A stretch of 56,168 nucleotides of DNA from Vogesella urethralis. Lineage in GTDB: Bacteria; Pseudomonadota; Gammaproteobacteria; Burkholderiales; Chromobacteriaceae. The notes beneath the pieces were generated by a model. It did not search any database. It saw only the letters and a program-made list of their open reading frames with translations, and had not been told where the DNA came from. Shown piece by piece: positions 1-56,168 of the stretch; the stretch's first letter is position 1, and the number at the start of each line of letters is the position of its first letter. The DNA is taken from NCBI RefSeq assembly GCF_007644045.2, contig NZ_VMDW02000112.1:1-56168 (forward strand). Reading direction: 5' to 3'. A program made the translations under genes and the position numbers.

Positions 1-1
1 G

Positions 2-67
2 CGCCTGCGGCTTATGCCGGGCTACGGCTATCGATCTGGCAGCTGGCGGTTGGCAATGCTGTCATGA
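2..67 (+). CDS. Possible 3' end of an upstream gene (partial)
   Basis: An open frame enters from the left edge and stops at TGA 65-67, directly before a terminator with a T-run on the plus strand. The 21 visible residues end in WRLAMLS and resemble nothing I recognise. The placement of stop and terminator is what a plus-strand gene convergent with pssA would show, but two other frames are also open here, so the call is weak. Confidence 0.25.
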   Translation, partial: RLRLMPGYGYRSGSWRLAMLS

Positions 68-93
68 AAAAGCCCGCTGGCGCGGGCTTTCTA
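67..93. terminator. Bidirectional intrinsic terminator after pssA
   Basis: AAAGCCCGC (69-77) pairs with GCGGGCTTT (82-90) around a TGGC loop. A-runs and T-runs flank the stem, so it can stop pssA transcripts on the minus strand and anything arriving on the plus strand. Confidence 0.8.
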
Positions 94-107
94 TTCTTTG
101 TTGGTAC

Positions 108-1454
108 TCAGAGCAGGCGGTGGAAGAGCTTGTCGAGCCGGAAGCGGTTGAGTCTGGCCAGCAGCTTGCGCACTTTGTCGGGATAGTGCTCCAGGCGTTC
201 CAGCTGGCGGTAATGGCTGAGTACGCTTGTGTGCTGGCGGATATTGGCCAGTTCGCGCTCGGTGATGCTTTGTAGTTGACCGTGCTGGTCGTGGATGAGC
301 AGGCCGTTTTCCAGGTCGAGCCGGAAGGCGCGCGGGTTGAGGTTGTTGCCGGTGATCAGCTGCAGGTGCTGGTCTACCCATACCCCCTTCAGGTGATAAC
401 TGTTATCGCCGTCTTTCCACAGCCTTAGCTGGAGCTGTCCCCGGTCGATGGCCCCCTGATGCTGCCGGGCGAAGCGGCGCAGGTTCATTTCGTACAGGTA
501 CGGCAGGCCGCCGATTACCTTGAACGGCTCGCTGGGCGGGATGTAAAAGTCGTTGGCAGTCTTGTCGCCGACGATGATTTCCACCTGCACGCCCCGCACT
601 AGTGCCTGATCGATCGCCTTCAGCAGCGGTTTGGGCAGGTTGAAATATGGGGTGCAAATGCTGATGCGTTGCTGGGCGCTGTGCAGCAGGCGTTCCAGTA
701 GTTTGTTGAAGCGGTTATTGCGGCCAACACCGACTATCGGGTGGATGCTGAGCCCGCTATTGCAGGGAGCACTATCGACCACTTGGTATTGGCTGCGCGC
801 CAGCTGTTTGCGGAACAATCGGGTAGCGCGGTTCTGGCTGCCTTTGTCGACGGTGATGGGCTGATCCAGGCGTAGTACGGCAGGCGCTGCGGCCAGATAG
901 TCGAGCATGTACCCGGACAGGCTATCTGCCAGCGCCGGGCTGTGAATCAGATGGTAGCGGTCAAAGCGGTAGCGTTCGCCGACGTGCAGGTAGACATTGT
1001 TGAGGCTGGCGCCGCTGTATAGCACGGTATCGTCGACGACGTAGCCTTTCAGGTGCATGACACCAAACAGCTCGCGGGTTTGCACCGGTACGCCATAAAT
1101 GGCCAGCCTTGGCTGCGGATGAGCTTGTGCCTGTTGGCGGTACCAGGCGGCATTGCCTTCCTGTTTGCCATGCCCGATGAGGCCGCGGCGGGCGCGGTGT
1201 GCATCGACAAACAGTTTGATGTCCAGGCGCGGGTTGGCCGCCGCCGCTGCGTACAGTGCATCCAGGATCTGCTGGCCGCCTTCGTCTTGTTGCAGGTACA
1301 GCGCGCACAGGTGGATACGGCGCTTGGCTTGCCGGATCAGCGCCAGCAGGTGTTCTCGGTAATCGGCGGCGTGGTGCAGGATGCTGACTGCGTCGGGGGC
1401 AAGGGAAATGCCGGGCAGCGAGCGCAGGGGATCGGTTGGCGCAAGAAACAGCAT
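108..1454 (-). CDS. pssA: CDP-diacylglycerol--serine O-phosphatidyltransferase (type I)
   Basis: This enzyme condenses CDP-diacylglycerol with L-serine to phosphatidylserine, the precursor of phosphatidylethanolamine; it belongs to the phospholipase D superfamily and acts at the inner face of the membrane. The 448-residue length matches E. coli PssA (about 451). Two HxK motifs are visible: HLKGYVVDD near residue 134, followed by GASLNN, and YHLKGVWVD near residue 355, followed by GNNLN. There is no signal peptide or membrane span, as expected for this peripheral type. It appears to be a single-gene unit with its own terminator at 67-93. The ATG at 1454 is preceded by AAGG a few bases upstream. 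Confidence 0.93.
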   Translation of the reverse strand: MLFLAPTDPLRSLPGISLAPDAVSILHHAADYREHLLALIRQAKRRIHLCALYLQQDEGGQQILDALYAAAAANPRLDIKLFVDAHRARRGLIGHGKQEGNAAWYRQQAQAHPQPRLAIYGVPVQTRELFGVMHLKGYVVDDTVLYSGASLNNVYLHVGERYRFDRYHLIHSPALADSLSGYMLDYLAAAPAVLRLDQPITVDKGSQNRATRLFRKQLARSQYQVVDSAPCNSGLSIHPIVGVGRNNRFNKLLERLLHSAQQRISICTPYFNLPKPLLKAIDQALVRGVQVEIIVGDKTANDFYIPPSEPFKVIGGLPYLYEMNLRRFARQHQGAIDRGQLQLRLWKDGDNSYHLKGVWVDQHLQLITGNNLNPRAFRLDLENGLLIHDQHGQLQSITERELANIRQHTSVLSHYRQLERLEHYPDKVRKLLARLNRFRLDKLFHRLL

Positions 1455-1504
1455 GAGGCCTTAATCGGGTTGGAATGCGATTAAAGCATGCTACCACCAG
1501 TGAT

Positions 1505-1534
1505 AAAAAAAAGGGCCGGTTTCCCCGGCCCCTT
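1505..1534 (-). terminator. Intrinsic terminator of the potF-like gene
   Basis: A GGGCCGG/CCGGCCCC stem is followed, in the minus-strand sense, by eight T residues (the A-run at 1505-1512). It starts four bases after the potF stop codon. Confidence 0.85.
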
Positions 1535-1538
1535 GTGC

Positions 1539-2636
1539 TTATTTGCCTGTCTTGAACTCTTGCCACAGGCGGGTGGTAAGGCGCTGGGTCTTGGCATCCA
1601 TCGAGGGCATCACGAAGCTCTTGGCGACCACGTCCTTGCCCGGGAAGATAGACGGGTTGGACAGGTGCTTCTTGTCGATGAACTGGCGGGCGGCCAGGCT
1701 GCCGGGGGCGTAAGTCACGGCGTTGGCGTTGGCCGCAGACACTTTCGGGTCCAGCACGTAGTTGATGTACGCCAGGGCGTTGTCGACGTTCTTGGCGTCT
1801 TTCGGGATGACCATGCTGTCAACCCAGATGCCGACGCCGGCTTTCGGTACCAGCGGCTGGATCTTCACGCCATTCTTGGCTTCTTCGGCGCGGGTCTTGG
1901 CGATGTTCAGGTCACCACCGTAGCCCAGTACCAGACACAGCGAGCCGCCGGACAGTTCGTTGATGTAACCGGACGACGAGAAGCGGGTGATGTACGGGCG
2001 CAGCGGCTTCAGCAGGGCAGCGGCGGCTTTGTAATCGGCCTCATTGGTGGTGGCCGGGTTTTTGCCCATGTAGTGCAGCACGATGGGGAACACTTCAGCC
2101 GGGGAGTCCAGCATGCTGACGCCGCAGCTTTTCAGCTTGGAGACGTTCTCGGCCTTGAACAGCAGGTCCCACTCGTTGGCCGGCAGCTTGCCGCCCAGCG
2201 CCTTGTTGACCTTGTCGCTGTTGATGCCGATGGTGTTCATGCCCCAGAAGTAGGGCACGGCAAACTTGTTGCCCGGGTCGAAGCTGGTCATCAGCTTCAT
2301 CAGTTCCGGGTCCAGGTCTTTGTAGTTAGGGATCTTGGCCTTGTCGATCGGCTGGTACAGGTTGGCCTGGATCTGTTTGGCGAGGAAGGTATTGGACGGG
2401 TGTACCAGATCGTAGCCGGACTTGCCGGTCAGCATCTTGGCCTGCAGGATCTCGTTGCTGTCGTAGACGTCGTAGCGCACCTTGATGCCGGTGCTTTTCT
2501 GGAAGTTCGGCAGCGTGGACTCGGCAATGTAGTCCGACCAGTTGTAGACGTTCAGCTCCTTGCTGGCGGCCAGGGCGGTACCGGATACGGCGGTGAGAGC
2601 CAGCGTGGTGGCCAGAGCCAGAGTGGTTTGCTTCAT
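1539..2636 (-). CDS. potF: Polyamine (putrescine) ABC transporter periplasmic binding protein
   Basis: Solute-binding protein that captures putrescine or a related polyamine in the periplasm and hands it to an ABC permease. The product (365 aa from this start) opens with a clear Sec signal peptide (KQTTLALATTLALTAVSG, cleavage around ALA-AS) and continues with LNVYNWSDYI, the hallmark start of mature PotD/PotF proteins. The ATG at 2636 is chosen over the TTG one codon upstream because AAGGAG lies 5-10 bases before it. No permease or ATPase genes lie next to it, so it is an orphan binding protein here, but the ligase upstream makes a polyamine-use theme likely. A GTTGGCCGCA repeat copy sits in the gene at 1728-1737, encoding Ala-Ala-Asn. 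Putrescine versus spermidine specificity cannot be decided from sequence alone. Confidence 0.88.
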   Translation of the reverse strand: MKQTTLALATTLALTAVSGTALAASKELNVYNWSDYIAESTLPNFQKSTGIKVRYDVYDSNEILQAKMLTGKSGYDLVHPSNTFLAKQIQANLYQPIDKAKIPNYKDLDPELMKLMTSFDPGNKFAVPYFWGMNTIGINSDKVNKALGGKLPANEWDLLFKAENVSKLKSCGVSMLDSPAEVFPIVLHYMGKNPATTNEADYKAAAALLKPLRPYITRFSSSGYINELSGGSLCLVLGYGGDLNIAKTRAEEAKNGVKIQPLVPKAGVGIWVDSMVIPKDAKNVDNALAYINYVLDPKVSAANANAVTYAPGSLAARQFIDKKHLSNPSIFPGKDVVAKSFVMPSMDAKTQRLTTRLWQEFKTGK

Positions 2637-2764
2637 CAAGTTCTCCTTGCAGTGTGACTGCTTATTTCATGTCGCGGCTTGATTATGCCGATGGGCCAAT
2701 TAAAAACCTTTGCACAAAATTGCTCAACTACTACCTGACGCAGCCCGCATTGTAGCGTGCGGGG

Positions 2765-4051
2765 TCAGGCTTGGGGGGCGAGATACGCCCATTCCCAGGG
2801 GGTAACCTGTTGCTGGAAATGTGCCTGCTCAAGCTGTTTGAGCTCGGCGAATACCTGACAGAACCCGCTGCCCAGCAGTTCCTGCAGCGCGTCGCAGGCT
2901 TGCAGCGCGGCTAGCGCTTTGGCCTGGCTATCCGGCAAGGTGGCTGCTGCCGCGTAGGCGCTGTTGCTGCACGGTGGCGTGGCCTCGCGTTGTTCACGGA
3001 TGCCAAGCAAGCCGCAGGCCAGGGTGGCCGCCAGTGCCAGGTAGGGGTTGGCGTCGATACCGGGCAGGCGGTTTTCCACGCGCCGGGCTTGCGGGCCGCT
3101 TTCCGGCACCCGCAGGCCGCAGGTACGGTTGTCGTAGCCCCATTCCACGTTGATGGGCGCGGCGGTGTGCGGCGCCAGCCGGCGATAGGCATTGGGGTTG
3201 GCCGCAAACAGCAGCATGGCGTGCGGCAGATAGTGTTGCAGGCCCGCGATATAGTGGCGGAAGCGCGGATGCTCGCTGCCGTCTGCCTGGCTGAAGGCAT
3301 TGCGGCCATCGCTGTCCAGCAAGCTCTGGTGGATATGCATGGCGCTGCCGGCGTGGCGGGCAAACGGCTTGGCCATGAAGCAGGCCTGCAGACCGTGCTG
3401 GCGCGCCAGGTTGCGTAGCGTGCGTTTGAGCAAAAACACCTGGTCGGCCAGTTGTAGCGCCGGGCCGTGCTGCAAGTTCAGCTCGTACTGGCCGTTGCCT
3501 ACCTCGTGCAGCAGGGTGTCGGTGGCGATGCCTTGCTGGTGGCAGTGCTGTTCCAGCTCGGCAAAGAAGGCTTCGTGTTGCCAGGCGTGGTCCAGCGCAT
3601 AGGCCGGCGATACCGGCTCGTTCTGGCTGCCGTCGGCGGCCAACAGGTAGAACTCGATTTCCGGCGCCACGACCGGTGTCAGGCCATCGGCCGCAAACGC
3701 GGCCAGCACACGTTTGAGCACGTTGCGAGGCGCAAACGGCACCGGCGCGCCCTGGCGGTCGTGACAGTCGTGGATAAGCTGGGCAATACGTCGCCCCGTG
3801 CTGGGCTTGAGGCTCAGCGTTGTATCGTCGGGCAGCAAAACCAGATCGGGGTCGGTTTCGGGTACCAGCTGTTGTTGCGGGTCGCCCATCCAGCTCTGGA
3901 TCAGGCTGACTTGCGGAAAGCGCAACTCGCCGCTGGCGGGGTAGTGGCTAACCGGTACCAGTTTGCCGCGCGCCTGGCCGTTGAGGTCGGCAAACAGGCA
4001 TTCAATGTGGGTGATGGCGTGCTGTTGCAGCCAGTCGTGCAGGGTGCTCAT
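2765..4051 (-). CDS. Glutamine synthetase family protein, PuuA-like gamma-glutamylpolyamine synthetase
   Basis: ATP-dependent ligase of the GlnA superfamily, 428 aa from the ATG at 4051, which has an AAGGA ribosome site upstream; longer starts read into non-coding leader. It has the short beta-grasp N-domain (ECLFADLNGQARGK) and the catalytic barrel with APEIEFYLL, GNGQYELNL, GSAMHIHQSL and RVENRLPG. The length and the RGK-P segment fit the gamma-glutamylputrescine/polyamine group rather than true GlnA (about 470 aa, with an adenylylation tyrosine loop). The potF-like gene lies 130 bp downstream on the same strand, supporting a role in polyamine catabolism. Repeat copy GTTGGCCGCA at 3197-3206. 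Substrate specificity is inference. Confidence 0.82.
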   Translation of the reverse strand: MSTLHDWLQQHAITHIECLFADLNGQARGKLVPVSHYPASGELRFPQVSLIQSWMGDPQQQLVPETDPDLVLLPDDTTLSLKPSTGRRIAQLIHDCHDRQGAPVPFAPRNVLKRVLAAFAADGLTPVVAPEIEFYLLAADGSQNEPVSPAYALDHAWQHEAFFAELEQHCHQQGIATDTLLHEVGNGQYELNLQHGPALQLADQVFLLKRTLRNLARQHGLQACFMAKPFARHAGSAMHIHQSLLDSDGRNAFSQADGSEHPRFRHYIAGLQHYLPHAMLLFAANPNAYRRLAPHTAAPINVEWGYDNRTCGLRVPESGPQARRVENRLPGIDANPYLALAATLACGLLGIREQREATPPCSNSAYAAAATLPDSQAKALAALQACDALQELLGSGFCQVFAELKQLEQAHFQQQVTPWEWAYLAPQA

Positions 4052-4374
4052 GGGCAGGGTTCCTTGAAAGTGTCGAGACGATAGCCGGTGCCAACAGGCC
4101 GGCATTGCCGGTGGCACTTAGCGGTTGCTCGAACACGCCCAGGGAAACATGGCAAGGAATGCGTACGGTACAAAGCGGTAGCAGGTAACGCATGACAGGC
4201 CCTTGCGGAGGAGACAGCCCACAGTTTTAGGGGCTGCCAGTGTTGGGTGTCAATTATATTTAACGGTTTTGTATGGTTATGCAAAGCGATGTGACAACGA
4301 TGCGACGGTGAGCCGTGCGCGGCGACGGGAAATGTGCAAAAATCCTGCCAACTAACGAATTTGCAGGTTTTTCC
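4052..4374. other. 323-bp divergent intergenic region (PuuA-like / rppH)
   Basis: No gene is supported here. The region carries the leaders and promoters of two divergent genes and is AT-richer around 4245-4290. A small inverted repeat, CAGCCC (4216-4221) with GGGCTG (4232-4237), lies in what would be the 5' leader of the PuuA-like gene. I see no riboswitch class that I recognise. Confidence 0.5.
4345..4371 (+). promoter_or_regulatory. Hairpin immediately upstream of rppH
   Basis: CCTGC pairs with GCAGG across a 14-base spacer, with A-rich and T-rich arms on the outside, ending only a few bases before the rppH ATG at 4375. It looks like an attenuator or a start-masking hairpin, but the stem is short. 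Confidence 0.3.
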
Positions 4375-4914
4375 ATGCTGGACCGGGACGGATACCGCCC
4401 CAATGTCGGAATCATCCTCATCAATCACAAGCATGAGGTGTTCTGGGGCAAGCGGGTGCGCGAGCACTCGTGGCAGTTTCCGCAAGGAGGCATCAAACCT
4501 GGCGAAAGCCCCGAGGCCGCGATGTATCGCGAGCTGCTGGAAGAAGTGGGCTTGCTGCCGCAACACGTCAAGATCCTGGGTCGCACCCGCGACTGGCTGC
4601 GCTACGACGTACCCACCAACTGGGTGCGTCGCGAGTGGCGCGGTAGCTATCGCGGGCAAAAGCAGATCTGGTTCTTGCTGAAGCTGGTAGGCCGGGATTG
4701 CGATGTATGCCTTCGTGCGACCAATCACCCCGAATTTGACGGCTGGCGCTGGAATGATTACTGGGCGCCGGTCGACGCGGTGATCGAGTTCAAGAAAGAC
4801 GTCTACGAGCGGGCGCTCACCGAGCTGACCCGTTTCCTGAAAGGGGTAGAAAGCCGTCGTGATTACCTGGCGCGCATCGCCGGGGACGCGCCGAGCTTGC
4901 CAGACGAGGGCTAA
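4375..4914 (+). CDS. rppH: RNA pyrophosphohydrolase (Nudix)
   Basis: Removes pyrophosphate from the 5' triphosphate end of transcripts, which lets RNase E start mRNA decay. The 179-aa product begins [15 protein letters not shown] as RppH proteins do and has the full Nudix box [23 protein letters not shown] at residues 38-60. The ATG at 4375 is preferred because an upstream in-frame GTG (4315) would add residues with no counterpart in the family. The stop is three bases before the TTG start of the next gene, so the two are probably co-transcribed. Confidence 0.93.
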
Positions 4915-4917
4915 GGC

Positions 4918-5544
4918 TTGCATACCGAACCTTTGCCACGGCCACGCACTGCGTTTGCAGTCGTGGCCGTTGTCGCTGCCTGGTCTGCCTGGCAGCCACA
5001 TGACACCACTACCTGGTGGATGGAGGCCATTCCGGCCGTCGTCGGCCTGCCGCTGGCGTGGTTATGCTGGGGCCGTTACCCGTGGACCAGGTTGGCCGCA
5101 TGGGCGATGGCGCTGCACGCCATCATCCTGCTGGTGGGCGCGCACTACACCTACGCGCTGACGCCGCTGGGCTTCTGGCTGCAGGACGCGTTTGATTTCA
5201 GCCGCAACCACTACGACCGTATCGGCCATCTGGCGCAGGGCTTCTTTCCTGCCATCCTGGCGCGGGAAGTGATCCAGCGCGGTACCGGCCTGGCCGGCCG
5301 CTGGCTGGCGTTTCTGGCAACCTGCTTCTGCCTGGCGTTCTCGGCGTTTTACGAATTGATCGAATGGTGGGCCGCGCTGGCCCTGGGCGCCGGTGCCGAC
5401 GCGTTCCTCGCCACGCAGGGCGACCCGTGGGACACCCAGTGGGACATGTTCCTGGCGCTGTGTGGCGCCATCCTGGCCCAGCTGCTGCTGGCCCGCCGTC
5501 ACCAACAACAACTGGCGTCGCTGCTGCGGCGCCCATCGTGCTGA
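4918..5544 (+). CDS. DUF2238 family integral membrane protein (YjdF-like)
   Basis: A 208-aa protein with about five to six hydrophobic spans and the conserved segments FDFSRNHYDRIGHLAQGF and SAFYELIEWW, plus DPWDTQWDM, typical of the DUF2238/YjdF membrane family. No biochemical role is established for the family. The start is a TTG at 4918, supported by GAGG about 8 bases upstream in the end of rppH; the next candidate start would remove the first residues of the N-terminal hydrophobic segment. It sits tightly between rppH and parE. Repeat copy at 5091-5100, read as Leu-Ala-Ala with TTG and GCA, codons that the gene otherwise rarely uses. Confidence 0.78.
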   Translation: MHTEPLPRPRTAFAVVAVVAAWSAWQPHDTTTWWMEAIPAVVGLPLAWLCWGRYPWTRLAAWAMALHAIILLVGAHYTYALTPLGFWLQDAFDFSRNHYDRIGHLAQGFFPAILAREVIQRGTGLAGRWLAFLATCFCLAFSAFYELIEWWAALALGAGADAFLATQGDPWDTQWDMFLALCGAILAQLLLARRHQQQLASLLRRPSC

Positions 5545-5551
5545 CAGACAC

Positions 5552-7519
<1,968 letters not shown>

Positions 7520-7546
7520 GCCCGCCCGCTATTGCGCTCATCTCCG

Positions 7547-7577
7547 GCCCTGCTTGCTGTTGCATGCAGGGCTTTTT
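7547..7577 (+). terminator. Intrinsic terminator of parE
   Basis: GCCCTGC (7547-7553) pairs with GCAGGGC (7566-7572) and is followed by five T residues. It lies 27 bp after the parE stop. Confidence 0.75.
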
Positions 7578-7600
7578 GCTGGCCGGCCGACGGCGGTAAG

Positions 7601-7610
7601 GTTGGCCGCA
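7601..7610 (+). repeat. GTTGGCCGCA repeat, intergenic
   Basis: Exact copy in the 13-base form AAGGTTGGCCGCA, between the parE terminator and the phosphofructokinase gene. Confidence 0.9.
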
Positions 7611-7682
7611 GCCGCTTGCGCCAGCGCAAGGCGAGGTGGCTGTCTGGTACTACAATGGTCTGCATCCATCCGGGAGATCATC

Positions 7683-8888
7683 ATGCCACGCCTGCTCTAT
7701 CTGCAATCCGGCGGCCCTACCGCCGTCCTCAACCGTTCGGCGCAAGGCGTCATCGAAACCGCGCGTACCCTTGGCGTGCCGGTCTGCGCGGCGGCCAACG
7801 GCCTGGCCGGCTTGCTGGCAGGCCAGCTGTACGACTGCAGCGCGGCAGCGGCGGCCAACATCCAGCGCCTGGGCTGGCTACCCGGCGCCAGCTTCGGTAC
7901 CAGCCGCCAGATTCTGGCACCGTACGCGGCCGACCCGCAGTCGTGGCAGCAGCTGGCCGACGTGCTGCGCCGCTTCGATATCGGCTATGTGCTGCTCAAC
8001 GGCGGCAACGGTTCGATGGAAACCGCGCTGGCGCTGGGCGAGCTGGCACAACGTTTCGACCTGCCATTGCAAGCGTTGGGCGTGCCCAAAACCATCGATA
8101 ACGACCTGGAAGGCACCGACTTCAGCCCCGGCTTTCCGTCGGCAGCCAAATATCTGGCCAGCAGCCTGCGCGAGGTCATCCACGATATGCGCAGCATGGC
8201 GCGCGGCCGGGTATTCATCATGGAAACTATGGGTCGCCACGTCGGCTGGTTGGCCGCAGCCTGCAGCCTGGCGGCGCCGGATGGCGAGCCGGCGCCCTTG
8301 CTGTTGCTGCCCGAAGTAGCGTTTGACGAGGCCCGCGTACTGCAGGCGGTGCAGCAACGGCTGGCGCGGGACGGTTACTGCGCCATTGCGGTGGCCGAGG
8401 GGTTGCGCCAGGCCGATGGCCGTTTCGTGGCGCAGATGCACGCCGACGCGGTGTACGGCCACGAGCAGCTGGGCGGCGCTGGCGCCTGGCTTGCGCAACG
8501 GCTGCAAGCACAGCTGGGCGTGCACGCCCACGTGGCGCTGGTGGACTGCCAGCAGCGCGCCGCCATGCACCTGGCTTCGGCTACCGACGCCAGGCTGGCC
8601 TACGCCGCCGGGGCCGCCTGCGTGCACTGGGCGCTGGCCGGGCAGGGCGGGGTGATGGCAGGTCTGCAGCGCAGTGCGGACGACTGGATCGTGACGCCGG
8701 TGCCACTGGCCACGGTGGCCGGGCTGGAGCGCCGGCTGCCGGCCGCGTTTATCGCGGAGGATGGCCTGGCGGTGACGCCCGCTTTTGCCGAGCACGTGCG
8801 GCCGATGCTGCAAGGCGAAGTGGCACTGCCGTACGTGGACGGTCTGCCGGATTACCGCACGCTGAGCTGGCCGGTGCTCGCAGGGTGA
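7683..8888 (+). CDS. pfp: 6-phosphofructokinase, probably diphosphate-dependent
   Basis: Phosphorylates fructose 6-phosphate to the 1,6-bisphosphate in glycolysis. The 401-aa product shows the PFK signatures: QSGGPTAVLN at the N-terminus, NGGNGSMETA near residue 102, PKTIDNDLEGTD near 137 and METMGRHVGWLAA near 181. The two inserted-length features and PKTIDNDL followed by PGFPSAAKY fit the PPi-PFK/group III clade found in many betaproteobacteria that lack PfkA, although the donor (PPi or ATP) is not proven by the NGGNGS loop. The ATG at 7683 follows GGAG (7672-7675). Repeat copy at 8249-8258 reads Leu-Ala-Ala. Confidence 0.85.
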   Translation: MPRLLYLQSGGPTAVLNRSAQGVIETARTLGVPVCAAANGLAGLLAGQLYDCSAAAAANIQRLGWLPGASFGTSRQILAPYAADPQSWQQLADVLRRFDIGYVLLNGGNGSMETALALGELAQRFDLPLQALGVPKTIDNDLEGTDFSPGFPSAAKYLASSLREVIHDMRSMARGRVFIMETMGRHVGWLAAACSLAAPDGEPAPLLLLPEVAFDEARVLQAVQQRLARDGYCAIAVAEGLRQADGRFVAQMHADAVYGHEQLGGAGAWLAQRLQAQLGVHAHVALVDCQQRAAMHLASATDARLAYAAGAACVHWALAGQGGVMAGLQRSADDWIVTPVPLATVAGLERRLPAAFIAEDGLAVTPAFAEHVRPMLQGEVALPYVDGLPDYRTLSWPVLAG

Positions 8889-8943
8889 CGGCTGCCTAGG
8901 CGGGCGGCATAATGGCAGGCCACCCTCACACCGGACCCTTGCC

Positions 8944-9675
8944 GTGTTTGCTGCCTTCCGCCGATTGCCCGCCAATGATGTTGGCCGCGACTTTGTCGTG
9001 GGTGACGTGCACGGCTGCTTCGAGACGCTATCGCGCCTGCTGGGGCAGGTGCTGTTCGACCCGCAGCGCGACCGCCTGCTGTCGGTGGGCGACCTGGTAG
9101 ACCGTGGCCCCGGCTCGCTGCAGGTGCTGGACTGGCTGGCGCAGATGTGGCTGTTTGCCGTGCGCGGTAACCACGAGCAGATGGCGATCGATTACGACGC
9201 CAGCCCGGCCTGGCGCGAGCGTTACCTGCGCAACGGCGGCGACTGGTTCATCGATATGCCCGACGGCCAGCAGCAACGCTACCGCAGCGTGTTTGCTGCC
9301 ATGCCGCTGGCGATGGAAGTGGAGGTGGGTGGACGCAGCATCGGCCTGATTCATGCCGACTGCCCGGAAGACGACTGGATTGCCTTCCAGGCGCGGCTGG
9401 CTTCCGGCGAGCTGGCGCCGTGTCGCAGTGGCCAGACCGTGCGCCACGAAGCGTTATGGTCGCGGCAACGCCTGCGCGGCGAGCCACGCCAGCGCGTCGC
9501 CGGTATCGATATGTTGTGCGTCGGCCACACCCCGGTGCAGCTGGCGCGGCAGCGCGACAACGTGCTGTACCTCGACACCGGCGCAGTCTACGGCCGGGCG
9601 CTGACGCTGCTGTGCCTGAACGATATGAGCATCCATACCCTGGCGTGCGACGAGTGCGCTTTCCCCGACGATTGA
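8944..9675 (+). CDS. PPP-family metallophosphatase (serine/threonine phosphatase, PrpA/lambda type)
   Basis: A 243-aa calcineurin-like phosphoesterase with all three signature motifs in order: GDVHG near residue 20, GDLVDRG near 49 and RGNHE near 75. A later GHTPV and LDTGAVYG complete the two-metal site. The family includes bacterial Ser/Thr/Tyr protein phosphatases PrpA/PrpB and ApaH-like diadenosine tetraphosphatases; the spacing and length favour the PrpA/lambda-phosphatase group. The start is a GTG at 8944. It is 55 bp downstream of the phosphofructokinase gene on the same strand. The true substrate is unknown. Confidence 0.85.
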   Translation: MFAAFRRLPANDVGRDFVVGDVHGCFETLSRLLGQVLFDPQRDRLLSVGDLVDRGPGSLQVLDWLAQMWLFAVRGNHEQMAIDYDASPAWRERYLRNGGDWFIDMPDGQQQRYRSVFAAMPLAMEVEVGGRSIGLIHADCPEDDWIAFQARLASGELAPCRSGQTVRHEALWSRQRLRGEPRQRVAGIDMLCVGHTPVQLARQRDNVLYLDTGAVYGRALTLLCLNDMSIHTLACDECAFPDD

Positions 9676-9707
9676 ACCTGCCACCCTTTCCGGGCTGTCA
9701 TGCCCGT

Positions 9708-9717
9708 TGCGGCCAAC
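9708..9717 (-). repeat. GTTGGCCGCA repeat, intergenic
   Basis: Exact copy on the minus strand, between the phosphatase and the binding-protein gene. Confidence 0.9.
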
Positions 9718-9752
9718 TATGCTGAAGCAGCGTTGTCGTGAACGGAGGCCCC

Positions 9753-10427
9753 ATGCTGCGTTGCGTGCTGATAGCCGTGTTGCTTGGCGGCGTGTGCCTG
9801 AACCTGCGTGCGGAAACGGTGCGTTTCTATCTGCCGTCCCTGCCCGGTATCTATGAAGAACGCGACGGCAAGCCGGCCGGCCTGTACGCCGACTTGCTGC
9901 AGCACATGGCCGGCCATGCCGGGGTGAGCTTGTCGATGTTCATCGCCAGCCGCCCGCGCATCCAGCAATCGATGCAGCTGCAAGACGATGCCTGCAGTGC
10001 GGTGACGCTACCGGCCAACGTGCCGGCGCCAGCAGGCATGCAGTACGTGTTTCCGATGGGGCAGACGCAGGCGCAGCTGTTCACTCGCCCTGGCGACGCC
10101 CTGGCCCTTAGCGAGCTGGCGACAGTCACGCTGACGCAGCAGATGGTGTTTGGCGAAGGCGTGGCCAGCGTGTTGCAGCAACGCGGGCTGCCGGTGCCGG
10201 CACGCAGCCAGTCGTTGCAGGAGGCCGTGGCCATGCTGCAGGGGCAGCGTATCCGGGTGCTGTTTGCCACCCGTGCCGCGCTGTCGCGGCTGGCGCCAGG
10301 CACCTTGGCGGCCGGCCCGGAACTGGGCGCGCTGGTGTCGTGGTTTACCTGTTCGGTGCACATGCCGCCGGCCATGGTGCAGCGCCTGGCCAGCGCCTGG
10401 CGCCAGGTGCCGCTGCCCCGTTTTTAG
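9753..10427 (+). CDS. Small periplasmic substrate-binding-like protein
   Basis: A 224-aa secreted protein. A signal peptide (LRCVLIAVLLGGVCLNLRAE) is followed by VRFYLPSLPGIYEERDGKPAGLYADLLQHMA, the usual opening of amino-acid-type (SBP_bac_3) solute-binding proteins. No transporter genes lie nearby, and the ligand is unknown. Many stand-alone members of this kind in betaproteobacteria are of unknown function. The ATG at 9753 is chosen because GGAGG is 5 bases upstream; a GTG at 9738 would lie before that site. Confidence 0.7.
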   Translation: MLRCVLIAVLLGGVCLNLRAETVRFYLPSLPGIYEERDGKPAGLYADLLQHMAGHAGVSLSMFIASRPRIQQSMQLQDDACSAVTLPANVPAPAGMQYVFPMGQTQAQLFTRPGDALALSELATVTLTQQMVFGEGVASVLQQRGLPVPARSQSLQEAVAMLQGQRIRVLFATRAALSRLAPGTLAAGPELGALVSWFTCSVHMPPAMVQRLASAWRQVPLPRF

Positions 10428-10428
10428 G

Positions 10429-10462
10429 GCCCGACAAGCTTCCCGCTGCGGCGTTGTCGGGC
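10429..10462 (+). terminator. Hairpin after the binding-protein gene
   Basis: Perfect 9-bp stem GCCCGACAA/TTGTCGGGC, loop of 16, starting two bases after the stop codon. There is no T-run, so it may be a processing or Rho-related hairpin rather than a simple terminator. Confidence 0.45.
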
Positions 10463-10552
10463 TGGCGCCGGGCATCGCCCAGCGCAGCGCCGATCTGTAC
10501 ATTGGATAACTTCCCGCTCCTGCGCTGCTGCAAGCAAGCGTGTCAACAGGCT

Positions 10553-11263
10553 CTAGTCAGCCAGCGCAATCACCACCCGTTTGTTACGCGCGCCCTTGCT
10601 TTCGATTTTCTTCACCAGCACCTGGCCGATTTCACCGGTCTGGCGCACGTGTGTGCCGCCACAGGGCTGCAGGTCGATACCGTCGATGGCGATCAGGCGG
10701 ATCTCGGGCAGGTCCAGCGGCGGCGTCACCGACATGGTCTTGATCAGCTCGGGCTGCGCGCGCAGGGCCTCGCCGCTGGTCATCTGCACCGTTACCGCAT
10801 GGTTGGCCGCAATCAGCGCGTTCAGTTCGCGTTCGATGTGGTCGCGGTCCAGCTCCATGCCTTCCGGCAGGTCGAAATCCAGCCGGCCGCTATCGGCGGT
10901 GAGGTTGCCGCCAGTGACGCCGGCGCGGATCACGCACGACAGCAAGTGCAGGCAGGTGTGTACGCGCATGTGGCGATGGCGGCGCGCCCAGTCGAGCTGC
11001 AGCGTCACAGCACTACCGGCGGCCAGCTGCGGGCTGCCGGCGGCCAGCTGGTGCACGATCTCGCGGCTGGCCTTGTCGCGGCGGGTGTCGGTGATAGCCA
11101 GCTGGCTGCCATCGGCCAGTTGCAGCGTGGCCGTATCACCCGGTTGGCCGCCACCCAGCGGGTAGCACAGCGTGTCGGCCAGCACCAGGCCGCGCTCATC
11201 GTGGCTGAGGACGGTGGTGTGCAGCGTGGTCTGGTACGGGTCGAGGTAGAAACGTTCCGGCAT
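10553..11263 (-). CDS. alaX: Alanyl-tRNA editing protein (AlaX, stand-alone)
   Basis: Hydrolyses Ser-tRNA(Ala) and/or Gly-tRNA(Ala) made in error by AlaRS. The 236-aa product is the AlaXM type: an N-terminal beta-barrel with YPLGGGQPGDTA around residue 34 and the zinc editing core with HxxxH (HTCLH near residue 102) and CGGTH near residue 201. It has no aminoacylation domain. Start ATG at 11263 yields the canonical MPERFYLDPY. Repeat copy at 10802-10811. It is transcribed alone, divergent from rluA. Confidence 0.9.
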   Translation of the reverse strand: MPERFYLDPYQTTLHTTVLSHDERGLVLADTLCYPLGGGQPGDTATLQLADGSQLAITDTRRDKASREIVHQLAAGSPQLAAGSAVTLQLDWARRHRHMRVHTCLHLLSCVIRAGVTGGNLTADSGRLDFDLPEGMELDRDHIERELNALIAANHAVTVQMTSGEALRAQPELIKTMSVTPPLDLPEIRLIAIDGIDLQPCGGTHVRQTGEIGQVLVKKIESKGARNKRVVIALAD

Positions 11264-11406
11264 GGTGGGCTCTCTGCAGTCGGTGGAGGAAGCGTATGCC
11301 TATAGCGTGAGGCCGCGGTGTGCACATTTCAATAGGCGGTACGGTTTGCCGCTGCGCGTCAAAATGCCGGATAATCGCCGCCTGCTTTTTTGACCCTTGG
11401 CTGCCG

Positions 11407-12081
11407 ATGAGCTCACCGCACACGCTGGAACACTACAACCCGCCGCCCGATACCGGCCTGTCGTTGTTGTATCAGGACGACTACCTGCTGGTGGTGGACA
11501 AGCCGGCGGGCTTGCTGTCGGTGCCGGGGCGCGGCGAGGCGCGTCAGGATTGCCTGATCCAGCGTGTACAGCGGCGTGTGCCGGACGCGCTGATCGTGCA
11601 CCGGCTGGACATGGGCACCTCGGGTATCCTGCTGCTGGCGCGGGGGGAGGCGATGCAACGCACGCTGTCGATGGCATTTGCCGGCCGCCAGCTGCACAAG
11701 CGCTACGAGGCGATCGTCTGCGGCCAACTACAGCCCGCCAGCGGCGACATCCACCTGCCGCTGATTACCGACTGGCCCAACCGGCCGCGGCAGATTGTTG
11801 ACCACGCCATCGGCAAGCCGTCGCATACCGGCTACCAGGTACTGGCCTACGACGCCGAACGCGACGTCAGCCGCGTGTCGCTGACGCCGCATACCGGCCG
11901 CACCCACCAGCTGCGCGTGCACATGCAGGCACTGGGCCACCCGATCCTGGGCGACGGGCTGTACGCCACGCCGGAAGGCCTGGCCGCCGCGCCACGGCTG
12001 TTGCTGCACGCTTGCCAGCTGGGCCTGCCGCACCCGGTAAGCGGCGAATGGCTGCAACTGGACTGCCCGGCGCCGTTTTAG
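11407..12081 (+). CDS. rluA: RluA-family pseudouridine synthase (23S rRNA U746 / tRNA U32)
   Basis: The 224-aa product makes pseudouridine in RNA. The catalytic motif HRLDMGTSGILLLA (near residue 64) holds the essential Asp; the HRLDMxTSG form and the short length, without an S4 domain, match RluA rather than RluC/D. PHTGRTHQLRVHM and HPILGD follow as expected. The ATG at 11407 is chosen because residues encoded upstream have no family counterpart. The stop codon TAG (12079-12081) overlaps the opposite-strand stop of the convergent DUF456 gene by two bases, leaving no room for a terminator between them. Repeat copy at 11719-11728. Confidence 0.88.
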   Translation: MSSPHTLEHYNPPPDTGLSLLYQDDYLLVVDKPAGLLSVPGRGEARQDCLIQRVQRRVPDALIVHRLDMGTSGILLLARGEAMQRTLSMAFAGRQLHKRYEAIVCGQLQPASGDIHLPLITDWPNRPRQIVDHAIGKPSHTGYQVLAYDAERDVSRVSLTPHTGRTHQLRVHMQALGHPILGDGLYATPEGLAAAPRLLLHACQLGLPHPVSGEWLQLDCPAPF

Positions 12082-12569
12082 AACAGCAGCGCGGTGGCAA
12101 ACACCGCCAGCATGGCAAAAGCGCAGGCGATCTTGATCACGGTGCCGGCCAGAAAGCCGATGAAGGTAGCCACGCCCACCTTGCCCGCTTGCTGCAGCGA
12201 GCGGCGCGCCTGCAGCTCGCCGATGACGGCGCCGACGATGGGCCCGATGATGGCGCCCACCAAGCCCAGAAACATGCCGACCAAACCGCCGATGAAGGCG
12301 CCGATCAGCGCCTGCCGGCTGGCGCCGCTTTTCTGGGCGCCCAGAAAGCCGGCCAGGTTTTCCATCACCATGCCGAATACCGCCAGCACGGCGATGATGA
12401 TCAGTGCAGTACTGCCCACCACGGCAAATTCTCCCAGCCAGGCCGCCAGCAGCATGCCGCCGCCCAGCAGCGCCAGGCCGGGCAGGGCGGGGTAAATGGT
12501 ACCGGCCAGCCCGATCAGCATCATGATCACCGCCAGCGCGTAGCCGGCCCAGCTCCAGTCAAAGCTCAT
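12078..12569 (-). CDS. DUF456 family membrane protein
   Basis: A 163-aa, glycine- and alanine-rich hydrophobic protein with about four to five membrane spans. The repeated glycine-zipper-like stretch FIGGLVGMFLGLVGAIIGP around residue 90 and the N-terminal GLAGTIYPALPGLALL are typical of DUF456. No function is known. AAGGAG precedes the ATG at 12569. It is convergent with, and overlaps the stop of, rluA. Confidence 0.8.
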   Translation of the reverse strand: MSFDWSWAGYALAVIMMLIGLAGTIYPALPGLALLGGGMLLAAWLGEFAVVGSTALIIIAVLAVFGMVMENLAGFLGAQKSGASRQALIGAFIGGLVGMFLGLVGAIIGPIVGAVIGELQARRSLQQAGKVGVATFIGFLAGTVIKIACAFAMLAVFATALLF

Positions 12570-12598
12570 GCTTGCTCCTTATGTTGACCTTGCTAAGT

Positions 12599-12631
12599 AA
12601 AACGGCGCCGCCGGAAGTTCCGGGGCGCCGT
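12599..12631 (-). terminator. Intrinsic terminator of ppk
   Basis: ACGGCGCC (12602-12609) pairs with GGCGCCGT (12624-12631), with an inner CCGG/CCGG stem; on the minus strand it runs into TTTT. It lies 24 bp past the ppk stop and separates ppk from the DUF456 gene. Confidence 0.75.
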
Positions 12632-12654
12632 GGCGGCCAACCTTGCGCGAGTGC

Positions 12655-14712
12655 TTAGCCGGTGTATTCCAGCAGCAGCGTTTCCTGTGCACAACGGCCC
12701 TTGCCGCGGGCAACGCGGCGGCGGTAGCTGCCGTCCGATTGCATTTCCCAGGCGTTGGTATTGTCTTCCAGGTACATCTTCAGGCCTTCGCGGATGATGC
12801 GGCGCTTGAGCTTGGCGTCCAGGATAGGCACGCAGGTTTCGATGCGGCGGAAGAAGTTGCGGCCCATCCAGTCGGCGCTGGAGATGAACAGGTCTTCGGC
12901 CTTGTCGTTGTAGAAATAGAACACGCGGGTGTGTTCCAGGAAGCGGCCAACGATGGAGCGCACCGAGATGTTTTCCGACAGCCCTTCCACGCCCGGACGC
13001 AGCGCGCAGACGCCACGCACGATCAGCGTGATCTTCACCCCGGCCTGGCTGGCGCGGTACAGCGCACGGATCACCTGCGGCTCCAGCAGCGCGTTCATCT
13101 TGGCGATGATCTGCGCCGGGCGGCCGGCTTGTGCGTGCTCGATCTCGCGGTCGATGGCGCTGATGATCATGTTGTGCAGCGTGAACGGCGACTGGTACAG
13201 GTGCTTCAGTTCGCCGGCACGGCCCAGGCCGGTAATCTGCACGAACAGGTCGTTGACGTCGGTGGCAATTTCTTCGTTGCAGGTCAGCAGGCCGAAGTCG
13301 GTATACAGGCGGGCGGTACGCGGGTGGTAGTTACCGGTGCCCAGGTGCACGTAGCGGCGCAGCTGGCCTTCCTCGCGGCGCACCACCAGCAGCATCTTGG
13401 CGTGGATCTTGTAGCCGAACACGCCGTATACCACGTGGGCACCGGCGTCTTCCAGGCGGGTGGCCCAGCTGATGTTGGCCTCTTCGTCGAAGCGCGCCAT
13501 CAGCTCTACCACCACGGTCACTTGCTTGCCGGCGCGGGCGGCGGCGATCAGCGAGTCCATCAGTACCGAGTCGGTACCGGTGCGGTACACCGTCATCTTG
13601 ATGGCGACCACGGCCGGGTCGCTGGCGGCCTGGGTCAGCAGGTCGATCACCGGCTGGAAGGTCTGGAACGGGTGGTGCAGCAGGATGTCACCCTTGCGGA
13701 TGGCCTCGAACAGCGGGGTTTTCTTTTCCAGGATGGCCGGCAGCGTGGCCTGGAACGGCGCAAACTTGGTTTCCGGACGTTCGACGAAGTCTGGCACCTG
13801 CATCAGGCGCACCAGGTTTACCGGGCCGTCCACGCGGAAGACGTCCGGCTTTTGCAGGCCGAACGTGGTGAGCAGGAATTCTTCCATGTGTGCCGGGCAG
13901 GTGTCGGCAATCTCCAGCCGTACCGCGTCGCCGTACTGGCGCTGGCGCAGTTCGCCCTGCAGTGCGGTACGCAGGTTTTTCACGTCTTCGTCGTCTACCG
14001 ACAGGTCGCTGTCGCGGGTGACGCGGAACTGGTAGCAGCCTTTCACCAGCATGCCGGGGAACAGCTCTTGCACGTGCGAGTGCAGGATGGACGACAGGAA
14101 CACGAAGGTGTCGGCGCCGTCCGGGGCCAGCTCGGCCGGCAGCTTGATGACGCGCGGCAGGATGCGCGGCGCCTGCACGATGGCAATGCCGGACTCGCGG
14201 CCGAAGGCGTCGGTGCCTTCCAGCTCCACGATGAAGTTCAGGCTCTTGTTCAGCAGGCGCGGGAACGGGTGCGACGGGTCCAGACCGATAGGGGTAAGGA
14301 TGGGCATCAGCTCGCGGAAGAAGTAGTCGCTGATCCAGGCTTTCTGCGCGGCATCCCACTCGTTACGGCGCAGGAACAGGATGTTTTCGTCACGCAGTGC
14401 CGGGAAGATTTCCTCGCGCAGCAGGCGGTATTGCTCGCGCACCAGTTCGTGTGCCGCGGCCGATACCTTGGCCAGCGCCTCGGCCGGCGTGCTGCCGTCG
14501 GCCAGAATGCGGTCCGGCGTGATCTGGGCGGCTTCTTTCAGCCATGCCACGCGCACCTCGTAGAACTCGTCCATATTGGACGAAACGATGCACAGGAATT
14601 TCAGCCGCTCCAGGATGGGCAGGCGTTCTTCTTCAGCCTGTGCCATCACGCGGCGGTTGAATTCGATCAGGCCCAGTTCGCGGTTGAGGAGGTTGTCGTG
14701 TGGCGTGGTCAT
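12655..14712 (-). CDS. ppk: Polyphosphate kinase 1
   Basis: Reversibly transfers the gamma phosphate of ATP to inorganic polyphosphate at the membrane. The 685-aa length matches E. coli Ppk (688). The N-domain begins LLNRELGLIEFNRRV; the catalytic PLD-like core holds HAKMLLVVRREEG (near residue 430) and YVHLGTGNYHPRTARLYTDFG (near residue 450), which contains the histidine that is autophosphorylated in the family. FISSADWMGRNFFRRIE near 600 completes the second half of the core. No ppx follows. No strong ribosome site is seen before the ATG at 14712. Confidence 0.95.
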   Translation of the reverse strand: MTTPHDNLLNRELGLIEFNRRVMAQAEEERLPILERLKFLCIVSSNMDEFYEVRVAWLKEAAQITPDRILADGSTPAEALAKVSAAAHELVREQYRLLREEIFPALRDENILFLRRNEWDAAQKAWISDYFFRELMPILTPIGLDPSHPFPRLLNKSLNFIVELEGTDAFGRESGIAIVQAPRILPRVIKLPAELAPDGADTFVFLSSILHSHVQELFPGMLVKGCYQFRVTRDSDLSVDDEDVKNLRTALQGELRQRQYGDAVRLEIADTCPAHMEEFLLTTFGLQKPDVFRVDGPVNLVRLMQVPDFVERPETKFAPFQATLPAILEKKTPLFEAIRKGDILLHHPFQTFQPVIDLLTQAASDPAVVAIKMTVYRTGTDSVLMDSLIAAARAGKQVTVVVELMARFDEEANISWATRLEDAGAHVVYGVFGYKIHAKMLLVVRREEGQLRRYVHLGTGNYHPRTARLYTDFGLLTCNEEIATDVNDLFVQITGLGRAGELKHLYQSPFTLHNMIISAIDREIEHAQAGRPAQIIAKMNALLEPQVIRALYRASQAGVKITLIVRGVCALRPGVEGLSENISVRSIVGRFLEHTRVFYFYNDKAEDLFISSADWMGRNFFRRIETCVPILDAKLKRRIIREGLKMYLEDNTNAWEMQSDGSYRRRVARGKGRCAQETLLLEYTG

Positions 14713-14742
14713 GGTTTATGCAATGCTGGTAATGGGTGGTGC

Positions 14743-14765
14743 AAAAAAAGCCCTCGGACGAGGGC
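14743..14765 (-). terminator. Intrinsic terminator of yggX
   Basis: GCCCTCG/CGAGGGC stem with a two-base loop (or six pairs and four bases) running into seven T residues on the minus strand; it starts seven bases after the yggX stop. Confidence 0.85.
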
Positions 14766-14771
14766 GGGGGC

Positions 14772-15041
14772 TTATTGCTGCGGGGTAAAGCCGGCAACCT
14801 GGTCGGCGCCCTGGCCGTAGAAGTAGGCTTCCAGTTGCGCTGCCAGGTACTGGCGGGCACGCGCGTCAGCCAGGCTGAGGCGGTTTTCGTTGATCAGCAT
14901 GGTCTGGTAACGCAGCCAGCCTTGCCAGGCTTCCTTGGAAACGTCGGCGAAAACGCGCTGGCCCAGTGCGCCCGGCAGCGGCGGGAAGTCCATGCCTTCG
15001 GCTTCGCGACCGAGCTTAACGCAGTTAACCATTCTTGCCAT
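14772..15041 (-). CDS. yggX: Probable Fe(2+)-trafficking protein
   Basis: An 89-aa protein of the YggX family, linked to iron handling and oxidative protection of Fe-S proteins. It begins [17 protein letters not shown] with the conserved cysteine at residue 7, and contains DFPPLPG and [14 protein letters not shown], all family hallmarks; E. coli YggX has 91 aa. The ATG at 15041 has AAGGA upstream; the longer ORF start reads leader sequence. In many proteobacteria yggX neighbours mutY, but here it lies between argA and ppk. Confidence 0.93.
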
Positions 15042-15161
15042 GATGCATTCCTTGCTAAAAGTGGTGACACGATAGCTTTTTATTGTGTCACAGAGATGAC
15101 GGGTAACCAACCGTGACAGCAGCAGGGGTACGCCCCTGCCGCATCATTTTCTTGTGGCAGC

Positions 15162-16475
15162 TCAATCCTGCAGCGGTTTGATCAGCACCTTGGAGCGGCG
15201 GTTGTGGTTGTAGAGTTCCCGCCGTGCCGCCGGCAGGTCGTCCACGCTGGCGGGCAGGAAGCCGCGCTCGGCGAACCAGTGCGCCGTTTGCGTGGTGAGG
15301 ATGAACACTTTTTTCAGGCCGTGCAGCCGGGCCTGGTCTTCCACGTGCTTGAGCAGGCGGTCGCCGAAGCCGGCGTTGCGGCGCTCCTGGCTGATGGCCA
15401 GGCACGCCAGCTCGGCCATGCCGTCTTCGCGGAACGGCAGCATGGCTACGCAGCCGTAGATGCGCTCGTCGTGCTCCAGCACGGCGTAGTGGCGGATCTG
15501 CATTTCCAGGTGTTCGCGGCTGCGCTTGATCAGGATGCCTTGTTCCTGCAGCGGGCGGATCAGCGCCAGGATGTCACCCACGTCTTCGATGGTGGCTTCG
15601 CGTACCTTCACCAGCGAGTCGCGCGCGATCATGGTGCCGGTGCCGAAGTCGGTAAACAGCTCTACCAGCAGCGCGCCGTCTTCGTTGTGGCTGACCAGGT
15701 GCGAGCGCACCACGCCTTCGCGGGTGGCGCGGATGGCGTAGGGCAGGCTGATGCGTACTTCTTCGCTGTCGATGCCGCGCTGCGAGATGGTTTCGGCCTG
15801 TTCGGCCGAGATGGCGCTGTGCAGCACGCCATCGGCGTCCACCAGGCCATTGCTTTGCACCATGAAGATCAGCTTTTCCGCTTTCAGCTCGATAGCCGTC
15901 TGGCAGGCCACTTCTTCCATGGTCATGTTGAATGCTTCGCCGGTGGGCGAGTAGCCGATCAGCGACATCAGCACCAGCTCGCCCAGGTCCAGGCGCTTGT
16001 TGATGGCGGCGGTGTCGATCTTGCGCACGCGGCCGCTGAATTGCATGTCGGTACCGTCGATCACCCCTAGCGGCTGTGCGGTGACAAAGTTGCCACCCGC
16101 TACGCGCAGGCAGGCACCGTGCATCGGCGAATTGGGCATGCCCATCGACAGGAAGGCTTCCAGGTCGTGGCGTAGGCCACCCACGGCCGACTTCACCGCT
16201 TCCAGCGTTACCGCGTCGGTCACGCGGCGGCCGTTGTGGAACTGGCGCGGCACGCCGCGCAGGCGCAGTTGCTCTTCGATTTGCGGGCGGGCACCGTGCA
16301 CCAGCACCACGCGCACTCCCAGGCTGACCAGCAGGTTGATATCCTGCGCCAGACCGTACAGGTTGCCGCGTGCCAGGCATTCGCCATTGACGGCAATGAC
16401 GAAGGTCTTGCCGCGAAAATTATTGATGTAGGGTGCTGCTTCGCGGAAAGCCAGCACGAAATCGGGATGCAGCAT
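15162..16475 (-). CDS. argA: Amino-acid N-acetyltransferase (N-acetylglutamate synthase)
   Basis: Catalyses acetyl-CoA plus glutamate to N-acetylglutamate, the first step of arginine synthesis. The 437-aa product is the classical two-domain ArgA: an N-terminal amino-acid kinase-like domain (VLVHGARPQIEEQL near residue 60) that carries feedback control in the family, and a C-terminal GNAT domain (REATIEDVGDILALI near residue 290, ACLAISQERRNAGFGDRLL near 365). ATG 16475 is chosen because GGAG lies 8 bases upstream; a TTG at 16487 would overlap that site. A hairpin with GCAGGGG/CCCCTGC arms follows at about 15122-15139 but lacks a T-run. Confidence 0.92.
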   Translation of the reverse strand: MLHPDFVLAFREAAPYINNFRGKTFVIAVNGECLARGNLYGLAQDINLLVSLGVRVVLVHGARPQIEEQLRLRGVPRQFHNGRRVTDAVTLEAVKSAVGGLRHDLEAFLSMGMPNSPMHGACLRVAGGNFVTAQPLGVIDGTDMQFSGRVRKIDTAAINKRLDLGELVLMSLIGYSPTGEAFNMTMEEVACQTAIELKAEKLIFMVQSNGLVDADGVLHSAISAEQAETISQRGIDSEEVRISLPYAIRATREGVVRSHLVSHNEDGALLVELFTDFGTGTMIARDSLVKVREATIEDVGDILALIRPLQEQGILIKRSREHLEMQIRHYAVLEHDERIYGCVAMLPFREDGMAELACLAISQERRNAGFGDRLLKHVEDQARLHGLKKVFILTTQTAHWFAERGFLPASVDDLPAARRELYNHNRRSKVLIKPLQD

Positions 16476-16565
16476 GGGCAGCTCCAAACAGCTGAGGCCG
16501 GAAAAAACGCAAGAGTAGCAGGAATGCCGTTGCCCTGATATGGCATGGCTGTTACGACAGGTAAG

Positions 16566-16575
16566 GTTGGCCGCA
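16566..16575 (+). repeat. GTTGGCCGCA repeat, intergenic
   Basis: Exact copy in the AAGGTTGGCCGCA form, between the small unknown gene at 16590 (just past its stop) and argA. Confidence 0.9.
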
Positions 16576-16589
16576 GGCGTCGGCGCGGC

Positions 16590-16979
16590 TTATTTTTCCA
16601 GCCGCAGTTCTTCCGGGGTCTCGTCCTGGTCGCCGTGCGGGTGCTGCTGGTACAAGCGGGAAAACGCCTCGCGCCCCTTGGTGGCGGTGGGCGGGCATTG
16701 CAGGTTGTCCAGCTGTACCTGTTCGCAGTAACAGGCGAGGTGGCATTGCAGGCGGTGGATAGGGTGCGCGGCAAGGTGGATGCCGGCCTGGTCGAGGACC
16801 GCCAGCAGTTGCACCAGCGATTGCTGCGGCAGGGCGTACAGCAGGGTGAGTTGGCCGCTCTGAACGTCGGCACGGGTACGAATGCCGCACTGCTCGGCCA
16901 GCAAATGCGCGGCGTGTGCGGTCTGGCTGGGCTCGGCCAGCCTCAGCGTGCGGCATTTGAAATGGTCGGCGGTCTGCAT
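16590..16979 (-). CDS. Conserved-looking protein of unknown function
   Basis: A 129-aa soluble protein that I do not recognise. It has two cysteines early (FKCRTLRL, EQCGIRT) and a short alternation of strand- and helix-like segments (LTLLYALPQQSLVQLLAVLDQAGIHL) that could form a ferredoxin-like fold, followed by a hydrophilic tail ending PEELRLEK. Codon use matches the neighbours, and the frame is the only plausible one here. ATG 16979 is preferred because GGGAG lies about 8 bases upstream; an in-frame ATG at 17006 would add nine residues. Both ATGs fall in the arms of an 8-bp inverted repeat with the ribosome site in its loop. It follows ctpA by 37 bp on the same strand and may be the last gene of that operon. 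Confidence 0.65.
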   Translation of the reverse strand: MQTADHFKCRTLRLAEPSQTAHAAHLLAEQCGIRTRADVQSGQLTLLYALPQQSLVQLLAVLDQAGIHLAAHPIHRLQCHLACYCEQVQLDNLQCPPTATKGREAFSRLYQQHPHGDQDETPEELRLEK

Positions 16980-17006
16980 GGCGTGCTCCCGGACGGAACA
17001 CGCCAT
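16978..17006 (-). promoter_or_regulatory. Inverted repeat masking a start codon
   Basis: ATGGCGTG (16978-16985) and CACGCCAT (16999-17006) are perfect reverse complements. On the minus-strand mRNA, the start codon of the 129-aa gene lies at the 3' edge of this stem and the GGGAG ribosome site in its loop. Translation of this gene could depend on ribosomes arriving from ctpA. Confidence 0.4.
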
Positions 17007-17015
17007 GCATGCCCG

Positions 17016-18413
17016 TCAGTTGCCGGCTTTCTTCAGCAGGATCTGCTGCACTTTCAGTACATTCAAGGCCTGATTGAGCTGGGTGTCAACCGGCTTGCCC
17101 TCGTCGTCAACGGCCGGTTTGGCCGCCGGTTTGGCGGCTGGTGTCGTGGTGCCAGCCTTGCTGTTGGCCGGTTTGGCGGCCGGTGCGGCTTCTTCGCCCG
17201 TCGGGTTGCTCAGGTGCTTTTCCAGATCGGCTTCGCGGATGCGGATGCCGCTGTTTTCGCTACCGTCCTCGGCGATGATGTCCGGCGTGATGCCCTTGGC
17301 CTGGATGGAGCGACCGCTCGGGGTGAAGTAACGGGCCGTGGTGAGCTTGATGCCACCTTCGTTGGACAGCGGCAGTACCGACTGTACCGAGCCCTTGCCG
17401 AAGGTTTGCGTGCCGACGATCAAGGCGCGCTTGTGGTCTTGCAGGGCGCCGGCCACGATTTCGGAAGCCGAAGCGGAGCCGCCGTTGACCAGCACCACCA
17501 GCGGCACGGTTTTCAGTTCGGCCGGGGTTTTGGCGTAGTAGTCCGGAGTGTTGCCGCGAAGGTAGTACTTGCTGTTGGCGTACAGGCGCATCTGCGCATC
17601 GGCAACGCGGCCTTCGGTGTACACCACCAGCGCGTCTTTGGGCAGGAAGGCGCTGGAAACGCCGACTGCACCGTTCAGCAGGCCGCCCGGGTCGTCACGC
17701 AGGTCCAGCACCAGGCCTTTCAGCGGTGCCTTGTTGTCCTTGTACAGGCCGCTCAGCGCCTGGGCGAAGTTCTCGACCGTGTGTTCCTGGAACTGGGCCA
17801 CCCGCACGTAGCCGAAGCCCGGCTCCAGCAGGCGCGATTTCACGCTCTTGGTCTGGATGACGGCGCGGGTGAGGGTAAAGACCAGCGGTTTGGATTCGGT
17901 CTTGCGGGCGATGGTGAGCGTTACCTTGGTGCCCGGCTTGCCGCGCATGCGCTTGACCGCGTCGTTCAGCGACAGGCCGCGTACCGGGGTGTCGTCGATC
18001 TTCACGATCAGGTCGCCGCTCTTGATGCCGGCCTTCTGTGCTGGCGTGTCTTCGATGGGGGCTACCACTTTCACCAGGCCGTCTTCGGCGCCGATCTCGA
18101 TGCCCAGGCCGCCGAACTCGCCCTGGGTGCCTTCGCGGAATTCCTTGAAAGCCTGCGGATCGAAGTAGTCCGAATGCGGGTCGAGGCCGGACAGCATGCC
18201 CTTGATCGCTTCGTTGATCAGCTTTTTGTCTTCGACCGGCTCGACGTAGTCCTGCTTGATGCGGCCGAACACCTCGGCAAAGATGCGCAGCTCGCTCAGC
18301 GGCAGCACGCTGTCGTTCTTGTCGGCAAACGCCTGCACGCTGAGGGTGAGGGCACCGCCCAGTACGGCACCGGTGGTCATCAGGGCTAGCTTGCTTGTAC
18401 GTGATAGGGTCAT
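17016..18413 (-). CDS. ctpA: Carboxy-terminal processing protease (S41 family)
   Basis: A periplasmic serine protease of the CtpA/Prc group that trims proteins at the C-terminus and often controls cell-wall hydrolases. The 465-aa product has an N-terminal signal/anchor (SKLALMTTGAVLGGALTLSV), a PDZ domain (FGGLGIEIG to IDDTPVRGLSL, about residues 98-165) and the S41 core with NGGSASASEI (catalytic Ser near 312) and FGKGSVQ (catalytic Lys near 338). The C-terminus is an Ala/Pro/Lys-rich linker and a short helix. It lies 20 bp after envC in the gpmI-envC-ctpA operon, which fits a role in regulating peptidoglycan splitting. Confidence 0.92.
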   Translation of the reverse strand: MTLSRTSKLALMTTGAVLGGALTLSVQAFADKNDSVLPLSELRIFAEVFGRIKQDYVEPVEDKKLINEAIKGMLSGLDPHSDYFDPQAFKEFREGTQGEFGGLGIEIGAEDGLVKVVAPIEDTPAQKAGIKSGDLIVKIDDTPVRGLSLNDAVKRMRGKPGTKVTLTIARKTESKPLVFTLTRAVIQTKSVKSRLLEPGFGYVRVAQFQEHTVENFAQALSGLYKDNKAPLKGLVLDLRDDPGGLLNGAVGVSSAFLPKDALVVYTEGRVADAQMRLYANSKYYLRGNTPDYYAKTPAELKTVPLVVLVNGGSASASEIVAGALQDHKRALIVGTQTFGKGSVQSVLPLSNEGGIKLTTARYFTPSGRSIQAKGITPDIIAEDGSENSGIRIREADLEKHLSNPTGEEAAPAAKPANSKAGTTTPAAKPAAKPAVDDEGKPVDTQLNQALNVLKVQQILLKKAGN

Positions 18414-18433
18414 GTTCAGTGTCTCTGCCCGGG

Positions 18434-19741
18434 TCAGCGTGCCCAGGATTGGGGATTGATTGGTCTGCCCATGTAGCGCAGCTCGAAATACAGGCCGGTT
18501 TCGCCGCTTTCCATGCTGCCGGTGGTGCCCAGCACATCGCCGGCCTTGACCGCGGCACCGTTGCCGCGGGCCATGGCCGAGAAGCCGGTGTACACGGTGA
18601 GGTAGTTGCCGCCATGGTCGATGATCATGGCGTTGCCAAAGCCTCGCAGCCAGTCAGCATAGACTACCGTACCATCAGCGACAACGCGTACCGGCGTACC
18701 CGGCGCGGTGCGGATAAACAGGCCTTTCCAGCTATTGCCTTCGCCGCGTGCGGCGCCAAAGCGACCGGCCACTTCGCCGGCCACCGGCAGCTTCATGCGG
18801 CCTTGCAGGCTCTTGAAGGCGCGGCCGGCGGCACTGCCGTCTACCACGTCGTCCACCACTTCCGGCTTGGCCGGTTTGGCCGGTTCCGGCGGCGGTTTCT
18901 TGCCCTGCTTCTTGGCCTCGGCAATCTGCTGGCGGCGCTTCTCTGCGGCCAACCTGGCGGCCTCTTCACGCGCTTTCTTGGCGGCGGCGGCTTTCTTGAT
19001 GGCTTCCTGGCGACGGCGCTCGATCTCGGCATTGATGCGCGCGATCAGCACGGTCAGTTGTTTCTCGTCTTCCTTCAGCTGCTGCAGCCGGGTTTGCTGG
19101 GTGCGGATGCTGGCGTCCAGTTGACTGACCTGCGCTTCGCGCTGGTTCTTGGCGGCCTCGATGCGGCGCTTTTGCTGCACTTTTTCGGCCGACATGCGGC
19201 CCAGGCGTACCAACTCGTCTTCCAGGCGCTCGGTAATGGCTTGCAGCTGAATTTCTTGGTCGCGCAGCTTGGCAATCAGTTCCTGCTGCGCGCGCGAAAT
19301 ATGGGTGTAGTAGGTGAGGTCGCGTGCGGCCTGGTTGGGGTCGCCCTGATTGAACATCAGGTTCATCGCGTCGTGCTGGCCGCGTTTATAGGTGCTGGCC
19401 AGCAGCTTGCCCACGCGCTGGCGGGTTTCCGCCACCTTCATGCGGATGCCCAGCAGCTCCTGCTGGTATTGCTCCAGCTGGCTGCTGGAGTTGCCTTGCT
19501 TTTGCTCCAGCACGTTCAGCGCGGCGTGGGTCGCCTCCAGCGCCTCTTCCGATTCAGCGATGGCGGTGGCGGTTTGCTTGCGCGCGGCTTCCTTCTGCGC
19601 AATGTCCTGCTGCAGGGTGGTAATGGCCTTGCGCACGCTTTGCAGATCCTGCTGCGGGGCAGCAGGATCCAGCGCTTTGCCGGCCGGCGCCGCGAAGGCG
19701 GCGGCACTGGCCAGCAGGGTTAGCGACAGCAGTGTTTTCAC
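18434..19741 (-). CDS. envC: Murein hydrolase activator (EnvC-like, degenerate LytM domain)
   Basis: A periplasmic coiled-coil protein that in the family activates AmiA/AmiB amidases at the division site. The 435-aa product has a signal peptide (LLSLTLLASAAAFA), long coiled coils (about residues 30-270, rich in Gln, Glu, Lys), an Ala/Lys/Pro linker and a C-terminal LytM/M23 domain (KLPVAGEVAGRFGAARGEG onward). The zinc ligands of active M23 enzymes are missing: KGLFI replaces HxGxDI and YFELRY replaces HxH. That is the usual state of EnvC, an activator rather than an enzyme. Its ATG overlaps the gpmI stop (ATGA), so translation is probably coupled. Repeat copy at 18944-18953, read as Leu-Ala-Ala. 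Confidence 0.92.
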   Translation of the reverse strand: MKTLLSLTLLASAAAFAAPAGKALDPAAPQQDLQSVRKAITTLQQDIAQKEAARKQTATAIAESEEALEATHAALNVLEQKQGNSSSQLEQYQQELLGIRMKVAETRQRVGKLLASTYKRGQHDAMNLMFNQGDPNQAARDLTYYTHISRAQQELIAKLRDQEIQLQAITERLEDELVRLGRMSAEKVQQKRRIEAAKNQREAQVSQLDASIRTQQTRLQQLKEDEKQLTVLIARINAEIERRRQEAIKKAAAAKKAREEAARLAAEKRRQQIAEAKKQGKKPPPEPAKPAKPEVVDDVVDGSAAGRAFKSLQGRMKLPVAGEVAGRFGAARGEGNSWKGLFIRTAPGTPVRVVADGTVVYADWLRGFGNAMIIDHGGNYLTVYTGFSAMARGNGAAVKAGDVLGTTGSMESGETGLYFELRYMGRPINPQSWAR

Positions 19742-21264
19742 TGGAACTCGATCAGCGATTGGCCGGTCATGTCGGCCGGTTGTTCAAGGCCCATCATGGC
19801 CAGCAGCGACGGTGCGATGTCGCGCAGCGCGCCACCGTCCTTGATGCGGGCCGGGCGGCCAACGTACAGGAACGGCACTTTCTGCAGCGTGTGCTGGGTG
19901 TGCGGCTGATGGTTCAGGTTGTCGAACATTTGCTCGCAGTTGCCGTGATCGGCGGTAACCAGCACTTCGCCCCCGGCGGCCAGCATGGCGTCCACGCAGC
20001 GTTGCACGCAGCTATCCAGCGCTTCCACGGCTTTGACAGCGGCGTCGAACACGCCGGAGTGGCCCACCATGTCGCCGTTGGCGTAGTTGCAGATGATGGC
20101 CGCGTACTGGCCGCTCTGGATGGCCGCCACGATCTTGTCGGTGACTTCCGGTGCGTTCATTTCCGGCTGCAGGTCGTAGGTGGCCACCTTCGGCGACGGT
20201 ACCAGGATGCGGTCTTCGCCCGGGTAGACCTGTTCTTCGCCACCGTTGAAGAAGTAGGTGACGTGCGGGTATTTCTCGGTTTCGGCAATGCGCAGCTGCT
20301 TCAGGCCCAGGCCGGACAGGTATTCGCCCAGGCCGTTGCTGATTTTCTGCGGCGCGTAGGCCACCGGGTGTTTGTAGGCTTCGCCGTAGCTGGTGAGGCT
20401 GGCGTACAGCGCAAACTTGGGCTGGCGTACGGCAAAGCCGTCGAAGGCCGGGTCGGTCAGCGCGGTGGTCAGCTGGCGGGCGCGGTCGGCGCGGAAGTTC
20501 ATGAACACGGCCACGTCGCCATCCTGCATTTTCAGCGGCGCGCCGATGACCGTGGGTTTGACGAACTCGTCGTTCTCGTCGCGGGCGTAGGCGGCGGCCA
20601 GTGCCTGCAGCGCGGTGTCGGCGTGGAATTCGGCTTCGCCTTCTACCACGGCGCGGTAGGCGCCTTCCATGCGCTCCCAGCGCTTGTCACGGTCCATGGC
20701 CCAGTAACGGCCGCTGACGCTGGCTACGCGGGCGTGCGGGCAGTCGGCCAGTACGTCCTGCAGGCGTTGCAGGTAGATTTCGGCGCTACGCGGCGGCGTG
20801 TCGCGGCCATCGAGGAAGGCGTGGACGGCAATGCGGCCAACCCCGGCCGCTTCGGCGGCGCGGATCAGCGCAAAAATGTGGTTTTCGTGGCTGTGCACGC
20901 CGCCGTCGGACTGCAGGCCCATCAGGTGCAGCGTGCTGCCGTTGGCTTTGGCGGTGGCGATGGCTTGTGCCAGGACTGGGTTGCTGGCAAAGGTGCCGGC
21001 TTCGATATCGCAATCGATGCGGCTGATGTCCTGCTGCACGATGCGGCCCGCGCCGATGTTGAGGTGGCCCACTTCGGAGTTGCCGAACTGGCCGCCGGGC
21101 AGGCCGACATTGTGTTCGGAGGCGTCGATGGTGCCGTAGGGATAGCGTGCTTTCAGCGCGTCCCAGTTCGGGGTGTTGGCGGCGAGGATGGCGTTGTCGT
21201 CGCCTTCCAGGCGGTGGCCGAAGCCGTCGAGAATCAGCAGTAGAACGGGCGTAACCTTGCTCAT
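19738..21264 (-). CDS. gpmI: 2,3-bisphosphoglycerate-independent phosphoglycerate mutase
   Basis: Interconverts 3- and 2-phosphoglycerate using two Mn ions. The 508-aa product has the alkaline-phosphatase-fold start VLLLILDGFG, the phosphotransfer region GNSEVGHLNIGAGR (catalytic Ser near residue 62), HAFLDGRDTPP near 152, NYANGDMVGHSG near 400 and VTADHGNCEQM near 443. The ATG at 21264 gives the family length; the longer ORF reads through leader. It is the first gene of the gpmI-envC-ctpA unit, an order also found in other proteobacteria. Repeat copy at 20832-20841, here in the unusual frame Val-Gly-Arg. Confidence 0.94.
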   Translation of the reverse strand: MSKVTPVLLLILDGFGHRLEGDDNAILAANTPNWDALKARYPYGTIDASEHNVGLPGGQFGNSEVGHLNIGAGRIVQQDISRIDCDIEAGTFASNPVLAQAIATAKANGSTLHLMGLQSDGGVHSHENHIFALIRAAEAAGVGRIAVHAFLDGRDTPPRSAEIYLQRLQDVLADCPHARVASVSGRYWAMDRDKRWERMEGAYRAVVEGEAEFHADTALQALAAAYARDENDEFVKPTVIGAPLKMQDGDVAVFMNFRADRARQLTTALTDPAFDGFAVRQPKFALYASLTSYGEAYKHPVAYAPQKISNGLGEYLSGLGLKQLRIAETEKYPHVTYFFNGGEEQVYPGEDRILVPSPKVATYDLQPEMNAPEVTDKIVAAIQSGQYAAIICNYANGDMVGHSGVFDAAVKAVEALDSCVQRCVDAMLAAGGEVLVTADHGNCEQMFDNLNHQPHTQHTLQKVPFLYVGRPARIKDGGALRDIAPSLLAMMGLEQPADMTGQSLIEFQ

Positions 21265-21293
21265 AAGTCTTCCGTGCGGGCGATCGTAAGGGC

Positions 21294-21314
21294 GCATGCA
21301 GGCCGGCTGCATGC
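21294..21314 (-). promoter_or_regulatory. Perfect hairpin in the gpmI leader
   Basis: GCATGCAG and CTGCATGC pair perfectly around a GCCGG loop, 30 bp before the gpmI start. GCATGCAGG is also repeated directly (21294-21302 and 21309-21317). It may be an operator or an mRNA hairpin; no matching regulator is known to me. Confidence 0.4.
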
Positions 21315-21418
21315 AGGACTGACTGGGATAGTATTGTATCGCGCCTTGCCTGTCAGTGCTGCCGCAGGGGGCTGTTGGTAGGCCGCATGCTACATGCCGT
21401 TACCTGCCACCGGCTGGC

Positions 21419-21904
21419 TTAGCGGCCTTTCTTGCGCCGGATGTACAGCGTCTTGTGTACGCGGGCCACCACCTCGCCCTGGCTGTCCACCACGTCCACT
21501 TCCAGCTCCGGCAGGTATTTGTCGCCACCCGCGGTGGCGCCCCGTACTTCGTCCAGCCAGGCGTCCTGCAGCTGGAAACGGGCGGTTACCACGCCCTTGC
21601 CGGGTTTGATGTAGTCGACGCGGCCGGCTTTGTCCCACACGATGTAGTCGTTGCACAGGTTTTTCAGCGTCATCAGCATGTAGAACGGATCAGTCATGGC
21701 GTACAGGCTGCCGCCGAAGTGCACACCGACGTAATTGCGGTTGGAGAGGCCCAGACGCAGGCGCACTTCTACCTGCTTCCAGTCGGGGGCGATGCGCGAT
21801 ACACGGATGCCTGCGCCCCAGAACGGTGGCCACAAGTTGAAGACGGTTTTGGCGAGACGATGGTTCATGTGTGTGATGTGAAACGATTGTTTTAATTGTG
21901 CCAT
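21419..21904 (-). CDS. DUF4442 hotdog-fold protein (thioesterase-like)
   Basis: A 161-aa protein with the hotdog-fold family pattern: NLWPPFWGAGIRVSRIAPDW near residue 23, NYVGVHFGGSLYAMTDPFYM near 57 and ARFQLQDAWL near 109. Members of DUF4442 resemble acyl-CoA thioesterases (PaaI/YiiD type), but the substrate is unknown. The ATG at 21904 (MAQLKQ) is selected; a start further upstream would run into the hairpin after xseA, and ATG 21868 is an alternative. It lies downstream of xseA on the same strand but behind the repeat hairpin, so it is probably a separate unit. Confidence 0.75.
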   Translation of the reverse strand: MAQLKQSFHITHMNHRLAKTVFNLWPPFWGAGIRVSRIAPDWKQVEVRLRLGLSNRNYVGVHFGGSLYAMTDPFYMLMTLKNLCNDYIVWDKAGRVDYIKPGKGVVTARFQLQDAWLDEVRGATAGGDKYLPELEVDVVDSQGEVVARVHKTLYIRRKKGR

Positions 21905-21954
21905 CGTCGATAATTTGTGCTGCTGCGTCAAGCGCTTGCTCTGGCAGCAGCTTG

Positions 21955-21984
21955 CCGGGTTGGCCGCGGCTGCGGCCAACCCGG
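21955..21984 (-). terminator. Hairpin of two opposed repeat copies after xseA
   Basis: CCGGGTTGGCCGC (21955-21967) and GCGGCCAACCCGG (21972-21984) form a perfect 13-bp stem with a GGCT loop, starting right at the xseA stop codon. The right arm is an exact GTTGGCCGCA repeat (21971-21980, minus) and the left arm differs only in its last base. There is no T-run. Inverted uptake-sequence pairs used as terminators are well known in Neisseria. Confidence 0.7.
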
Positions 21985-21985
21985 T

Positions 21986-23359
21986 TCAGAACGGCAATTC
22001 GCTCTGTGTACCGCGCAGCGGTTCGATGCGGGCGGCGGTACGGCCTTCCGCCAGCTGGATCTGTACCTGCTCGCCGTGTTGCAGCTCGGCGGGGGAGCGC
22101 ACCACGCGGCCGTCGGCGTGCTGCACGATGGCGTAGCCGCGGGCCAGCACCGCCTCGGGGTTCATTGCCAGCAGGGTGGCTTCCAGCTTGCCCAGCGCCA
22201 GCGTGGCCAAGCCCAGTTGCTGATGGGTAGCTGCGCGCAGCACCTGGCCGGCGTGTTGCAGGTGTTGCTGCTGGCGCGCAATGTCGGGGCGTTGCGTCGT
22301 CAGCCGCTGCTGCAGGCTGGCCACGTGCCACTGTCGGCGTTGCAGGCCTTGTTGCAGGCTGCGTTGCAGGCGGCCTTGCAGGTTGGCCAGTGCCTGTTGC
22401 TGGCGGCGCAGTTTCTCGCCCGGGTGTTGTAGGCGGCGGCCCAGGTAGTCCAGGCGCTGCATCTTGTCGGTGAGCAGGCGGCCCAGCGCGCGTTCCAGGT
22501 GGCGGCGAGTGAGGTCCAGCTGTTGCTGCATGGCTTCACGGCTGGGCGATACCATTTCGGCGGCGGCGGTGGGCGTGGGCGCGCGGCGGTCGGCCACGAA
22601 GTCGGCGATGGTGAAGTCGGTTTCATGGCCGACACCGCTGACCACCGGCAGCGTGCTGGCGGCGATGGCGCGGGCGACGGCTTCTTCATTGAACGCCCAC
22701 AGGTCTTCGATGCTGCCACCGCCACGGCACACGATCAGCACGTCGACTTCCTGGCGGCGGTTGGCCGCAGCGATGGCGGCGGCAATCTGCTGCGCTGCTG
22801 TCTGGCCCTGTACCTGGCAGGGGTAGAGCACCACGTCAATGCTGGGCATGCGCCGGCGCAGGGTAGTCACCACATCGCGCAGCGCCGCGGCGGCAGGGGA
22901 GGTGACAATGCCCACCCGGCGCGGGTTGGCGGGCAGGGCCTGCTTGCGCCGATTGTCGAACAAGCCTTCGCGTTCCAGCTGCGCCTTCAGCCGCTCGTAG
23001 GCTTCATACAGTCGCCCCAGGCCGGCGGAGCGCATGCTGTCGACGTTGATCTGATAGTCGCCACGCGCTTCGTACAGGGTGACGGTGCCGCGCAGTTCGA
23101 CCTGCATGCCTTCCTGCAGCCGGAAACCCAATGCCGCCAAGCGGTTACGGAACATCACGCAACGAACCTGGGCGCCGGCATCCTTGAGCGAGAAGTAGGC
23201 GTGGCCGGATGCCGCGAGCGTGAGGTTGGAGATTTCGCCGCCAATCCACAGCGGCGGCAGGCCGCTTTCCAGCAGGTCGCGGGCCATGCGGTTAAGGGAG
23301 CTGACGCTGATGACGTCGTTTTGTGATGCGCCGAAAATCATGCTTGTCAAGTCATCCAC
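21986..23359 (-). CDS. xseA: Exodeoxyribonuclease VII large subunit
   Basis: Large subunit of the single-strand-specific exonuclease that acts with XseB. The 457-aa product has the N-terminal OB fold (PPLWIGGEISNLTLAASGHAYF near residue 35), the catalytic core (RRVGIVTSPAAAALRDV near 146, VDVLIVCRGGGSIEDLWAFN near 203, VGHETDFTIADFVADRRAPTP near 240) and the long coiled-coil C-terminus rich in Gln, Leu and Arg. Two starts are possible: ATG 23359 and ATG 23341 (MIFGASQ); neither has a clear ribosome site. Repeat copy at 22760-22769. No xseB is adjacent. Confidence 0.93.
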   Translation of the reverse strand: MDDLTSMIFGASQNDVISVSSLNRMARDLLESGLPPLWIGGEISNLTLAASGHAYFSLKDAGAQVRCVMFRNRLAALGFRLQEGMQVELRGTVTLYEARGDYQINVDSMRSAGLGRLYEAYERLKAQLEREGLFDNRRKQALPANPRRVGIVTSPAAAALRDVVTTLRRRMPSIDVVLYPCQVQGQTAAQQIAAAIAAANRRQEVDVLIVCRGGGSIEDLWAFNEEAVARAIAASTLPVVSGVGHETDFTIADFVADRRAPTPTAAAEMVSPSREAMQQQLDLTRRHLERALGRLLTDKMQRLDYLGRRLQHPGEKLRRQQQALANLQGRLQRSLQQGLQRRQWHVASLQQRLTTQRPDIARQQQHLQHAGQVLRAATHQQLGLATLALGKLEATLLAMNPEAVLARGYAIVQHADGRVVRSPAELQHGEQVQIQLAEGRTAARIEPLRGTQSELPF

Positions 23360-23563
23360 AGAGCGGGTGTAAGAAAAGGAAAGCCGATTGCTTATGCATG
23401 CGGGGTGCGTGTGTCGGAATTGAAAAAATCAAAAACGTTTAAAAACAATGGCTTATCTTGGTGGTGTAATTTGTGTGCAATGTAGCTGCAGGCTTGTTTT
23501 TACAGGCACATAGCGCCTTGTCTGGCCGTCATCCACAGAGTTATCCACAGTTTTTGTGGATGG
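23352..23563. promoter_or_regulatory. Cluster of DnaA-box-like sites in the xseA-exbB intergenic region
   Basis: TTATCCACA, an exact DnaA box, lies at 23541-23549. Near matches TCATCCACA are at 23352-23360 and 23529-23537, and CCATCCACA on the minus strand at 23555-23563. ATCCACA and TGTGGAT (23543-23561) form a perfect hairpin with a GTTTT loop. A 60-bp AT-rich stretch (about 23415-23475) lies between the outer boxes. The 347-bp region has no supported gene; it must also carry the xseA and exbB promoters. Confidence 0.5.
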
Positions 23564-23706
23564 CTGGCAAAACGCCTGAAAAAATCAGTACTTACGCTAC
23601 ACAGCTGACAGTGGCTCTAAGTTGGCCGCCTGGTGGCAATCGTGTTGCGCCGCCGCCGCCTACCCGATAAAGTTTAGCGCTTGCTCAATAAAGGGAGAAA
23701 TCTCTC

Positions 23707-24318
23707 GTGCTGTCTATCATTGAAGCCGCCGGTTGGCCGATCTGGACCATCATCCTCGCTTCCGTCATCTCCCTGACCATTACCATTGAACGATTCTACA
23801 GCCTGCGCAGCGCGCTGGTGGTGCCCAAAGGCTTGCTGGCGCAAACGCTACAGCAGTTGCGCCGTGGCGGCGCCAGCCGGGACATGGTGGCCGAACTGCG
23901 CAGCCACTCGCCGCTGGGCCGTCTGTTGGCCGCCGGCCTGCGCCAGGCGGGTGCCCCGCGCGACGTGATGAAAGAAGCCATCGAGGACGAAGGCCGCATT
24001 GTGGCTCACGAACTGGAACGCTATCTGACCACGCTGGGCACCATCGCGGCCATGGCACCGTTGCTGGGGCTGCTGGGTACCGTCATCGGCATGATCGAGA
24101 TTTTCGGTTCGCAATCGCCCGCCGGCACCGACCCGCGCGTACTGGCGCACGGTATCTCGGTGGCGCTGTACAACACCGCCTTCGGCTTGATCGTGGCGAT
24201 CCCCAGCATGATCTTCTACCGCCACTTCCGTGCCCGCGTGGATGACTTCCTGGTGGAAATGGAAGCCCAGGCTGTACGCCTGGTGGAAGCCATCCACGGC
24301 GACCGCCACGGCGACTAG
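23707..24318 (+). CDS. exbB: MotA/TolQ/ExbB family proton channel protein
   Basis: Inner-membrane proton channel subunit that, with ExbD, energises an outer-membrane process through TonB- or Tol-type partners. The 203-aa product has three membrane segments: WPIWTIILASVISLTITIERF near residue 10, LGTIAAMAPLLGLLGTVIGM near 107 and SVALYNTAFGLIVAIPSMI near 148, the last two holding the conserved channel Thr/Gly pattern. It starts with a GTG at 23707 preceded by GGGAG. It heads the operon exbB-exbD-lpxK-trm112-kdsB-adk. In Neisseriales this pair often lies beside lipid A genes rather than tonB; its exact partner is not shown. Confidence 0.87.
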   Translation: MLSIIEAAGWPIWTIILASVISLTITIERFYSLRSALVVPKGLLAQTLQQLRRGGASRDMVAELRSHSPLGRLLAAGLRQAGAPRDVMKEAIEDEGRIVAHELERYLTTLGTIAAMAPLLGLLGTVIGMIEIFGSQSPAGTDPRVLAHGISVALYNTAFGLIVAIPSMIFYRHFRARVDDFLVEMEAQAVRLVEAIHGDRHGD

Positions 24319-24326
24319 GAGCGGCC

Positions 24327-24746
24327 ATGAACTTTCGTCGACGCGGCCATCGGGAAGAGCCGGAAATCAATTTCATCCCGCTGATCGACCTGCTGTTGGT
24401 GATCCTCATCTTCCTGATGGTGACCACCACGTACTCGCGCTTTTCGGAGCTGCAGGTCAGCCTGCCGCAGGCCGAAGGCAAGGCCGAGGAAAAGAAAAAC
24501 GCCGAACTGCGGGTAGAAGTGAGCCGCGGTGGTGACTATCTGGTCAACGGCCGGCGCCCGGACGATAAATCGGTCGCGGCGCTGGCCAAACTGCTGCAAA
24601 CGCTGTCGAGCGGCAAGCAGAGCCCGGTGGTGATTATTAGCGCTGACGCCCAGGCCACCCATCAGGCCGTGGTGTCGGTGATGGAGGCGGCCCGCGTGGC
24701 CGGCCTGTCGCAGCTGACCTTTGCCACGCAAACGGTGACGCCATGA
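24327..24746 (+). CDS. exbD: ExbD/TolR family biopolymer transport protein
   Basis: Stator partner of ExbB. The 139-aa protein has one membrane segment (LIDLLLVILIFLMVTTTY, residues 19-36) with the essential Asp near residue 21, and a periplasmic ExbD/TolR domain. It begins 9 bp after exbB and its stop overlaps the lpxK ATG by four bases (ATGA), so the three genes are translationally linked. GGAGC precedes the start. Confidence 0.88.
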   Translation: MNFRRRGHREEPEINFIPLIDLLLVILIFLMVTTTYSRFSELQVSLPQAEGKAEEKKNAELRVEVSRGGDYLVNGRRPDDKSVAALAKLLQTLSSGKQSPVVIISADAQATHQAVVSVMEAARVAGLSQLTFATQTVTP

Positions 24747-25759
24747 GCCGCCTGGAGCGGCACTGGTACCGCCCGGTCTGGTGGATGACAGCCCTTCTGG
24801 CCCTGCCTGAAGGGCTGTTTGCGCTGTTGGCCGCGCTGCGCCGCCTGCTGTACCGCTGTGGCATCAAGACCGTGACCACGCTGCCGGTGCCGGTGGTGAT
24901 CATCGGTAACATCAATGTCGGCGGCGTCGGCAAGACACCCCTCACCGAAAGCCTGCTGCGCGATTTTGCCGCGCGCGGCGTCAAGGCCGGGGTAATCAGC
25001 CGCGGTTACGGCGGCAGCCACCGCCAGCCCACGCTGGTGTCGGCGGCGACGCCAGCCAGCCTGGTCGGCGACGAGCCCTTGCTGCTGGCGGCTACCGGCG
25101 CGCCGGTAGCGGTGGGGCGCGATCGTATCGCCGCCGCCCGCCTGCTGCTGGCGCAGCATCCGGACCTGCAGCTGATCCTCAGTGACGACGGCCTGCAACA
25201 CTACGCGCTGGGCCGTACGCTGGAAATTGCGGTGCTGGACGGGGAGCGCGGGCTGGGTAACGGCCACCTGTTGCCTGCCGGCCCCTTGCGCGAACCGCCG
25301 GCGCGCTTGCGCAGCGTGGACGCCATCGTGGTCAACGGTGGTGATGCCGGGCAGTTGGCGCTGCCGGCCTCGGTACCGTGCTTTCGCCAGACGCTGGCGC
25401 CGGGGGCCTTCTACCGTGCGGCCAACCCTGCCGAAATCCGCTGCGCGGCCGATTTTGCCGCCGAACAGGTGGTGGCGCTGGCCGGCATTGGCAACCCGCA
25501 TCGATTCTTTGCCACCCTGCAACAGCAGGGAGTGGTTTTGCAACGCAGCATCGCACTGCCGGATCACCATCCGCTAGCAGAATCGGACTTGCCAGCCGAT
25601 GCCGACGCCGTCATCGTTACCGCCAAGGACGCGGTGAAGTTGCAGTGCGTCAATCATGCTAGACTATGGGTTCTGCCTGTCATGGCCAGGCTGGAACCCG
25701 ATCTGGCCGCGTGGATACTGTCCCGACTGAAAGAAAGCAATGGACGCAAAATTTCTTGA
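24743..25759 (+). CDS. lpxK: Tetraacyldisaccharide 4'-kinase
   Basis: Phosphorylates the 4' position of the lipid A disaccharide (Raetz pathway, step 6) at the inner membrane. The 338-aa product has an N-terminal hydrophobic anchor ([15 protein letters not shown]) and the Walker A segment [18 protein letters not shown] near residue 54; SRGYGG near 88, DEPLLLA near 110 and LSDDGLQHY near 146 are LpxK hallmarks. The last 20 bp overlap trm112. Repeat copy at 25417-25426, read as Ala-Ala-Asn. Confidence 0.93.
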
Positions 25760-25922
25760 AATCCTGGTCTGCCCGCTGTGCAAGGGCCCGCTGGTACTGA
25801 ACAAGGCCAACCAGGAACTGATCTGCAAGGGTGACCGCCTGGCGTTCCCCATCCGCGACGGCATCCCGATGATGCTGGAAGGCGAAGCCCGCGAGCTGCC
25901 GCCAGAGGAAGAAGTGCAATGA
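25740..25922 (+). CDS. Trm112 family protein (YcaR-like)
   Basis: A 60-aa zinc-ribbon-like protein with [20 protein letters not shown] at residues 4-23 and [11 protein letters not shown] near 42. In this protein only the first CxxC pair remains, as is common in bacterial members. The family serves as small partners of methyltransferases; in bacteria it usually sits, as here, between lpxK and kdsB. Its start lies inside the end of lpxK and its stop overlaps the kdsB start (ATGA). Confidence 0.9.
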
Positions 25923-26704
25923 GCGGCTTCCTGGTGGTGATTCCGGCACGGCTGTCGTCCAGCCGCCTGCCGGAAAAGCCGCTGGCCGACATCGGCGGCA
26001 AGCCGATGGTGGTACGTGTGGCCGAGCGCGCGGCGCTGTCGGCCGCCAGCCGCGTGATCGTGGCAACCGATCATCCAAGCATTGTCGCGGCCTGCCAGGC
26101 CCATGGAGTGGAGGTGGTGCTGACCCGCGCCGACCACCCCAGCGGTACCGACCGCCTGGCCGAAGTGGCCAGCCTGCTGGCGCTGCCCGACGATGCGGTG
26201 GTGGTGAATGTGCAAGGCGACGAGCCGCTGATCGACCCCGCCCTGATCGACGCCCTGGCGGCGCTGATGCAGGACGGTACGCTGCCGATGGCGACGCTGG
26301 CGCACAACATTCACCTCGCAGAAGACATGTTCAACCCGAACGTGGTGAAGGTGGTGGTGAACAAACAGGGCAGGGCGCTGTACTTCAGCCGCGCCCCCAT
26401 CCCATTTGCCCGCGACGCCTTCGCGGCCGACCGCAACACCCTGCCGGCCGGCCTGCCGGTGTACCGACATATCGGCATGTACGCCTACCGTGCCAGCCTG
26501 CTGCATACCTACAGCCAGCTGGCGCCGGCACCGCTGGAGCAGTTCGAGGCACTCGAACAGCTGCGCATGCTGTGGCACGGTTTCGATATTGCTGTCGAAT
26601 GCGTAGCAGACGCGCCGCCGGCCGGTGTGGACACACCGGAAGACCTGGCCCGTGTTCGCGCCATCGTGGCGGCCAAGCTTTCCGATAACACAACAAGTGA
26701 ATGA
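25919..26704 (+). CDS. kdsB: 3-deoxy-manno-octulosonate cytidylyltransferase
   Basis: Activates Kdo as CMP-Kdo for transfer to lipid A. The 261-aa product opens [19 protein letters not shown], the nucleotide-binding signature of CMP-Kdo synthetases, with [14 protein letters not shown] next, NVQGDEPLI near residue 98 and [10 protein letters not shown] near 182. It follows trm112 with a four-base overlap and precedes adk by 12 bp. With lpxK it gives the operon an LPS-assembly theme. Confidence 0.94.
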
Positions 26705-26713
26705 TGGGAGTAA

Positions 26714-27373
<660 letters not shown>

Positions 27374-27394
27374 GCGTAGCCAAACGGCAAACAA

Positions 27395-27419
27395 AGGCGG
27401 GGGTAACCCCGCTTTTTTC
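27395..27419 (+). terminator. Intrinsic terminator of the exbB-adk operon
   Basis: GCGGGG/CCCCGC stem (27397-27412) with a GTAA loop, followed by six T residues. Confidence 0.9.
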
Positions 27420-27444
27420 GTTTGCAGCTGCCTGCCTGCTAAAT

Positions 27445-27475
27445 AAAAAAGCCTGCCACACTGGCAGGCTTTTTT
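27445..27475. terminator. Bidirectional terminator between adk and the HD-GYP gene
   Basis: Six A, then GCCTGCCA (27451-27458), loop CAC, TGGCAGGC (27462-27469), then six T. The perfect symmetry lets it work for the minus-strand HD-GYP gene and as a back-up for adk. Confidence 0.92.
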
Positions 27476-27490
27476 GTGGCCGGCGCGGGC

Positions 27491-29104
27491 TCAGTGGTCT
27501 GCCTTGTCGCGCTCCAGTGGCCCCAGCAGTGGTGCCGGCAGGCGGCGTTCGTTGACCAGCTGCATCAGTGCGGTGACCACATTGGGGTCGAACTGGGTAT
27601 TGGCACGCCCGGCGATGTAATCCAGTACCTCCTGCAGCGGCCACGGTTCTTTGTACGGGCGCTTGTGCAGCAGCGCGTCGAACACGTCCACCACGGCCAC
27701 AATACGGGCCGACAGCGGAATATCCTGGCCTTTGAGTTTGTGCGGGTAGCCGCTGCCGTCAAAGTATTCATGGTGGCCGCCGGCAATGTCGGCGCCCATC
27801 GACAGGTAGCTGACGCCTTCCACCATGGTGCTGGCCTTGCGCAGGATGTTGGCGCCGATAGTGGCGTGCTGCTCCATGATCAGGCGCTCTTCCGGGTCCA
27901 GGCGGCCGGGCTTGAACAGGATATGGTCCGGGGTTCCCACTTTGCCTACGTCGTGCAGGATACTGGCCATGCCGATCATTTCCATGAAGCGAGGTGTCAG
28001 ATCTTGGCTATACACGCCCATGCGCTGCAGTTCGCCGGCAATGGCATCACTTAGCAGCTGAACGCGTAGTACGTGTTCACCGGTATCGGTATCGCGGAAT
28101 TCGGCCAGATCGGCTAGCGCGACGACGGTGGCCTCCTGTGAGCTGATCAGCTGCGAGTACAGATACAGGTTGTCGTAGGCGGAAGAGATGCGCTGACAAT
28201 ACACCTCCAGCAGGCTGCGCTCCACGTCTTCCAGCGGCCACGGCGGCGAGAAGTGCACCACGAATTCGCGACCGTTCTGCGACGAGATGTACAGGATATC
28301 CAGCGGGTGGCGGTAGACGTTCACCTTGTTGCTTAACGCTTCCTTGATGGCGGCGTGCAGGTCGGGGAAGTTGCGGGCGATTTCGCTATCGTTCTTGTTC
28401 AGCAAGCCCTCAAACGCACCGGTAGCGGCCAGTACTTCCAGCTGTGGGCGGCCGGCATTGTGCGTGTTTTCCATGCACAGCACGCCATCCGTTCCCACGT
28501 CCAGAATGGCGCTGATCTGCTTCAGTACGCCGGACGCAAACTCTTTCAGCGAGCGCAGCCGGTACAGGTCGCTGGCGCCTTCCAGGATCTTGGACAGGCC
28601 CTGGCGGTTTTTCTCGATGGCGATCAGGTTTTCGTAAGCGCGCAGCGAGGCGATGACGGTGGTGAACAGCTTTTGCACCGTCAGCTCGGTTTTGGTTTTG
28701 TAGTCGTTGATGTCGTAATTGAGGATGACTTCCTGCTCTGGCGCCTGCCCGGGCTGACCGGTACGCAGCACGATACGCGACACGGTATTGCCCAGTTCAT
28801 TGCGGATGCGCTCCACCAGGCGCAAACCGGCGTCGTCGGTTTCCATCACCACGTCTAACAGGATCAGCGCGATATCGGGGTGCTGGCGCAGTAGCTCGAA
28901 GCCTTCGGCGGCGCTGTAAGCACTGTGCAGGGCGAGCGGACGTTCTTTGTAGCGCAGGTCCTTGATGGCGAGGCGAGTAGCACTGTGGACGTCCTTTTCA
29001 TCATCGATGATCAGCACGTTCCAAGGGCGGCGTTGCGGTGTACCGCATTCCGGTTCGCTAATGTCATCCAGCAGCCAGTCTTCGTTGTTGTTCAGTTCGC
29101 TCAT
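27491..29104 (-). CDS. Response regulator with DUF3369 and HD-GYP domains (putative c-di-GMP phosphodiesterase)
   Basis: A 537-aa two-component output protein. An N-terminal receiver domain (VLIIDDEKDVHSATRLAI near residue 30, with the phospho-Asp in ALILLDVVME near 84) is followed by a DUF3369 sensor-like domain and a C-terminal HD-GYP domain. The metal and catalytic residues are present: HDVGKVGTPD near residue 385 and HHEYFDGSGYP near 445. Such proteins hydrolyse c-di-GMP to GMP. The gene lies 9 bp after the histidine kinase on the same strand, so the kinase is the likely partner, but that kinase is interrupted by a stop codon. A terminator at 27445-27475 follows. Confidence 0.92.
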   Translation of the reverse strand: MSELNNNEDWLLDDISEPECGTPQRRPWNVLIIDDEKDVHSATRLAIKDLRYKERPLALHSAYSAAEGFELLRQHPDIALILLDVVMETDDAGLRLVERIRNELGNTVSRIVLRTGQPGQAPEQEVILNYDINDYKTKTELTVQKLFTTVIASLRAYENLIAIEKNRQGLSKILEGASDLYRLRSLKEFASGVLKQISAILDVGTDGVLCMENTHNAGRPQLEVLAATGAFEGLLNKNDSEIARNFPDLHAAIKEALSNKVNVYRHPLDILYISSQNGREFVVHFSPPWPLEDVERSLLEVYCQRISSAYDNLYLYSQLISSQEATVVALADLAEFRDTDTGEHVLRVQLLSDAIAGELQRMGVYSQDLTPRFMEMIGMASILHDVGKVGTPDHILFKPGRLDPEERLIMEQHATIGANILRKASTMVEGVSYLSMGADIAGGHHEYFDGSGYPHKLKGQDIPLSARIVAVVDVFDALLHKRPYKEPWPLQEVLDYIAGRANTQFDPNVVTALMQLVNERRLPAPLLGPLERDKADH

Positions 29105-29113
29105 GCTGGTTCC

Positions 29114-30643
29114 TTACGCTTGTTGTTCTGGTGCCACGCAGGGCAGGGTTACGGTAAAGCGGGTCCCCTCTCCCACCATACTGTCCACGGTAATGTTACC
29201 CCCCAGGCGCTTGAAGACAATATTGAAGACGATGTGCAAGCCCAGACCGCTGCCGCCATTGCCCCGCTTGGTAGTGAAGAAGGGCTCGAAAATGCGTTCC
29301 AGATTGTCTTTGGGGATGCCGCGACCGTCGTCGCTGACCAGCAAGCGCACCCGGTTGCCGGACAAGGTATCGGCTTTCAGCAAGATGGTGCCTTCCTGCT
29401 CTTCATCATAGGCATGAAGCAGGGCATTCATCACCAGATTTGTGACCACCTGCGACAAGGCGCCGGGAAAACTGTCCATATCCAGCCCTTCCGGGCAGTC
29501 GATTTCCACCTGGATGTGCGAACGTCGCAGCTTGGGCCGCAGGCTGGTAATGACTTCGTGCAGGTATTCGTTCAGGTCGAAGGTGCGGCGCGCCTCGCTG
29601 GTCTGGTCTACCGCCACTTGCTTGAAGCTGTGGATCAGGTTGGCCGCCCGTTCGGCGTTACTCAGGATCAGGGCCGACGATTCTTCCGCATTTTGCAGGT
29701 AATCCTGCAACTCGCTTTTCTTGATCTGGCCGCTGCTGAACTGGCTGACAATCTGCTGGGTTGCCAGCGACAGGTGCGAGGCGGCGGTGAGGGTAATGCC
29801 GACCGGGGTATTGATCTCGTGTGCCACGCCGGCTACCAGTCCGCCTAGCGAGGCCAGCTTTTCGGTGCGGATCAGCGTGTCCTGGGTATCCAGCAGTTGC
29901 TGATAGGCGCTTTCGGCGCGTTCTTTTTGCTCAAGTGCGCCGGACTCGGCGTCGCGGCGTAGTACCAGTTCCTTGCTGATTTTCTGGGTAATGGCATTGA
30001 CGCCGTGTACCAGCTCCGAAAACTCGGAAAAGCGGGCTTCCGGCAGCATGATGTTTTCGTTGGCCTCCAGCCGCGAGGCCCGCACCAGCGCAGCGTGCAG
30101 CTCCTTGATCGGCGAGAACACATAGCCGCGCAGCAGCAACATCAGGATGATGGACAGGCTGACGGCCACCAGCACCGCCTGTATCACCTGGCGCAGGATT
30201 TCGCTTTCAATGCGGTCGTTGATACGGGCGCGCGACAGATAGATGGTGACATTGCCCAGGTTATCGCGCTGCTGGTACAGCACCGGTAGCACCAGGCTCT
30301 CGTCGGCTTTGACCGTTTCGTCTTTCTTCAGATTGACCACTCGGCCATCGGGCAGGTTCTGGTGGCCCAGGTACAGGCCGGCGTCGCCTTCGACCCGCAT
30401 ACCCACCACGGCGGCAGATTCCAGCTCGGCGTCCAGCGTGAGGCGGATGAACTCGTCGTCCAGCTGCCATACGCCGTGCGGCAGCGACAGCGCCAGCCGT
30501 TGTTTCAGGCCGTCCTTCAGCGCTTGGTAATCCTGTTCTTCCAGCGCCAGCGTACTGCGGTACTAGGCAAAGCCGGTAGCGCCCAGTACCAGCAGCAGGG
30601 CAAACAGGATCCAGATCAGCAAGCGTACCTTGATGCTATGCAT
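29114..30643 (-). pseudogene. Sensor histidine kinase interrupted by an in-frame amber codon
   Basis: From the ATG at 30643 the frame reads [23 protein letters not shown], a clear first membrane segment, then meets TAG at 30565-30563 (codon 27). The same frame continues open for another 482 codons to the normal end at 29114. The rest holds a periplasmic sensor segment, a second membrane span (VLVAVSLSIILMLLLRGYVF), a HAMP-like linker, a HisKA box (AGVAHEINTPVG, His near codon 273) and an ATPase domain (NLVMNALLHAY, DDGRGIP, GSGLGLHI). A GTG or ATG restart near 30409-30400 could yield a 431-aa protein lacking the first membrane segment. TAG is one change from TGG or CAG. Real nonsense mutation and assembly error cannot be told apart here. 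It precedes the HD-GYP regulator by 9 bp. Confidence 0.85.
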
Positions 30644-30789
30644 GGTCGTTCCGTATTTCGGTTTGTTGTTTCATCTTACGACAGCGTGGCGGTGCTTTTG
30701 CGCAAAAAAGCGTACGGGTCTGGCCGTGGTGTGATGGACGTCGCCAAAATGCCGCAGCGGCCAACCCTGCCAGCGGTAGGGGTTGGGGG

Positions 30790-30817
30790 CTTGAAATCGG
30801 TGCGGCCAACCCTATCT
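30790..30817 (+). promoter_or_regulatory. Sigma-32 type heat-shock promoter of htpG
   Basis: CTTGAAA (30790-30796) and CCCTATCT (30810-30817) match the sigma-32 consensus (CTTGAAA and CCCCATNT) with a 13-base spacer. Transcription would begin near 30824, some 30 bases before the htpG ATG. Nine bases of an exact GTTGGCCGCA repeat (minus strand) fill the end of the spacer. Confidence 0.8.
30801..30810 (-). repeat. GTTGGCCGCA repeat, in the htpG promoter
   Basis: Exact copy on the minus strand, lying in the spacer and touching the first base of the -10 element. A one-mismatch copy lies at 30757-30766. Confidence 0.9.
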
Positions 30818-30852
30818 TGCGCTTACCGTCGTTAATTACTCAGACAGACACT

Positions 30853-32757
30853 ATGAGCGCACAGAAAGAAACCCTGGGTTTTCAGACCGAAGTCAAACAG
30901 CTTTTGAAGCTGATGATCCACTCCCTGTACTCCAACAAGGAGATCTTCCTGCGTGAGCTGGTTTCCAACGCCAGCGATGCGGCCGACAAGCTGCGTTTCG
31001 AGGGCCTGAACAATGCGGCCCTGTTCGAGAACGACCCGGATCTGAAAATCCGCATCGCGGTAGACAGCGATGCCAAGACCATCACCATCACCGACAACGG
31101 CATCGGCATGAGCCGTGACGAAGTGATCGCCAACATCGGTACCATCGCCAAGTCCGGTACCAAGGCTTTCTTCGAGCAGCTGTCCGGCGACGCCAAGAAA
31201 GACGCCAACCTGATCGGCCAGTTCGGTGTGGGCTTTTACTCGGCCTTCATCGTGGCCGACAAGGTCACGCTGACCACCCGCCGTGCCGGCGCTGCTGCCA
31301 GTGAAGGCGTGCGCTGGGAGTCGGCCGGTGAGGGCGACTTCACGCTGGAGCAGGTAGAAAAAGCCGAGCGCGGTACCGAGATCGTGCTGCACCTGAAAGA
31401 GGGCAACGAGGAATTCCTCAACGACTGGTCGCTGAAGCGCATCGTGCGTACCTATTCCGACCACATCTCCATCCCCATCGAGATGAAAAAGGGCAACAGC
31501 TACGGCGAAAACGGCGAAGTCATCGTCAGCGACGACTTTGAAACCGTCAACGAAGCCTCCGCGCTGTGGACCCGCAGCAAGAACGACATCAGCGAAGAGC
31601 AGTACAAGGAGTTCTACAAGCACGTTGCCCACGACTTCACCGACCCGCTGGCCTGGAGCCACGCCCGCGTCGAAGGCCGCCAGGAGTACACCGAGCTGCT
31701 GTACATCCCGTCGCGCGCCCCGTTCGACATGTGGGACCGCGACCGCAAGCAGGGTGTGAAACTGTACGTGCGCCGCGTGTTCATCATGGAAGACAGCAAC
31801 AAGCTGATGCCGCAGTACCTGCGCTTCGTGCGCGGCGTTATCGACAGCAACGACCTGCCGCTGAACGTGTCGCGCGAAATCCTGCAGGAATCGAAGGACA
31901 TCGACGCCATCCGCGCCGGCTGCGTGAAGAAAGTGCTGGGCCTGCTGGAAGACCTGGCCAATAACCAGCCGGAAAAATACGCCGACTTCTGGAAAGAATT
32001 CGGCCAGGTGCTGAAAGAAGGCGTCGGCGAAGACTTCGGCAACAAGGAGCGCATCGCCAAGCTGCTGCGCTTCGTGTCCACCGCGAGCGACGGCGACGTA
32101 CCCACCGTGTCGCTGGCGGACTATGTTGGCCGCATGAAAGAAGGCCAGGACAAAATCTACTTCATCACTGCCGATACGCTGTCTGCCGCGCGTAACAGCC
32201 CGCACCTGGAAGTATTCAAGAAGAAGGGTGTGGAGGTGCTGCTGCTGACCGACCGCGTCGACGAGTGGGTGACCGGCTCGCTGACCGAGTTTGATGGCAA
32301 GAAGCTGCAATCGGTGGCCAAAGGCGCGCTGGACTTGGGCGCGCTGGAAGACGAAGCCGACAAGGAAGCGCAAAAGCAGGTGGAAGAAGCCGCCAAGCCG
32401 GTGGTAGAGCTGGTACAGAAAGCGCTGGGCGAACGTGTGAAGGACGTCCGTGCCACCGCCCGCCTGACCGATAGCCCGGCTTGCCTGGTGGTGGGCGAGC
32501 ACGACATGAGTGCCCACCTAGAGCGCATGCTGAAAGCCGCCGGCCAGCCGGTACCGGAAGGTGCCAAGCCGACGCTGGAAATCAACCCCGAGCACGTGCT
32601 GGTGAAACGCCTGGCCGCCGAGTCCGACGACAACCGTCGCGAAGACCTGGCCAATGTGCTGTACGACCAGGCGCTGCTGGCCGAAGGCGGCAAGCTGGAA
32701 GACCCGGCCGCGTTCGTGAAGCGCATCAACAAGCTGATGCTGGAACTGTCGGCCTGA
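30853..32757 (+). CDS. htpG: Molecular chaperone HtpG (Hsp90)
   Basis: ATP-dependent chaperone of the Hsp90 family in the cytoplasm. The 634-aa product has the GHKL ATP site: [18 protein letters not shown] near residue 24, DNGIGM near 83, and [11 protein letters not shown] near 120. The middle and C-terminal dimer domains are complete ([20 protein letters not shown] near 330). The ATG at 30853 gives [18 protein letters not shown], the normal start; the ribosome site is weak. A sigma-32 promoter lies just upstream and a terminator follows at 32783-32806. Confidence 0.97.
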
Positions 32758-32765
32758 GGCTGAAG

Positions 32766-32775
32766 GTTGGCCGCA
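32766..32775 (+). repeat. GTTGGCCGCA repeat, intergenic
   Basis: Exact copy in the AAGGTTGGCCGCA form, eight bases after the htpG stop and before its terminator. Confidence 0.9.
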
Positions 32776-32782
32776 CGCTGCT

Positions 32783-32806
32783 AGCCGCTCTTCGGGGCGG
32801 CTTTTT
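32783..32806 (+). terminator. Intrinsic terminator of htpG
   Basis: AGCCGC (32783-32788) pairs with GCGGCT (32797-32802), followed by a run of five T. Confidence 0.8.
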
Positions 32807-32863
32807 CTTGCCTGCCGGCGGCCCGCGACGGCTAGCCGGTCTGCCGTTCGCTTTTCTTTGCGT

Positions 32864-32893
32864 GTCTTTTTGCCGATTCTGTGGCAAAAAGAC
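32864..32893. repeat. 11-bp stem-loop upstream of the exonuclease gene
   Basis: GTCTTTTTGCC (32864-32874) and GGCAAAAAGAC (32883-32893) are perfect reverse complements, loop GATTCTGT. It sits 26 bp before the start of the next gene. The T-run and A-run arms make it terminator-like in both directions, so it may limit read-through or be an attenuator. Confidence 0.5.
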
Positions 32894-32918
32894 GCTTTGC
32901 CCGTTTGCCGTTATCGCC

Positions 32919-33512
32919 ATGAAGATTACCCGCCATATCCCGAAAGAAGAAATCAAGGCGCTGCCGCCGTTTGCCGCGCTGGGCCTGGCGCAGATCACGC
33001 TGGTACGCGACGACGCCGCGCTGGCGGCCGCCATTGACGCCCTGCAGGGCCACACCGTGCTGGGTTTTGATACCGAGTCGCGGCCAACCTTCCACAAGGG
33101 CCAGCAGCCCACCGGGCCGCACCTGGTGCAGTTGGCCAGCGCCGACCACGCCTGGCTGTTTCCGCTGGGGGAGGGGCCGATGCCGGCGCCGCTGGCCCAG
33201 TTGCTGTCACGCCCGGGCCTGACGCTGGCCGGTTTCGACCTCAGCTCCGACCGTGCCCACCTGAAAAACCGCTTCGGCGTGACTGATCTGAACCTGCTGG
33301 ACCTGGGCAACCTGTTCCAGTGCGAGGACAAGCGGCTGACCATTGGCGCCGTGCAGGCAGTGGCGCAGCTGTTCGGCCAGTATTTCCGCAAGTCGAAAAA
33401 GCAGTCCACCTCCAACTGGTCGCTGCGCGAGCTGTCCGACGCGCAGCAGCTGTACGCGGCCAACGATGCTTGGGTAGCATGGCGGGTGTGGCAGGCGCTG
33501 CAGCCGGCTTGA
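32919..33512 (+). CDS. 3'-5' exonuclease domain protein (DEDDy, RNase D-like)
   Basis: A 197-aa single-domain nuclease of the DnaQ-like superfamily. Exo I is FDTES (near residue 50), Exo II is AGFDLSSDRAHL (near 107) and Exo III is the tyrosine type YAANDAWVAW (near 181), giving the DEDDy set of the RNase D/WRN group. It has no HRDC domains. Whether it acts on RNA or DNA is unknown. The ATG at 32919 is preferred over the much longer upstream frame, which only shadows the end of htpG. It is followed after 75 bp by a second DEDD nuclease gene. Confidence 0.83.
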   Translation: MKITRHIPKEEIKALPPFAALGLAQITLVRDDAALAAAIDALQGHTVLGFDTESRPTFHKGQQPTGPHLVQLASADHAWLFPLGEGPMPAPLAQLLSRPGLTLAGFDLSSDRAHLKNRFGVTDLNLLDLGNLFQCEDKRLTIGAVQAVAQLFGQYFRKSKKQSTSNWSLRELSDAQQLYAANDAWVAWRVWQALQPA

Positions 33513-33587
33513 CCCCGGCTGTCACTGTGATAGGCTGCGCCTCCTGCCTGCGGGCAGCCTTCACGTCGAATTTTCCGAGTATTTTCA

Positions 33588-35003
33588 ATGCTGTTTGAGC
33601 AAGCCCTGGCCATCGTGGACCTGGAAACCACCGGTGGCCATATCACCCGCGACCGGATTACCGAAGTCGGCCTGATCCTGGTGGACGGCGAGCGCGTGGA
33701 GCGCATCGACTTCCTGGTCAACCCGGGGCAGACCATCCCCGCCTTCATCGAACAGATGACCGGCATCAGCAATGCGATGGTGGCCGACGCGCCGCCGTTT
33801 GCCGACATCGCCGCCGAGCTGCTGGAAAAGCTGCAGGGCCGCCTGTTCATCGCGCACAACGTGCGTTTCGACTACGGCTTCCTGAAGAACGAATTCAAAC
33901 GCGTCGGCCTGAGCTTCCGCAGCGACGTGCTATGCACCGTCAAGCTGTCGCGCCGGCTGTACCCGCAGCACTACAAGCACAACCTCGACAGCATCATCGC
34001 CCGCCACGGCATTGTGCTGGCCGAACGCCATCGCGCGCTGGCCGACGCCGAAGCGGTGTACCAGTTCTTGCAGCAAACGTTGCAGACGCTGGGCCGGCAG
34101 ACGGTGGAAGATGCCGCCCGCGAACTGATGGCCTTGCCGTCGGTGCCGCCGGGGCTGGACCCGGAAGTGGTGGACAACCTGCCCGACGTGCCCGGCGTCT
34201 ACCTGTTCTTTGACGAGAAGCGGCTGCCGCTGTACGTGGGCAAGAGCGTCAACCTGCGCAGCCGCGTGTTGTCGCACTTCAGCGGTGACCACCGCCAGCA
34301 CAAGGAAATGCGCATCAGCCAGGAAATCCGGCACGTGGAGTGGGTGGAGACCGTGGGCGAGTTCGGCGCCTTGCTGCTGGAACTGCAGCTGATCAAGGAC
34401 AAGAAGCCGCTGCACAACCAGCGCGGCCGGCTGGAACAGGAGCTGTGCACGTTGCAGTTGGCGCGCGATGGCGATGGCTTTCTGCTGCCGCGCATCGTCT
34501 ACGCCCGCGATATGGACTTTGCCCGCCTGGATGCCATTTACGGCCTGTTCCGTACCCAGAAAGAGGCCAAAAAGGCGCTGACCGAGCTGTGCGAGGCCAA
34601 CGGCCTCTGCCAGACCTGTCTGCAGCTGGAAAAGCGCGGCGCACGCAAGGGCGCCTGCTTTGCCTACCAGATCGGCCGCTGCAAGGGCGCCTGTATCGGC
34701 AAGGAAGACGCCGACCATCACAACCTGCGCCTGCTGCATGCGCTGGGCAAGATCAAGGTGAAAAGCTGGCCGTACCCGGGGCCGGTGGCGGTACGCGAGA
34801 CCGACCCGGTGAGCGGCGAGTGGGAAGAGCACCTGTTCGACCGCTGGTGTTACCTGGGTAGCCGCCGCGACGAGGCGCAGGCGCCGCAGGGCACGCCGCG
34901 CTTTGATGTGGATACCTATAAGCTGCTGGCGTCGTTCATCAAGAAGCCGATGGACAACGCCGAGCTGCGCCAGCTGGCGCCTGCCAGCGCTTCTGTTGCA
35001 TAA
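33588..35003 (+). CDS. DnaQ-type exonuclease fused to a GIY-YIG (UvrC-like) nuclease domain
   Basis: A 471-aa fusion protein. Residues 1-170 are a DEDDh exonuclease like the Pol III epsilon subunit: Exo I AIVDLETTGG near residue 8, Exo II IAHNVRFDYGFL near 88 and Exo III HRALADAEAV near 147. Residues 195-290 are a GIY-YIG domain (DVPGVYLFFDEKRLPLYVGKS near 199), resembling UvrC and Cho; a cysteine-containing stretch (CQTCLQLEKRGARKGACF near 344) follows, also like Cho/UvrC. The combination suggests a DNA repair nuclease that incises and resects. The TAA stop lies two bases before the left arm of a terminator split by the 35026-35391 element. Confidence 0.87.
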   Translation: MLFEQALAIVDLETTGGHITRDRITEVGLILVDGERVERIDFLVNPGQTIPAFIEQMTGISNAMVADAPPFADIAAELLEKLQGRLFIAHNVRFDYGFLKNEFKRVGLSFRSDVLCTVKLSRRLYPQHYKHNLDSIIARHGIVLAERHRALADAEAVYQFLQQTLQTLGRQTVEDAARELMALPSVPPGLDPEVVDNLPDVPGVYLFFDEKRLPLYVGKSVNLRSRVLSHFSGDHRQHKEMRISQEIRHVEWVETVGEFGALLLELQLIKDKKPLHNQRGRLEQELCTLQLARDGDGFLLPRIVYARDMDFARLDAIYGLFRTQKEAKKALTELCEANGLCQTCLQLEKRGARKGACFAYQIGRCKGACIGKEDADHHNLRLLHALGKIKVKSWPYPGPVAVRETDPVSGEWEEHLFDRWCYLGSRRDEAQAPQGTPRFDVDTYKLLASFIKKPMDNAELRQLAPASASVA

Positions 35004-35428
35004 AGCACAAGGCCACCCGCAGGGTTAATGCCAGTCAGTTAGGCGAATGTGCTTGGTTTTCAAGTAGCAGGACGTGAGTGAAGCGCCCCATCCCGTTGGC
35101 GCGAGCCGGTCAAAATGGTGCGCCCCAGGTTTTAAGACGCCGATTTGTTTGAGCCCCGAGCCGTTAGCGAGGGGCGAGTTCGGCGGCGCCTGGGGCGTGC
35201 CATTTTGGACGGGGTTTCGAGCAGCCCCGGGTTGCGGGGGAATGAAAAGGGGGCGGCAATCCGCCCCCTTTCCCGTCTGCCGGGCGGAACCGGCATGTAA
35301 ACATCGTCCGCATCGCGGACACAAAAGCATTCCTGAAAGCAGCAAACTCCTAGCCAAAAAGACGCCAGTCAGCGTTAACTGACTAGCATTAACCCGCAGG
35401 GTGGCCTTGTGCTTTTAACGGCGTGTGA
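35004..35428. other. 425-bp gap: split bidirectional terminator plus inserted element
   Basis: Between the fusion nuclease (plus) and motC (minus). Flanks AAAGCACAAGGCC (35002-35014) and GGCCTTGTGCTTT (35403-35415) are perfect reverse complements; joined through one copy of ACCCGCAGGGT they would form a 17-bp stem with a GCA loop and A/T-run sides, an ideal terminator for two convergent genes. The inserted element occupies the rest. No coding gene is supported. Confidence 0.8.
35026..35391. mobile_element. MITE with IS4-like ends, 366 bp, flanked by an 11-bp target duplication
   Basis: Terminal inverted repeats are TAATGCCAGTCAGTTA (35026-35041) and, reversed, TAATGCTAGTCAGTTA (35376-35391), 15 of 16 matching. 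The direct repeat ACCCGCAGGGT flanks it exactly (35015-35025 and 35392-35402). As I recall, IS4 of E. coli ends TAATGCCGATCAGTTAAG and duplicates 10-13 bp, so a non-autonomous IS4-group element is likely. The inside has no transposase; it holds a nested palindrome (35112-35129 against 35189-35206, two mismatches) and a terminator-like stem AAAGGGGGCGG/CCGCCCCCTTT at 35246-35271. Confidence 0.82.
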
Positions 35429-36178
35429 TTAGCTGTTGATGCTGGCAAAACCGCGCAGCCGGGCCTCGATCAGGCGCGGGTTTTCGCCGTTGGCGATGGC
35501 CACTACGCCTTCCATCACCAGCTCCTTGGCAGTACTTTCCAGCCGGATCAGGTGTTTCAGCTTGGTGGCCATCGGCAGGAACAGCAGGTTGGCCGCACCC
35601 ACACCGTACACGGTGGCGACGAAAGCCACGGCAATGCCGCCACCCAGCTTCGACGGGTCGGACAGGTTTTCCATCACGTGGATCAGGCCCAGCACGGCCC
35701 CCAGAATACCCATGGTGGGCGAGTAGCCACCGGCCGATTCCCAGATCTTGGCGGCTTGCTTGCGGCTGTGTTCGTGGCTATCCAGCTCGGTTTCCAGTAC
35801 TTCGCGGATGCTTTGCGGCTCGCCACCGTCCACCAGCATCTGCAATGCCTTCTTGGTGAACGGGTCTTTCTGGCTGTTGACGAAGCCTTCCAGCGCCAGC
35901 AGGCCGCCACGGCGCGAGGTCTGGCTCCAGGTGACGATCTCGCGGATCTGCTTGTCGTATTCGAACAGCGGCGGGCTGAATACCCAGCGTGCCATGCGCA
36001 GGCCGGTGACAAACTGCTTGGGCGTGCTTTGCAGCATCACCGCGCTGGCCGTGCCACCGATAACGATAAGAAAGGCAGTGAGCTGCAGCAGCGAGCCCAG
36101 GTGGCCGCCTTCCAGCGCCTGGCCGGCCAGGATGGCGGTGAGGCCACCCAGCACGGCAACGATACTGATCTTGTCCAA
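35429..36178 (-). CDS. motC: Flagellar motor stator protein, MotA/PomA family (MotC-type)
   Basis: A 249-aa inner-membrane ion-channel subunit of the flagellar stator. Four membrane segments are visible (VAVLGGLTAILAGQALEGG; LTAFLIVIGGTASAVM; TMGILGAVLGLIHVM; AVAFVATVYGVGAANLLFLP). The sequence lies downstream of fliA, where pseudomonads have motC-motD. Here no motD/motB partner follows; the strand is interrupted by the terminator and the MITE. The start is a TTG at 36178, giving MDKISIVAVLGG as in relatives. Repeat copy at 35588-35597, read as Ala-Ala-Asn. Confidence 0.87.
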   Translation of the reverse strand: MDKISIVAVLGGLTAILAGQALEGGHLGSLLQLTAFLIVIGGTASAVMLQSTPKQFVTGLRMARWVFSPPLFEYDKQIREIVTWSQTSRRGGLLALEGFVNSQKDPFTKKALQMLVDGGEPQSIREVLETELDSHEHSRKQAAKIWESAGGYSPTMGILGAVLGLIHVMENLSDPSKLGGGIAVAFVATVYGVGAANLLFLPMATKLKHLIRLESTAKELVMEGVVAIANGENPRLIEARLRGFASINS

Positions 36179-36196
36179 AGTCGGTTTTCTCTAGGT

Positions 36197-36940
36197 TCAG
36201 GTCCACTCGCGCAGGCGGGTGCGCAAGCGGGCGATGGCTTGGCTGTGCAGCTGACAGACGCGCGATTCGGATACACCGAGCACGGCGCCGATTTCCTTCA
36301 GGTTCAACTCCTGCTCGTAATACAGCGCCATCACCAGCTGGTCGCGCTCCGGCAGCAGCTTGATGGCATCTACCAGGGCGCTGCGGAAACCGTCGTCGCT
36401 GAGTACGGCCAGCGGTTCGATGCCATTATCGTCGGCAATATTGTCGATACCGTGGGTGGGGTTGCCGTCGTCGTCCTGGAAGTCTTCAAAGTGCACCAAG
36501 CCCACGCCACGGCACTCGCCCAGCATGGCCTGGTATTCGTCCAGCGGCAGCTGCATGAAATCGGCGATTTCGCTTTCGATCGGCGAACGGCCCAGTTGCT
36601 GTTCCAGCTTGTGGATGGCGTCTTCGATCTGGCGGCTGTTGCGGCGCGTCTGGCGCGGCATCCAGTCTTCGCGGCGCAGCTCGTCCAGCATGGCGCCACG
36701 GATGCGCTGGCTGGCAAAGGTTTCGAATTGCACACCCTGCGCCGGGTCGAACTGTTTGGCGGCCTCCATCAGGCCGATCACGCCGACCTGGATCAGGTCG
36801 TTGATGTCGACGCTGGCCGGCAGCCGTGCCACCAGCATGCTGGCCAGCTTTTTCACCAGCGGCGTGTACTGCTCGATGTCGATCGCCGGGCGGGTTTCGG
36901 CCGCCTGGGCGTATGCCCGCATTTTGTGATGCACTGCCAT
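36197..36940 (-). CDS. fliA: RNA polymerase sigma factor for flagellar operons (sigma-28)
   Basis: Directs transcription of late flagellar genes and is held by FlgM until hook completion. The 247-aa product has sigma region 2 (INDLIQVGVIGLMEAAKQFDP near residue 46, FETFASQRIRGAMLDELR near 72), region 3 and region 4 (LNLKEIGAVLGVSESRVCQL near 213). It starts one base after the flhG stop, so the two are probably coupled, and motC follows after 18 bp. Confidence 0.95.
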   Translation of the reverse strand: MAVHHKMRAYAQAAETRPAIDIEQYTPLVKKLASMLVARLPASVDINDLIQVGVIGLMEAAKQFDPAQGVQFETFASQRIRGAMLDELRREDWMPRQTRRNSRQIEDAIHKLEQQLGRSPIESEIADFMQLPLDEYQAMLGECRGVGLVHFEDFQDDDGNPTHGIDNIADDNGIEPLAVLSDDGFRSALVDAIKLLPERDQLVMALYYEQELNLKEIGAVLGVSESRVCQLHSQAIARLRTRLREWT

Positions 36941-36941
36941 G

Positions 36942-37802
36942 TCAGGGCCCTGTCAAGTCTGCAAGCGATTTGGTGGTCATCAGTAAGTGTTCCAGATAAC
37001 TGCTGCGCGGCGCACTCTGGTCGGGCGCGTGCCAGCGCGGCAGCATCTCGGCCAGCTGGCGATAGGCCAGCGCAGCCTCGCAGTCGGCAAACGCTTCTAC
37101 CGTGGGGCGGCGCAGCGTCTGGCTCTTGCGTACAGTATTGTCCAGCGGCACGAAGCCTACCCAGCGCAATGCTACCGACAGGTAGTCGCCGGCCACGCTG
37201 TTCAGGCGGTTGAACACCGCCTGGGCTTCGCCAAAATCCTGCGCCCGGTTTACCAGTATATTGAATCGGCGCCGTGCGTACTCGGCGGCCAAGCGCTTCA
37301 GGCTGGCGTAGCCCTGGGTCAGGCTGTCGGCGTCCGGGCTCAGTACCAGCACCAGATTATCGGCAATGCAGGCCGGCGCCGGGTCTTCGGCGATGGCCGG
37401 GCAGTCGATCAGCAGCACGCTGCTGTCGGCTTCTACCGAGGCAAACTCGTTGGCCAGCCGTCGCCACAGCCTGGGCGACAGCCGCGTGCGGTCGTCGCTG
37501 CTGGCTGCCAGGTTGACCAGATTGAGGCCATAACGGTTCGCCACCATCAGCTCGTTGATACCACCCAGGCTAATGGCCAGGCTGGCAAAGGTGCCGGTGG
37601 CCGGTAAGCCCAGGCGCCGTGCTTGCTGGTGGCCGGGCTGGTGTTCTATCAGCAGCGGGCGCCCGCCGGCCAGTGCCAGGCTGGCGGCCAACTCGCCCAC
37701 CAGCGTACTGACACCGCTGCCTTCGCCGCCGATGAAGGCGAAGCTGGGTGGGTAGTCGGCCTTGGCGCGTTGCAGGCGCAGGCTGGACGCTTGATCGCTC
37801 AT
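36942..37802 (-). CDS. flhG: MinD/ParA-like flagellar number regulator with degenerate P-loop (FlhG/FleN)
   Basis: FlhG sets the number and place of polar flagella with FlhF. By position (between flhF and fliA) and the C-terminal fit, this 286-aa protein is that family. The N-terminal nucleotide site is eroded: FIGGEGSGVSTLVGELA near residue 22 replaces the KGGxGKT deviant Walker A, so both signature lysines are absent, and LLIEHQPG replaces the usual DADLG. Walker B-like VLLIDCPAI (near 128) persists. ATP binding may be weak or lost. It starts 4 bp after the flhF stop. Confidence 0.85.
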   Translation of the reverse strand: MSDQASSLRLQRAKADYPPSFAFIGGEGSGVSTLVGELAASLALAGGRPLLIEHQPGHQQARRLGLPATGTFASLAISLGGINELMVANRYGLNLVNLAASSDDRTRLSPRLWRRLANEFASVEADSSVLLIDCPAIAEDPAPACIADNLVLVLSPDADSLTQGYASLKRLAAEYARRRFNILVNRAQDFGEAQAVFNRLNSVAGDYLSVALRWVGFVPLDNTVRKSQTLRRPTVEAFADCEAALAYRQLAEMLPRWHAPDQSAPRSSYLEHLLMTTKSLADLTGP

Positions 37803-37806
37803 GGTG

Positions 37807-39234
37807 TCAGCCCAGCCAGCCCGATTGCGCGGCGTTGAGGATGGCCATTTCGTCGCCGGCGGGGTTGAACGGCGAGTTCTGCTGCGCGGCGCGCAGGGCG
37901 CGGTCGATCAGTAGCTCGGCGTGGGCGGCGTGAATGTCTTCCGGCACGCGCTGGCCGTTGGTCACGTAGAACAGGCGCAGCCGGTTGCGGATGACCACGT
38001 CCAAGCTGGGGCCCAGCGCCAGCGCCTCGTCGATCTTGGATACGATGGCGCCGGTCAGGCCGTCGCCCTTGTAGTGACGTACCACGTCTTCCAGCGTATG
38101 GCCGTCGGCGTTGGCCGCCAGCAGCAGCAGGCGCTGTACCGGGCGGCCGGCCTGGTTGAACATCTCGAGCTGGCTTTGCACGCGCGCGTCGCGTTGGCCC
38201 ATGCCGACGGTGTCGATCAGTACCACCTTGCGCGGCGTCAGGTCAGCCAGCGTCAATTGCAGGTCACCTTCGTTTTGCACCGAAAACACCGGCACGCCCA
38301 GAATCTTGCCGTAGATGCGCAGCTGGTCCTGCGCGCCGATACGATAGGTATCGGTGGTAATCAGCGCCACGCTCTGCGCGCCGTAGCGCATGGTGGCGCG
38401 TGCGGCCAACTTGGCGACGGTAGTGGTCTTGCCGACGCCGGTAGGGCCGACCAGCGCGTAGATGCCGCCGGCTTCGATCGGGTCGTGCAGCGGGTCCATG
38501 CACTTCAGGTTGTGGATCAGCGCCGAGCGCGCCCACTTTTGCGCGACGTCGCCGTCGTATTGCGGTGGCAACTTTTGCGTCAGCTGGCGGATCAGCGCCG
38601 AGCTGAAGCCGGCAGTCAGCAGGTGGCGAAACAGTTCGGTGCGATTGGGGGCACGCTGCTCCATGTCAGACCAGGCAAAGCCGGCCAACTGGCTTTGCAG
38701 CAGGCTGCGCAGCTGCTTGATCTCGTCGCTGATCTGCTTCAGCTCTTGCGCCATCTGCTCGCGGTCCTGCTCGGCCGCGGGGTCGGCACGTCGCGGGTTG
38801 GCCGCTGCGGCTGGCTGGGCGGCCGTGCGGCGGCTACTGGCCTGCACGTGCTCCAGAAACGGTTGCGGCTGATTGCGTGGCGGTTCTGGCGGTGGTGGGG
38901 GCGGCGGCGGCGGGGCTGGCGGCTCTTCCAGCGGTTCCACCGGCATGGCGTAGGTGCGTGCCAGCGCGCGGTTGACCGCTGGCGATACTTGCTGTTGCGG
39001 TGCGGGGCTGACGGGGGCCGGCTGTTGCGGCACGTTGCGTGGCGGTTTGGGCTGCGAAGGCGGCGTCAGCGTGGTGGCCAGTGCCGACACGTCGGCATCG
39101 GCTACGGCCATGATCTCTACCCCGCCGCCCAACGTGGGACGGTTGGACAGGATCAACGCGTCAGCGCCAAGCTCTTCCCGAACCTGGCGCAATGCATCGC
39201 GTGTGGTTTTGCCGTAGAACTTTCTGACGACCAT
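37807..39234 (-). CDS. flhF: Flagellar biosynthesis GTPase FlhF
   Basis: SRP-type GTPase that places the flagellum, usually at the pole. The 475-aa product has an N-terminal basic B domain (MVVRKFYGKTTRDALRQV), a long low-complexity linker with a run of nine or more prolines near residue 107, and the NG domain: GPTGVGKTTTVAKLAA near 262, TDTYRIGAQDQLRIY near 294 and LIDTVGMGQRD near 340. The poly-proline run would call for EF-P during translation. It follows flhA by 3 bp. Repeat copy at 38401-38410 lies in the P-loop helix, read Leu-Ala-Ala. Confidence 0.94.
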   Translation of the reverse strand: MVVRKFYGKTTRDALRQVREELGADALILSNRPTLGGGVEIMAVADADVSALATTLTPPSQPKPPRNVPQQPAPVSPAPQQQVSPAVNRALARTYAMPVEPLEEPPAPPPPPPPPPEPPRNQPQPFLEHVQASSRRTAAQPAAAANPRRADPAAEQDREQMAQELKQISDEIKQLRSLLQSQLAGFAWSDMEQRAPNRTELFRHLLTAGFSSALIRQLTQKLPPQYDGDVAQKWARSALIHNLKCMDPLHDPIEAGGIYALVGPTGVGKTTTVAKLAARATMRYGAQSVALITTDTYRIGAQDQLRIYGKILGVPVFSVQNEGDLQLTLADLTPRKVVLIDTVGMGQRDARVQSQLEMFNQAGRPVQRLLLLAANADGHTLEDVVRHYKGDGLTGAIVSKIDEALALGPSLDVVIRNRLRLFYVTNGQRVPEDIHAAHAELLIDRALRAAQQNSPFNPAGDEMAILNAAQSGWLG

Positions 39235-39237
39235 CTA

Positions 39238-41322
39238 TTAGCCTTTGCTCCCCCCAATCACCGCAATTATACGAATGGATTTGCTGTCTGGAATCTCATT
39301 ATGCGAAATCACACGCAGTTGTGGCAGTGCCCTGCGCAGAAAGCGTGCCAGTAGTGGTCGCAAACCCGGCGGTGTCAGCAAGACTGGATTGTAACCCTGA
39401 TTTTCAACATTTTCTGTTTGCTGTGCGGCGTTGGCTAGCAGGTTCTCTGCAAGACCGGGTTCCAGCCCGCCGCCGGCCTTGCTGTTGACGGCCTGTAGCA
39501 GGATGCCTTCCAGTGACGGTTCCAGCGTCATCAGCGGCAGCTCCTGCTCGCCAGGGAACAGCTGCTGCACGATGGCGCGCGACAGGGCGGTACGCACCGC
39601 GCTGGTCAGCTCGTCGATATCCTGCGTCATCGCGACGTGGTCGGCCAGCGTTTCGATGATGGTACGGATGTCGCGCAGGTTGATGCCGTCGGTCAGCAGC
39701 TGCTGCAGCACTTTTTGCAGAATGCCCACCGATACCACTTTCGGCACCAGGTCTTCGATGAGTTTGGGCGCTTCCTTGGCCACGTGGTCGATCAGGGCCT
39801 GCACTTCCTCGCGACCCAGCAGCTCGGCAGCGTGCGCCTGCAGCAGGTTGGAGATATGAGTGGCTACCACGGTGCTGGCGTCGACCACGGTGTAGCCCAT
39901 GTTCTGCGCTTCTTCGCGGCGGCCGGCTTCGATCCACACCGCCGGCAGGCCAAAGGCCGGGTCGGTGGTGGGCATGCCCTGCAGCTCGCCGCTGACCTGG
40001 CCGGGGTTGATTGCCAGGAACTGGCCCAGATAGGCTTCGCCGGTACCGATTTCCACGCCCTTGAGCAGAATGCGGTAGGCGTTGGGGCGGATTTCCAGGT
40101 TGTCGCGGATGTGAACCGGCGGCACCAGGAAACCGAGTTCCTGCGCCATTTTCTTGCGGATGCCACGGATACGGCGCAGCAGCTCGCCGTCCTGCTCGCG
40201 GTCCACCAGCGGGATCAGGCGGTAGCCCACCTCCAGCCCCAGCGGGTCCACGGCTTGCACGTCTTTCCAGCTGACCTCGGCCAGCGGCTGCTCCAGGATG
40301 GCCGGTGGTGGCGTGTCCGGCTGGGCTGGTGCCTGGGCTTTGCGTGTTGCGTTCTTTTCCAGCCAGCGCGCGATGCCGGCCAGGATGGCCGCGATCATCA
40401 GGAAGGCGGCGTGCGGCATGTTGGGGATCAGCCCCAGCATGCCGATGACGGCGGCGGTCAGGTACAGGATGGTGGGGTTGGCAAACAGTTGGCCGCCCAG
40501 CTGCTCGGACAAGCCTTTTTCGGTGCCGACGCGGGCCACCACCATACCGGCGGCGGTGGAAATGATCAGCGCCGGGATCTGCGCCACCAGGCCGTCACCG
40601 ATGGTGAGCAGGGTATAGGTTTCGGCCGCGTCGGCCACCGCCATGTCGTGCTGCAGGATGCCGATGATGAGGCCGCCGACGATGTTGATCACGATGATCA
40701 GGATGCCGGCCATGGCATCGCCGCGCACGAACTTGGACGCACCGTCCATCGAGCCGAAGAAGTTGGCCTCTTCGGCAATCTTGGCGCGGCGGATGCGGGC
40801 TTCGTCTTCGCCGATCATGCCGGCGTTGAGGTCGGCGTCGATGGCCATCTGCTTGCCGGGCATGGCGTCCAGCGCGAAGCGGGCGGATACCTCGGCGATA
40901 CGGCCGGCGCCCTTGGTGATGACCACGAAGTTGATGATGGTGAGAATGATGAACACCACGATACCGATGGTAACGTTGTCACCGATCAGGAAGTGGGCAA
41001 ACGATTCGATCACCGCGCCGGCAGCACCGGTGCCGGTGTGGCCTTCCAGCAGGATGACGCGGCTGGACGCCACGTTCAGCGACAGCCGCAGCAGGGTGGT
41101 AATCAGCAGTACCGACGGAAACGACGAGAATTCCAGCGGCTCGCGGGTATTGATGCCCACCATCAGCACGATGATGGAGACCGCGATGTTGAAGGTGAAG
41201 AAGATGTCCAGCAGCAGCGGCGGCAGCGGCAGTACCATCATCGACAACACCAGGATGATCAGGACCGGGCCTGCCAGGGTGTTGATGTCGATCTTCTTCA
41301 GGAATTCCAGCAGCTTGTCCAT
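39238..41322 (-). CDS. flhA: Flagellar type III export protein FlhA
   Basis: Large export-gate protein of the flagellar type III secretion system. The 694-aa product has eight hydrophobic segments in the first ~330 residues (MVLPLPPLLLDIFFTFNIAV, FSSFPSVLLITTLLRLSLNV) with the conserved FHIPEP-type loop ALDAMPGKQMAIDADLNAG near residue 152 and GAMDG-like SMDGASKFVRGDA near 190, then the cytoplasmic substrate-docking domain. It begins 6 bp after flhB. Confidence 0.97.
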   Translation of the reverse strand: MDKLLEFLKKIDINTLAGPVLIILVLSMMVLPLPPLLLDIFFTFNIAVSIIVLMVGINTREPLEFSSFPSVLLITTLLRLSLNVASSRVILLEGHTGTGAAGAVIESFAHFLIGDNVTIGIVVFIILTIINFVVITKGAGRIAEVSARFALDAMPGKQMAIDADLNAGMIGEDEARIRRAKIAEEANFFGSMDGASKFVRGDAMAGILIIVINIVGGLIIGILQHDMAVADAAETYTLLTIGDGLVAQIPALIISTAAGMVVARVGTEKGLSEQLGGQLFANPTILYLTAAVIGMLGLIPNMPHAAFLMIAAILAGIARWLEKNATRKAQAPAQPDTPPPAILEQPLAEVSWKDVQAVDPLGLEVGYRLIPLVDREQDGELLRRIRGIRKKMAQELGFLVPPVHIRDNLEIRPNAYRILLKGVEIGTGEAYLGQFLAINPGQVSGELQGMPTTDPAFGLPAVWIEAGRREEAQNMGYTVVDASTVVATHISNLLQAHAAELLGREEVQALIDHVAKEAPKLIEDLVPKVVSVGILQKVLQQLLTDGINLRDIRTIIETLADHVAMTQDIDELTSAVRTALSRAIVQQLFPGEQELPLMTLEPSLEGILLQAVNSKAGGGLEPGLAENLLANAAQQTENVENQGYNPVLLTPPGLRPLLARFLRRALPQLRVISHNEIPDSKSIRIIAVIGGSKG

Positions 41323-41328
41323 GCCTTA

Positions 41329-42495
41329 TCAATGGTTTCCGGTGGGCGCAGTATGTTGAGTGTGTTTGCTTTCAGGGTCAAGCTCGGGCGGTACTTCCAG
41401 TTTTTCGGGGAAAACCGGTGACAGGCCACCCTGTTTCTCATAGTGCTTCAGCTGGTGAACGTAGGCCAGCACCTGCGCGGCGGCGGTATACAGCTTGCTC
41501 GGCACTTCCTCGCCCAGCTCCACGTTAAAGTACAGTGCCCGCGCAAACGGCGGCGCCCGCAGTACCATCACCTGGTGTTCGCGACCCTTCTCGATGATCT
41601 TTTCCGCCATTTTCAGCGAGCCCTTGGCCACCAGTTTGGGGGCGTTCATGCCTTCCTCATAGCTGAGGGCCACCGCATAGTGGGTAGGGTTGGTGACGAT
41701 CACGTTGGCCTTCGGAATTTCCTGCATCATGCGCCGGCGTGCCGCCTCGCGCTGCATCTGGCGGATGCGGCCCTTGACCTCGGGCGAGCCTTCTTGTTCC
41801 TTGTATTCCTGCTTCACTTCCTCTTTGGTCATGCGCAATTGCTTGTTGTACTGCCATAGCTGGAACGGCACATCGAACAGCACCAGCAGCAGCATGGCGC
41901 CCACCACAATCAGGAAGGTGTGCTCCATCAAGCCGATCAGGTGAATCTGGGCGCGGTCCAGCGGCATGCTGACCAGGCCGATCAGGTCGCCGCGTTCGTT
42001 CCAGATCACCCAGGTGGCCACGCCGCCGATCAGCGCGCTTTTCAGAATGCCTTTCAGACCTTCGCTGGCGGCCTGGATGGAAAACAGGCGGGCCACGCCG
42101 CTGATGGGGTTGAGCTTGCCGAAGTTCGGCATGATGGCTTTGGTGGTGAAGTTCCAGCCGCCGATCAGGATCGGGGTGAGGGCAGCCACCAGAAACAGGG
42201 CGCCCAGCATCGGCGCCATCGCTTTCAGGCCGTCGAACAGCGTGGCGCGGAACTGCTCCAGGATGATGTCGCTGCTTTTGGCGCGCGCGGCGTCGAACCC
42301 CAGCCAGTCGTGCATTACCTTCAGCAGGTACTGATAAATGCTCTGGCCGGTCGCCATCAGCATGGCCAGACCGGTAACGGTGACAGCAAAGGTATTCAGT
42401 TCCCGCGATCGGGGAACGTTACCTTCCTCCCGGGCCTGGCTGATCCGCCGTCCCGAGGGGGCTTCTGTCTTGTCTTCCTGGTCGCTGTCGGCCAT
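41329..42495 (-). CDS. flhB: Flagellar type III export protein FlhB
   Basis: Export-switch protein that self-cleaves at NPTH to change substrates from rod/hook to filament. The 388-aa product begins [20 protein letters not shown], has four membrane spans and shows the cleavage motif [13 protein letters not shown] near residue 268. It heads the flhB-flhA-flhF-flhG-fliA-motC series on the minus strand, divergent from thyA. Confidence 0.96.
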
Positions 42496-42572
42496 GTTGC
42501 GTCGTAATGGAAATGGGAAATCAAGCGGGCATGGTAGCCGATTGTGCCGCCGCGTGCTGCTATCGCATCAAG

Positions 42573-42582
42573 GTTGGCCGCA
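42573..42582 (+). repeat. GTTGGCCGCA repeat, intergenic
   Basis: Exact copy in the AAGGTTGGCCGCA form in the 142-bp flhB/thyA divergent region. Confidence 0.9.
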
Positions 42583-42637
42583 GCCAGCGCCAGCCAATGG
42601 TAAAATCCGGCGATTCCCCTTTTATTTATCGTTGCCC

Positions 42638-43432
42638 ATGAAACAGTATCTCGAACTGATGCGCCACGTGCTGGAACACGGCACCGACAAGTCCGACCGC
42701 ACCGGCACCGGCACCCGCTCGGTGTTCGGCTACCAGATGCGCTTTAACCTGGCCGACGGCTTTCCGCTGGTGACCACCAAGAAGTGCCACCTGCGCTCCA
42801 TCATTCACGAGCTGCTGTGGTTCTTGTCCGGCGACACCAATATCCGCTACCTGAAAGAGAACGGCGTGCGCATTTGGGACGAGTGGGCCGATGAAAACGG
42901 CGACCTCGGCCCGGTGTACGGCTACCAGTGGCGCAGCTGGCCAGCGCCGGATGGCCGCCACATCGACCAGATTGCCAACCTGCTGGACATGCTGCGCCGC
43001 AACCCTGATTCGCGCCGCCTGATCGTGTCGGCGTGGAACCCTGCGCTGGTCGACGACATGGCGCTGCCGCCGTGCCACAGCCTGTTCCAGTTCTACGTGG
43101 CCGACGGCAAGCTGTCGTGCCAGCTGTACCAGCGTTCGGCCGACATCTTCCTGGGCGTGCCGTTCAACATTGCCAGCTACGCCTTGCTGACGCTGATGAT
43201 TGCCCAGGTATGCGAGCTGCAGCCGGGTGAATTCATCCACACGCTGGGCGACGCCCACCTGTACAGCAACCATCTGGAGCAGGCACGCCTGCAACTGACG
43301 CGCGAGCCGCGCCCGCTGCCGGTGATGAAGCTGAACCCCGACGTGCGCGACTTGTTTGCCTTCCGCTTCGACGACTTCACGCTGGAAGGCTACGACCCGC
43401 ACCCGCACATCAAGGCCGAGGTGGCGGTATGA
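42638..43432 (+). CDS. thyA: Thymidylate synthase
   Basis: Converts dUMP to dTMP with methylene-tetrahydrofolate. The 264-aa product has exactly the E. coli ThyA length. Signatures are [18 protein letters not shown] near residue 19, the catalytic cysteine in [13 protein letters not shown] near 146, and [18 protein letters not shown] near 165. The ATG at 42638 is the family start; upstream frame extension is shadow. Its stop overlaps folA (ATGA); the product dihydrofolate is FolA's substrate. Confidence 0.97.
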
Positions 43433-43914
43433 GCCCGCGCATCGTGCTGGTGGCCGCCATGGCCAACGACCGCGTCATCGGTATCGACAACACGCTGCCA
43501 TGGCATCTGCCGGAAGACCTGAAACACTTCAAGGCGGTAACGCTGGGCAAGCCGGTGATCATGGGGCGCAAAACCTTCGACTCCATCGGCCGGCCGCTGC
43601 CGGGGCGACTCAATATCGTCATCACCCGCCAGACCGACTGGCAGCAAGACGGCGTGACGGTGGCGCACTCGCTGCCCGATGCGCTGGCGCTGGCCGGCGA
43701 CGCGCCGGAAGTGTGCATCATCGGCGGGGCCAATCTGTACGCCCAGGCTTTGCCGCTGGCCGACGCCATGGCGCTGACGCACATTACGCTGCAGATTGCC
43801 GGTGACGCCCACTTCCCGGCCTGGGACGCGCAGCAATGGCAGGTGGCGTGGCAGCCACAGCAAGTGGCGGCCAACGGTTTGACGTACCAGTTTGCCGATT
43901 ACACGCGGCGTTAA
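43429..43914 (+). CDS. folA: Dihydrofolate reductase
   Basis: Reduces dihydrofolate made by ThyA to tetrahydrofolate. The 161-aa product shows [22 protein letters not shown] at residues 9-30, including the catalytic Asp in [18 protein letters not shown] near 45 and [12 protein letters not shown] near 97. It is translationally coupled to thyA and followed by a terminator. Confidence 0.97.
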
Positions 43915-43931
43915 GGTGCCGGCGGGCAGGT

Positions 43932-43961
43932 AAAAAAAGGGAGGCGCAGGCCTCCCTTTTT
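43932..43961. terminator. Bidirectional terminator between folA and the GntR gene
   Basis: A-run, GGGAGGC (43939-43945), loop GCAG, GCCTCCC (43950-43956), T-run. It serves folA on the plus strand and the GntR gene on the minus strand. Confidence 0.93.
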
Positions 43962-43980
43962 ACATGGCGCGTGACGTGTG

Positions 43981-44664
43981 TCAGCGCGTCAATTCTTCTG
44001 CCGCAGCCTGTGCCAGCTGGCTGTACGCCGCGCCGAACGCCGGCACCATCTGGCGCAATGCCGCTTCGTCGCGGGCGATGATGGCTTTGAGCAGGTTGTC
44101 GAGGAAGCTGTGGGTGCGCTCCAGCTGGCTTTTGCCGGTACGCAGGATGGCGTACAGGCAGCGCTGAGCCTGCGGCAGCAGATCGAACAGCGTCTGTTGC
44201 GTATAGCGGTTGCCGGCGTGCTGGTACAGCAGGCTGAGGAAGTTAACCCCGCTGGTGTAGAACGCCTCGGTATCGCCTTTGCGGTGCTGCTCGCCCAGCT
44301 CGGTCATCAGCTCGATGAAGCCGGCCAGGTCGTCGTTCTGCCAGTGGCCGGACAAATGGACGGCCACTTCCTCCAGCAGCAGGAACCACAGCGCAAACAG
44401 CTCGCGCACGTCGTCGCGGCTGATGCTGGATACGATGGCGCCGCGGCGCGGGTAAATTTCCACCAGATGGCGGCGTTGCAGGATCAGCAGTGCTTCGCGC
44501 ACCGAGCCGCGGCTGACGTCTAGCTCGGCGGCAATGCGCAGCTCCTGCACGCGGGCGCCGGGAGCGATGTCGCCGGTGACGATCTTGTTGCCCAGATAGC
44601 GCGCAATCTGTTCGGTTAATGAGTCGTTAGCCTTGAAGCTCAAGACGGCCTCCTGAGGATGCAT
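43981..44664 (-). CDS. GntR family transcriptional regulator (FadR/FCD subfamily)
   Basis: A 227-aa regulator with an N-terminal winged helix (SLTEQIARYLGNKIVTGDIA then RIAAELDVSRGSVREALLIL, about residues 15-65) and an all-helical FCD ligand domain. FCD members sense organic acids or acyl compounds. The ATG at 44664 (MHPQEAV) is chosen because the DNA-binding domain follows at the usual distance; the longer ORF adds leader-like residues. No metabolic target gene is adjacent on its strand, so the regulon is unknown. The divergent transcript is the candidate RNA gene at 44862. Confidence 0.85.
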   Translation of the reverse strand: MHPQEAVLSFKANDSLTEQIARYLGNKIVTGDIAPGARVQELRIAAELDVSRGSVREALLILQRRHLVEIYPRRGAIVSSISRDDVRELFALWFLLLEEVAVHLSGHWQNDDLAGFIELMTELGEQHRKGDTEAFYTSGVNFLSLLYQHAGNRYTQQTLFDLLPQAQRCLYAILRTGKSQLERTHSFLDNLLKAIIARDEAALRQMVPAFGAAYSQLAQAAAEELTR

Positions 44665-44826
44665 TTTATCGTTGTCTTTATTTTGTCCGGCAATCGGACC
44701 ATGGACGGATTCTAGCACTGCCCGGCAGCACGGGGATACGGCGGGAAAACCTGTACATTCAGTCAGGTAGCGTTGGTGGGTGTTGTGTAAAGCCATCAGC
44801 CACTCGGTGACGTAAACGGACAAAGC

Positions 44827-44856
44827 TTGCTGTGGATCAGGGAAAACCCGTACTAT
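44827..44856 (+). promoter_or_regulatory. Sigma-70-type promoter of the candidate RNA
   Basis: TTGCTG (44827-44832) and TACTAT (44851-44856), 18 bp apart. The predicted start is near 44862. Confidence 0.5.
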
Positions 44857-44861
44857 TCAAA

Positions 44862-45042
44862 CGCTTGTTTAAGCGAGGCCGCGCGAGGGAATCAGGGGCT
44901 AACACTACAAAGTGGCTCGCAAGGTGCTTGTTTGAACAGCTGCTTCAAGAGTGATAGTGAAAGCTATTGCGTGTTCCTCAGGGAACCTTGCAGGTACGAC
45001 ACGGGTGTTTGCCTCTCCCACTGCGGGAGAGGCATTTTTTTT
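44862..45042 (+). ncRNA. Candidate structured small RNA, possibly 6S RNA
   Basis: A promoter-like pair upstream and a strong plus-strand terminator downstream bracket about 180 bases with no credible gene, and the next genes lie on the other strand, so this is a free-standing unit. The 5' end CAAACGCTTGT (44858-44868) can pair along its full length with ACGGGTGTTTG (45001-45011, with G-U pairs), GCGAGG (44873-44878) with CCTTGC (44986-44991), and there are local hairpins CACT/AGTG and GTTCC/GGAAC around a bubble. End-to-end closure, size and a bubbled rod are 6S features. I cannot confirm the family by sequence alone. Confidence 0.5.
45011..45042 (+). terminator. Strong intrinsic terminator of the candidate RNA
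   Basis: GCCTCTCCC (45011-45019), loop ACTGC, GGGAGAGGC (45025-45033), then A and eight T. Confidence 0.93.
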
Positions 45043-45109
45043 GTTTGTGGCGCGCGCCTTGTCACCGTGCCAGTGGTGACGGGCGGCGGATTGGATGGTT
45101 TATCCAGCG

Positions 45110-45119
45110 TGCGGCCAAC
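45110..45119 (-). repeat. GTTGGCCGCA repeat, intergenic
   Basis: Exact copy on the minus strand, abutting the stop codon of the DUF2721 gene. A GTCACC/GGTGAC hairpin lies at 45061-45080 beyond it. Confidence 0.9.
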
Positions 45120-45527
45120 TTAGCGCTGGCGTTTGGCGTCGGCGGCGGCCAGGTCGGACAGCAGGATGTTCAGCGCGTCGGTCGACATGCGCAGTTCCAG
45201 CAGCGACAGCGCCAGCGAGCCGATCAGCAGCAACAGGCTGATACCGAAGATGTACTGCGCCGCCAGCGGCCAACCGGTGTAGATCATGAACATTGCCACC
45301 ACGCACAGGAACAGGCTGCCCACGCCCAGGCTTTGCATGCCCTTGATCAGCGCAATACGGCGGCGCAGGTTGCCGATCTGCTGTACCAGCTTGTCGTTGG
45401 GCGTTTGCTGGTAGTCGTCGTACAGGCCGCGGATGATGCTGGCCAGCGCCAGGTAGCGGTTGGTGTAGGCCAGCATCAGCAGCGAAATGGCGGGGAACAG
45501 CAGGGCAGGGGTGGTGAGGCTCAGCAT
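45120..45527 (-). CDS. DUF2721 family membrane protein
   Basis: A 135-aa protein with three hydrophobic spans (ALLFPAISLLMLAYTNRYLA; GVGSLFLCVVAMFMIY; YIFGISLLLLIGSLALSL) and the family-typical middle loop QIGNLRRRIALIKGMQSL. Function unknown. It starts 2 bp after the stop of the L,D-transpeptidase gene and is the last gene of that operon. Confidence 0.8.
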   Translation of the reverse strand: MLSLTTPALLFPAISLLMLAYTNRYLALASIIRGLYDDYQQTPNDKLVQQIGNLRRRIALIKGMQSLGVGSLFLCVVAMFMIYTGWPLAAQYIFGISLLLLIGSLALSLLELRMSTDALNILLSDLAAADAKRQR

Positions 45528-45529
45528 GG

Positions 45530-47645
<2,116 letters not shown>

Positions 47646-47657
47646 GCGGTTTCCTGC

Positions 47658-48977
47658 TTATTTGGCCAGAATGCGAACGCGCCAGGCATCGGCACGGGCT
47701 TTCAGATCGGCTTCGTCCAGCGTGGTGAGCTGGCGTTCGCGCAGCACGTTGCGGCCGTTCACCCACACGTGGCTTACCTGCTCGCGGCCAGCAGCGTACA
47801 CGATGTGCGAAATCGGGTCGAAGCTGGGGCTGGTTTCGATCTGCGCCAGGTCCACGGCGATCAGGTCGGCCTGCTTGCCCACGCTGACGCTACCCACCTT
47901 GTCGCCGATATGCAGCGCGTCGGCACCCAGCTGGGTGGCCATGCGGATGGCAGTGGCGGCCGGTACCGCTACCGGGTTCAGCGTGCCTACCTTGGCCAGC
48001 AGCGCGCCCATGCGGGTTTCGCTCAGCATGTCCAGCTTGTTGTTGGAGGCGGCACCGTCGGTGCCGATGCCCACGGTCACGCCGGCGTCCAGCAGCTGTT
48101 GTACCGGGGCGATGCCGGAGGCCAGCTTCATGTTGGACGTGGGGTTGTGGGCGATGGCCACGCCACGCTCGGCACACAGCGCGATTTCCTCGTCGGTGAG
48201 GTGCACCATGTGGGCGGCGATCAGGCGCGGGCTGAGCATGCCCAGCTTGTCCAGGCGCGTCAGCGGGCGCACGCCGTGTTCGGCCACGCCGCCGTTCACT
48301 TCATCCTGGGTTTCGTGGATGTGGCAGTGGATCAGCATGTCGTGCTCTTCTGCCAGTGCCACTACTTTGCGGAAGGTATCGTCGGACACGGTGTACGGCG
48401 CGTGTGGGGCCAGCGTGAAGGTGATCAGCTCGTTGCCCTGGTAGTTGGCCGCATCGGCCAGGCCCTTGGCAATGTAGTCGTCGGCGTTCTGGCCGTAGGC
48501 GGTGGGGAATTCCAGGATCGAACAGCCCACGAAAGTCCGCATGCCGGCTTGCAGGCCGGCGCGTGCCATCGCGTCATGGAAGAAGTACATGTCGTTGATG
48601 GTGGTGGTGCCGCTGCGGAACATCTCGCCCATCGCCAGCAGCGCGCCGTCATAGACGAACTCGTCGCTGACGTGTTTGCCTTCGGCCGGCCAGATGTGGT
48701 TTTGCAGCCAGTCCATCAGTGCCTTGTCGTCGGCCATGCCGCGCAGCAGGGTCATGGCGCTGTGGCCGTGCAGGTTTACCAGGCCGGGCATCAGCACATG
48801 ATTACCCAGTTCGATACGTTCTGCTGCGTCGGCGCCGGCAATCTGCTCCGGGGAGAGGATGGCGGCAATGCGGCCGTCGGCGATGGCGACAGCGTGGTTT
48901 TCCAGCACCACACCATCTTGTTCCACCGTGATGATCCAGCGCGCGGAAATCAGCTGGTCGAAGCGTTTGTTTTGCAT
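47658..48977 (-). CDS. mtaD: TRZ/ATZ family amidohydrolase (5'-methylthioadenosine/S-adenosylhomocysteine deaminase-like)
   Basis: A 439-aa metal-dependent hydrolase. Metal-site motifs are present: LMPGLVNLHGHSAM near residue 61, HCHIHET near 207, AHMVHLTDEEIAL near 247 and GIGTDGAASNNKLDM near 300. The group deaminates MTA and SAH, and placement next to ubiG, a SAM-dependent methyltransferase that makes SAH, fits. ATG 48977 is preferred over a TTG further upstream. Repeat copy at 48444-48453. Confidence 0.85.
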   Translation of the reverse strand: MQNKRFDQLISARWIITVEQDGVVLENHAVAIADGRIAAILSPEQIAGADAAERIELGNHVLMPGLVNLHGHSAMTLLRGMADDKALMDWLQNHIWPAEGKHVSDEFVYDGALLAMGEMFRSGTTTINDMYFFHDAMARAGLQAGMRTFVGCSILEFPTAYGQNADDYIAKGLADAANYQGNELITFTLAPHAPYTVSDDTFRKVVALAEEHDMLIHCHIHETQDEVNGGVAEHGVRPLTRLDKLGMLSPRLIAAHMVHLTDEEIALCAERGVAIAHNPTSNMKLASGIAPVQQLLDAGVTVGIGTDGAASNNKLDMLSETRMGALLAKVGTLNPVAVPAATAIRMATQLGADALHIGDKVGSVSVGKQADLIAVDLAQIETSPSFDPISHIVYAAGREQVSHVWVNGRNVLRERQLTTLDEADLKARADAWRVRILAK

Positions 48978-49157
48978 GGGTAATCTGCCTTTCAAATCGT
49001 TAGCGGGCGATTGTAGGCGCCCTGTTCGGCATTCGGCAACCGGCCTTCCCTGTGTATACTATGCATATAGCGTCTTTGCGCATCGTCGCAAGGGCGCTTA
49101 TTCTGTGTAAATAACTGTTAAAAGCCAGCGGCTCACGCCCTGGGGGTAAAAGATTCC

Positions 49158-51977
49158 ATGACCCAGAAGCCAGACAACTTCGACAGCTACCTGATCGGTT
49201 CGCGCTTGTCTATGCGCCAGGTGTTCCTGATGGCGCTCGTGCTGGGTTTGCTGATACCGGCGGTCATCATCACCGTGCTCAGCTTCAACCTGCAGCGCGA
49301 ACGCATGGAAAACCAGCTGGCAGTAGACCAGAAGCGCCTGCTGGATATCGTGGCGCTGGGCATGCAGGAACCCTTGTGGAACCTTAGCCGCCAGGCCGGC
49401 GCGCCGCTGGTGTCATCGGTGATGGACGATCCGCGGGTGATCTCCATCCGTGTCTCCGACACCCAGTCCAACACCGTGTTCCTCTCTACGCTGCGCAGCG
49501 AGCGCCGTATCGGCAGCGTGGCCTTCGTGCAGAAAGACGTGGTGTACCGTGGCGAGGCCATCGGCCAGGTCAGCATCGAATTCGATACCGAGCACTTGGC
49601 GATCGACCAGCGCAACCAGCTGAAGAACCTGCTGATGATCGTGGTGGCGCAGCTGCTGTTGTCGGTGCTGCTGATCATGACCATCCTGCACTCGCGCTTC
49701 CTGCGCCCGATCCGCCAGCTGTCGGACCAGGCCACGCAGTTGGCCGCACTGAAGCTGGACGAGCCTTTCCACTGGGGCCGCCACGACGAAATCGGCACCG
49801 TCGGCAAGCACCTGGAATGGATGCGCGCCGAGCTGAAGCGCCTGATCGACGAGTTGAAATCCAAAACGCTGGCGCTGGAAGCCGATATCGAACGCCGCCG
49901 CGAGGTGGAAGACGCGCTGCGCCGCTCCGAAAACAAATACCGCGAACTGTTCTGGTCCAACCTGGACGGCATCGTCATCAGCTCGCTGGAAGGGCAGATC
50001 ATCGACGCCAACCCGGCTTTCCTCAGCCTGCTGGGTTACAGCCTCGACCAACTGAAACTGCAAAACTTCTGGAGCCTGCTGGACCGCGAGAGCGAGCCGC
50101 AGGAGCGCTACAACCTGGACCACAAGGTGATGCGCTTCGGCTTCTGCGACGAATTCGAAGTGCAGTACATCAACCGCGTCGGCAACCCGATTCCGGTCAG
50201 CGTCAAGACCGTGGCCATGCGCGACGCCGCCGGCCGCATTACCGCCGTATGGCGCATGGTGCGCGATATTTCCGAGCGCCGCGCCGCCGAAGAGCGCATG
50301 CAGTTGGCCGCCAAGGTGTTCGAGAACACTGCCGAAGGCATCATGATTACCGACGCCGACGTGCAGATCCGCTCGGTCAACCGCGCCTTCACCGAAATCA
50401 CCGGCTTTGCCCAGGATGAAGTGCTGGGCCAGCGCCCCACCGTGCTCACCTCCGGCCGCCACAGCAGCGACTTCTACGAAGCGATGTGGAAAGAGCTGCG
50501 CGAGGAAGGCTTCTGGCAGGGAGAAGTCTGGAACCGCCGCAAGAACGGCGAGGTATACCCGGAATGGCTGGCCATCAACGTGGTGAAGAGCCCGGCCGGC
50601 GAAGTGACCCATTACGTGGCCATCTTCAGCGACCAGTCCGAGCGCAAGGCCGCTGACGAGCGCATCCAGTTCCTGGCCCACTTCGACGTGCTGACCGGCC
50701 TGCCCAACCGCGGCCACCTGCAAGACCGGGCGCTGCTGGCCATCCAGAACGCGGTGCGCGACAACGGCAAGCTGGCCATCCTGCTGCTGGACTTGGACCG
50801 CTTCAAGACCATCAACGAGTCGCTGGGCCACGCCGCCGGCGACATCCTGCTGAAAATGGCGTCGGAACGCATCCGCAAGGTACTGGGTACCGGCGAGGTG
50901 GTGGCGCGCCAGGGCGGCGACGAATTCATCGTGCTGCTGCCGCTGATCAGCGACGCCGCCGTGGCCGCCCACGTGGCCGAGCGCATCCTGGCCGAGTTCG
51001 GCGTGCCGCTGGAGGTGTACAACCACACGCTGTCGATCAGCGGCAGTATCGGCATCAGCATCTTCCCCGACGACGGGCGCGACTTCGACACCCTGGTGCG
51101 CAACGCCGACGCCGCGATGTACCACGCCAAGTCCAGCGGCCGTAACAACTACAAGTTCTACACCGCCGACCTGAACGCCCGCGCCCGCGAGATCCTGGCC
51201 ATCGAAAGCCAGCTGCGCTACGCGGTGGAGCACAACGAGTTTGTGCTGCACTACCAGCCGCAGGTGGACATTGCCAGCGGCAAGATCATCGGCGCCGAAG
51301 CGCTGATCCGCTGGAACCACCCGTCGCTGGGCCTGTTGGGGCCGATGCACTTCATCGACGTGGCCGAAGAGCGCGGCTTCATCGTGCAGATCGGCAACTG
51401 GGTCATCCGCGAAGCCTGCCGCCAGATTGCCGCCTGGCACGCGGCCGGCCTGCCGCTGGTAACGGTAGGCGTCAACCTGTCGGCGCTGCAGTTCCGCCAC
51501 CAGGACCTGGTGCAAGTGCTGAGCAACGCCTTGGCCGCCTACCAGCTGCCGGGTAGCTGCCTGGACGTGGAGGTAACCGAAAGCGTGATCATGGACGACA
51601 TGGACGCCACCATCCAGACCATTCGCGCCATCCAGTCGATGGGCATCCGCATGTCGATCGACGACTTCGGCACCGGTTACTCCAGCCTGGCCTACCTGAA
51701 GCGCTTCAAGGCCGACAAGCTGAAGATTGACCGCTCCTTCGTGCGCGACATCCCGGAAGACCAGGACGACACCGCCATTACCCGCGCCATCATCAACATG
51801 GCGAAAAACCTGAACATGCAGGTAGTGGCCGAAGGCGTGGAAACCATCGAGCAGTGGCGCTTCCTGGAAGAACACGGTTGCGACCAGGTACAGGGCTACC
51901 TGCTGGCCAAGCCGATGGCGGCCGAGCTGGTGGAACCGCTGCTGCGGCAGGAATCGCTGCGCCCGCCGGCGCCGTAA
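49158..51977 (+). CDS. Membrane GGDEF-EAL protein with HAMP and two PAS domains
   Basis: A 939-aa c-di-GMP enzyme. Order: membrane segment (VFLMALVLGLLIPAVIITVL, residues 20-40), periplasmic sensor to about 150, second membrane segment (LLMIVVAQLLLSVLLIMTIL, near 158), HAMP (to about 240), PAS 1 (near 260-375), PAS 2 (near 380-500), GGDEF and EAL. The GGDEF motif is intact (GGDEF near 586) and so is EAL (EALIRW near 714), with DDFGTGYSSL near 834, so both synthesis and hydrolysis are possible; which dominates is not visible. It is a single gene with terminator at 52003. Repeat copy at 49739-49748 in the HAMP region. Confidence 0.94.
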   Translation: MTQKPDNFDSYLIGSRLSMRQVFLMALVLGLLIPAVIITVLSFNLQRERMENQLAVDQKRLLDIVALGMQEPLWNLSRQAGAPLVSSVMDDPRVISIRVSDTQSNTVFLSTLRSERRIGSVAFVQKDVVYRGEAIGQVSIEFDTEHLAIDQRNQLKNLLMIVVAQLLLSVLLIMTILHSRFLRPIRQLSDQATQLAALKLDEPFHWGRHDEIGTVGKHLEWMRAELKRLIDELKSKTLALEADIERRREVEDALRRSENKYRELFWSNLDGIVISSLEGQIIDANPAFLSLLGYSLDQLKLQNFWSLLDRESEPQERYNLDHKVMRFGFCDEFEVQYINRVGNPIPVSVKTVAMRDAAGRITAVWRMVRDISERRAAEERMQLAAKVFENTAEGIMITDADVQIRSVNRAFTEITGFAQDEVLGQRPTVLTSGRHSSDFYEAMWKELREEGFWQGEVWNRRKNGEVYPEWLAINVVKSPAGEVTHYVAIFSDQSERKAADERIQFLAHFDVLTGLPNRGHLQDRALLAIQNAVRDNGKLAILLLDLDRFKTINESLGHAAGDILLKMASERIRKVLGTGEVVARQGGDEFIVLLPLISDAAVAAHVAERILAEFGVPLEVYNHTLSISGSIGISIFPDDGRDFDTLVRNADAAMYHAKSSGRNNYKFYTADLNARAREILAIESQLRYAVEHNEFVLHYQPQVDIASGKIIGAEALIRWNHPSLGLLGPMHFIDVAEERGFIVQIGNWVIREACRQIAAWHAAGLPLVTVGVNLSALQFRHQDLVQVLSNALAAYQLPGSCLDVEVTESVIMDDMDATIQTIRAIQSMGIRMSIDDFGTGYSSLAYLKRFKADKLKIDRSFVRDIPEDQDDTAITRAIINMAKNLNMQVVAEGVETIEQWRFLEEHGCDQVQGYLLAKPMAAELVEPLLRQESLRPPAP

Positions 51978-52002
51978 GCGGCTGCTGCCGCAGGCCGCTC
52001 CG

Positions 52003-52030
52003 CACCCGGCGCTAGCCGGGTGTGTGCTTT
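52003..52030 (+). terminator. Intrinsic terminator of the GGDEF-EAL gene
   Basis: CACCCGGC (52003-52010), loop GCTA, GCCGGGTG (52015-52022), then a TTTT within 8 bases. Confidence 0.7.
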
Positions 52031-52040
52031 TGCGGCCAAC
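52031..52040 (-). repeat. GTTGGCCGCA repeat, intergenic
   Basis: Exact copy (minus strand) in the AAGGTTGGCCGCA form directly behind the GGDEF-EAL terminator. Confidence 0.9.
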
Positions 52041-52132
52041 CTTTGTTACACAAGCTATACAGTGCGCATTTGATAGCGCGCCCTGTTCAAATTAGAATTC
52101 GAGCCATTAATCTAACTTTCGAGACCCGATCA

Positions 52133-53449
52133 GTGAACGCACCGACCTCTCTGCGCGACCTCCCGCAAGGCAAACTCTTCCGCCAAGGCGACGTTTTCGT
52201 CCTGTTTGGCGAGCTGTTCGGCCGTGGCTACGCCAACGGCCTGATCAACGAAGCCCGCGCAGCCGGCATGACCATCATCGGCCTGACCGTTGGCCGCCGC
52301 GACGCCGACAACAGCCTGCGTCCGCTGAATGCCGAAGAGCTGGCCGAAGCCGAAGCCCGCATTGGTGGCAAGGTGATCAACGTGCCGCTGATGGCCGGTT
52401 TCGACCTGGACGCGCCGGCCGGCGAGCCGACGCCTACCGAGCTGCTGTCGGTACTGACCCTGAAAAACTGGCAAGACGAAAAGCTGGACTGGGCGCAGAT
52501 CGAACGCTGCCGTGAAGCCGGCGTCGCCCGCTTCAAGAGCAGCGTGGCCGAAGTGATGGCCCAGCTGGAGCCGCTGGTGGCCGACGGCAGCAATGTGTTC
52601 TTTGCCCACACCATGGCCGGTGGCATCCCGAAAGTGAAAGTGTTCCTGGCCATCGCCAACCGCATCTACAAAGGCCGTGGCGACCGCTTCATGTCGTCCC
52701 GTGCGCTGCTGGACAGCGACCTGGGCAAGCTGATCCTGATGAACTTCGACGAAGTCACCGCCAACACCTTCCAGTACCTGATCGACGGCAGCGCCGCGCT
52801 GCGCCAGCGTCTGGAAGCCAGCGGGGGCCAGGTGCGCTACACCGCCTACGGCTACCACGGCACCGAGATCCTGATCGACGGCCAGTACCAGTGGCAGACC
52901 TACACCAACTACACCCAGGGCGGCGCCAAGAAACGCCTGGAAGACCACGCGCGTACCGCCTGGCAGCAGGGCGTGAAGGCCACCGTGTTCAACTGCCCGG
53001 AAATACGCACCAACTCGTCCGACATCTTCGTGGGCGTGGAGCTGTCGCTGTTCCCGCTGCTGAAAGCGCTGCGCCAGGAAGCCCCGGGCGAGTGGACCGA
53101 GGCGCAATGGGCGGCCTGCAACGCGCTGCTGCAAGACGGTTACAGCATTGACGACCTGCTGGCGCAGATCGAAGCCTACAACACCCACGCCACCATGCTG
53201 GCCTTCCGCGACTTTGCCGCCTGGCCGATGGACAACTCCCCCGAGCTGGCCGAGGTGATGATCGGCACCTCCGACGACATCACCAGCAAGCACAAAGACC
53301 GCAACGCGCTGGTCACCGACCACCTCAGCGCGCTGGTGCTGGAAGGCACCGGCCCGCTGATGTTCGGCGAAGCGGCCAACCCGGCCGGCCCGGTGCTGTG
53401 GCTGAACCACGACGTGATCGCCAAGCAACTGGCCAAGCTGCACGGCTAA
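52133..53449 (+). CDS. Protein of uncertain function, possibly FabMG-like enoyl-ACP reductase
   Basis: A 438-aa soluble protein. I do not recognise it firmly. The N-terminus GDVFVLFGELFGRGYANGLI then MTIIGLTVGRRDAD looks like a Rossmann start, and FFAHTMAGGIPKVKVF and YGYHGTEILIDGQY are strongly patterned. The pattern recalls proteins named enoyl-ACP reductase FabMG family, which I hold as a tentative match only. It starts with a GTG at 52133 (MNAPTSLRDLP); the ORF further upstream runs into AT-rich leader. It appears to be a stand-alone gene with a perfect terminator. Codon use is that of a well-expressed housekeeping gene. Confidence 0.5.
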   Translation: MNAPTSLRDLPQGKLFRQGDVFVLFGELFGRGYANGLINEARAAGMTIIGLTVGRRDADNSLRPLNAEELAEAEARIGGKVINVPLMAGFDLDAPAGEPTPTELLSVLTLKNWQDEKLDWAQIERCREAGVARFKSSVAEVMAQLEPLVADGSNVFFAHTMAGGIPKVKVFLAIANRIYKGRGDRFMSSRALLDSDLGKLILMNFDEVTANTFQYLIDGSAALRQRLEASGGQVRYTAYGYHGTEILIDGQYQWQTYTNYTQGGAKKRLEDHARTAWQQGVKATVFNCPEIRTNSSDIFVGVELSLFPLLKALRQEAPGEWTEAQWAACNALLQDGYSIDDLLAQIEAYNTHATMLAFRDFAAWPMDNSPELAEVMIGTSDDITSKHKDRNALVTDHLSALVLEGTGPLMFGEAANPAGPVLWLNHDVIAKQLAKLHG

Positions 53450-53478
53450 GCGTTTGGTTGTTTGCCCACCGGCAACGC

Positions 53479-53508
53479 AAAACCCCGGTCCTGTGACCGG
53501 GGTTTTTT
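53479..53508. terminator. Intrinsic terminator of the FabMG-like gene
   Basis: AAAACCCCGGTC, loop CTGT, GACCGGGG, then six T; symmetric enough for both strands. Confidence 0.93.
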
Positions 53509-53527
53509 CATGCGCGTAGCGGGTGTA

Positions 53528-53537
53528 GTTGGCCGCA
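53528..53537 (+). repeat. GTTGGCCGCA repeat, intergenic
   Basis: Exact copy between the terminator at 53479-53508 and the GGDEF gene. Confidence 0.9.
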
Positions 53538-53600
53538 AGGATGCGCGGCGATACTGGCCAAACCCTGCCGCCAGCGCCGGCGCCACGCGCTTATTTGTAA

Positions 53601-53632
53601 TTGACAATCCTATTCATGCTATTGAATTCAAT
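53601..53632 (+). promoter_or_regulatory. Promoter-like region with a 12-bp palindrome, upstream of the GGDEF gene
   Basis: TTGACA (53601-53606) is a perfect -35; ATTGAATTCAAT (53621-53632) is a perfect palindrome near the place of a -10. The AT-rich block (53590-53645) contrasts with the surroundings. An operator for a repressor is possible. Confidence 0.4.
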
Positions 53633-53736
53633 GAATATGCATGAAATGCACAGCCATTGATTTGGCTACTCGCCAAAGCCCGCTGCGCATGATCAGATAG
53701 CGGCGGTTCATGAACGGGCGGGATGGAGGACAAGGC

Positions 53737-54924
53737 ATGTTCAGCAACGAGCAGATGCTGCTACTGGTGCTATTCGGTGCGCTGCTGCACAGCTGGCTGG
53801 GCGCGGTGCTGCGCTACGTCTGGCGCCATCGGCAGACGGCACCGGGCTTCCAGTACTGGGCCTGGAGCGAAGGCCTGCTCGGCATGGCCTATCTGGTGAT
53901 GCTGGTGTTTTTCCTGCTGCCCAACCATGCCATCCTGCTGGCCAGCACGCTGTTGCTGACGCTTAGCCCGCTGGCGTACGAACACGGCCTGCGCCGCTTT
54001 TTTGACGATGCCCGCCTGCTGCCGGCCTGGGGCGGGTACGCCATCGCCAGCGTGGGTTTGCTGCTGCAGGCCGCCGCCATGCTGTGGGTAGACGACGTCG
54101 CGCTGCGCCGCGCCACCGTCAACGGCAGCTCGCTGCTGCAATTATTGTGGTTGTGGCCGCAGGTTTGGCTGGCCCGGCGTTCGCGCCCCTACGCGCAGCC
54201 GCTGCGGGCCTTGCTCTGGGGCCTGGCGCTGTTGGCCGCGCTGCAAGGCTGGCGCGTGTACGACGACATCCGGCAATCGCTGTCCGGGCAGGTGGCCGCG
54301 CACGACACGCTGGTGGGGCTGGTGGTGTTGCTGTCGTTGATGGTGTCCATCATGCGCAGCCTCACCGATCTGGTGCTGGTACACGCCCGGCTGGAAGCGG
54401 CGCTGCTGGCCACGCAGGCCACCCTGGCGCAGCGCGCCAATACCGACAGCCTGTCCGGCCTGGCCAGCCGCCACGCCTTTGAGCACGCATTGCAGCAACT
54501 GCCCGACAGCCAGCCGCCGCAGCATGTGTTGCTGCTGATCGATATCGACCACTTCAAGCACATCAACGACAGCCAGGGCCACCACGCCGGCGACCGCACC
54601 CTGGCCTTGCTGGGCAGCCTGCTACAAGCACAGTTGGCCGCAGGCGAGCTGGCCGGCCGCCTGGGCGGGGACGAGCTGGCCGTACTGCTACACGGCAGCC
54701 CGCAGCGTGCGGCCAACTTCATCCGCCAGCTGCAGCAAGCCATAGCCGGGCAGGGCGGCGACTTCACCCTCAGCATCGGCATCAGCCCCTTGCACGGGGG
54801 CAGCGACTACCTGCGCGCCTACCAGCACGCCGACCAGGCGCTGTACGCCGCCAAAAACGCCGGCCGCAACCGGGCCTACCAGCACGACGGCCAGCTGACG
54901 CTGCCGATGCTGCAGCCGGCGTAG
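53737..54924 (+). CDS. Membrane-bound diguanylate cyclase with GGDEL motif
   Basis: A 395-aa protein with six to seven hydrophobic spans in residues 1-215 and a C-terminal GGDEF domain. The active-site motif is GGDEL (GRLGGDELAVLL near residue 310), a variant that remains active in some known cyclases. Other residues are standard: IDIDHFKHINDSQGHHAGD near 268 and the absence of an RxxD inhibitory site five residues before the motif. ATG 53737 is chosen because GGAGG lies 9 bases upstream. Repeat copies at 54633-54642 (Leu-Ala-Ala) and 54708-54717 (Ala-Ala-Asn), two within 85 bp. Confidence 0.88.
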   Translation: MFSNEQMLLLVLFGALLHSWLGAVLRYVWRHRQTAPGFQYWAWSEGLLGMAYLVMLVFFLLPNHAILLASTLLLTLSPLAYEHGLRRFFDDARLLPAWGGYAIASVGLLLQAAAMLWVDDVALRRATVNGSSLLQLLWLWPQVWLARRSRPYAQPLRALLWGLALLAALQGWRVYDDIRQSLSGQVAAHDTLVGLVVLLSLMVSIMRSLTDLVLVHARLEAALLATQATLAQRANTDSLSGLASRHAFEHALQQLPDSQPPQHVLLLIDIDHFKHINDSQGHHAGDRTLALLGSLLQAQLAAGELAGRLGGDELAVLLHGSPQRAANFIRQLQQAIAGQGGDFTLSIGISPLHGGSDYLRAYQHADQALYAAKNAGRNRAYQHDGQLTLPMLQPA

Positions 54925-55090
54925 CACGGCCGCCGCGCCGGGCACCGGCGGGTGATCAAAGCAGGGCAGCCCCGCACGCAGCGGGCCTGTGGGGCGCCAC
55001 CCGTGCAAAGTGCCTTCTGAGCAGCGGGTGGCGGCTGCGCTGGCCGCTGGCGGTATAGCCAAGCCGGAGCCAGCATGCGGCCAAGCTTGG

Positions 55091-55597
55091 TCAATGCCAC
55101 AGCACGATCGCTACCACACCGGCCACGCCGGTCAGCAGCGCGATCGCCAGCAATAGCACACTGCGCCACAGCACCCCACGCGCCAGCGCCGGGTGCTCGC
55201 TTACCGCCGCCAGCGCCAACAACACAAAGCTCGCCGCCCACAGGTAATACGCGCCGTGCAGCCGCAGGCTGGGCAGCAGCGCCACCAGCGGCCGGATCAG
55301 CATCACGTTATGTACCGCCACCGCCAGCAACAGCAGCAGCGCGCCCAGGCCGGTAGTGGGCCGCAGTGGCTGCCGCTGGCGGCGCAGCTCGGCCAGCATC
55401 AGCCCGTTACTGAGCACCCCCAGCCACAGCCACGGAGAGCCTAGCAAAGTCACCGGCAGCCACGCCGCCAACAGCAGCGTGCCGCTAGCCAGTAGCTGGA
55501 TACCCAGCAGCGTATCGCCGTGCGGCGAAATCGCCGCCGGCCACAGCAGGCTGGCCAGCCACAGGGCCAGCGCGGCCAAGCGAAGCGCTTGCGTCAT
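55091..55597 (-). CDS. Small integral membrane protein of unknown function
   Basis: A 168-aa, leucine- and alanine-rich protein with about five hydrophobic spans (LRLAALALWLASLLWPAAIS; LLASGTLLLAAWLPVTLLG; GALLLLLAVAVHNVMLI; YYLWAASFVLLALAAVS; VLLLAIALLTGVAGVVAIVL). I do not recognise a family. Start ATG at 55597. A one-mismatch repeat copy lies just past its stop (55078-55087). Confidence 0.65.
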   Translation of the reverse strand: MTQALRLAALALWLASLLWPAAISPHGDTLLGIQLLASGTLLLAAWLPVTLLGSPWLWLGVLSNGLMLAELRRQRQPLRPTTGLGALLLLLAVAVHNVMLIRPLVALLPSLRLHGAYYLWAASFVLLALAAVSEHPALARGVLWRSVLLLAIALLTGVAGVVAIVLWH

Positions 55598-55697
55598 CGG
55601 TATGCACCATCAAAGGAACGCCGACAGCATACGCGATGGCGCGGCGGTTGGCAGGAGGTTGGTGGGATGGTTGGTGTGCAGGCCAGGAGGGCGCAAG

Positions 55698-55707
55698 GTT
55701 GGCCGCA
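55698..55707 (+). repeat. GTTGGCCGCA repeat, intergenic
   Basis: Exact copy in the AAGGTTGGCCGCA form upstream of the small membrane protein gene. Confidence 0.9.
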
Positions 55708-55844
55708 TGGGCTGCATCGGGTATCTGGACGAGTGGTGGCGGGTGATGCGTTGGTTGGCCGATTTTGTTAGATATGGCTGAGTGAGTGAGTGGCCGGAAA
55801 GATGAGCCTTACAGTCTCGGCCAACGCTGTCTTTCGACAGATGG

Positions 55845-56054
55845 GTGGAAAACGACTGGTTTACACAGCATTACGGACAGACATCATTCCCGATGCCTGA
55901 CGCCCAAGTTCAGGGTCGCCCGATTAGCGTGGCCGAAGCGTGCTGTGGTGGGCGCGGCCCCTGCAACACCCAGTTAGGCACTGGTGGATATCCGTTACTG
56001 CTGCGCATTGAGAATGCTGCGCAGTTCATGGCGCTCTGCCGTGGTCAGGCTTAG
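55845..56054 (+). CDS. Possible small gene of unknown function
   Basis: A 69-residue frame from GTG 55845 (MENDWFTQHYGQTSF..) with the cysteine cluster CCGGRGPC near residue 33. Codon use (ACA, GGA, TTA) and lower GC differ from the neighbours and suggest acquired DNA next to the IS element. No clear ribosome site. It could be spurious. Confidence 0.3.
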   Translation: MENDWFTQHYGQTSFPMPDAQVQGRPISVAEACCGGRGPCNTQLGTGGYPLLLRIENAAQFMALCRGQA

Positions 56055-56093
56055 TTGTGAGTTTCCCAAAGTAATGGTGGAACTCATGACGTT

Positions 56094-56168
56094 GGGGCTG
56101 TCCGAATTTTTGTGTAAACAGGGTTTAGGTTACGCCTGTGGAATACGTTCCTCGAATTGAATGGTAAA
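56094..56168 (-). mobile_element. End of an IS256-family insertion sequence (partial)
   Basis: The sequence GGGGCTGTCCG followed by AATTTTTGTGTAAACAGG is of the type that ends IS256-family elements, and a transposase C-terminus lies just inside. The element continues beyond the window. Confidence 0.65.
56130..56168 (-). CDS. IS256-family transposase, C-terminal end (partial)
   Basis: The minus strand reads FTIQFEERIPQA then TAA (56130-56132). This tail and its distance to the element end match Mutator/IS256-type transposases. Only 12 codons before the stop are visible. Confidence 0.6.
   Translation of the reverse strand, partial: FTIQFEERIPQA

Follow-up and report, generated by a model that had tools for sequence, protein, structure and literature searches.

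A genus-specific repeat as a putative DNA uptake sequence, with two sister dialects in a family that is probably Chromobacteriaceae

The 10-mer GTTGGCCGCA (12-mer AGGTTGGCCGCA) is very probably the DNA uptake sequence (DUS) of the genus to which the species of the window belongs, and one of three sister dialects in a family that is probably Chromobacteriaceae; the window is the whole stretch of 56,168 nucleotides analysed here. We observed a word that is abundant, balanced between strands, over-represented in intergenic DNA, arranged in inverted pairs and restricted by lineage, along with its sister dialects, a ComP homologue, PilQ, PilP and ComEC. The uptake role proposed in the initial annotation is supported by a genus-specific repeat that extends genome-wide, displays DUS-like anatomy and belongs to an organism that encodes PilQ, PilP, pilins and ComEC. 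None of the three refuting outcomes named there, a count near expectation, confinement to one mobile repeat family or missing pilus and competence machinery, was seen.

Copies in the window and across the genome

Exact matching on both strands identified 32 copies of GTTGGCCGCA in the window, 19 on the plus and 13 on the minus strand. All 30 copies counted initially (18 plus, 12 minus) are exact; two, at 32125 (plus) and 719 (minus), had been overlooked. Chance predicts approximately 0.5 copies per window in an order-3 Markov model (0.81 per 100 kb) and approximately 1.8 in an order-5 model (14.5 per 456 kb) whose training sequence itself contains GTTGGCCGCA. The extended form AAGGTTGGCCGCA is present seven times (5 plus, 2 minus), the number claimed at the outset. 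Thirteen copies had been described as intergenic; with a simple gene caller, nine lay wholly between genes and one on a gene edge. Copies 7601, 46895 and 52031 are situated at ORF ends, and the choice of start or end affects this count. The copies, located by exact match and placed relative to genes by gene calling, are as follows.

719..728, minus, GTTGGCCGCA, absent from the initial list
1728..1737, plus, GTTGGCCGCA
3197..3206, plus, GTTGGCCGCA
5089..5100, plus, AGGTTGGCCGCA, intergenic
7598..7610, plus, AAGGTTGGCCGCA, start of phosphofructokinase-family ORF
8249..8258, plus, GTTGGCCGCA
9708..9717, minus, GTTGGCCGCA, intergenic
10802..10811, plus, GTTGGCCGCA
11719..11728, minus, GTTGGCCGCA
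16563..16575, plus, AAGGTTGGCCGCA, intergenic
18944..18955, minus, AGGTTGGCCGCA
20832..20841, minus, GTTGGCCGCA
21971..21980, minus, GTTGGCCGCA, gene edge
22760..22769, plus, GTTGGCCGCA
25417..25426, minus, GTTGGCCGCA
30801..30810, minus, GTTGGCCGCA
32125..32134, plus, GTTGGCCGCA, absent from the initial list
32763..32775, plus, AAGGTTGGCCGCA, intergenic
35586..35597, plus, AGGTTGGCCGCA
38401..38410, minus, GTTGGCCGCA
42570..42582, plus, AAGGTTGGCCGCA, intergenic
45110..45119, minus, GTTGGCCGCA, intergenic
46549..46558, plus, GTTGGCCGCA
46895..46930, inverted pair at gene end: AAGGTTGGCCGCA minus (46895-46907) and GTTGGCCGCA plus (46921-46930)
48444..48453, plus, GTTGGCCGCA
49739..49748, plus, GTTGGCCGCA
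52031..52043, minus, AAGGTTGGCCGCA, start of enoyl-ACP reductase ORF
53528..53537, plus, GTTGGCCGCA, intergenic
54633..54642, plus, GTTGGCCGCA
54708..54717, minus, GTTGGCCGCA
55695..55707, plus, AAGGTTGGCCGCA, intergenic
1233..54240, scattered, 28 last-base variants (GTTGGCCGCC 16, GTTGGCCGCG 6, GTTGGCCGCT 6)

The pair at 46895..46930 has the stem-loop geometry described for Neisseria DUS pairs. In the 28 variants, GTTGGCCGC precedes a C, G or T, and some of them are background. Those ending in C or G are over-represented in the window's species, in which the last base is relaxed, a feature that had previously gone unmentioned.

The 4.03-Mb genome of this species harbours 1,871 copies of GTTGGCCGCA (922 plus, 949 minus), far above expectation in the whole-genome count that had been called for; a reversed-pattern control gave 14 (8 plus, 6 minus). 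The word was the most over-represented 10-mer both in a 456-kb sample of this genome (210 seen, 14.5 expected) and in a sample of G060, a genome of the same genus (274 seen, 11.0 expected). Six cores of published DUS words were present at just 0 to 17 copies each in the 456-kb sample. Among the 210 copies, 62 were intergenic, 143 genic and 5 on edges; intergenic DNA makes up only 10.5% of the sample, indicating intergenic enrichment. Close pairs were mostly inverted rather than direct, with counts of 9 versus 1 in this genome and 21 versus 0 in G060.

An even spread of copies was not established. The gap CV was 0.81 and the per-region variance (5.7) fell below the mean (8.9) in the window's genome, but in G060, with a gap CV of 0.90, the variance of 21.0 exceeded the mean of 13.7. 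Conservation of copy positions between two species was not above chance. The two poorest of 20 G060 regions (3 and 5 copies) were those with the lowest GC (0.582 and 0.592), and ten genes scanned in one copy-poor region were of accessory type and not clearly mobile. These 20 regions provide only a hint that GTTGGCCGCA is depleted in islands.

Sister dialects in the family

Counts of GTTGGCCGCA range from 1,871 to 2,895 in the 13 genus genomes and from 8 to 58 in the remaining 48 genomes of the family. A k-mer scan together with genome counts revealed that GTTGGCCGAA is the dominant word in 8 family genomes and GTTGGCCGAG in 2. As sister words dominate these relatives, a GTTGGCCGNN dialect is present in 23 of the 61 family genomes and 7 of the 10 genera. 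The three dialects consist of GTTGGCCG followed by CA, AA or AG, so that the last two bases vary by lineage. Regarding the suggestion of a new dialect, the word is genus-specific, but it is one of three sisters and not isolated.

Outside the family, 0 of 386 sampled genomes of the order were carriers of GTTGGCCGCA, GTTGGCCGAA or GTTGGCCGAG. As a positive control, the k-mer scan detected AG-DUS in G187, an order genome with ComP. We treated its family (f44) as Neisseriaceae because G187 has AG-DUS and members of f44 have ComP. A k-mer scan for other words in two further families of the order (f51, two genomes; f25, one genome) revealed nothing comparable. The nearest named match of the PilQ of the window's genome came from a MAG labelled Neisseriaceae bacterium (87%), which contains 2,113 copies of GTTGGCCGMA, followed by Craterilacuibacter (52%) and Chromobacterium (46-49%); the rest of the named matches were at 40-44%. 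These PilQ matches point to Chromobacteriaceae as the probable identity of the family.

A candidate receptor and alternative explanations

The check for ComP and type IV pilin genes was positive for a ComP homologue, pilins, PilQ, PilP and ComEC. In the window's genome we identified PilQ (TIGR02515, E 2.9e-139), PilP (PF04351, E 3.6e-42), ComEC (PF03772, E 1.1e-49; present in 59 of 61 family genomes) and 16 N_methyl (pilin-type) matches, fifteen besides the ComP homologue. One of these pilin-type proteins is a homologue of ComP, the DUS receptor of Neisseria. The gene (G000:C46:60833-61255, minus strand) lies approximately 2 kb from pilP-pilQ, and its product is a type IV prepilin (PF07963) with a PF16732 match (E 1.5e-8). 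We did not take PF16732 (ComP_DUS) alone as proof of a ComP, as this broad family matches two further pilins of the same genome. The three solved ComPs, 2NBA, 2M3K and 5HZ7, were matched by phmmer (6.2e-7, 2e-5 and 4.1e-5, respectively) and were the first three PDB matches of a profile of the homologue's own family (1.8e-17, 2.7e-17 and 1.2e-16). With the predicted structure (pLDDT 88.9), the sole Foldseek match under 0.001 was ComP 5HZ7 (E 1.7e-5). The profile and structure matches span approximately 100 residues of the soluble domain. As regards the electropositive DNA-binding stripe of ComP, the soluble part has a net charge of -2 (carriers, -4 to +6; Neisseriaceae-type ComPs, -1 to +6). 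The two disulphides (4 Cys) expected of ComP were not found in this protein, which has 2 Cys; of the 13 genus members, only G055 and G060 have 4 Cys. As regards orthology with Neisseriaceae ComP, an unrooted tree did not separate the three groups, and the gene neighbourhood differs from that of Neisseriaceae comP.

By analogy with Neisseria, we propose that a ComP-family minor pilin on a retractile type IV pilus would bind double-stranded DNA carrying the word, each ComP pairing with its own dialect. Retraction would then draw the bound DNA in through PilQ, and ComEC would move one strand into the cytoplasm. Ongoing recombination would introduce further copies and repair altered ones, bringing their number into the thousands.

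We considered the possibility that the uptake signal is read by another pilin or receptor, and would hence have arisen independently of the Neisseria DUS-ComP system and resemble DUS by chance. In its favour are the fifteen further pilin-type matches, the absence of a CTG core, and the distance of GTTGGCCGCA alone from known dialects, to which it is no closer than 41% of shuffles in any register tried (9% for the AA dialect). The ComP homologue itself is not basic. ComP relatives are also found in non-carriers, so that having such a protein does not predict the word. Nevertheless, the homologue matches solved ComPs across the soluble domain, and a basic loop residue (K/R) is present in 22 of 23 carriers versus 0 of 13 non-carriers examined, as well as in 5 of 6 Neisseriaceae-type ComPs and 0 of 8 other pilins. 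The residue is in the alpha1-beta1 loop, which NMR implicated in DUS binding (PMC12061091, in excerpt). We thus regard a different receptor as improbable.

A genome-wide motif without a role in uptake, such as a Chi-like motif for recombination, a KOPS-like motif for chromosome segregation, a methylation or restriction site or a nucleoid protein site, is also compatible with thousands of spaced copies, but we consider it quite unlikely. Chi and KOPS are strongly biased towards one strand of replication, unlike the word, of which 20 regions of G060 contain 129 copies on the G-rich strand and 145 on the C-rich one; this lack of bias relative to GC skew excludes motifs of this kind. The word contains GGCC, a common restriction-modification core. 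However, the word has no palindromic symmetry, the GGCC count agrees with expectation (12,180 versus 11,935 expected) and that of TTGGCCAA is below it (18 versus 36), so a palindromic or methylation core is not favoured. Inverted pairing and an AG prefix, as in DUS, and sister words that differ by lineage in the last two bases also argue against a non-uptake role. Finally, although the genome is GC-rich, the word can encode common amino acids and 143 of 210 sampled copies are genic, a functionless product of base composition, codon usage or a mobile repeat family is refuted by the reversed control (14 versus 1,871), by similar-sized relatives with just 8 to 58 copies and by flanks that, unlike those of a mobile repeat, share nothing beyond approximately 3 upstream bases in the samples of this genome and G060, with the intergenic excess also against it, and has a negligible probability.

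Origin and relation to known uptake systems

Excerpts of Frye et al. 2013 (PMC3630211) describe DUS in Neisseriaceae. In that study, an obvious DUS was lacking from Chromobacterium, Laribacter, Lutiella and Pseudogulbenkiania, BLAST detected no ComP in C. violaceum, and the authors inferred an origin of the system after that split. In the excerpted text of a 2026 terminator survey (PMC13020248), uptake words are reported solely for Neisseriaceae and Pasteurellaceae. Among the literature matches listed, mostly open-access and without preprints, there was no report of these words in this probable Chromobacteriaceae family. Our results suggest that the tagging system predates and extends beyond the Neisseria family from which it was described. 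We lean slightly towards a scenario in which DUS-ComP transformation already existed in the common ancestor of Neisseriaceae and the sister family, after which the cores would have drifted to CTG and CCG, respectively, and the sister family would have split into CA, AA and AG dialects. Most of genus g2, together with g3, g4 and g8, would have lost the word, at least some retaining a ComP relative whose loop is altered, and the loosened last base in the window's species would be a dialect change in progress. CCG-core dialects with their own diverged ComPs would provide a second set of receptor-word pairs, with contrasts such as that between G010 and its word-less congeners. They would allow direct tests of how uptake specificity originated and of the recognition code of ComP.

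The eight published dialects, AT-DUS, AG-DUS, mucDUS, simDUS, kingDUS, king3DUS, eikDUS and wadDUS, all contain a CTG core that is called required (Frye et al. 2013, PMC3630211, in excerpt). CTG is absent at +6 to +8 in the three sister dialects, which in register have CCG. They share G at +1, C at +6 and G at +8 with Neisseriaceae DUS, T at +2 with mucDUS and T at +3 with simDUS, and the window's dialect shares C at +9 with king3DUS; two of the three dialects have A at +10. None of the seven published dialects compared (all but wadDUS) has the G at +5 or the C at +7 through which the core here reads CCG. In register, 9 of 12 positions agree between AG-mucDUS and the 12-mer of the AA dialect, AGGTTGGCCGAA; across the registers and both strands tried, 1.0% of shuffles did as well. 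The AG 12-mer reached 8 of 12 against known DUS (6% of shuffles), and AGGTTGGCCGCA 8 of 12 against AG-mucDUS (8%), making the letters merely suggestive and the receptor the stronger evidence. In view of the ComP homologue and the match of AGGTTGGCCGAA, the earlier view that the word is unrelated to Neisseria DUS lacks support.

As in Neisseriaceae, we find a 10-mer preferably preceded by AG, on both strands and in inverted pairs, with at least a thousand copies in most carriers, dialects that follow lineages and a ComP homologue; here, the family is another one and the uptake role is putative. The homologue resembles Neisseria ComP as a type IV prepilin with an ENA..LE.FY...GSYKL..TQWPALP stretch, in fold and, by profile, over the whole soluble domain. 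It differs in having 2 rather than 4 Cys in most members, a slightly acidic soluble domain in the window's species, 22-26% identity to solved ComPs by structure and a different gene neighbourhood. The Pasteurellaceae uptake signal (AAGTGCGGT, as given in excerpts of PMC13020248) is likewise a short word with many copies and terminator pairs, and belongs to the same functional class with a different sequence and lineage.

Abundance of the 10-mer in Vogesella

Concerning the candidate DNA uptake sequence GTTGGCCGCA, a pattern count of the window gave 32 exact copies, 19 on the plus strand and 13 on the minus strand. The 30 copies listed in the initial annotation were all located correctly, but the list was incomplete, lacking those at 719 (minus) and 32125 (plus). 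The whole genome of V. urethralis (G000; 4,028,666 bases in 157 contigs) harboured 1,871 copies (922 plus, 949 minus), compared with 14 of the reversed word used as a control. In a sample of another genome of the genus, G060, 274 copies were observed against 11.0 expected. A 400-kb sample of G002, from the family genus g2, had 3 copies where 2.3 were expected.

Three sister words in the family

Among the 61 family genomes counted, all 13 of the window's genus contained 1,871 to 2,895 copies of GTTGGCCGCA (CA dialect), and the remaining 48 contained 8 to 58 each. Six genomes of this genus likewise stood out among 399 sampled from the order, all others having at most 52. We then scanned k-mers in 100 kb from one genome in each of eight other genera and in the 400-kb G002 sample. 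The top k-mer was GTTGGCCGAA (AA dialect) in g6, g7, g9 and g10 and GTTGGCCGAG (AG dialect) in g5, both differing from GTTGGCCGCA only within the last two bases. No comparable word was found in the single genomes scanned from g2 (G002), g3, g4 and g8. As a positive control, the same scan on G187, an order genome with ComP from outside the family, recovered AGGCCGTCTGAA, the known AG-DUS.

Whole-genome counts of the sister words in family genomes
GTTGGCCGAA, high scorers: G037 2,168; G045 1,851; G010 1,368; G038 1,245
GTTGGCCGAA, next: G046 1,104; G048 893; G036 579; G047 183
GTTGGCCGAG: G034 1,940; G035 1,590

The other 53 family genomes had at most 78 copies of GTTGGCCGAA, and the other 59 at most 165 of GTTGGCCGAG. 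This maximum occurred in G036 (g6), whose content is thus mixed. Taken together, the counts of the three words identify dialect carriers in 23 of the 61 genomes and 7 of the 10 genera. All three were absent as genome words from 9/10 g2, 19/19 g3, 4/4 g4 and 6/6 g8 genomes; G010 is the sole carrier in the otherwise word-less g2. Two genomes of g8 were slightly rich in both GTTGGCCGAA and GTTGGCCGAG (G040, 62 and 92; G043, 45 and 85), possibly remnants of a lost system. Of the order genomes sampled from other families, 386 in all, none had more than 104 copies of GTTGGCCGAR. Seven named genomes found via PilQ loci were counted for GTTGGCCGMA: a MAG titled Neisseriaceae bacterium had 2,113 copies, and three Chromobacterium, Craterilacuibacter, Deefgea and Formivibrio had 30 to 63.

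Other words also recurred. In G045 (g9, L161-L165), the palindrome TGCTTAAGCA was strongly over-represented, with 18 occurrences, spread over 18 contexts, in a 100-kb sample for which 0.11 were predicted. CAGCGCGTCC/GGACGCGCTG was over-represented in G000 (L051-L070 and the window; 37 against 4.8 expected), and G002 (L091-L110) had 24 copies of the repeat unit GGGACTGGGA in 7 contexts, probably tandem arrays.

Base preferences and placement of copies

Across seven samples, G was preferred at -1 (41-81%) and A at -2, the exception at -2 being G038, with G ahead. Single-mismatch variants at +4 to +8 were scarce, at most 4 each in every sample. At +10, we counted A 210, C 105, G 84 and T 19 in the own-genome sample, and A 274, C 6, G 14 and T 1 in that of G060. 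The final base is thus relaxed in G000, with plentiful C and G variants, unlike in G060. Genome-wide, GTTGGCCGCC occurred 816 times in G000 against 124 to 575 in 12 congeners. A dialect change under way is possible. Examples in the window are:

1233, plus strand, copy with changed last base
3635, minus strand, copy with changed last base
8980, plus strand, copy with changed last base
16850, plus strand, copy with changed last base

In an unrooted tree, the ComP of G000 lay on a separate branch within its genus.

Intergenic copies accounted for 62 of 210 in the own-genome sample, although intergenic DNA makes up 10.5%. Close pairs (60 bases or less) were inverted rather than direct at 9:1 in G000 and 21:0 in G060, resembling the inverted pairs of Neisseria DUS at terminators (PMC3630211). 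G060 copies were split about evenly between the G-rich (129) and C-rich (145) strands. In G000 and G060, the spacing of copies displayed no clear pattern. Conservation at orthologous positions between G000 and G060 (3 of 12 copies; controls, 17%) was without clear excess, and this comparison favours no reading. Two word-poor G060 regions, L088 (C1:3400001-3420000; 3 copies) and L089 (3600001-3620000; 5 copies), had the lowest GC among 20 sampled; ten L088 genes scanned had an accessory-function look.

A putative uptake route and comparison with Neisseriaceae DUS

Tagged DNA is most likely taken up by a ComP/PilQ/ComEC route. Word-bearing extracellular DNA would be bound by a ComP-type minor pilin, drawn in via PilQ by pilus retraction, threaded through ComEC and recombined; a bias toward tagged DNA would let the tag spread and be repaired. 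Anatomy, distribution and part of the machinery were documented here, and DNA binding, uptake and specificity are the steps that we infer. We found no earlier report of these words in this family in the literature searched, mostly top-ranked results.

The sister words were aligned from -2 to +10 with seven known DUS dialects, and the matches were set against those of shuffled words at every register and strand examined. The AG prefix, G+1, G+4, C+6 and G+8 are common to most or all of these dialects, and T+2, T+3 and C+9 can each be found in one or more of them; none of the seven has G+5 or C+7. Against AG-mucDUS, the AA 12-mer matched at 9/12 positions (equalled by 1.0% of shuffles), and the CA (AGGTTGGCCGCA) and AG 12-mers at 8/12 each (8% and 6%). 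For 10-mers without the prefix, 9% (AA), 41% (CA) and 37% (AG) of shuffles were as good. CTG at +6 to +8 is kept in all eight published dialects (PMC3630211), whereas the sister words have CCG, which therefore places them outside the published set. Given these shuffle frequencies, the likeness in letters is suggestive, and kinship to DUS rests on ComP. The sister words resemble DUS and probably work like them.
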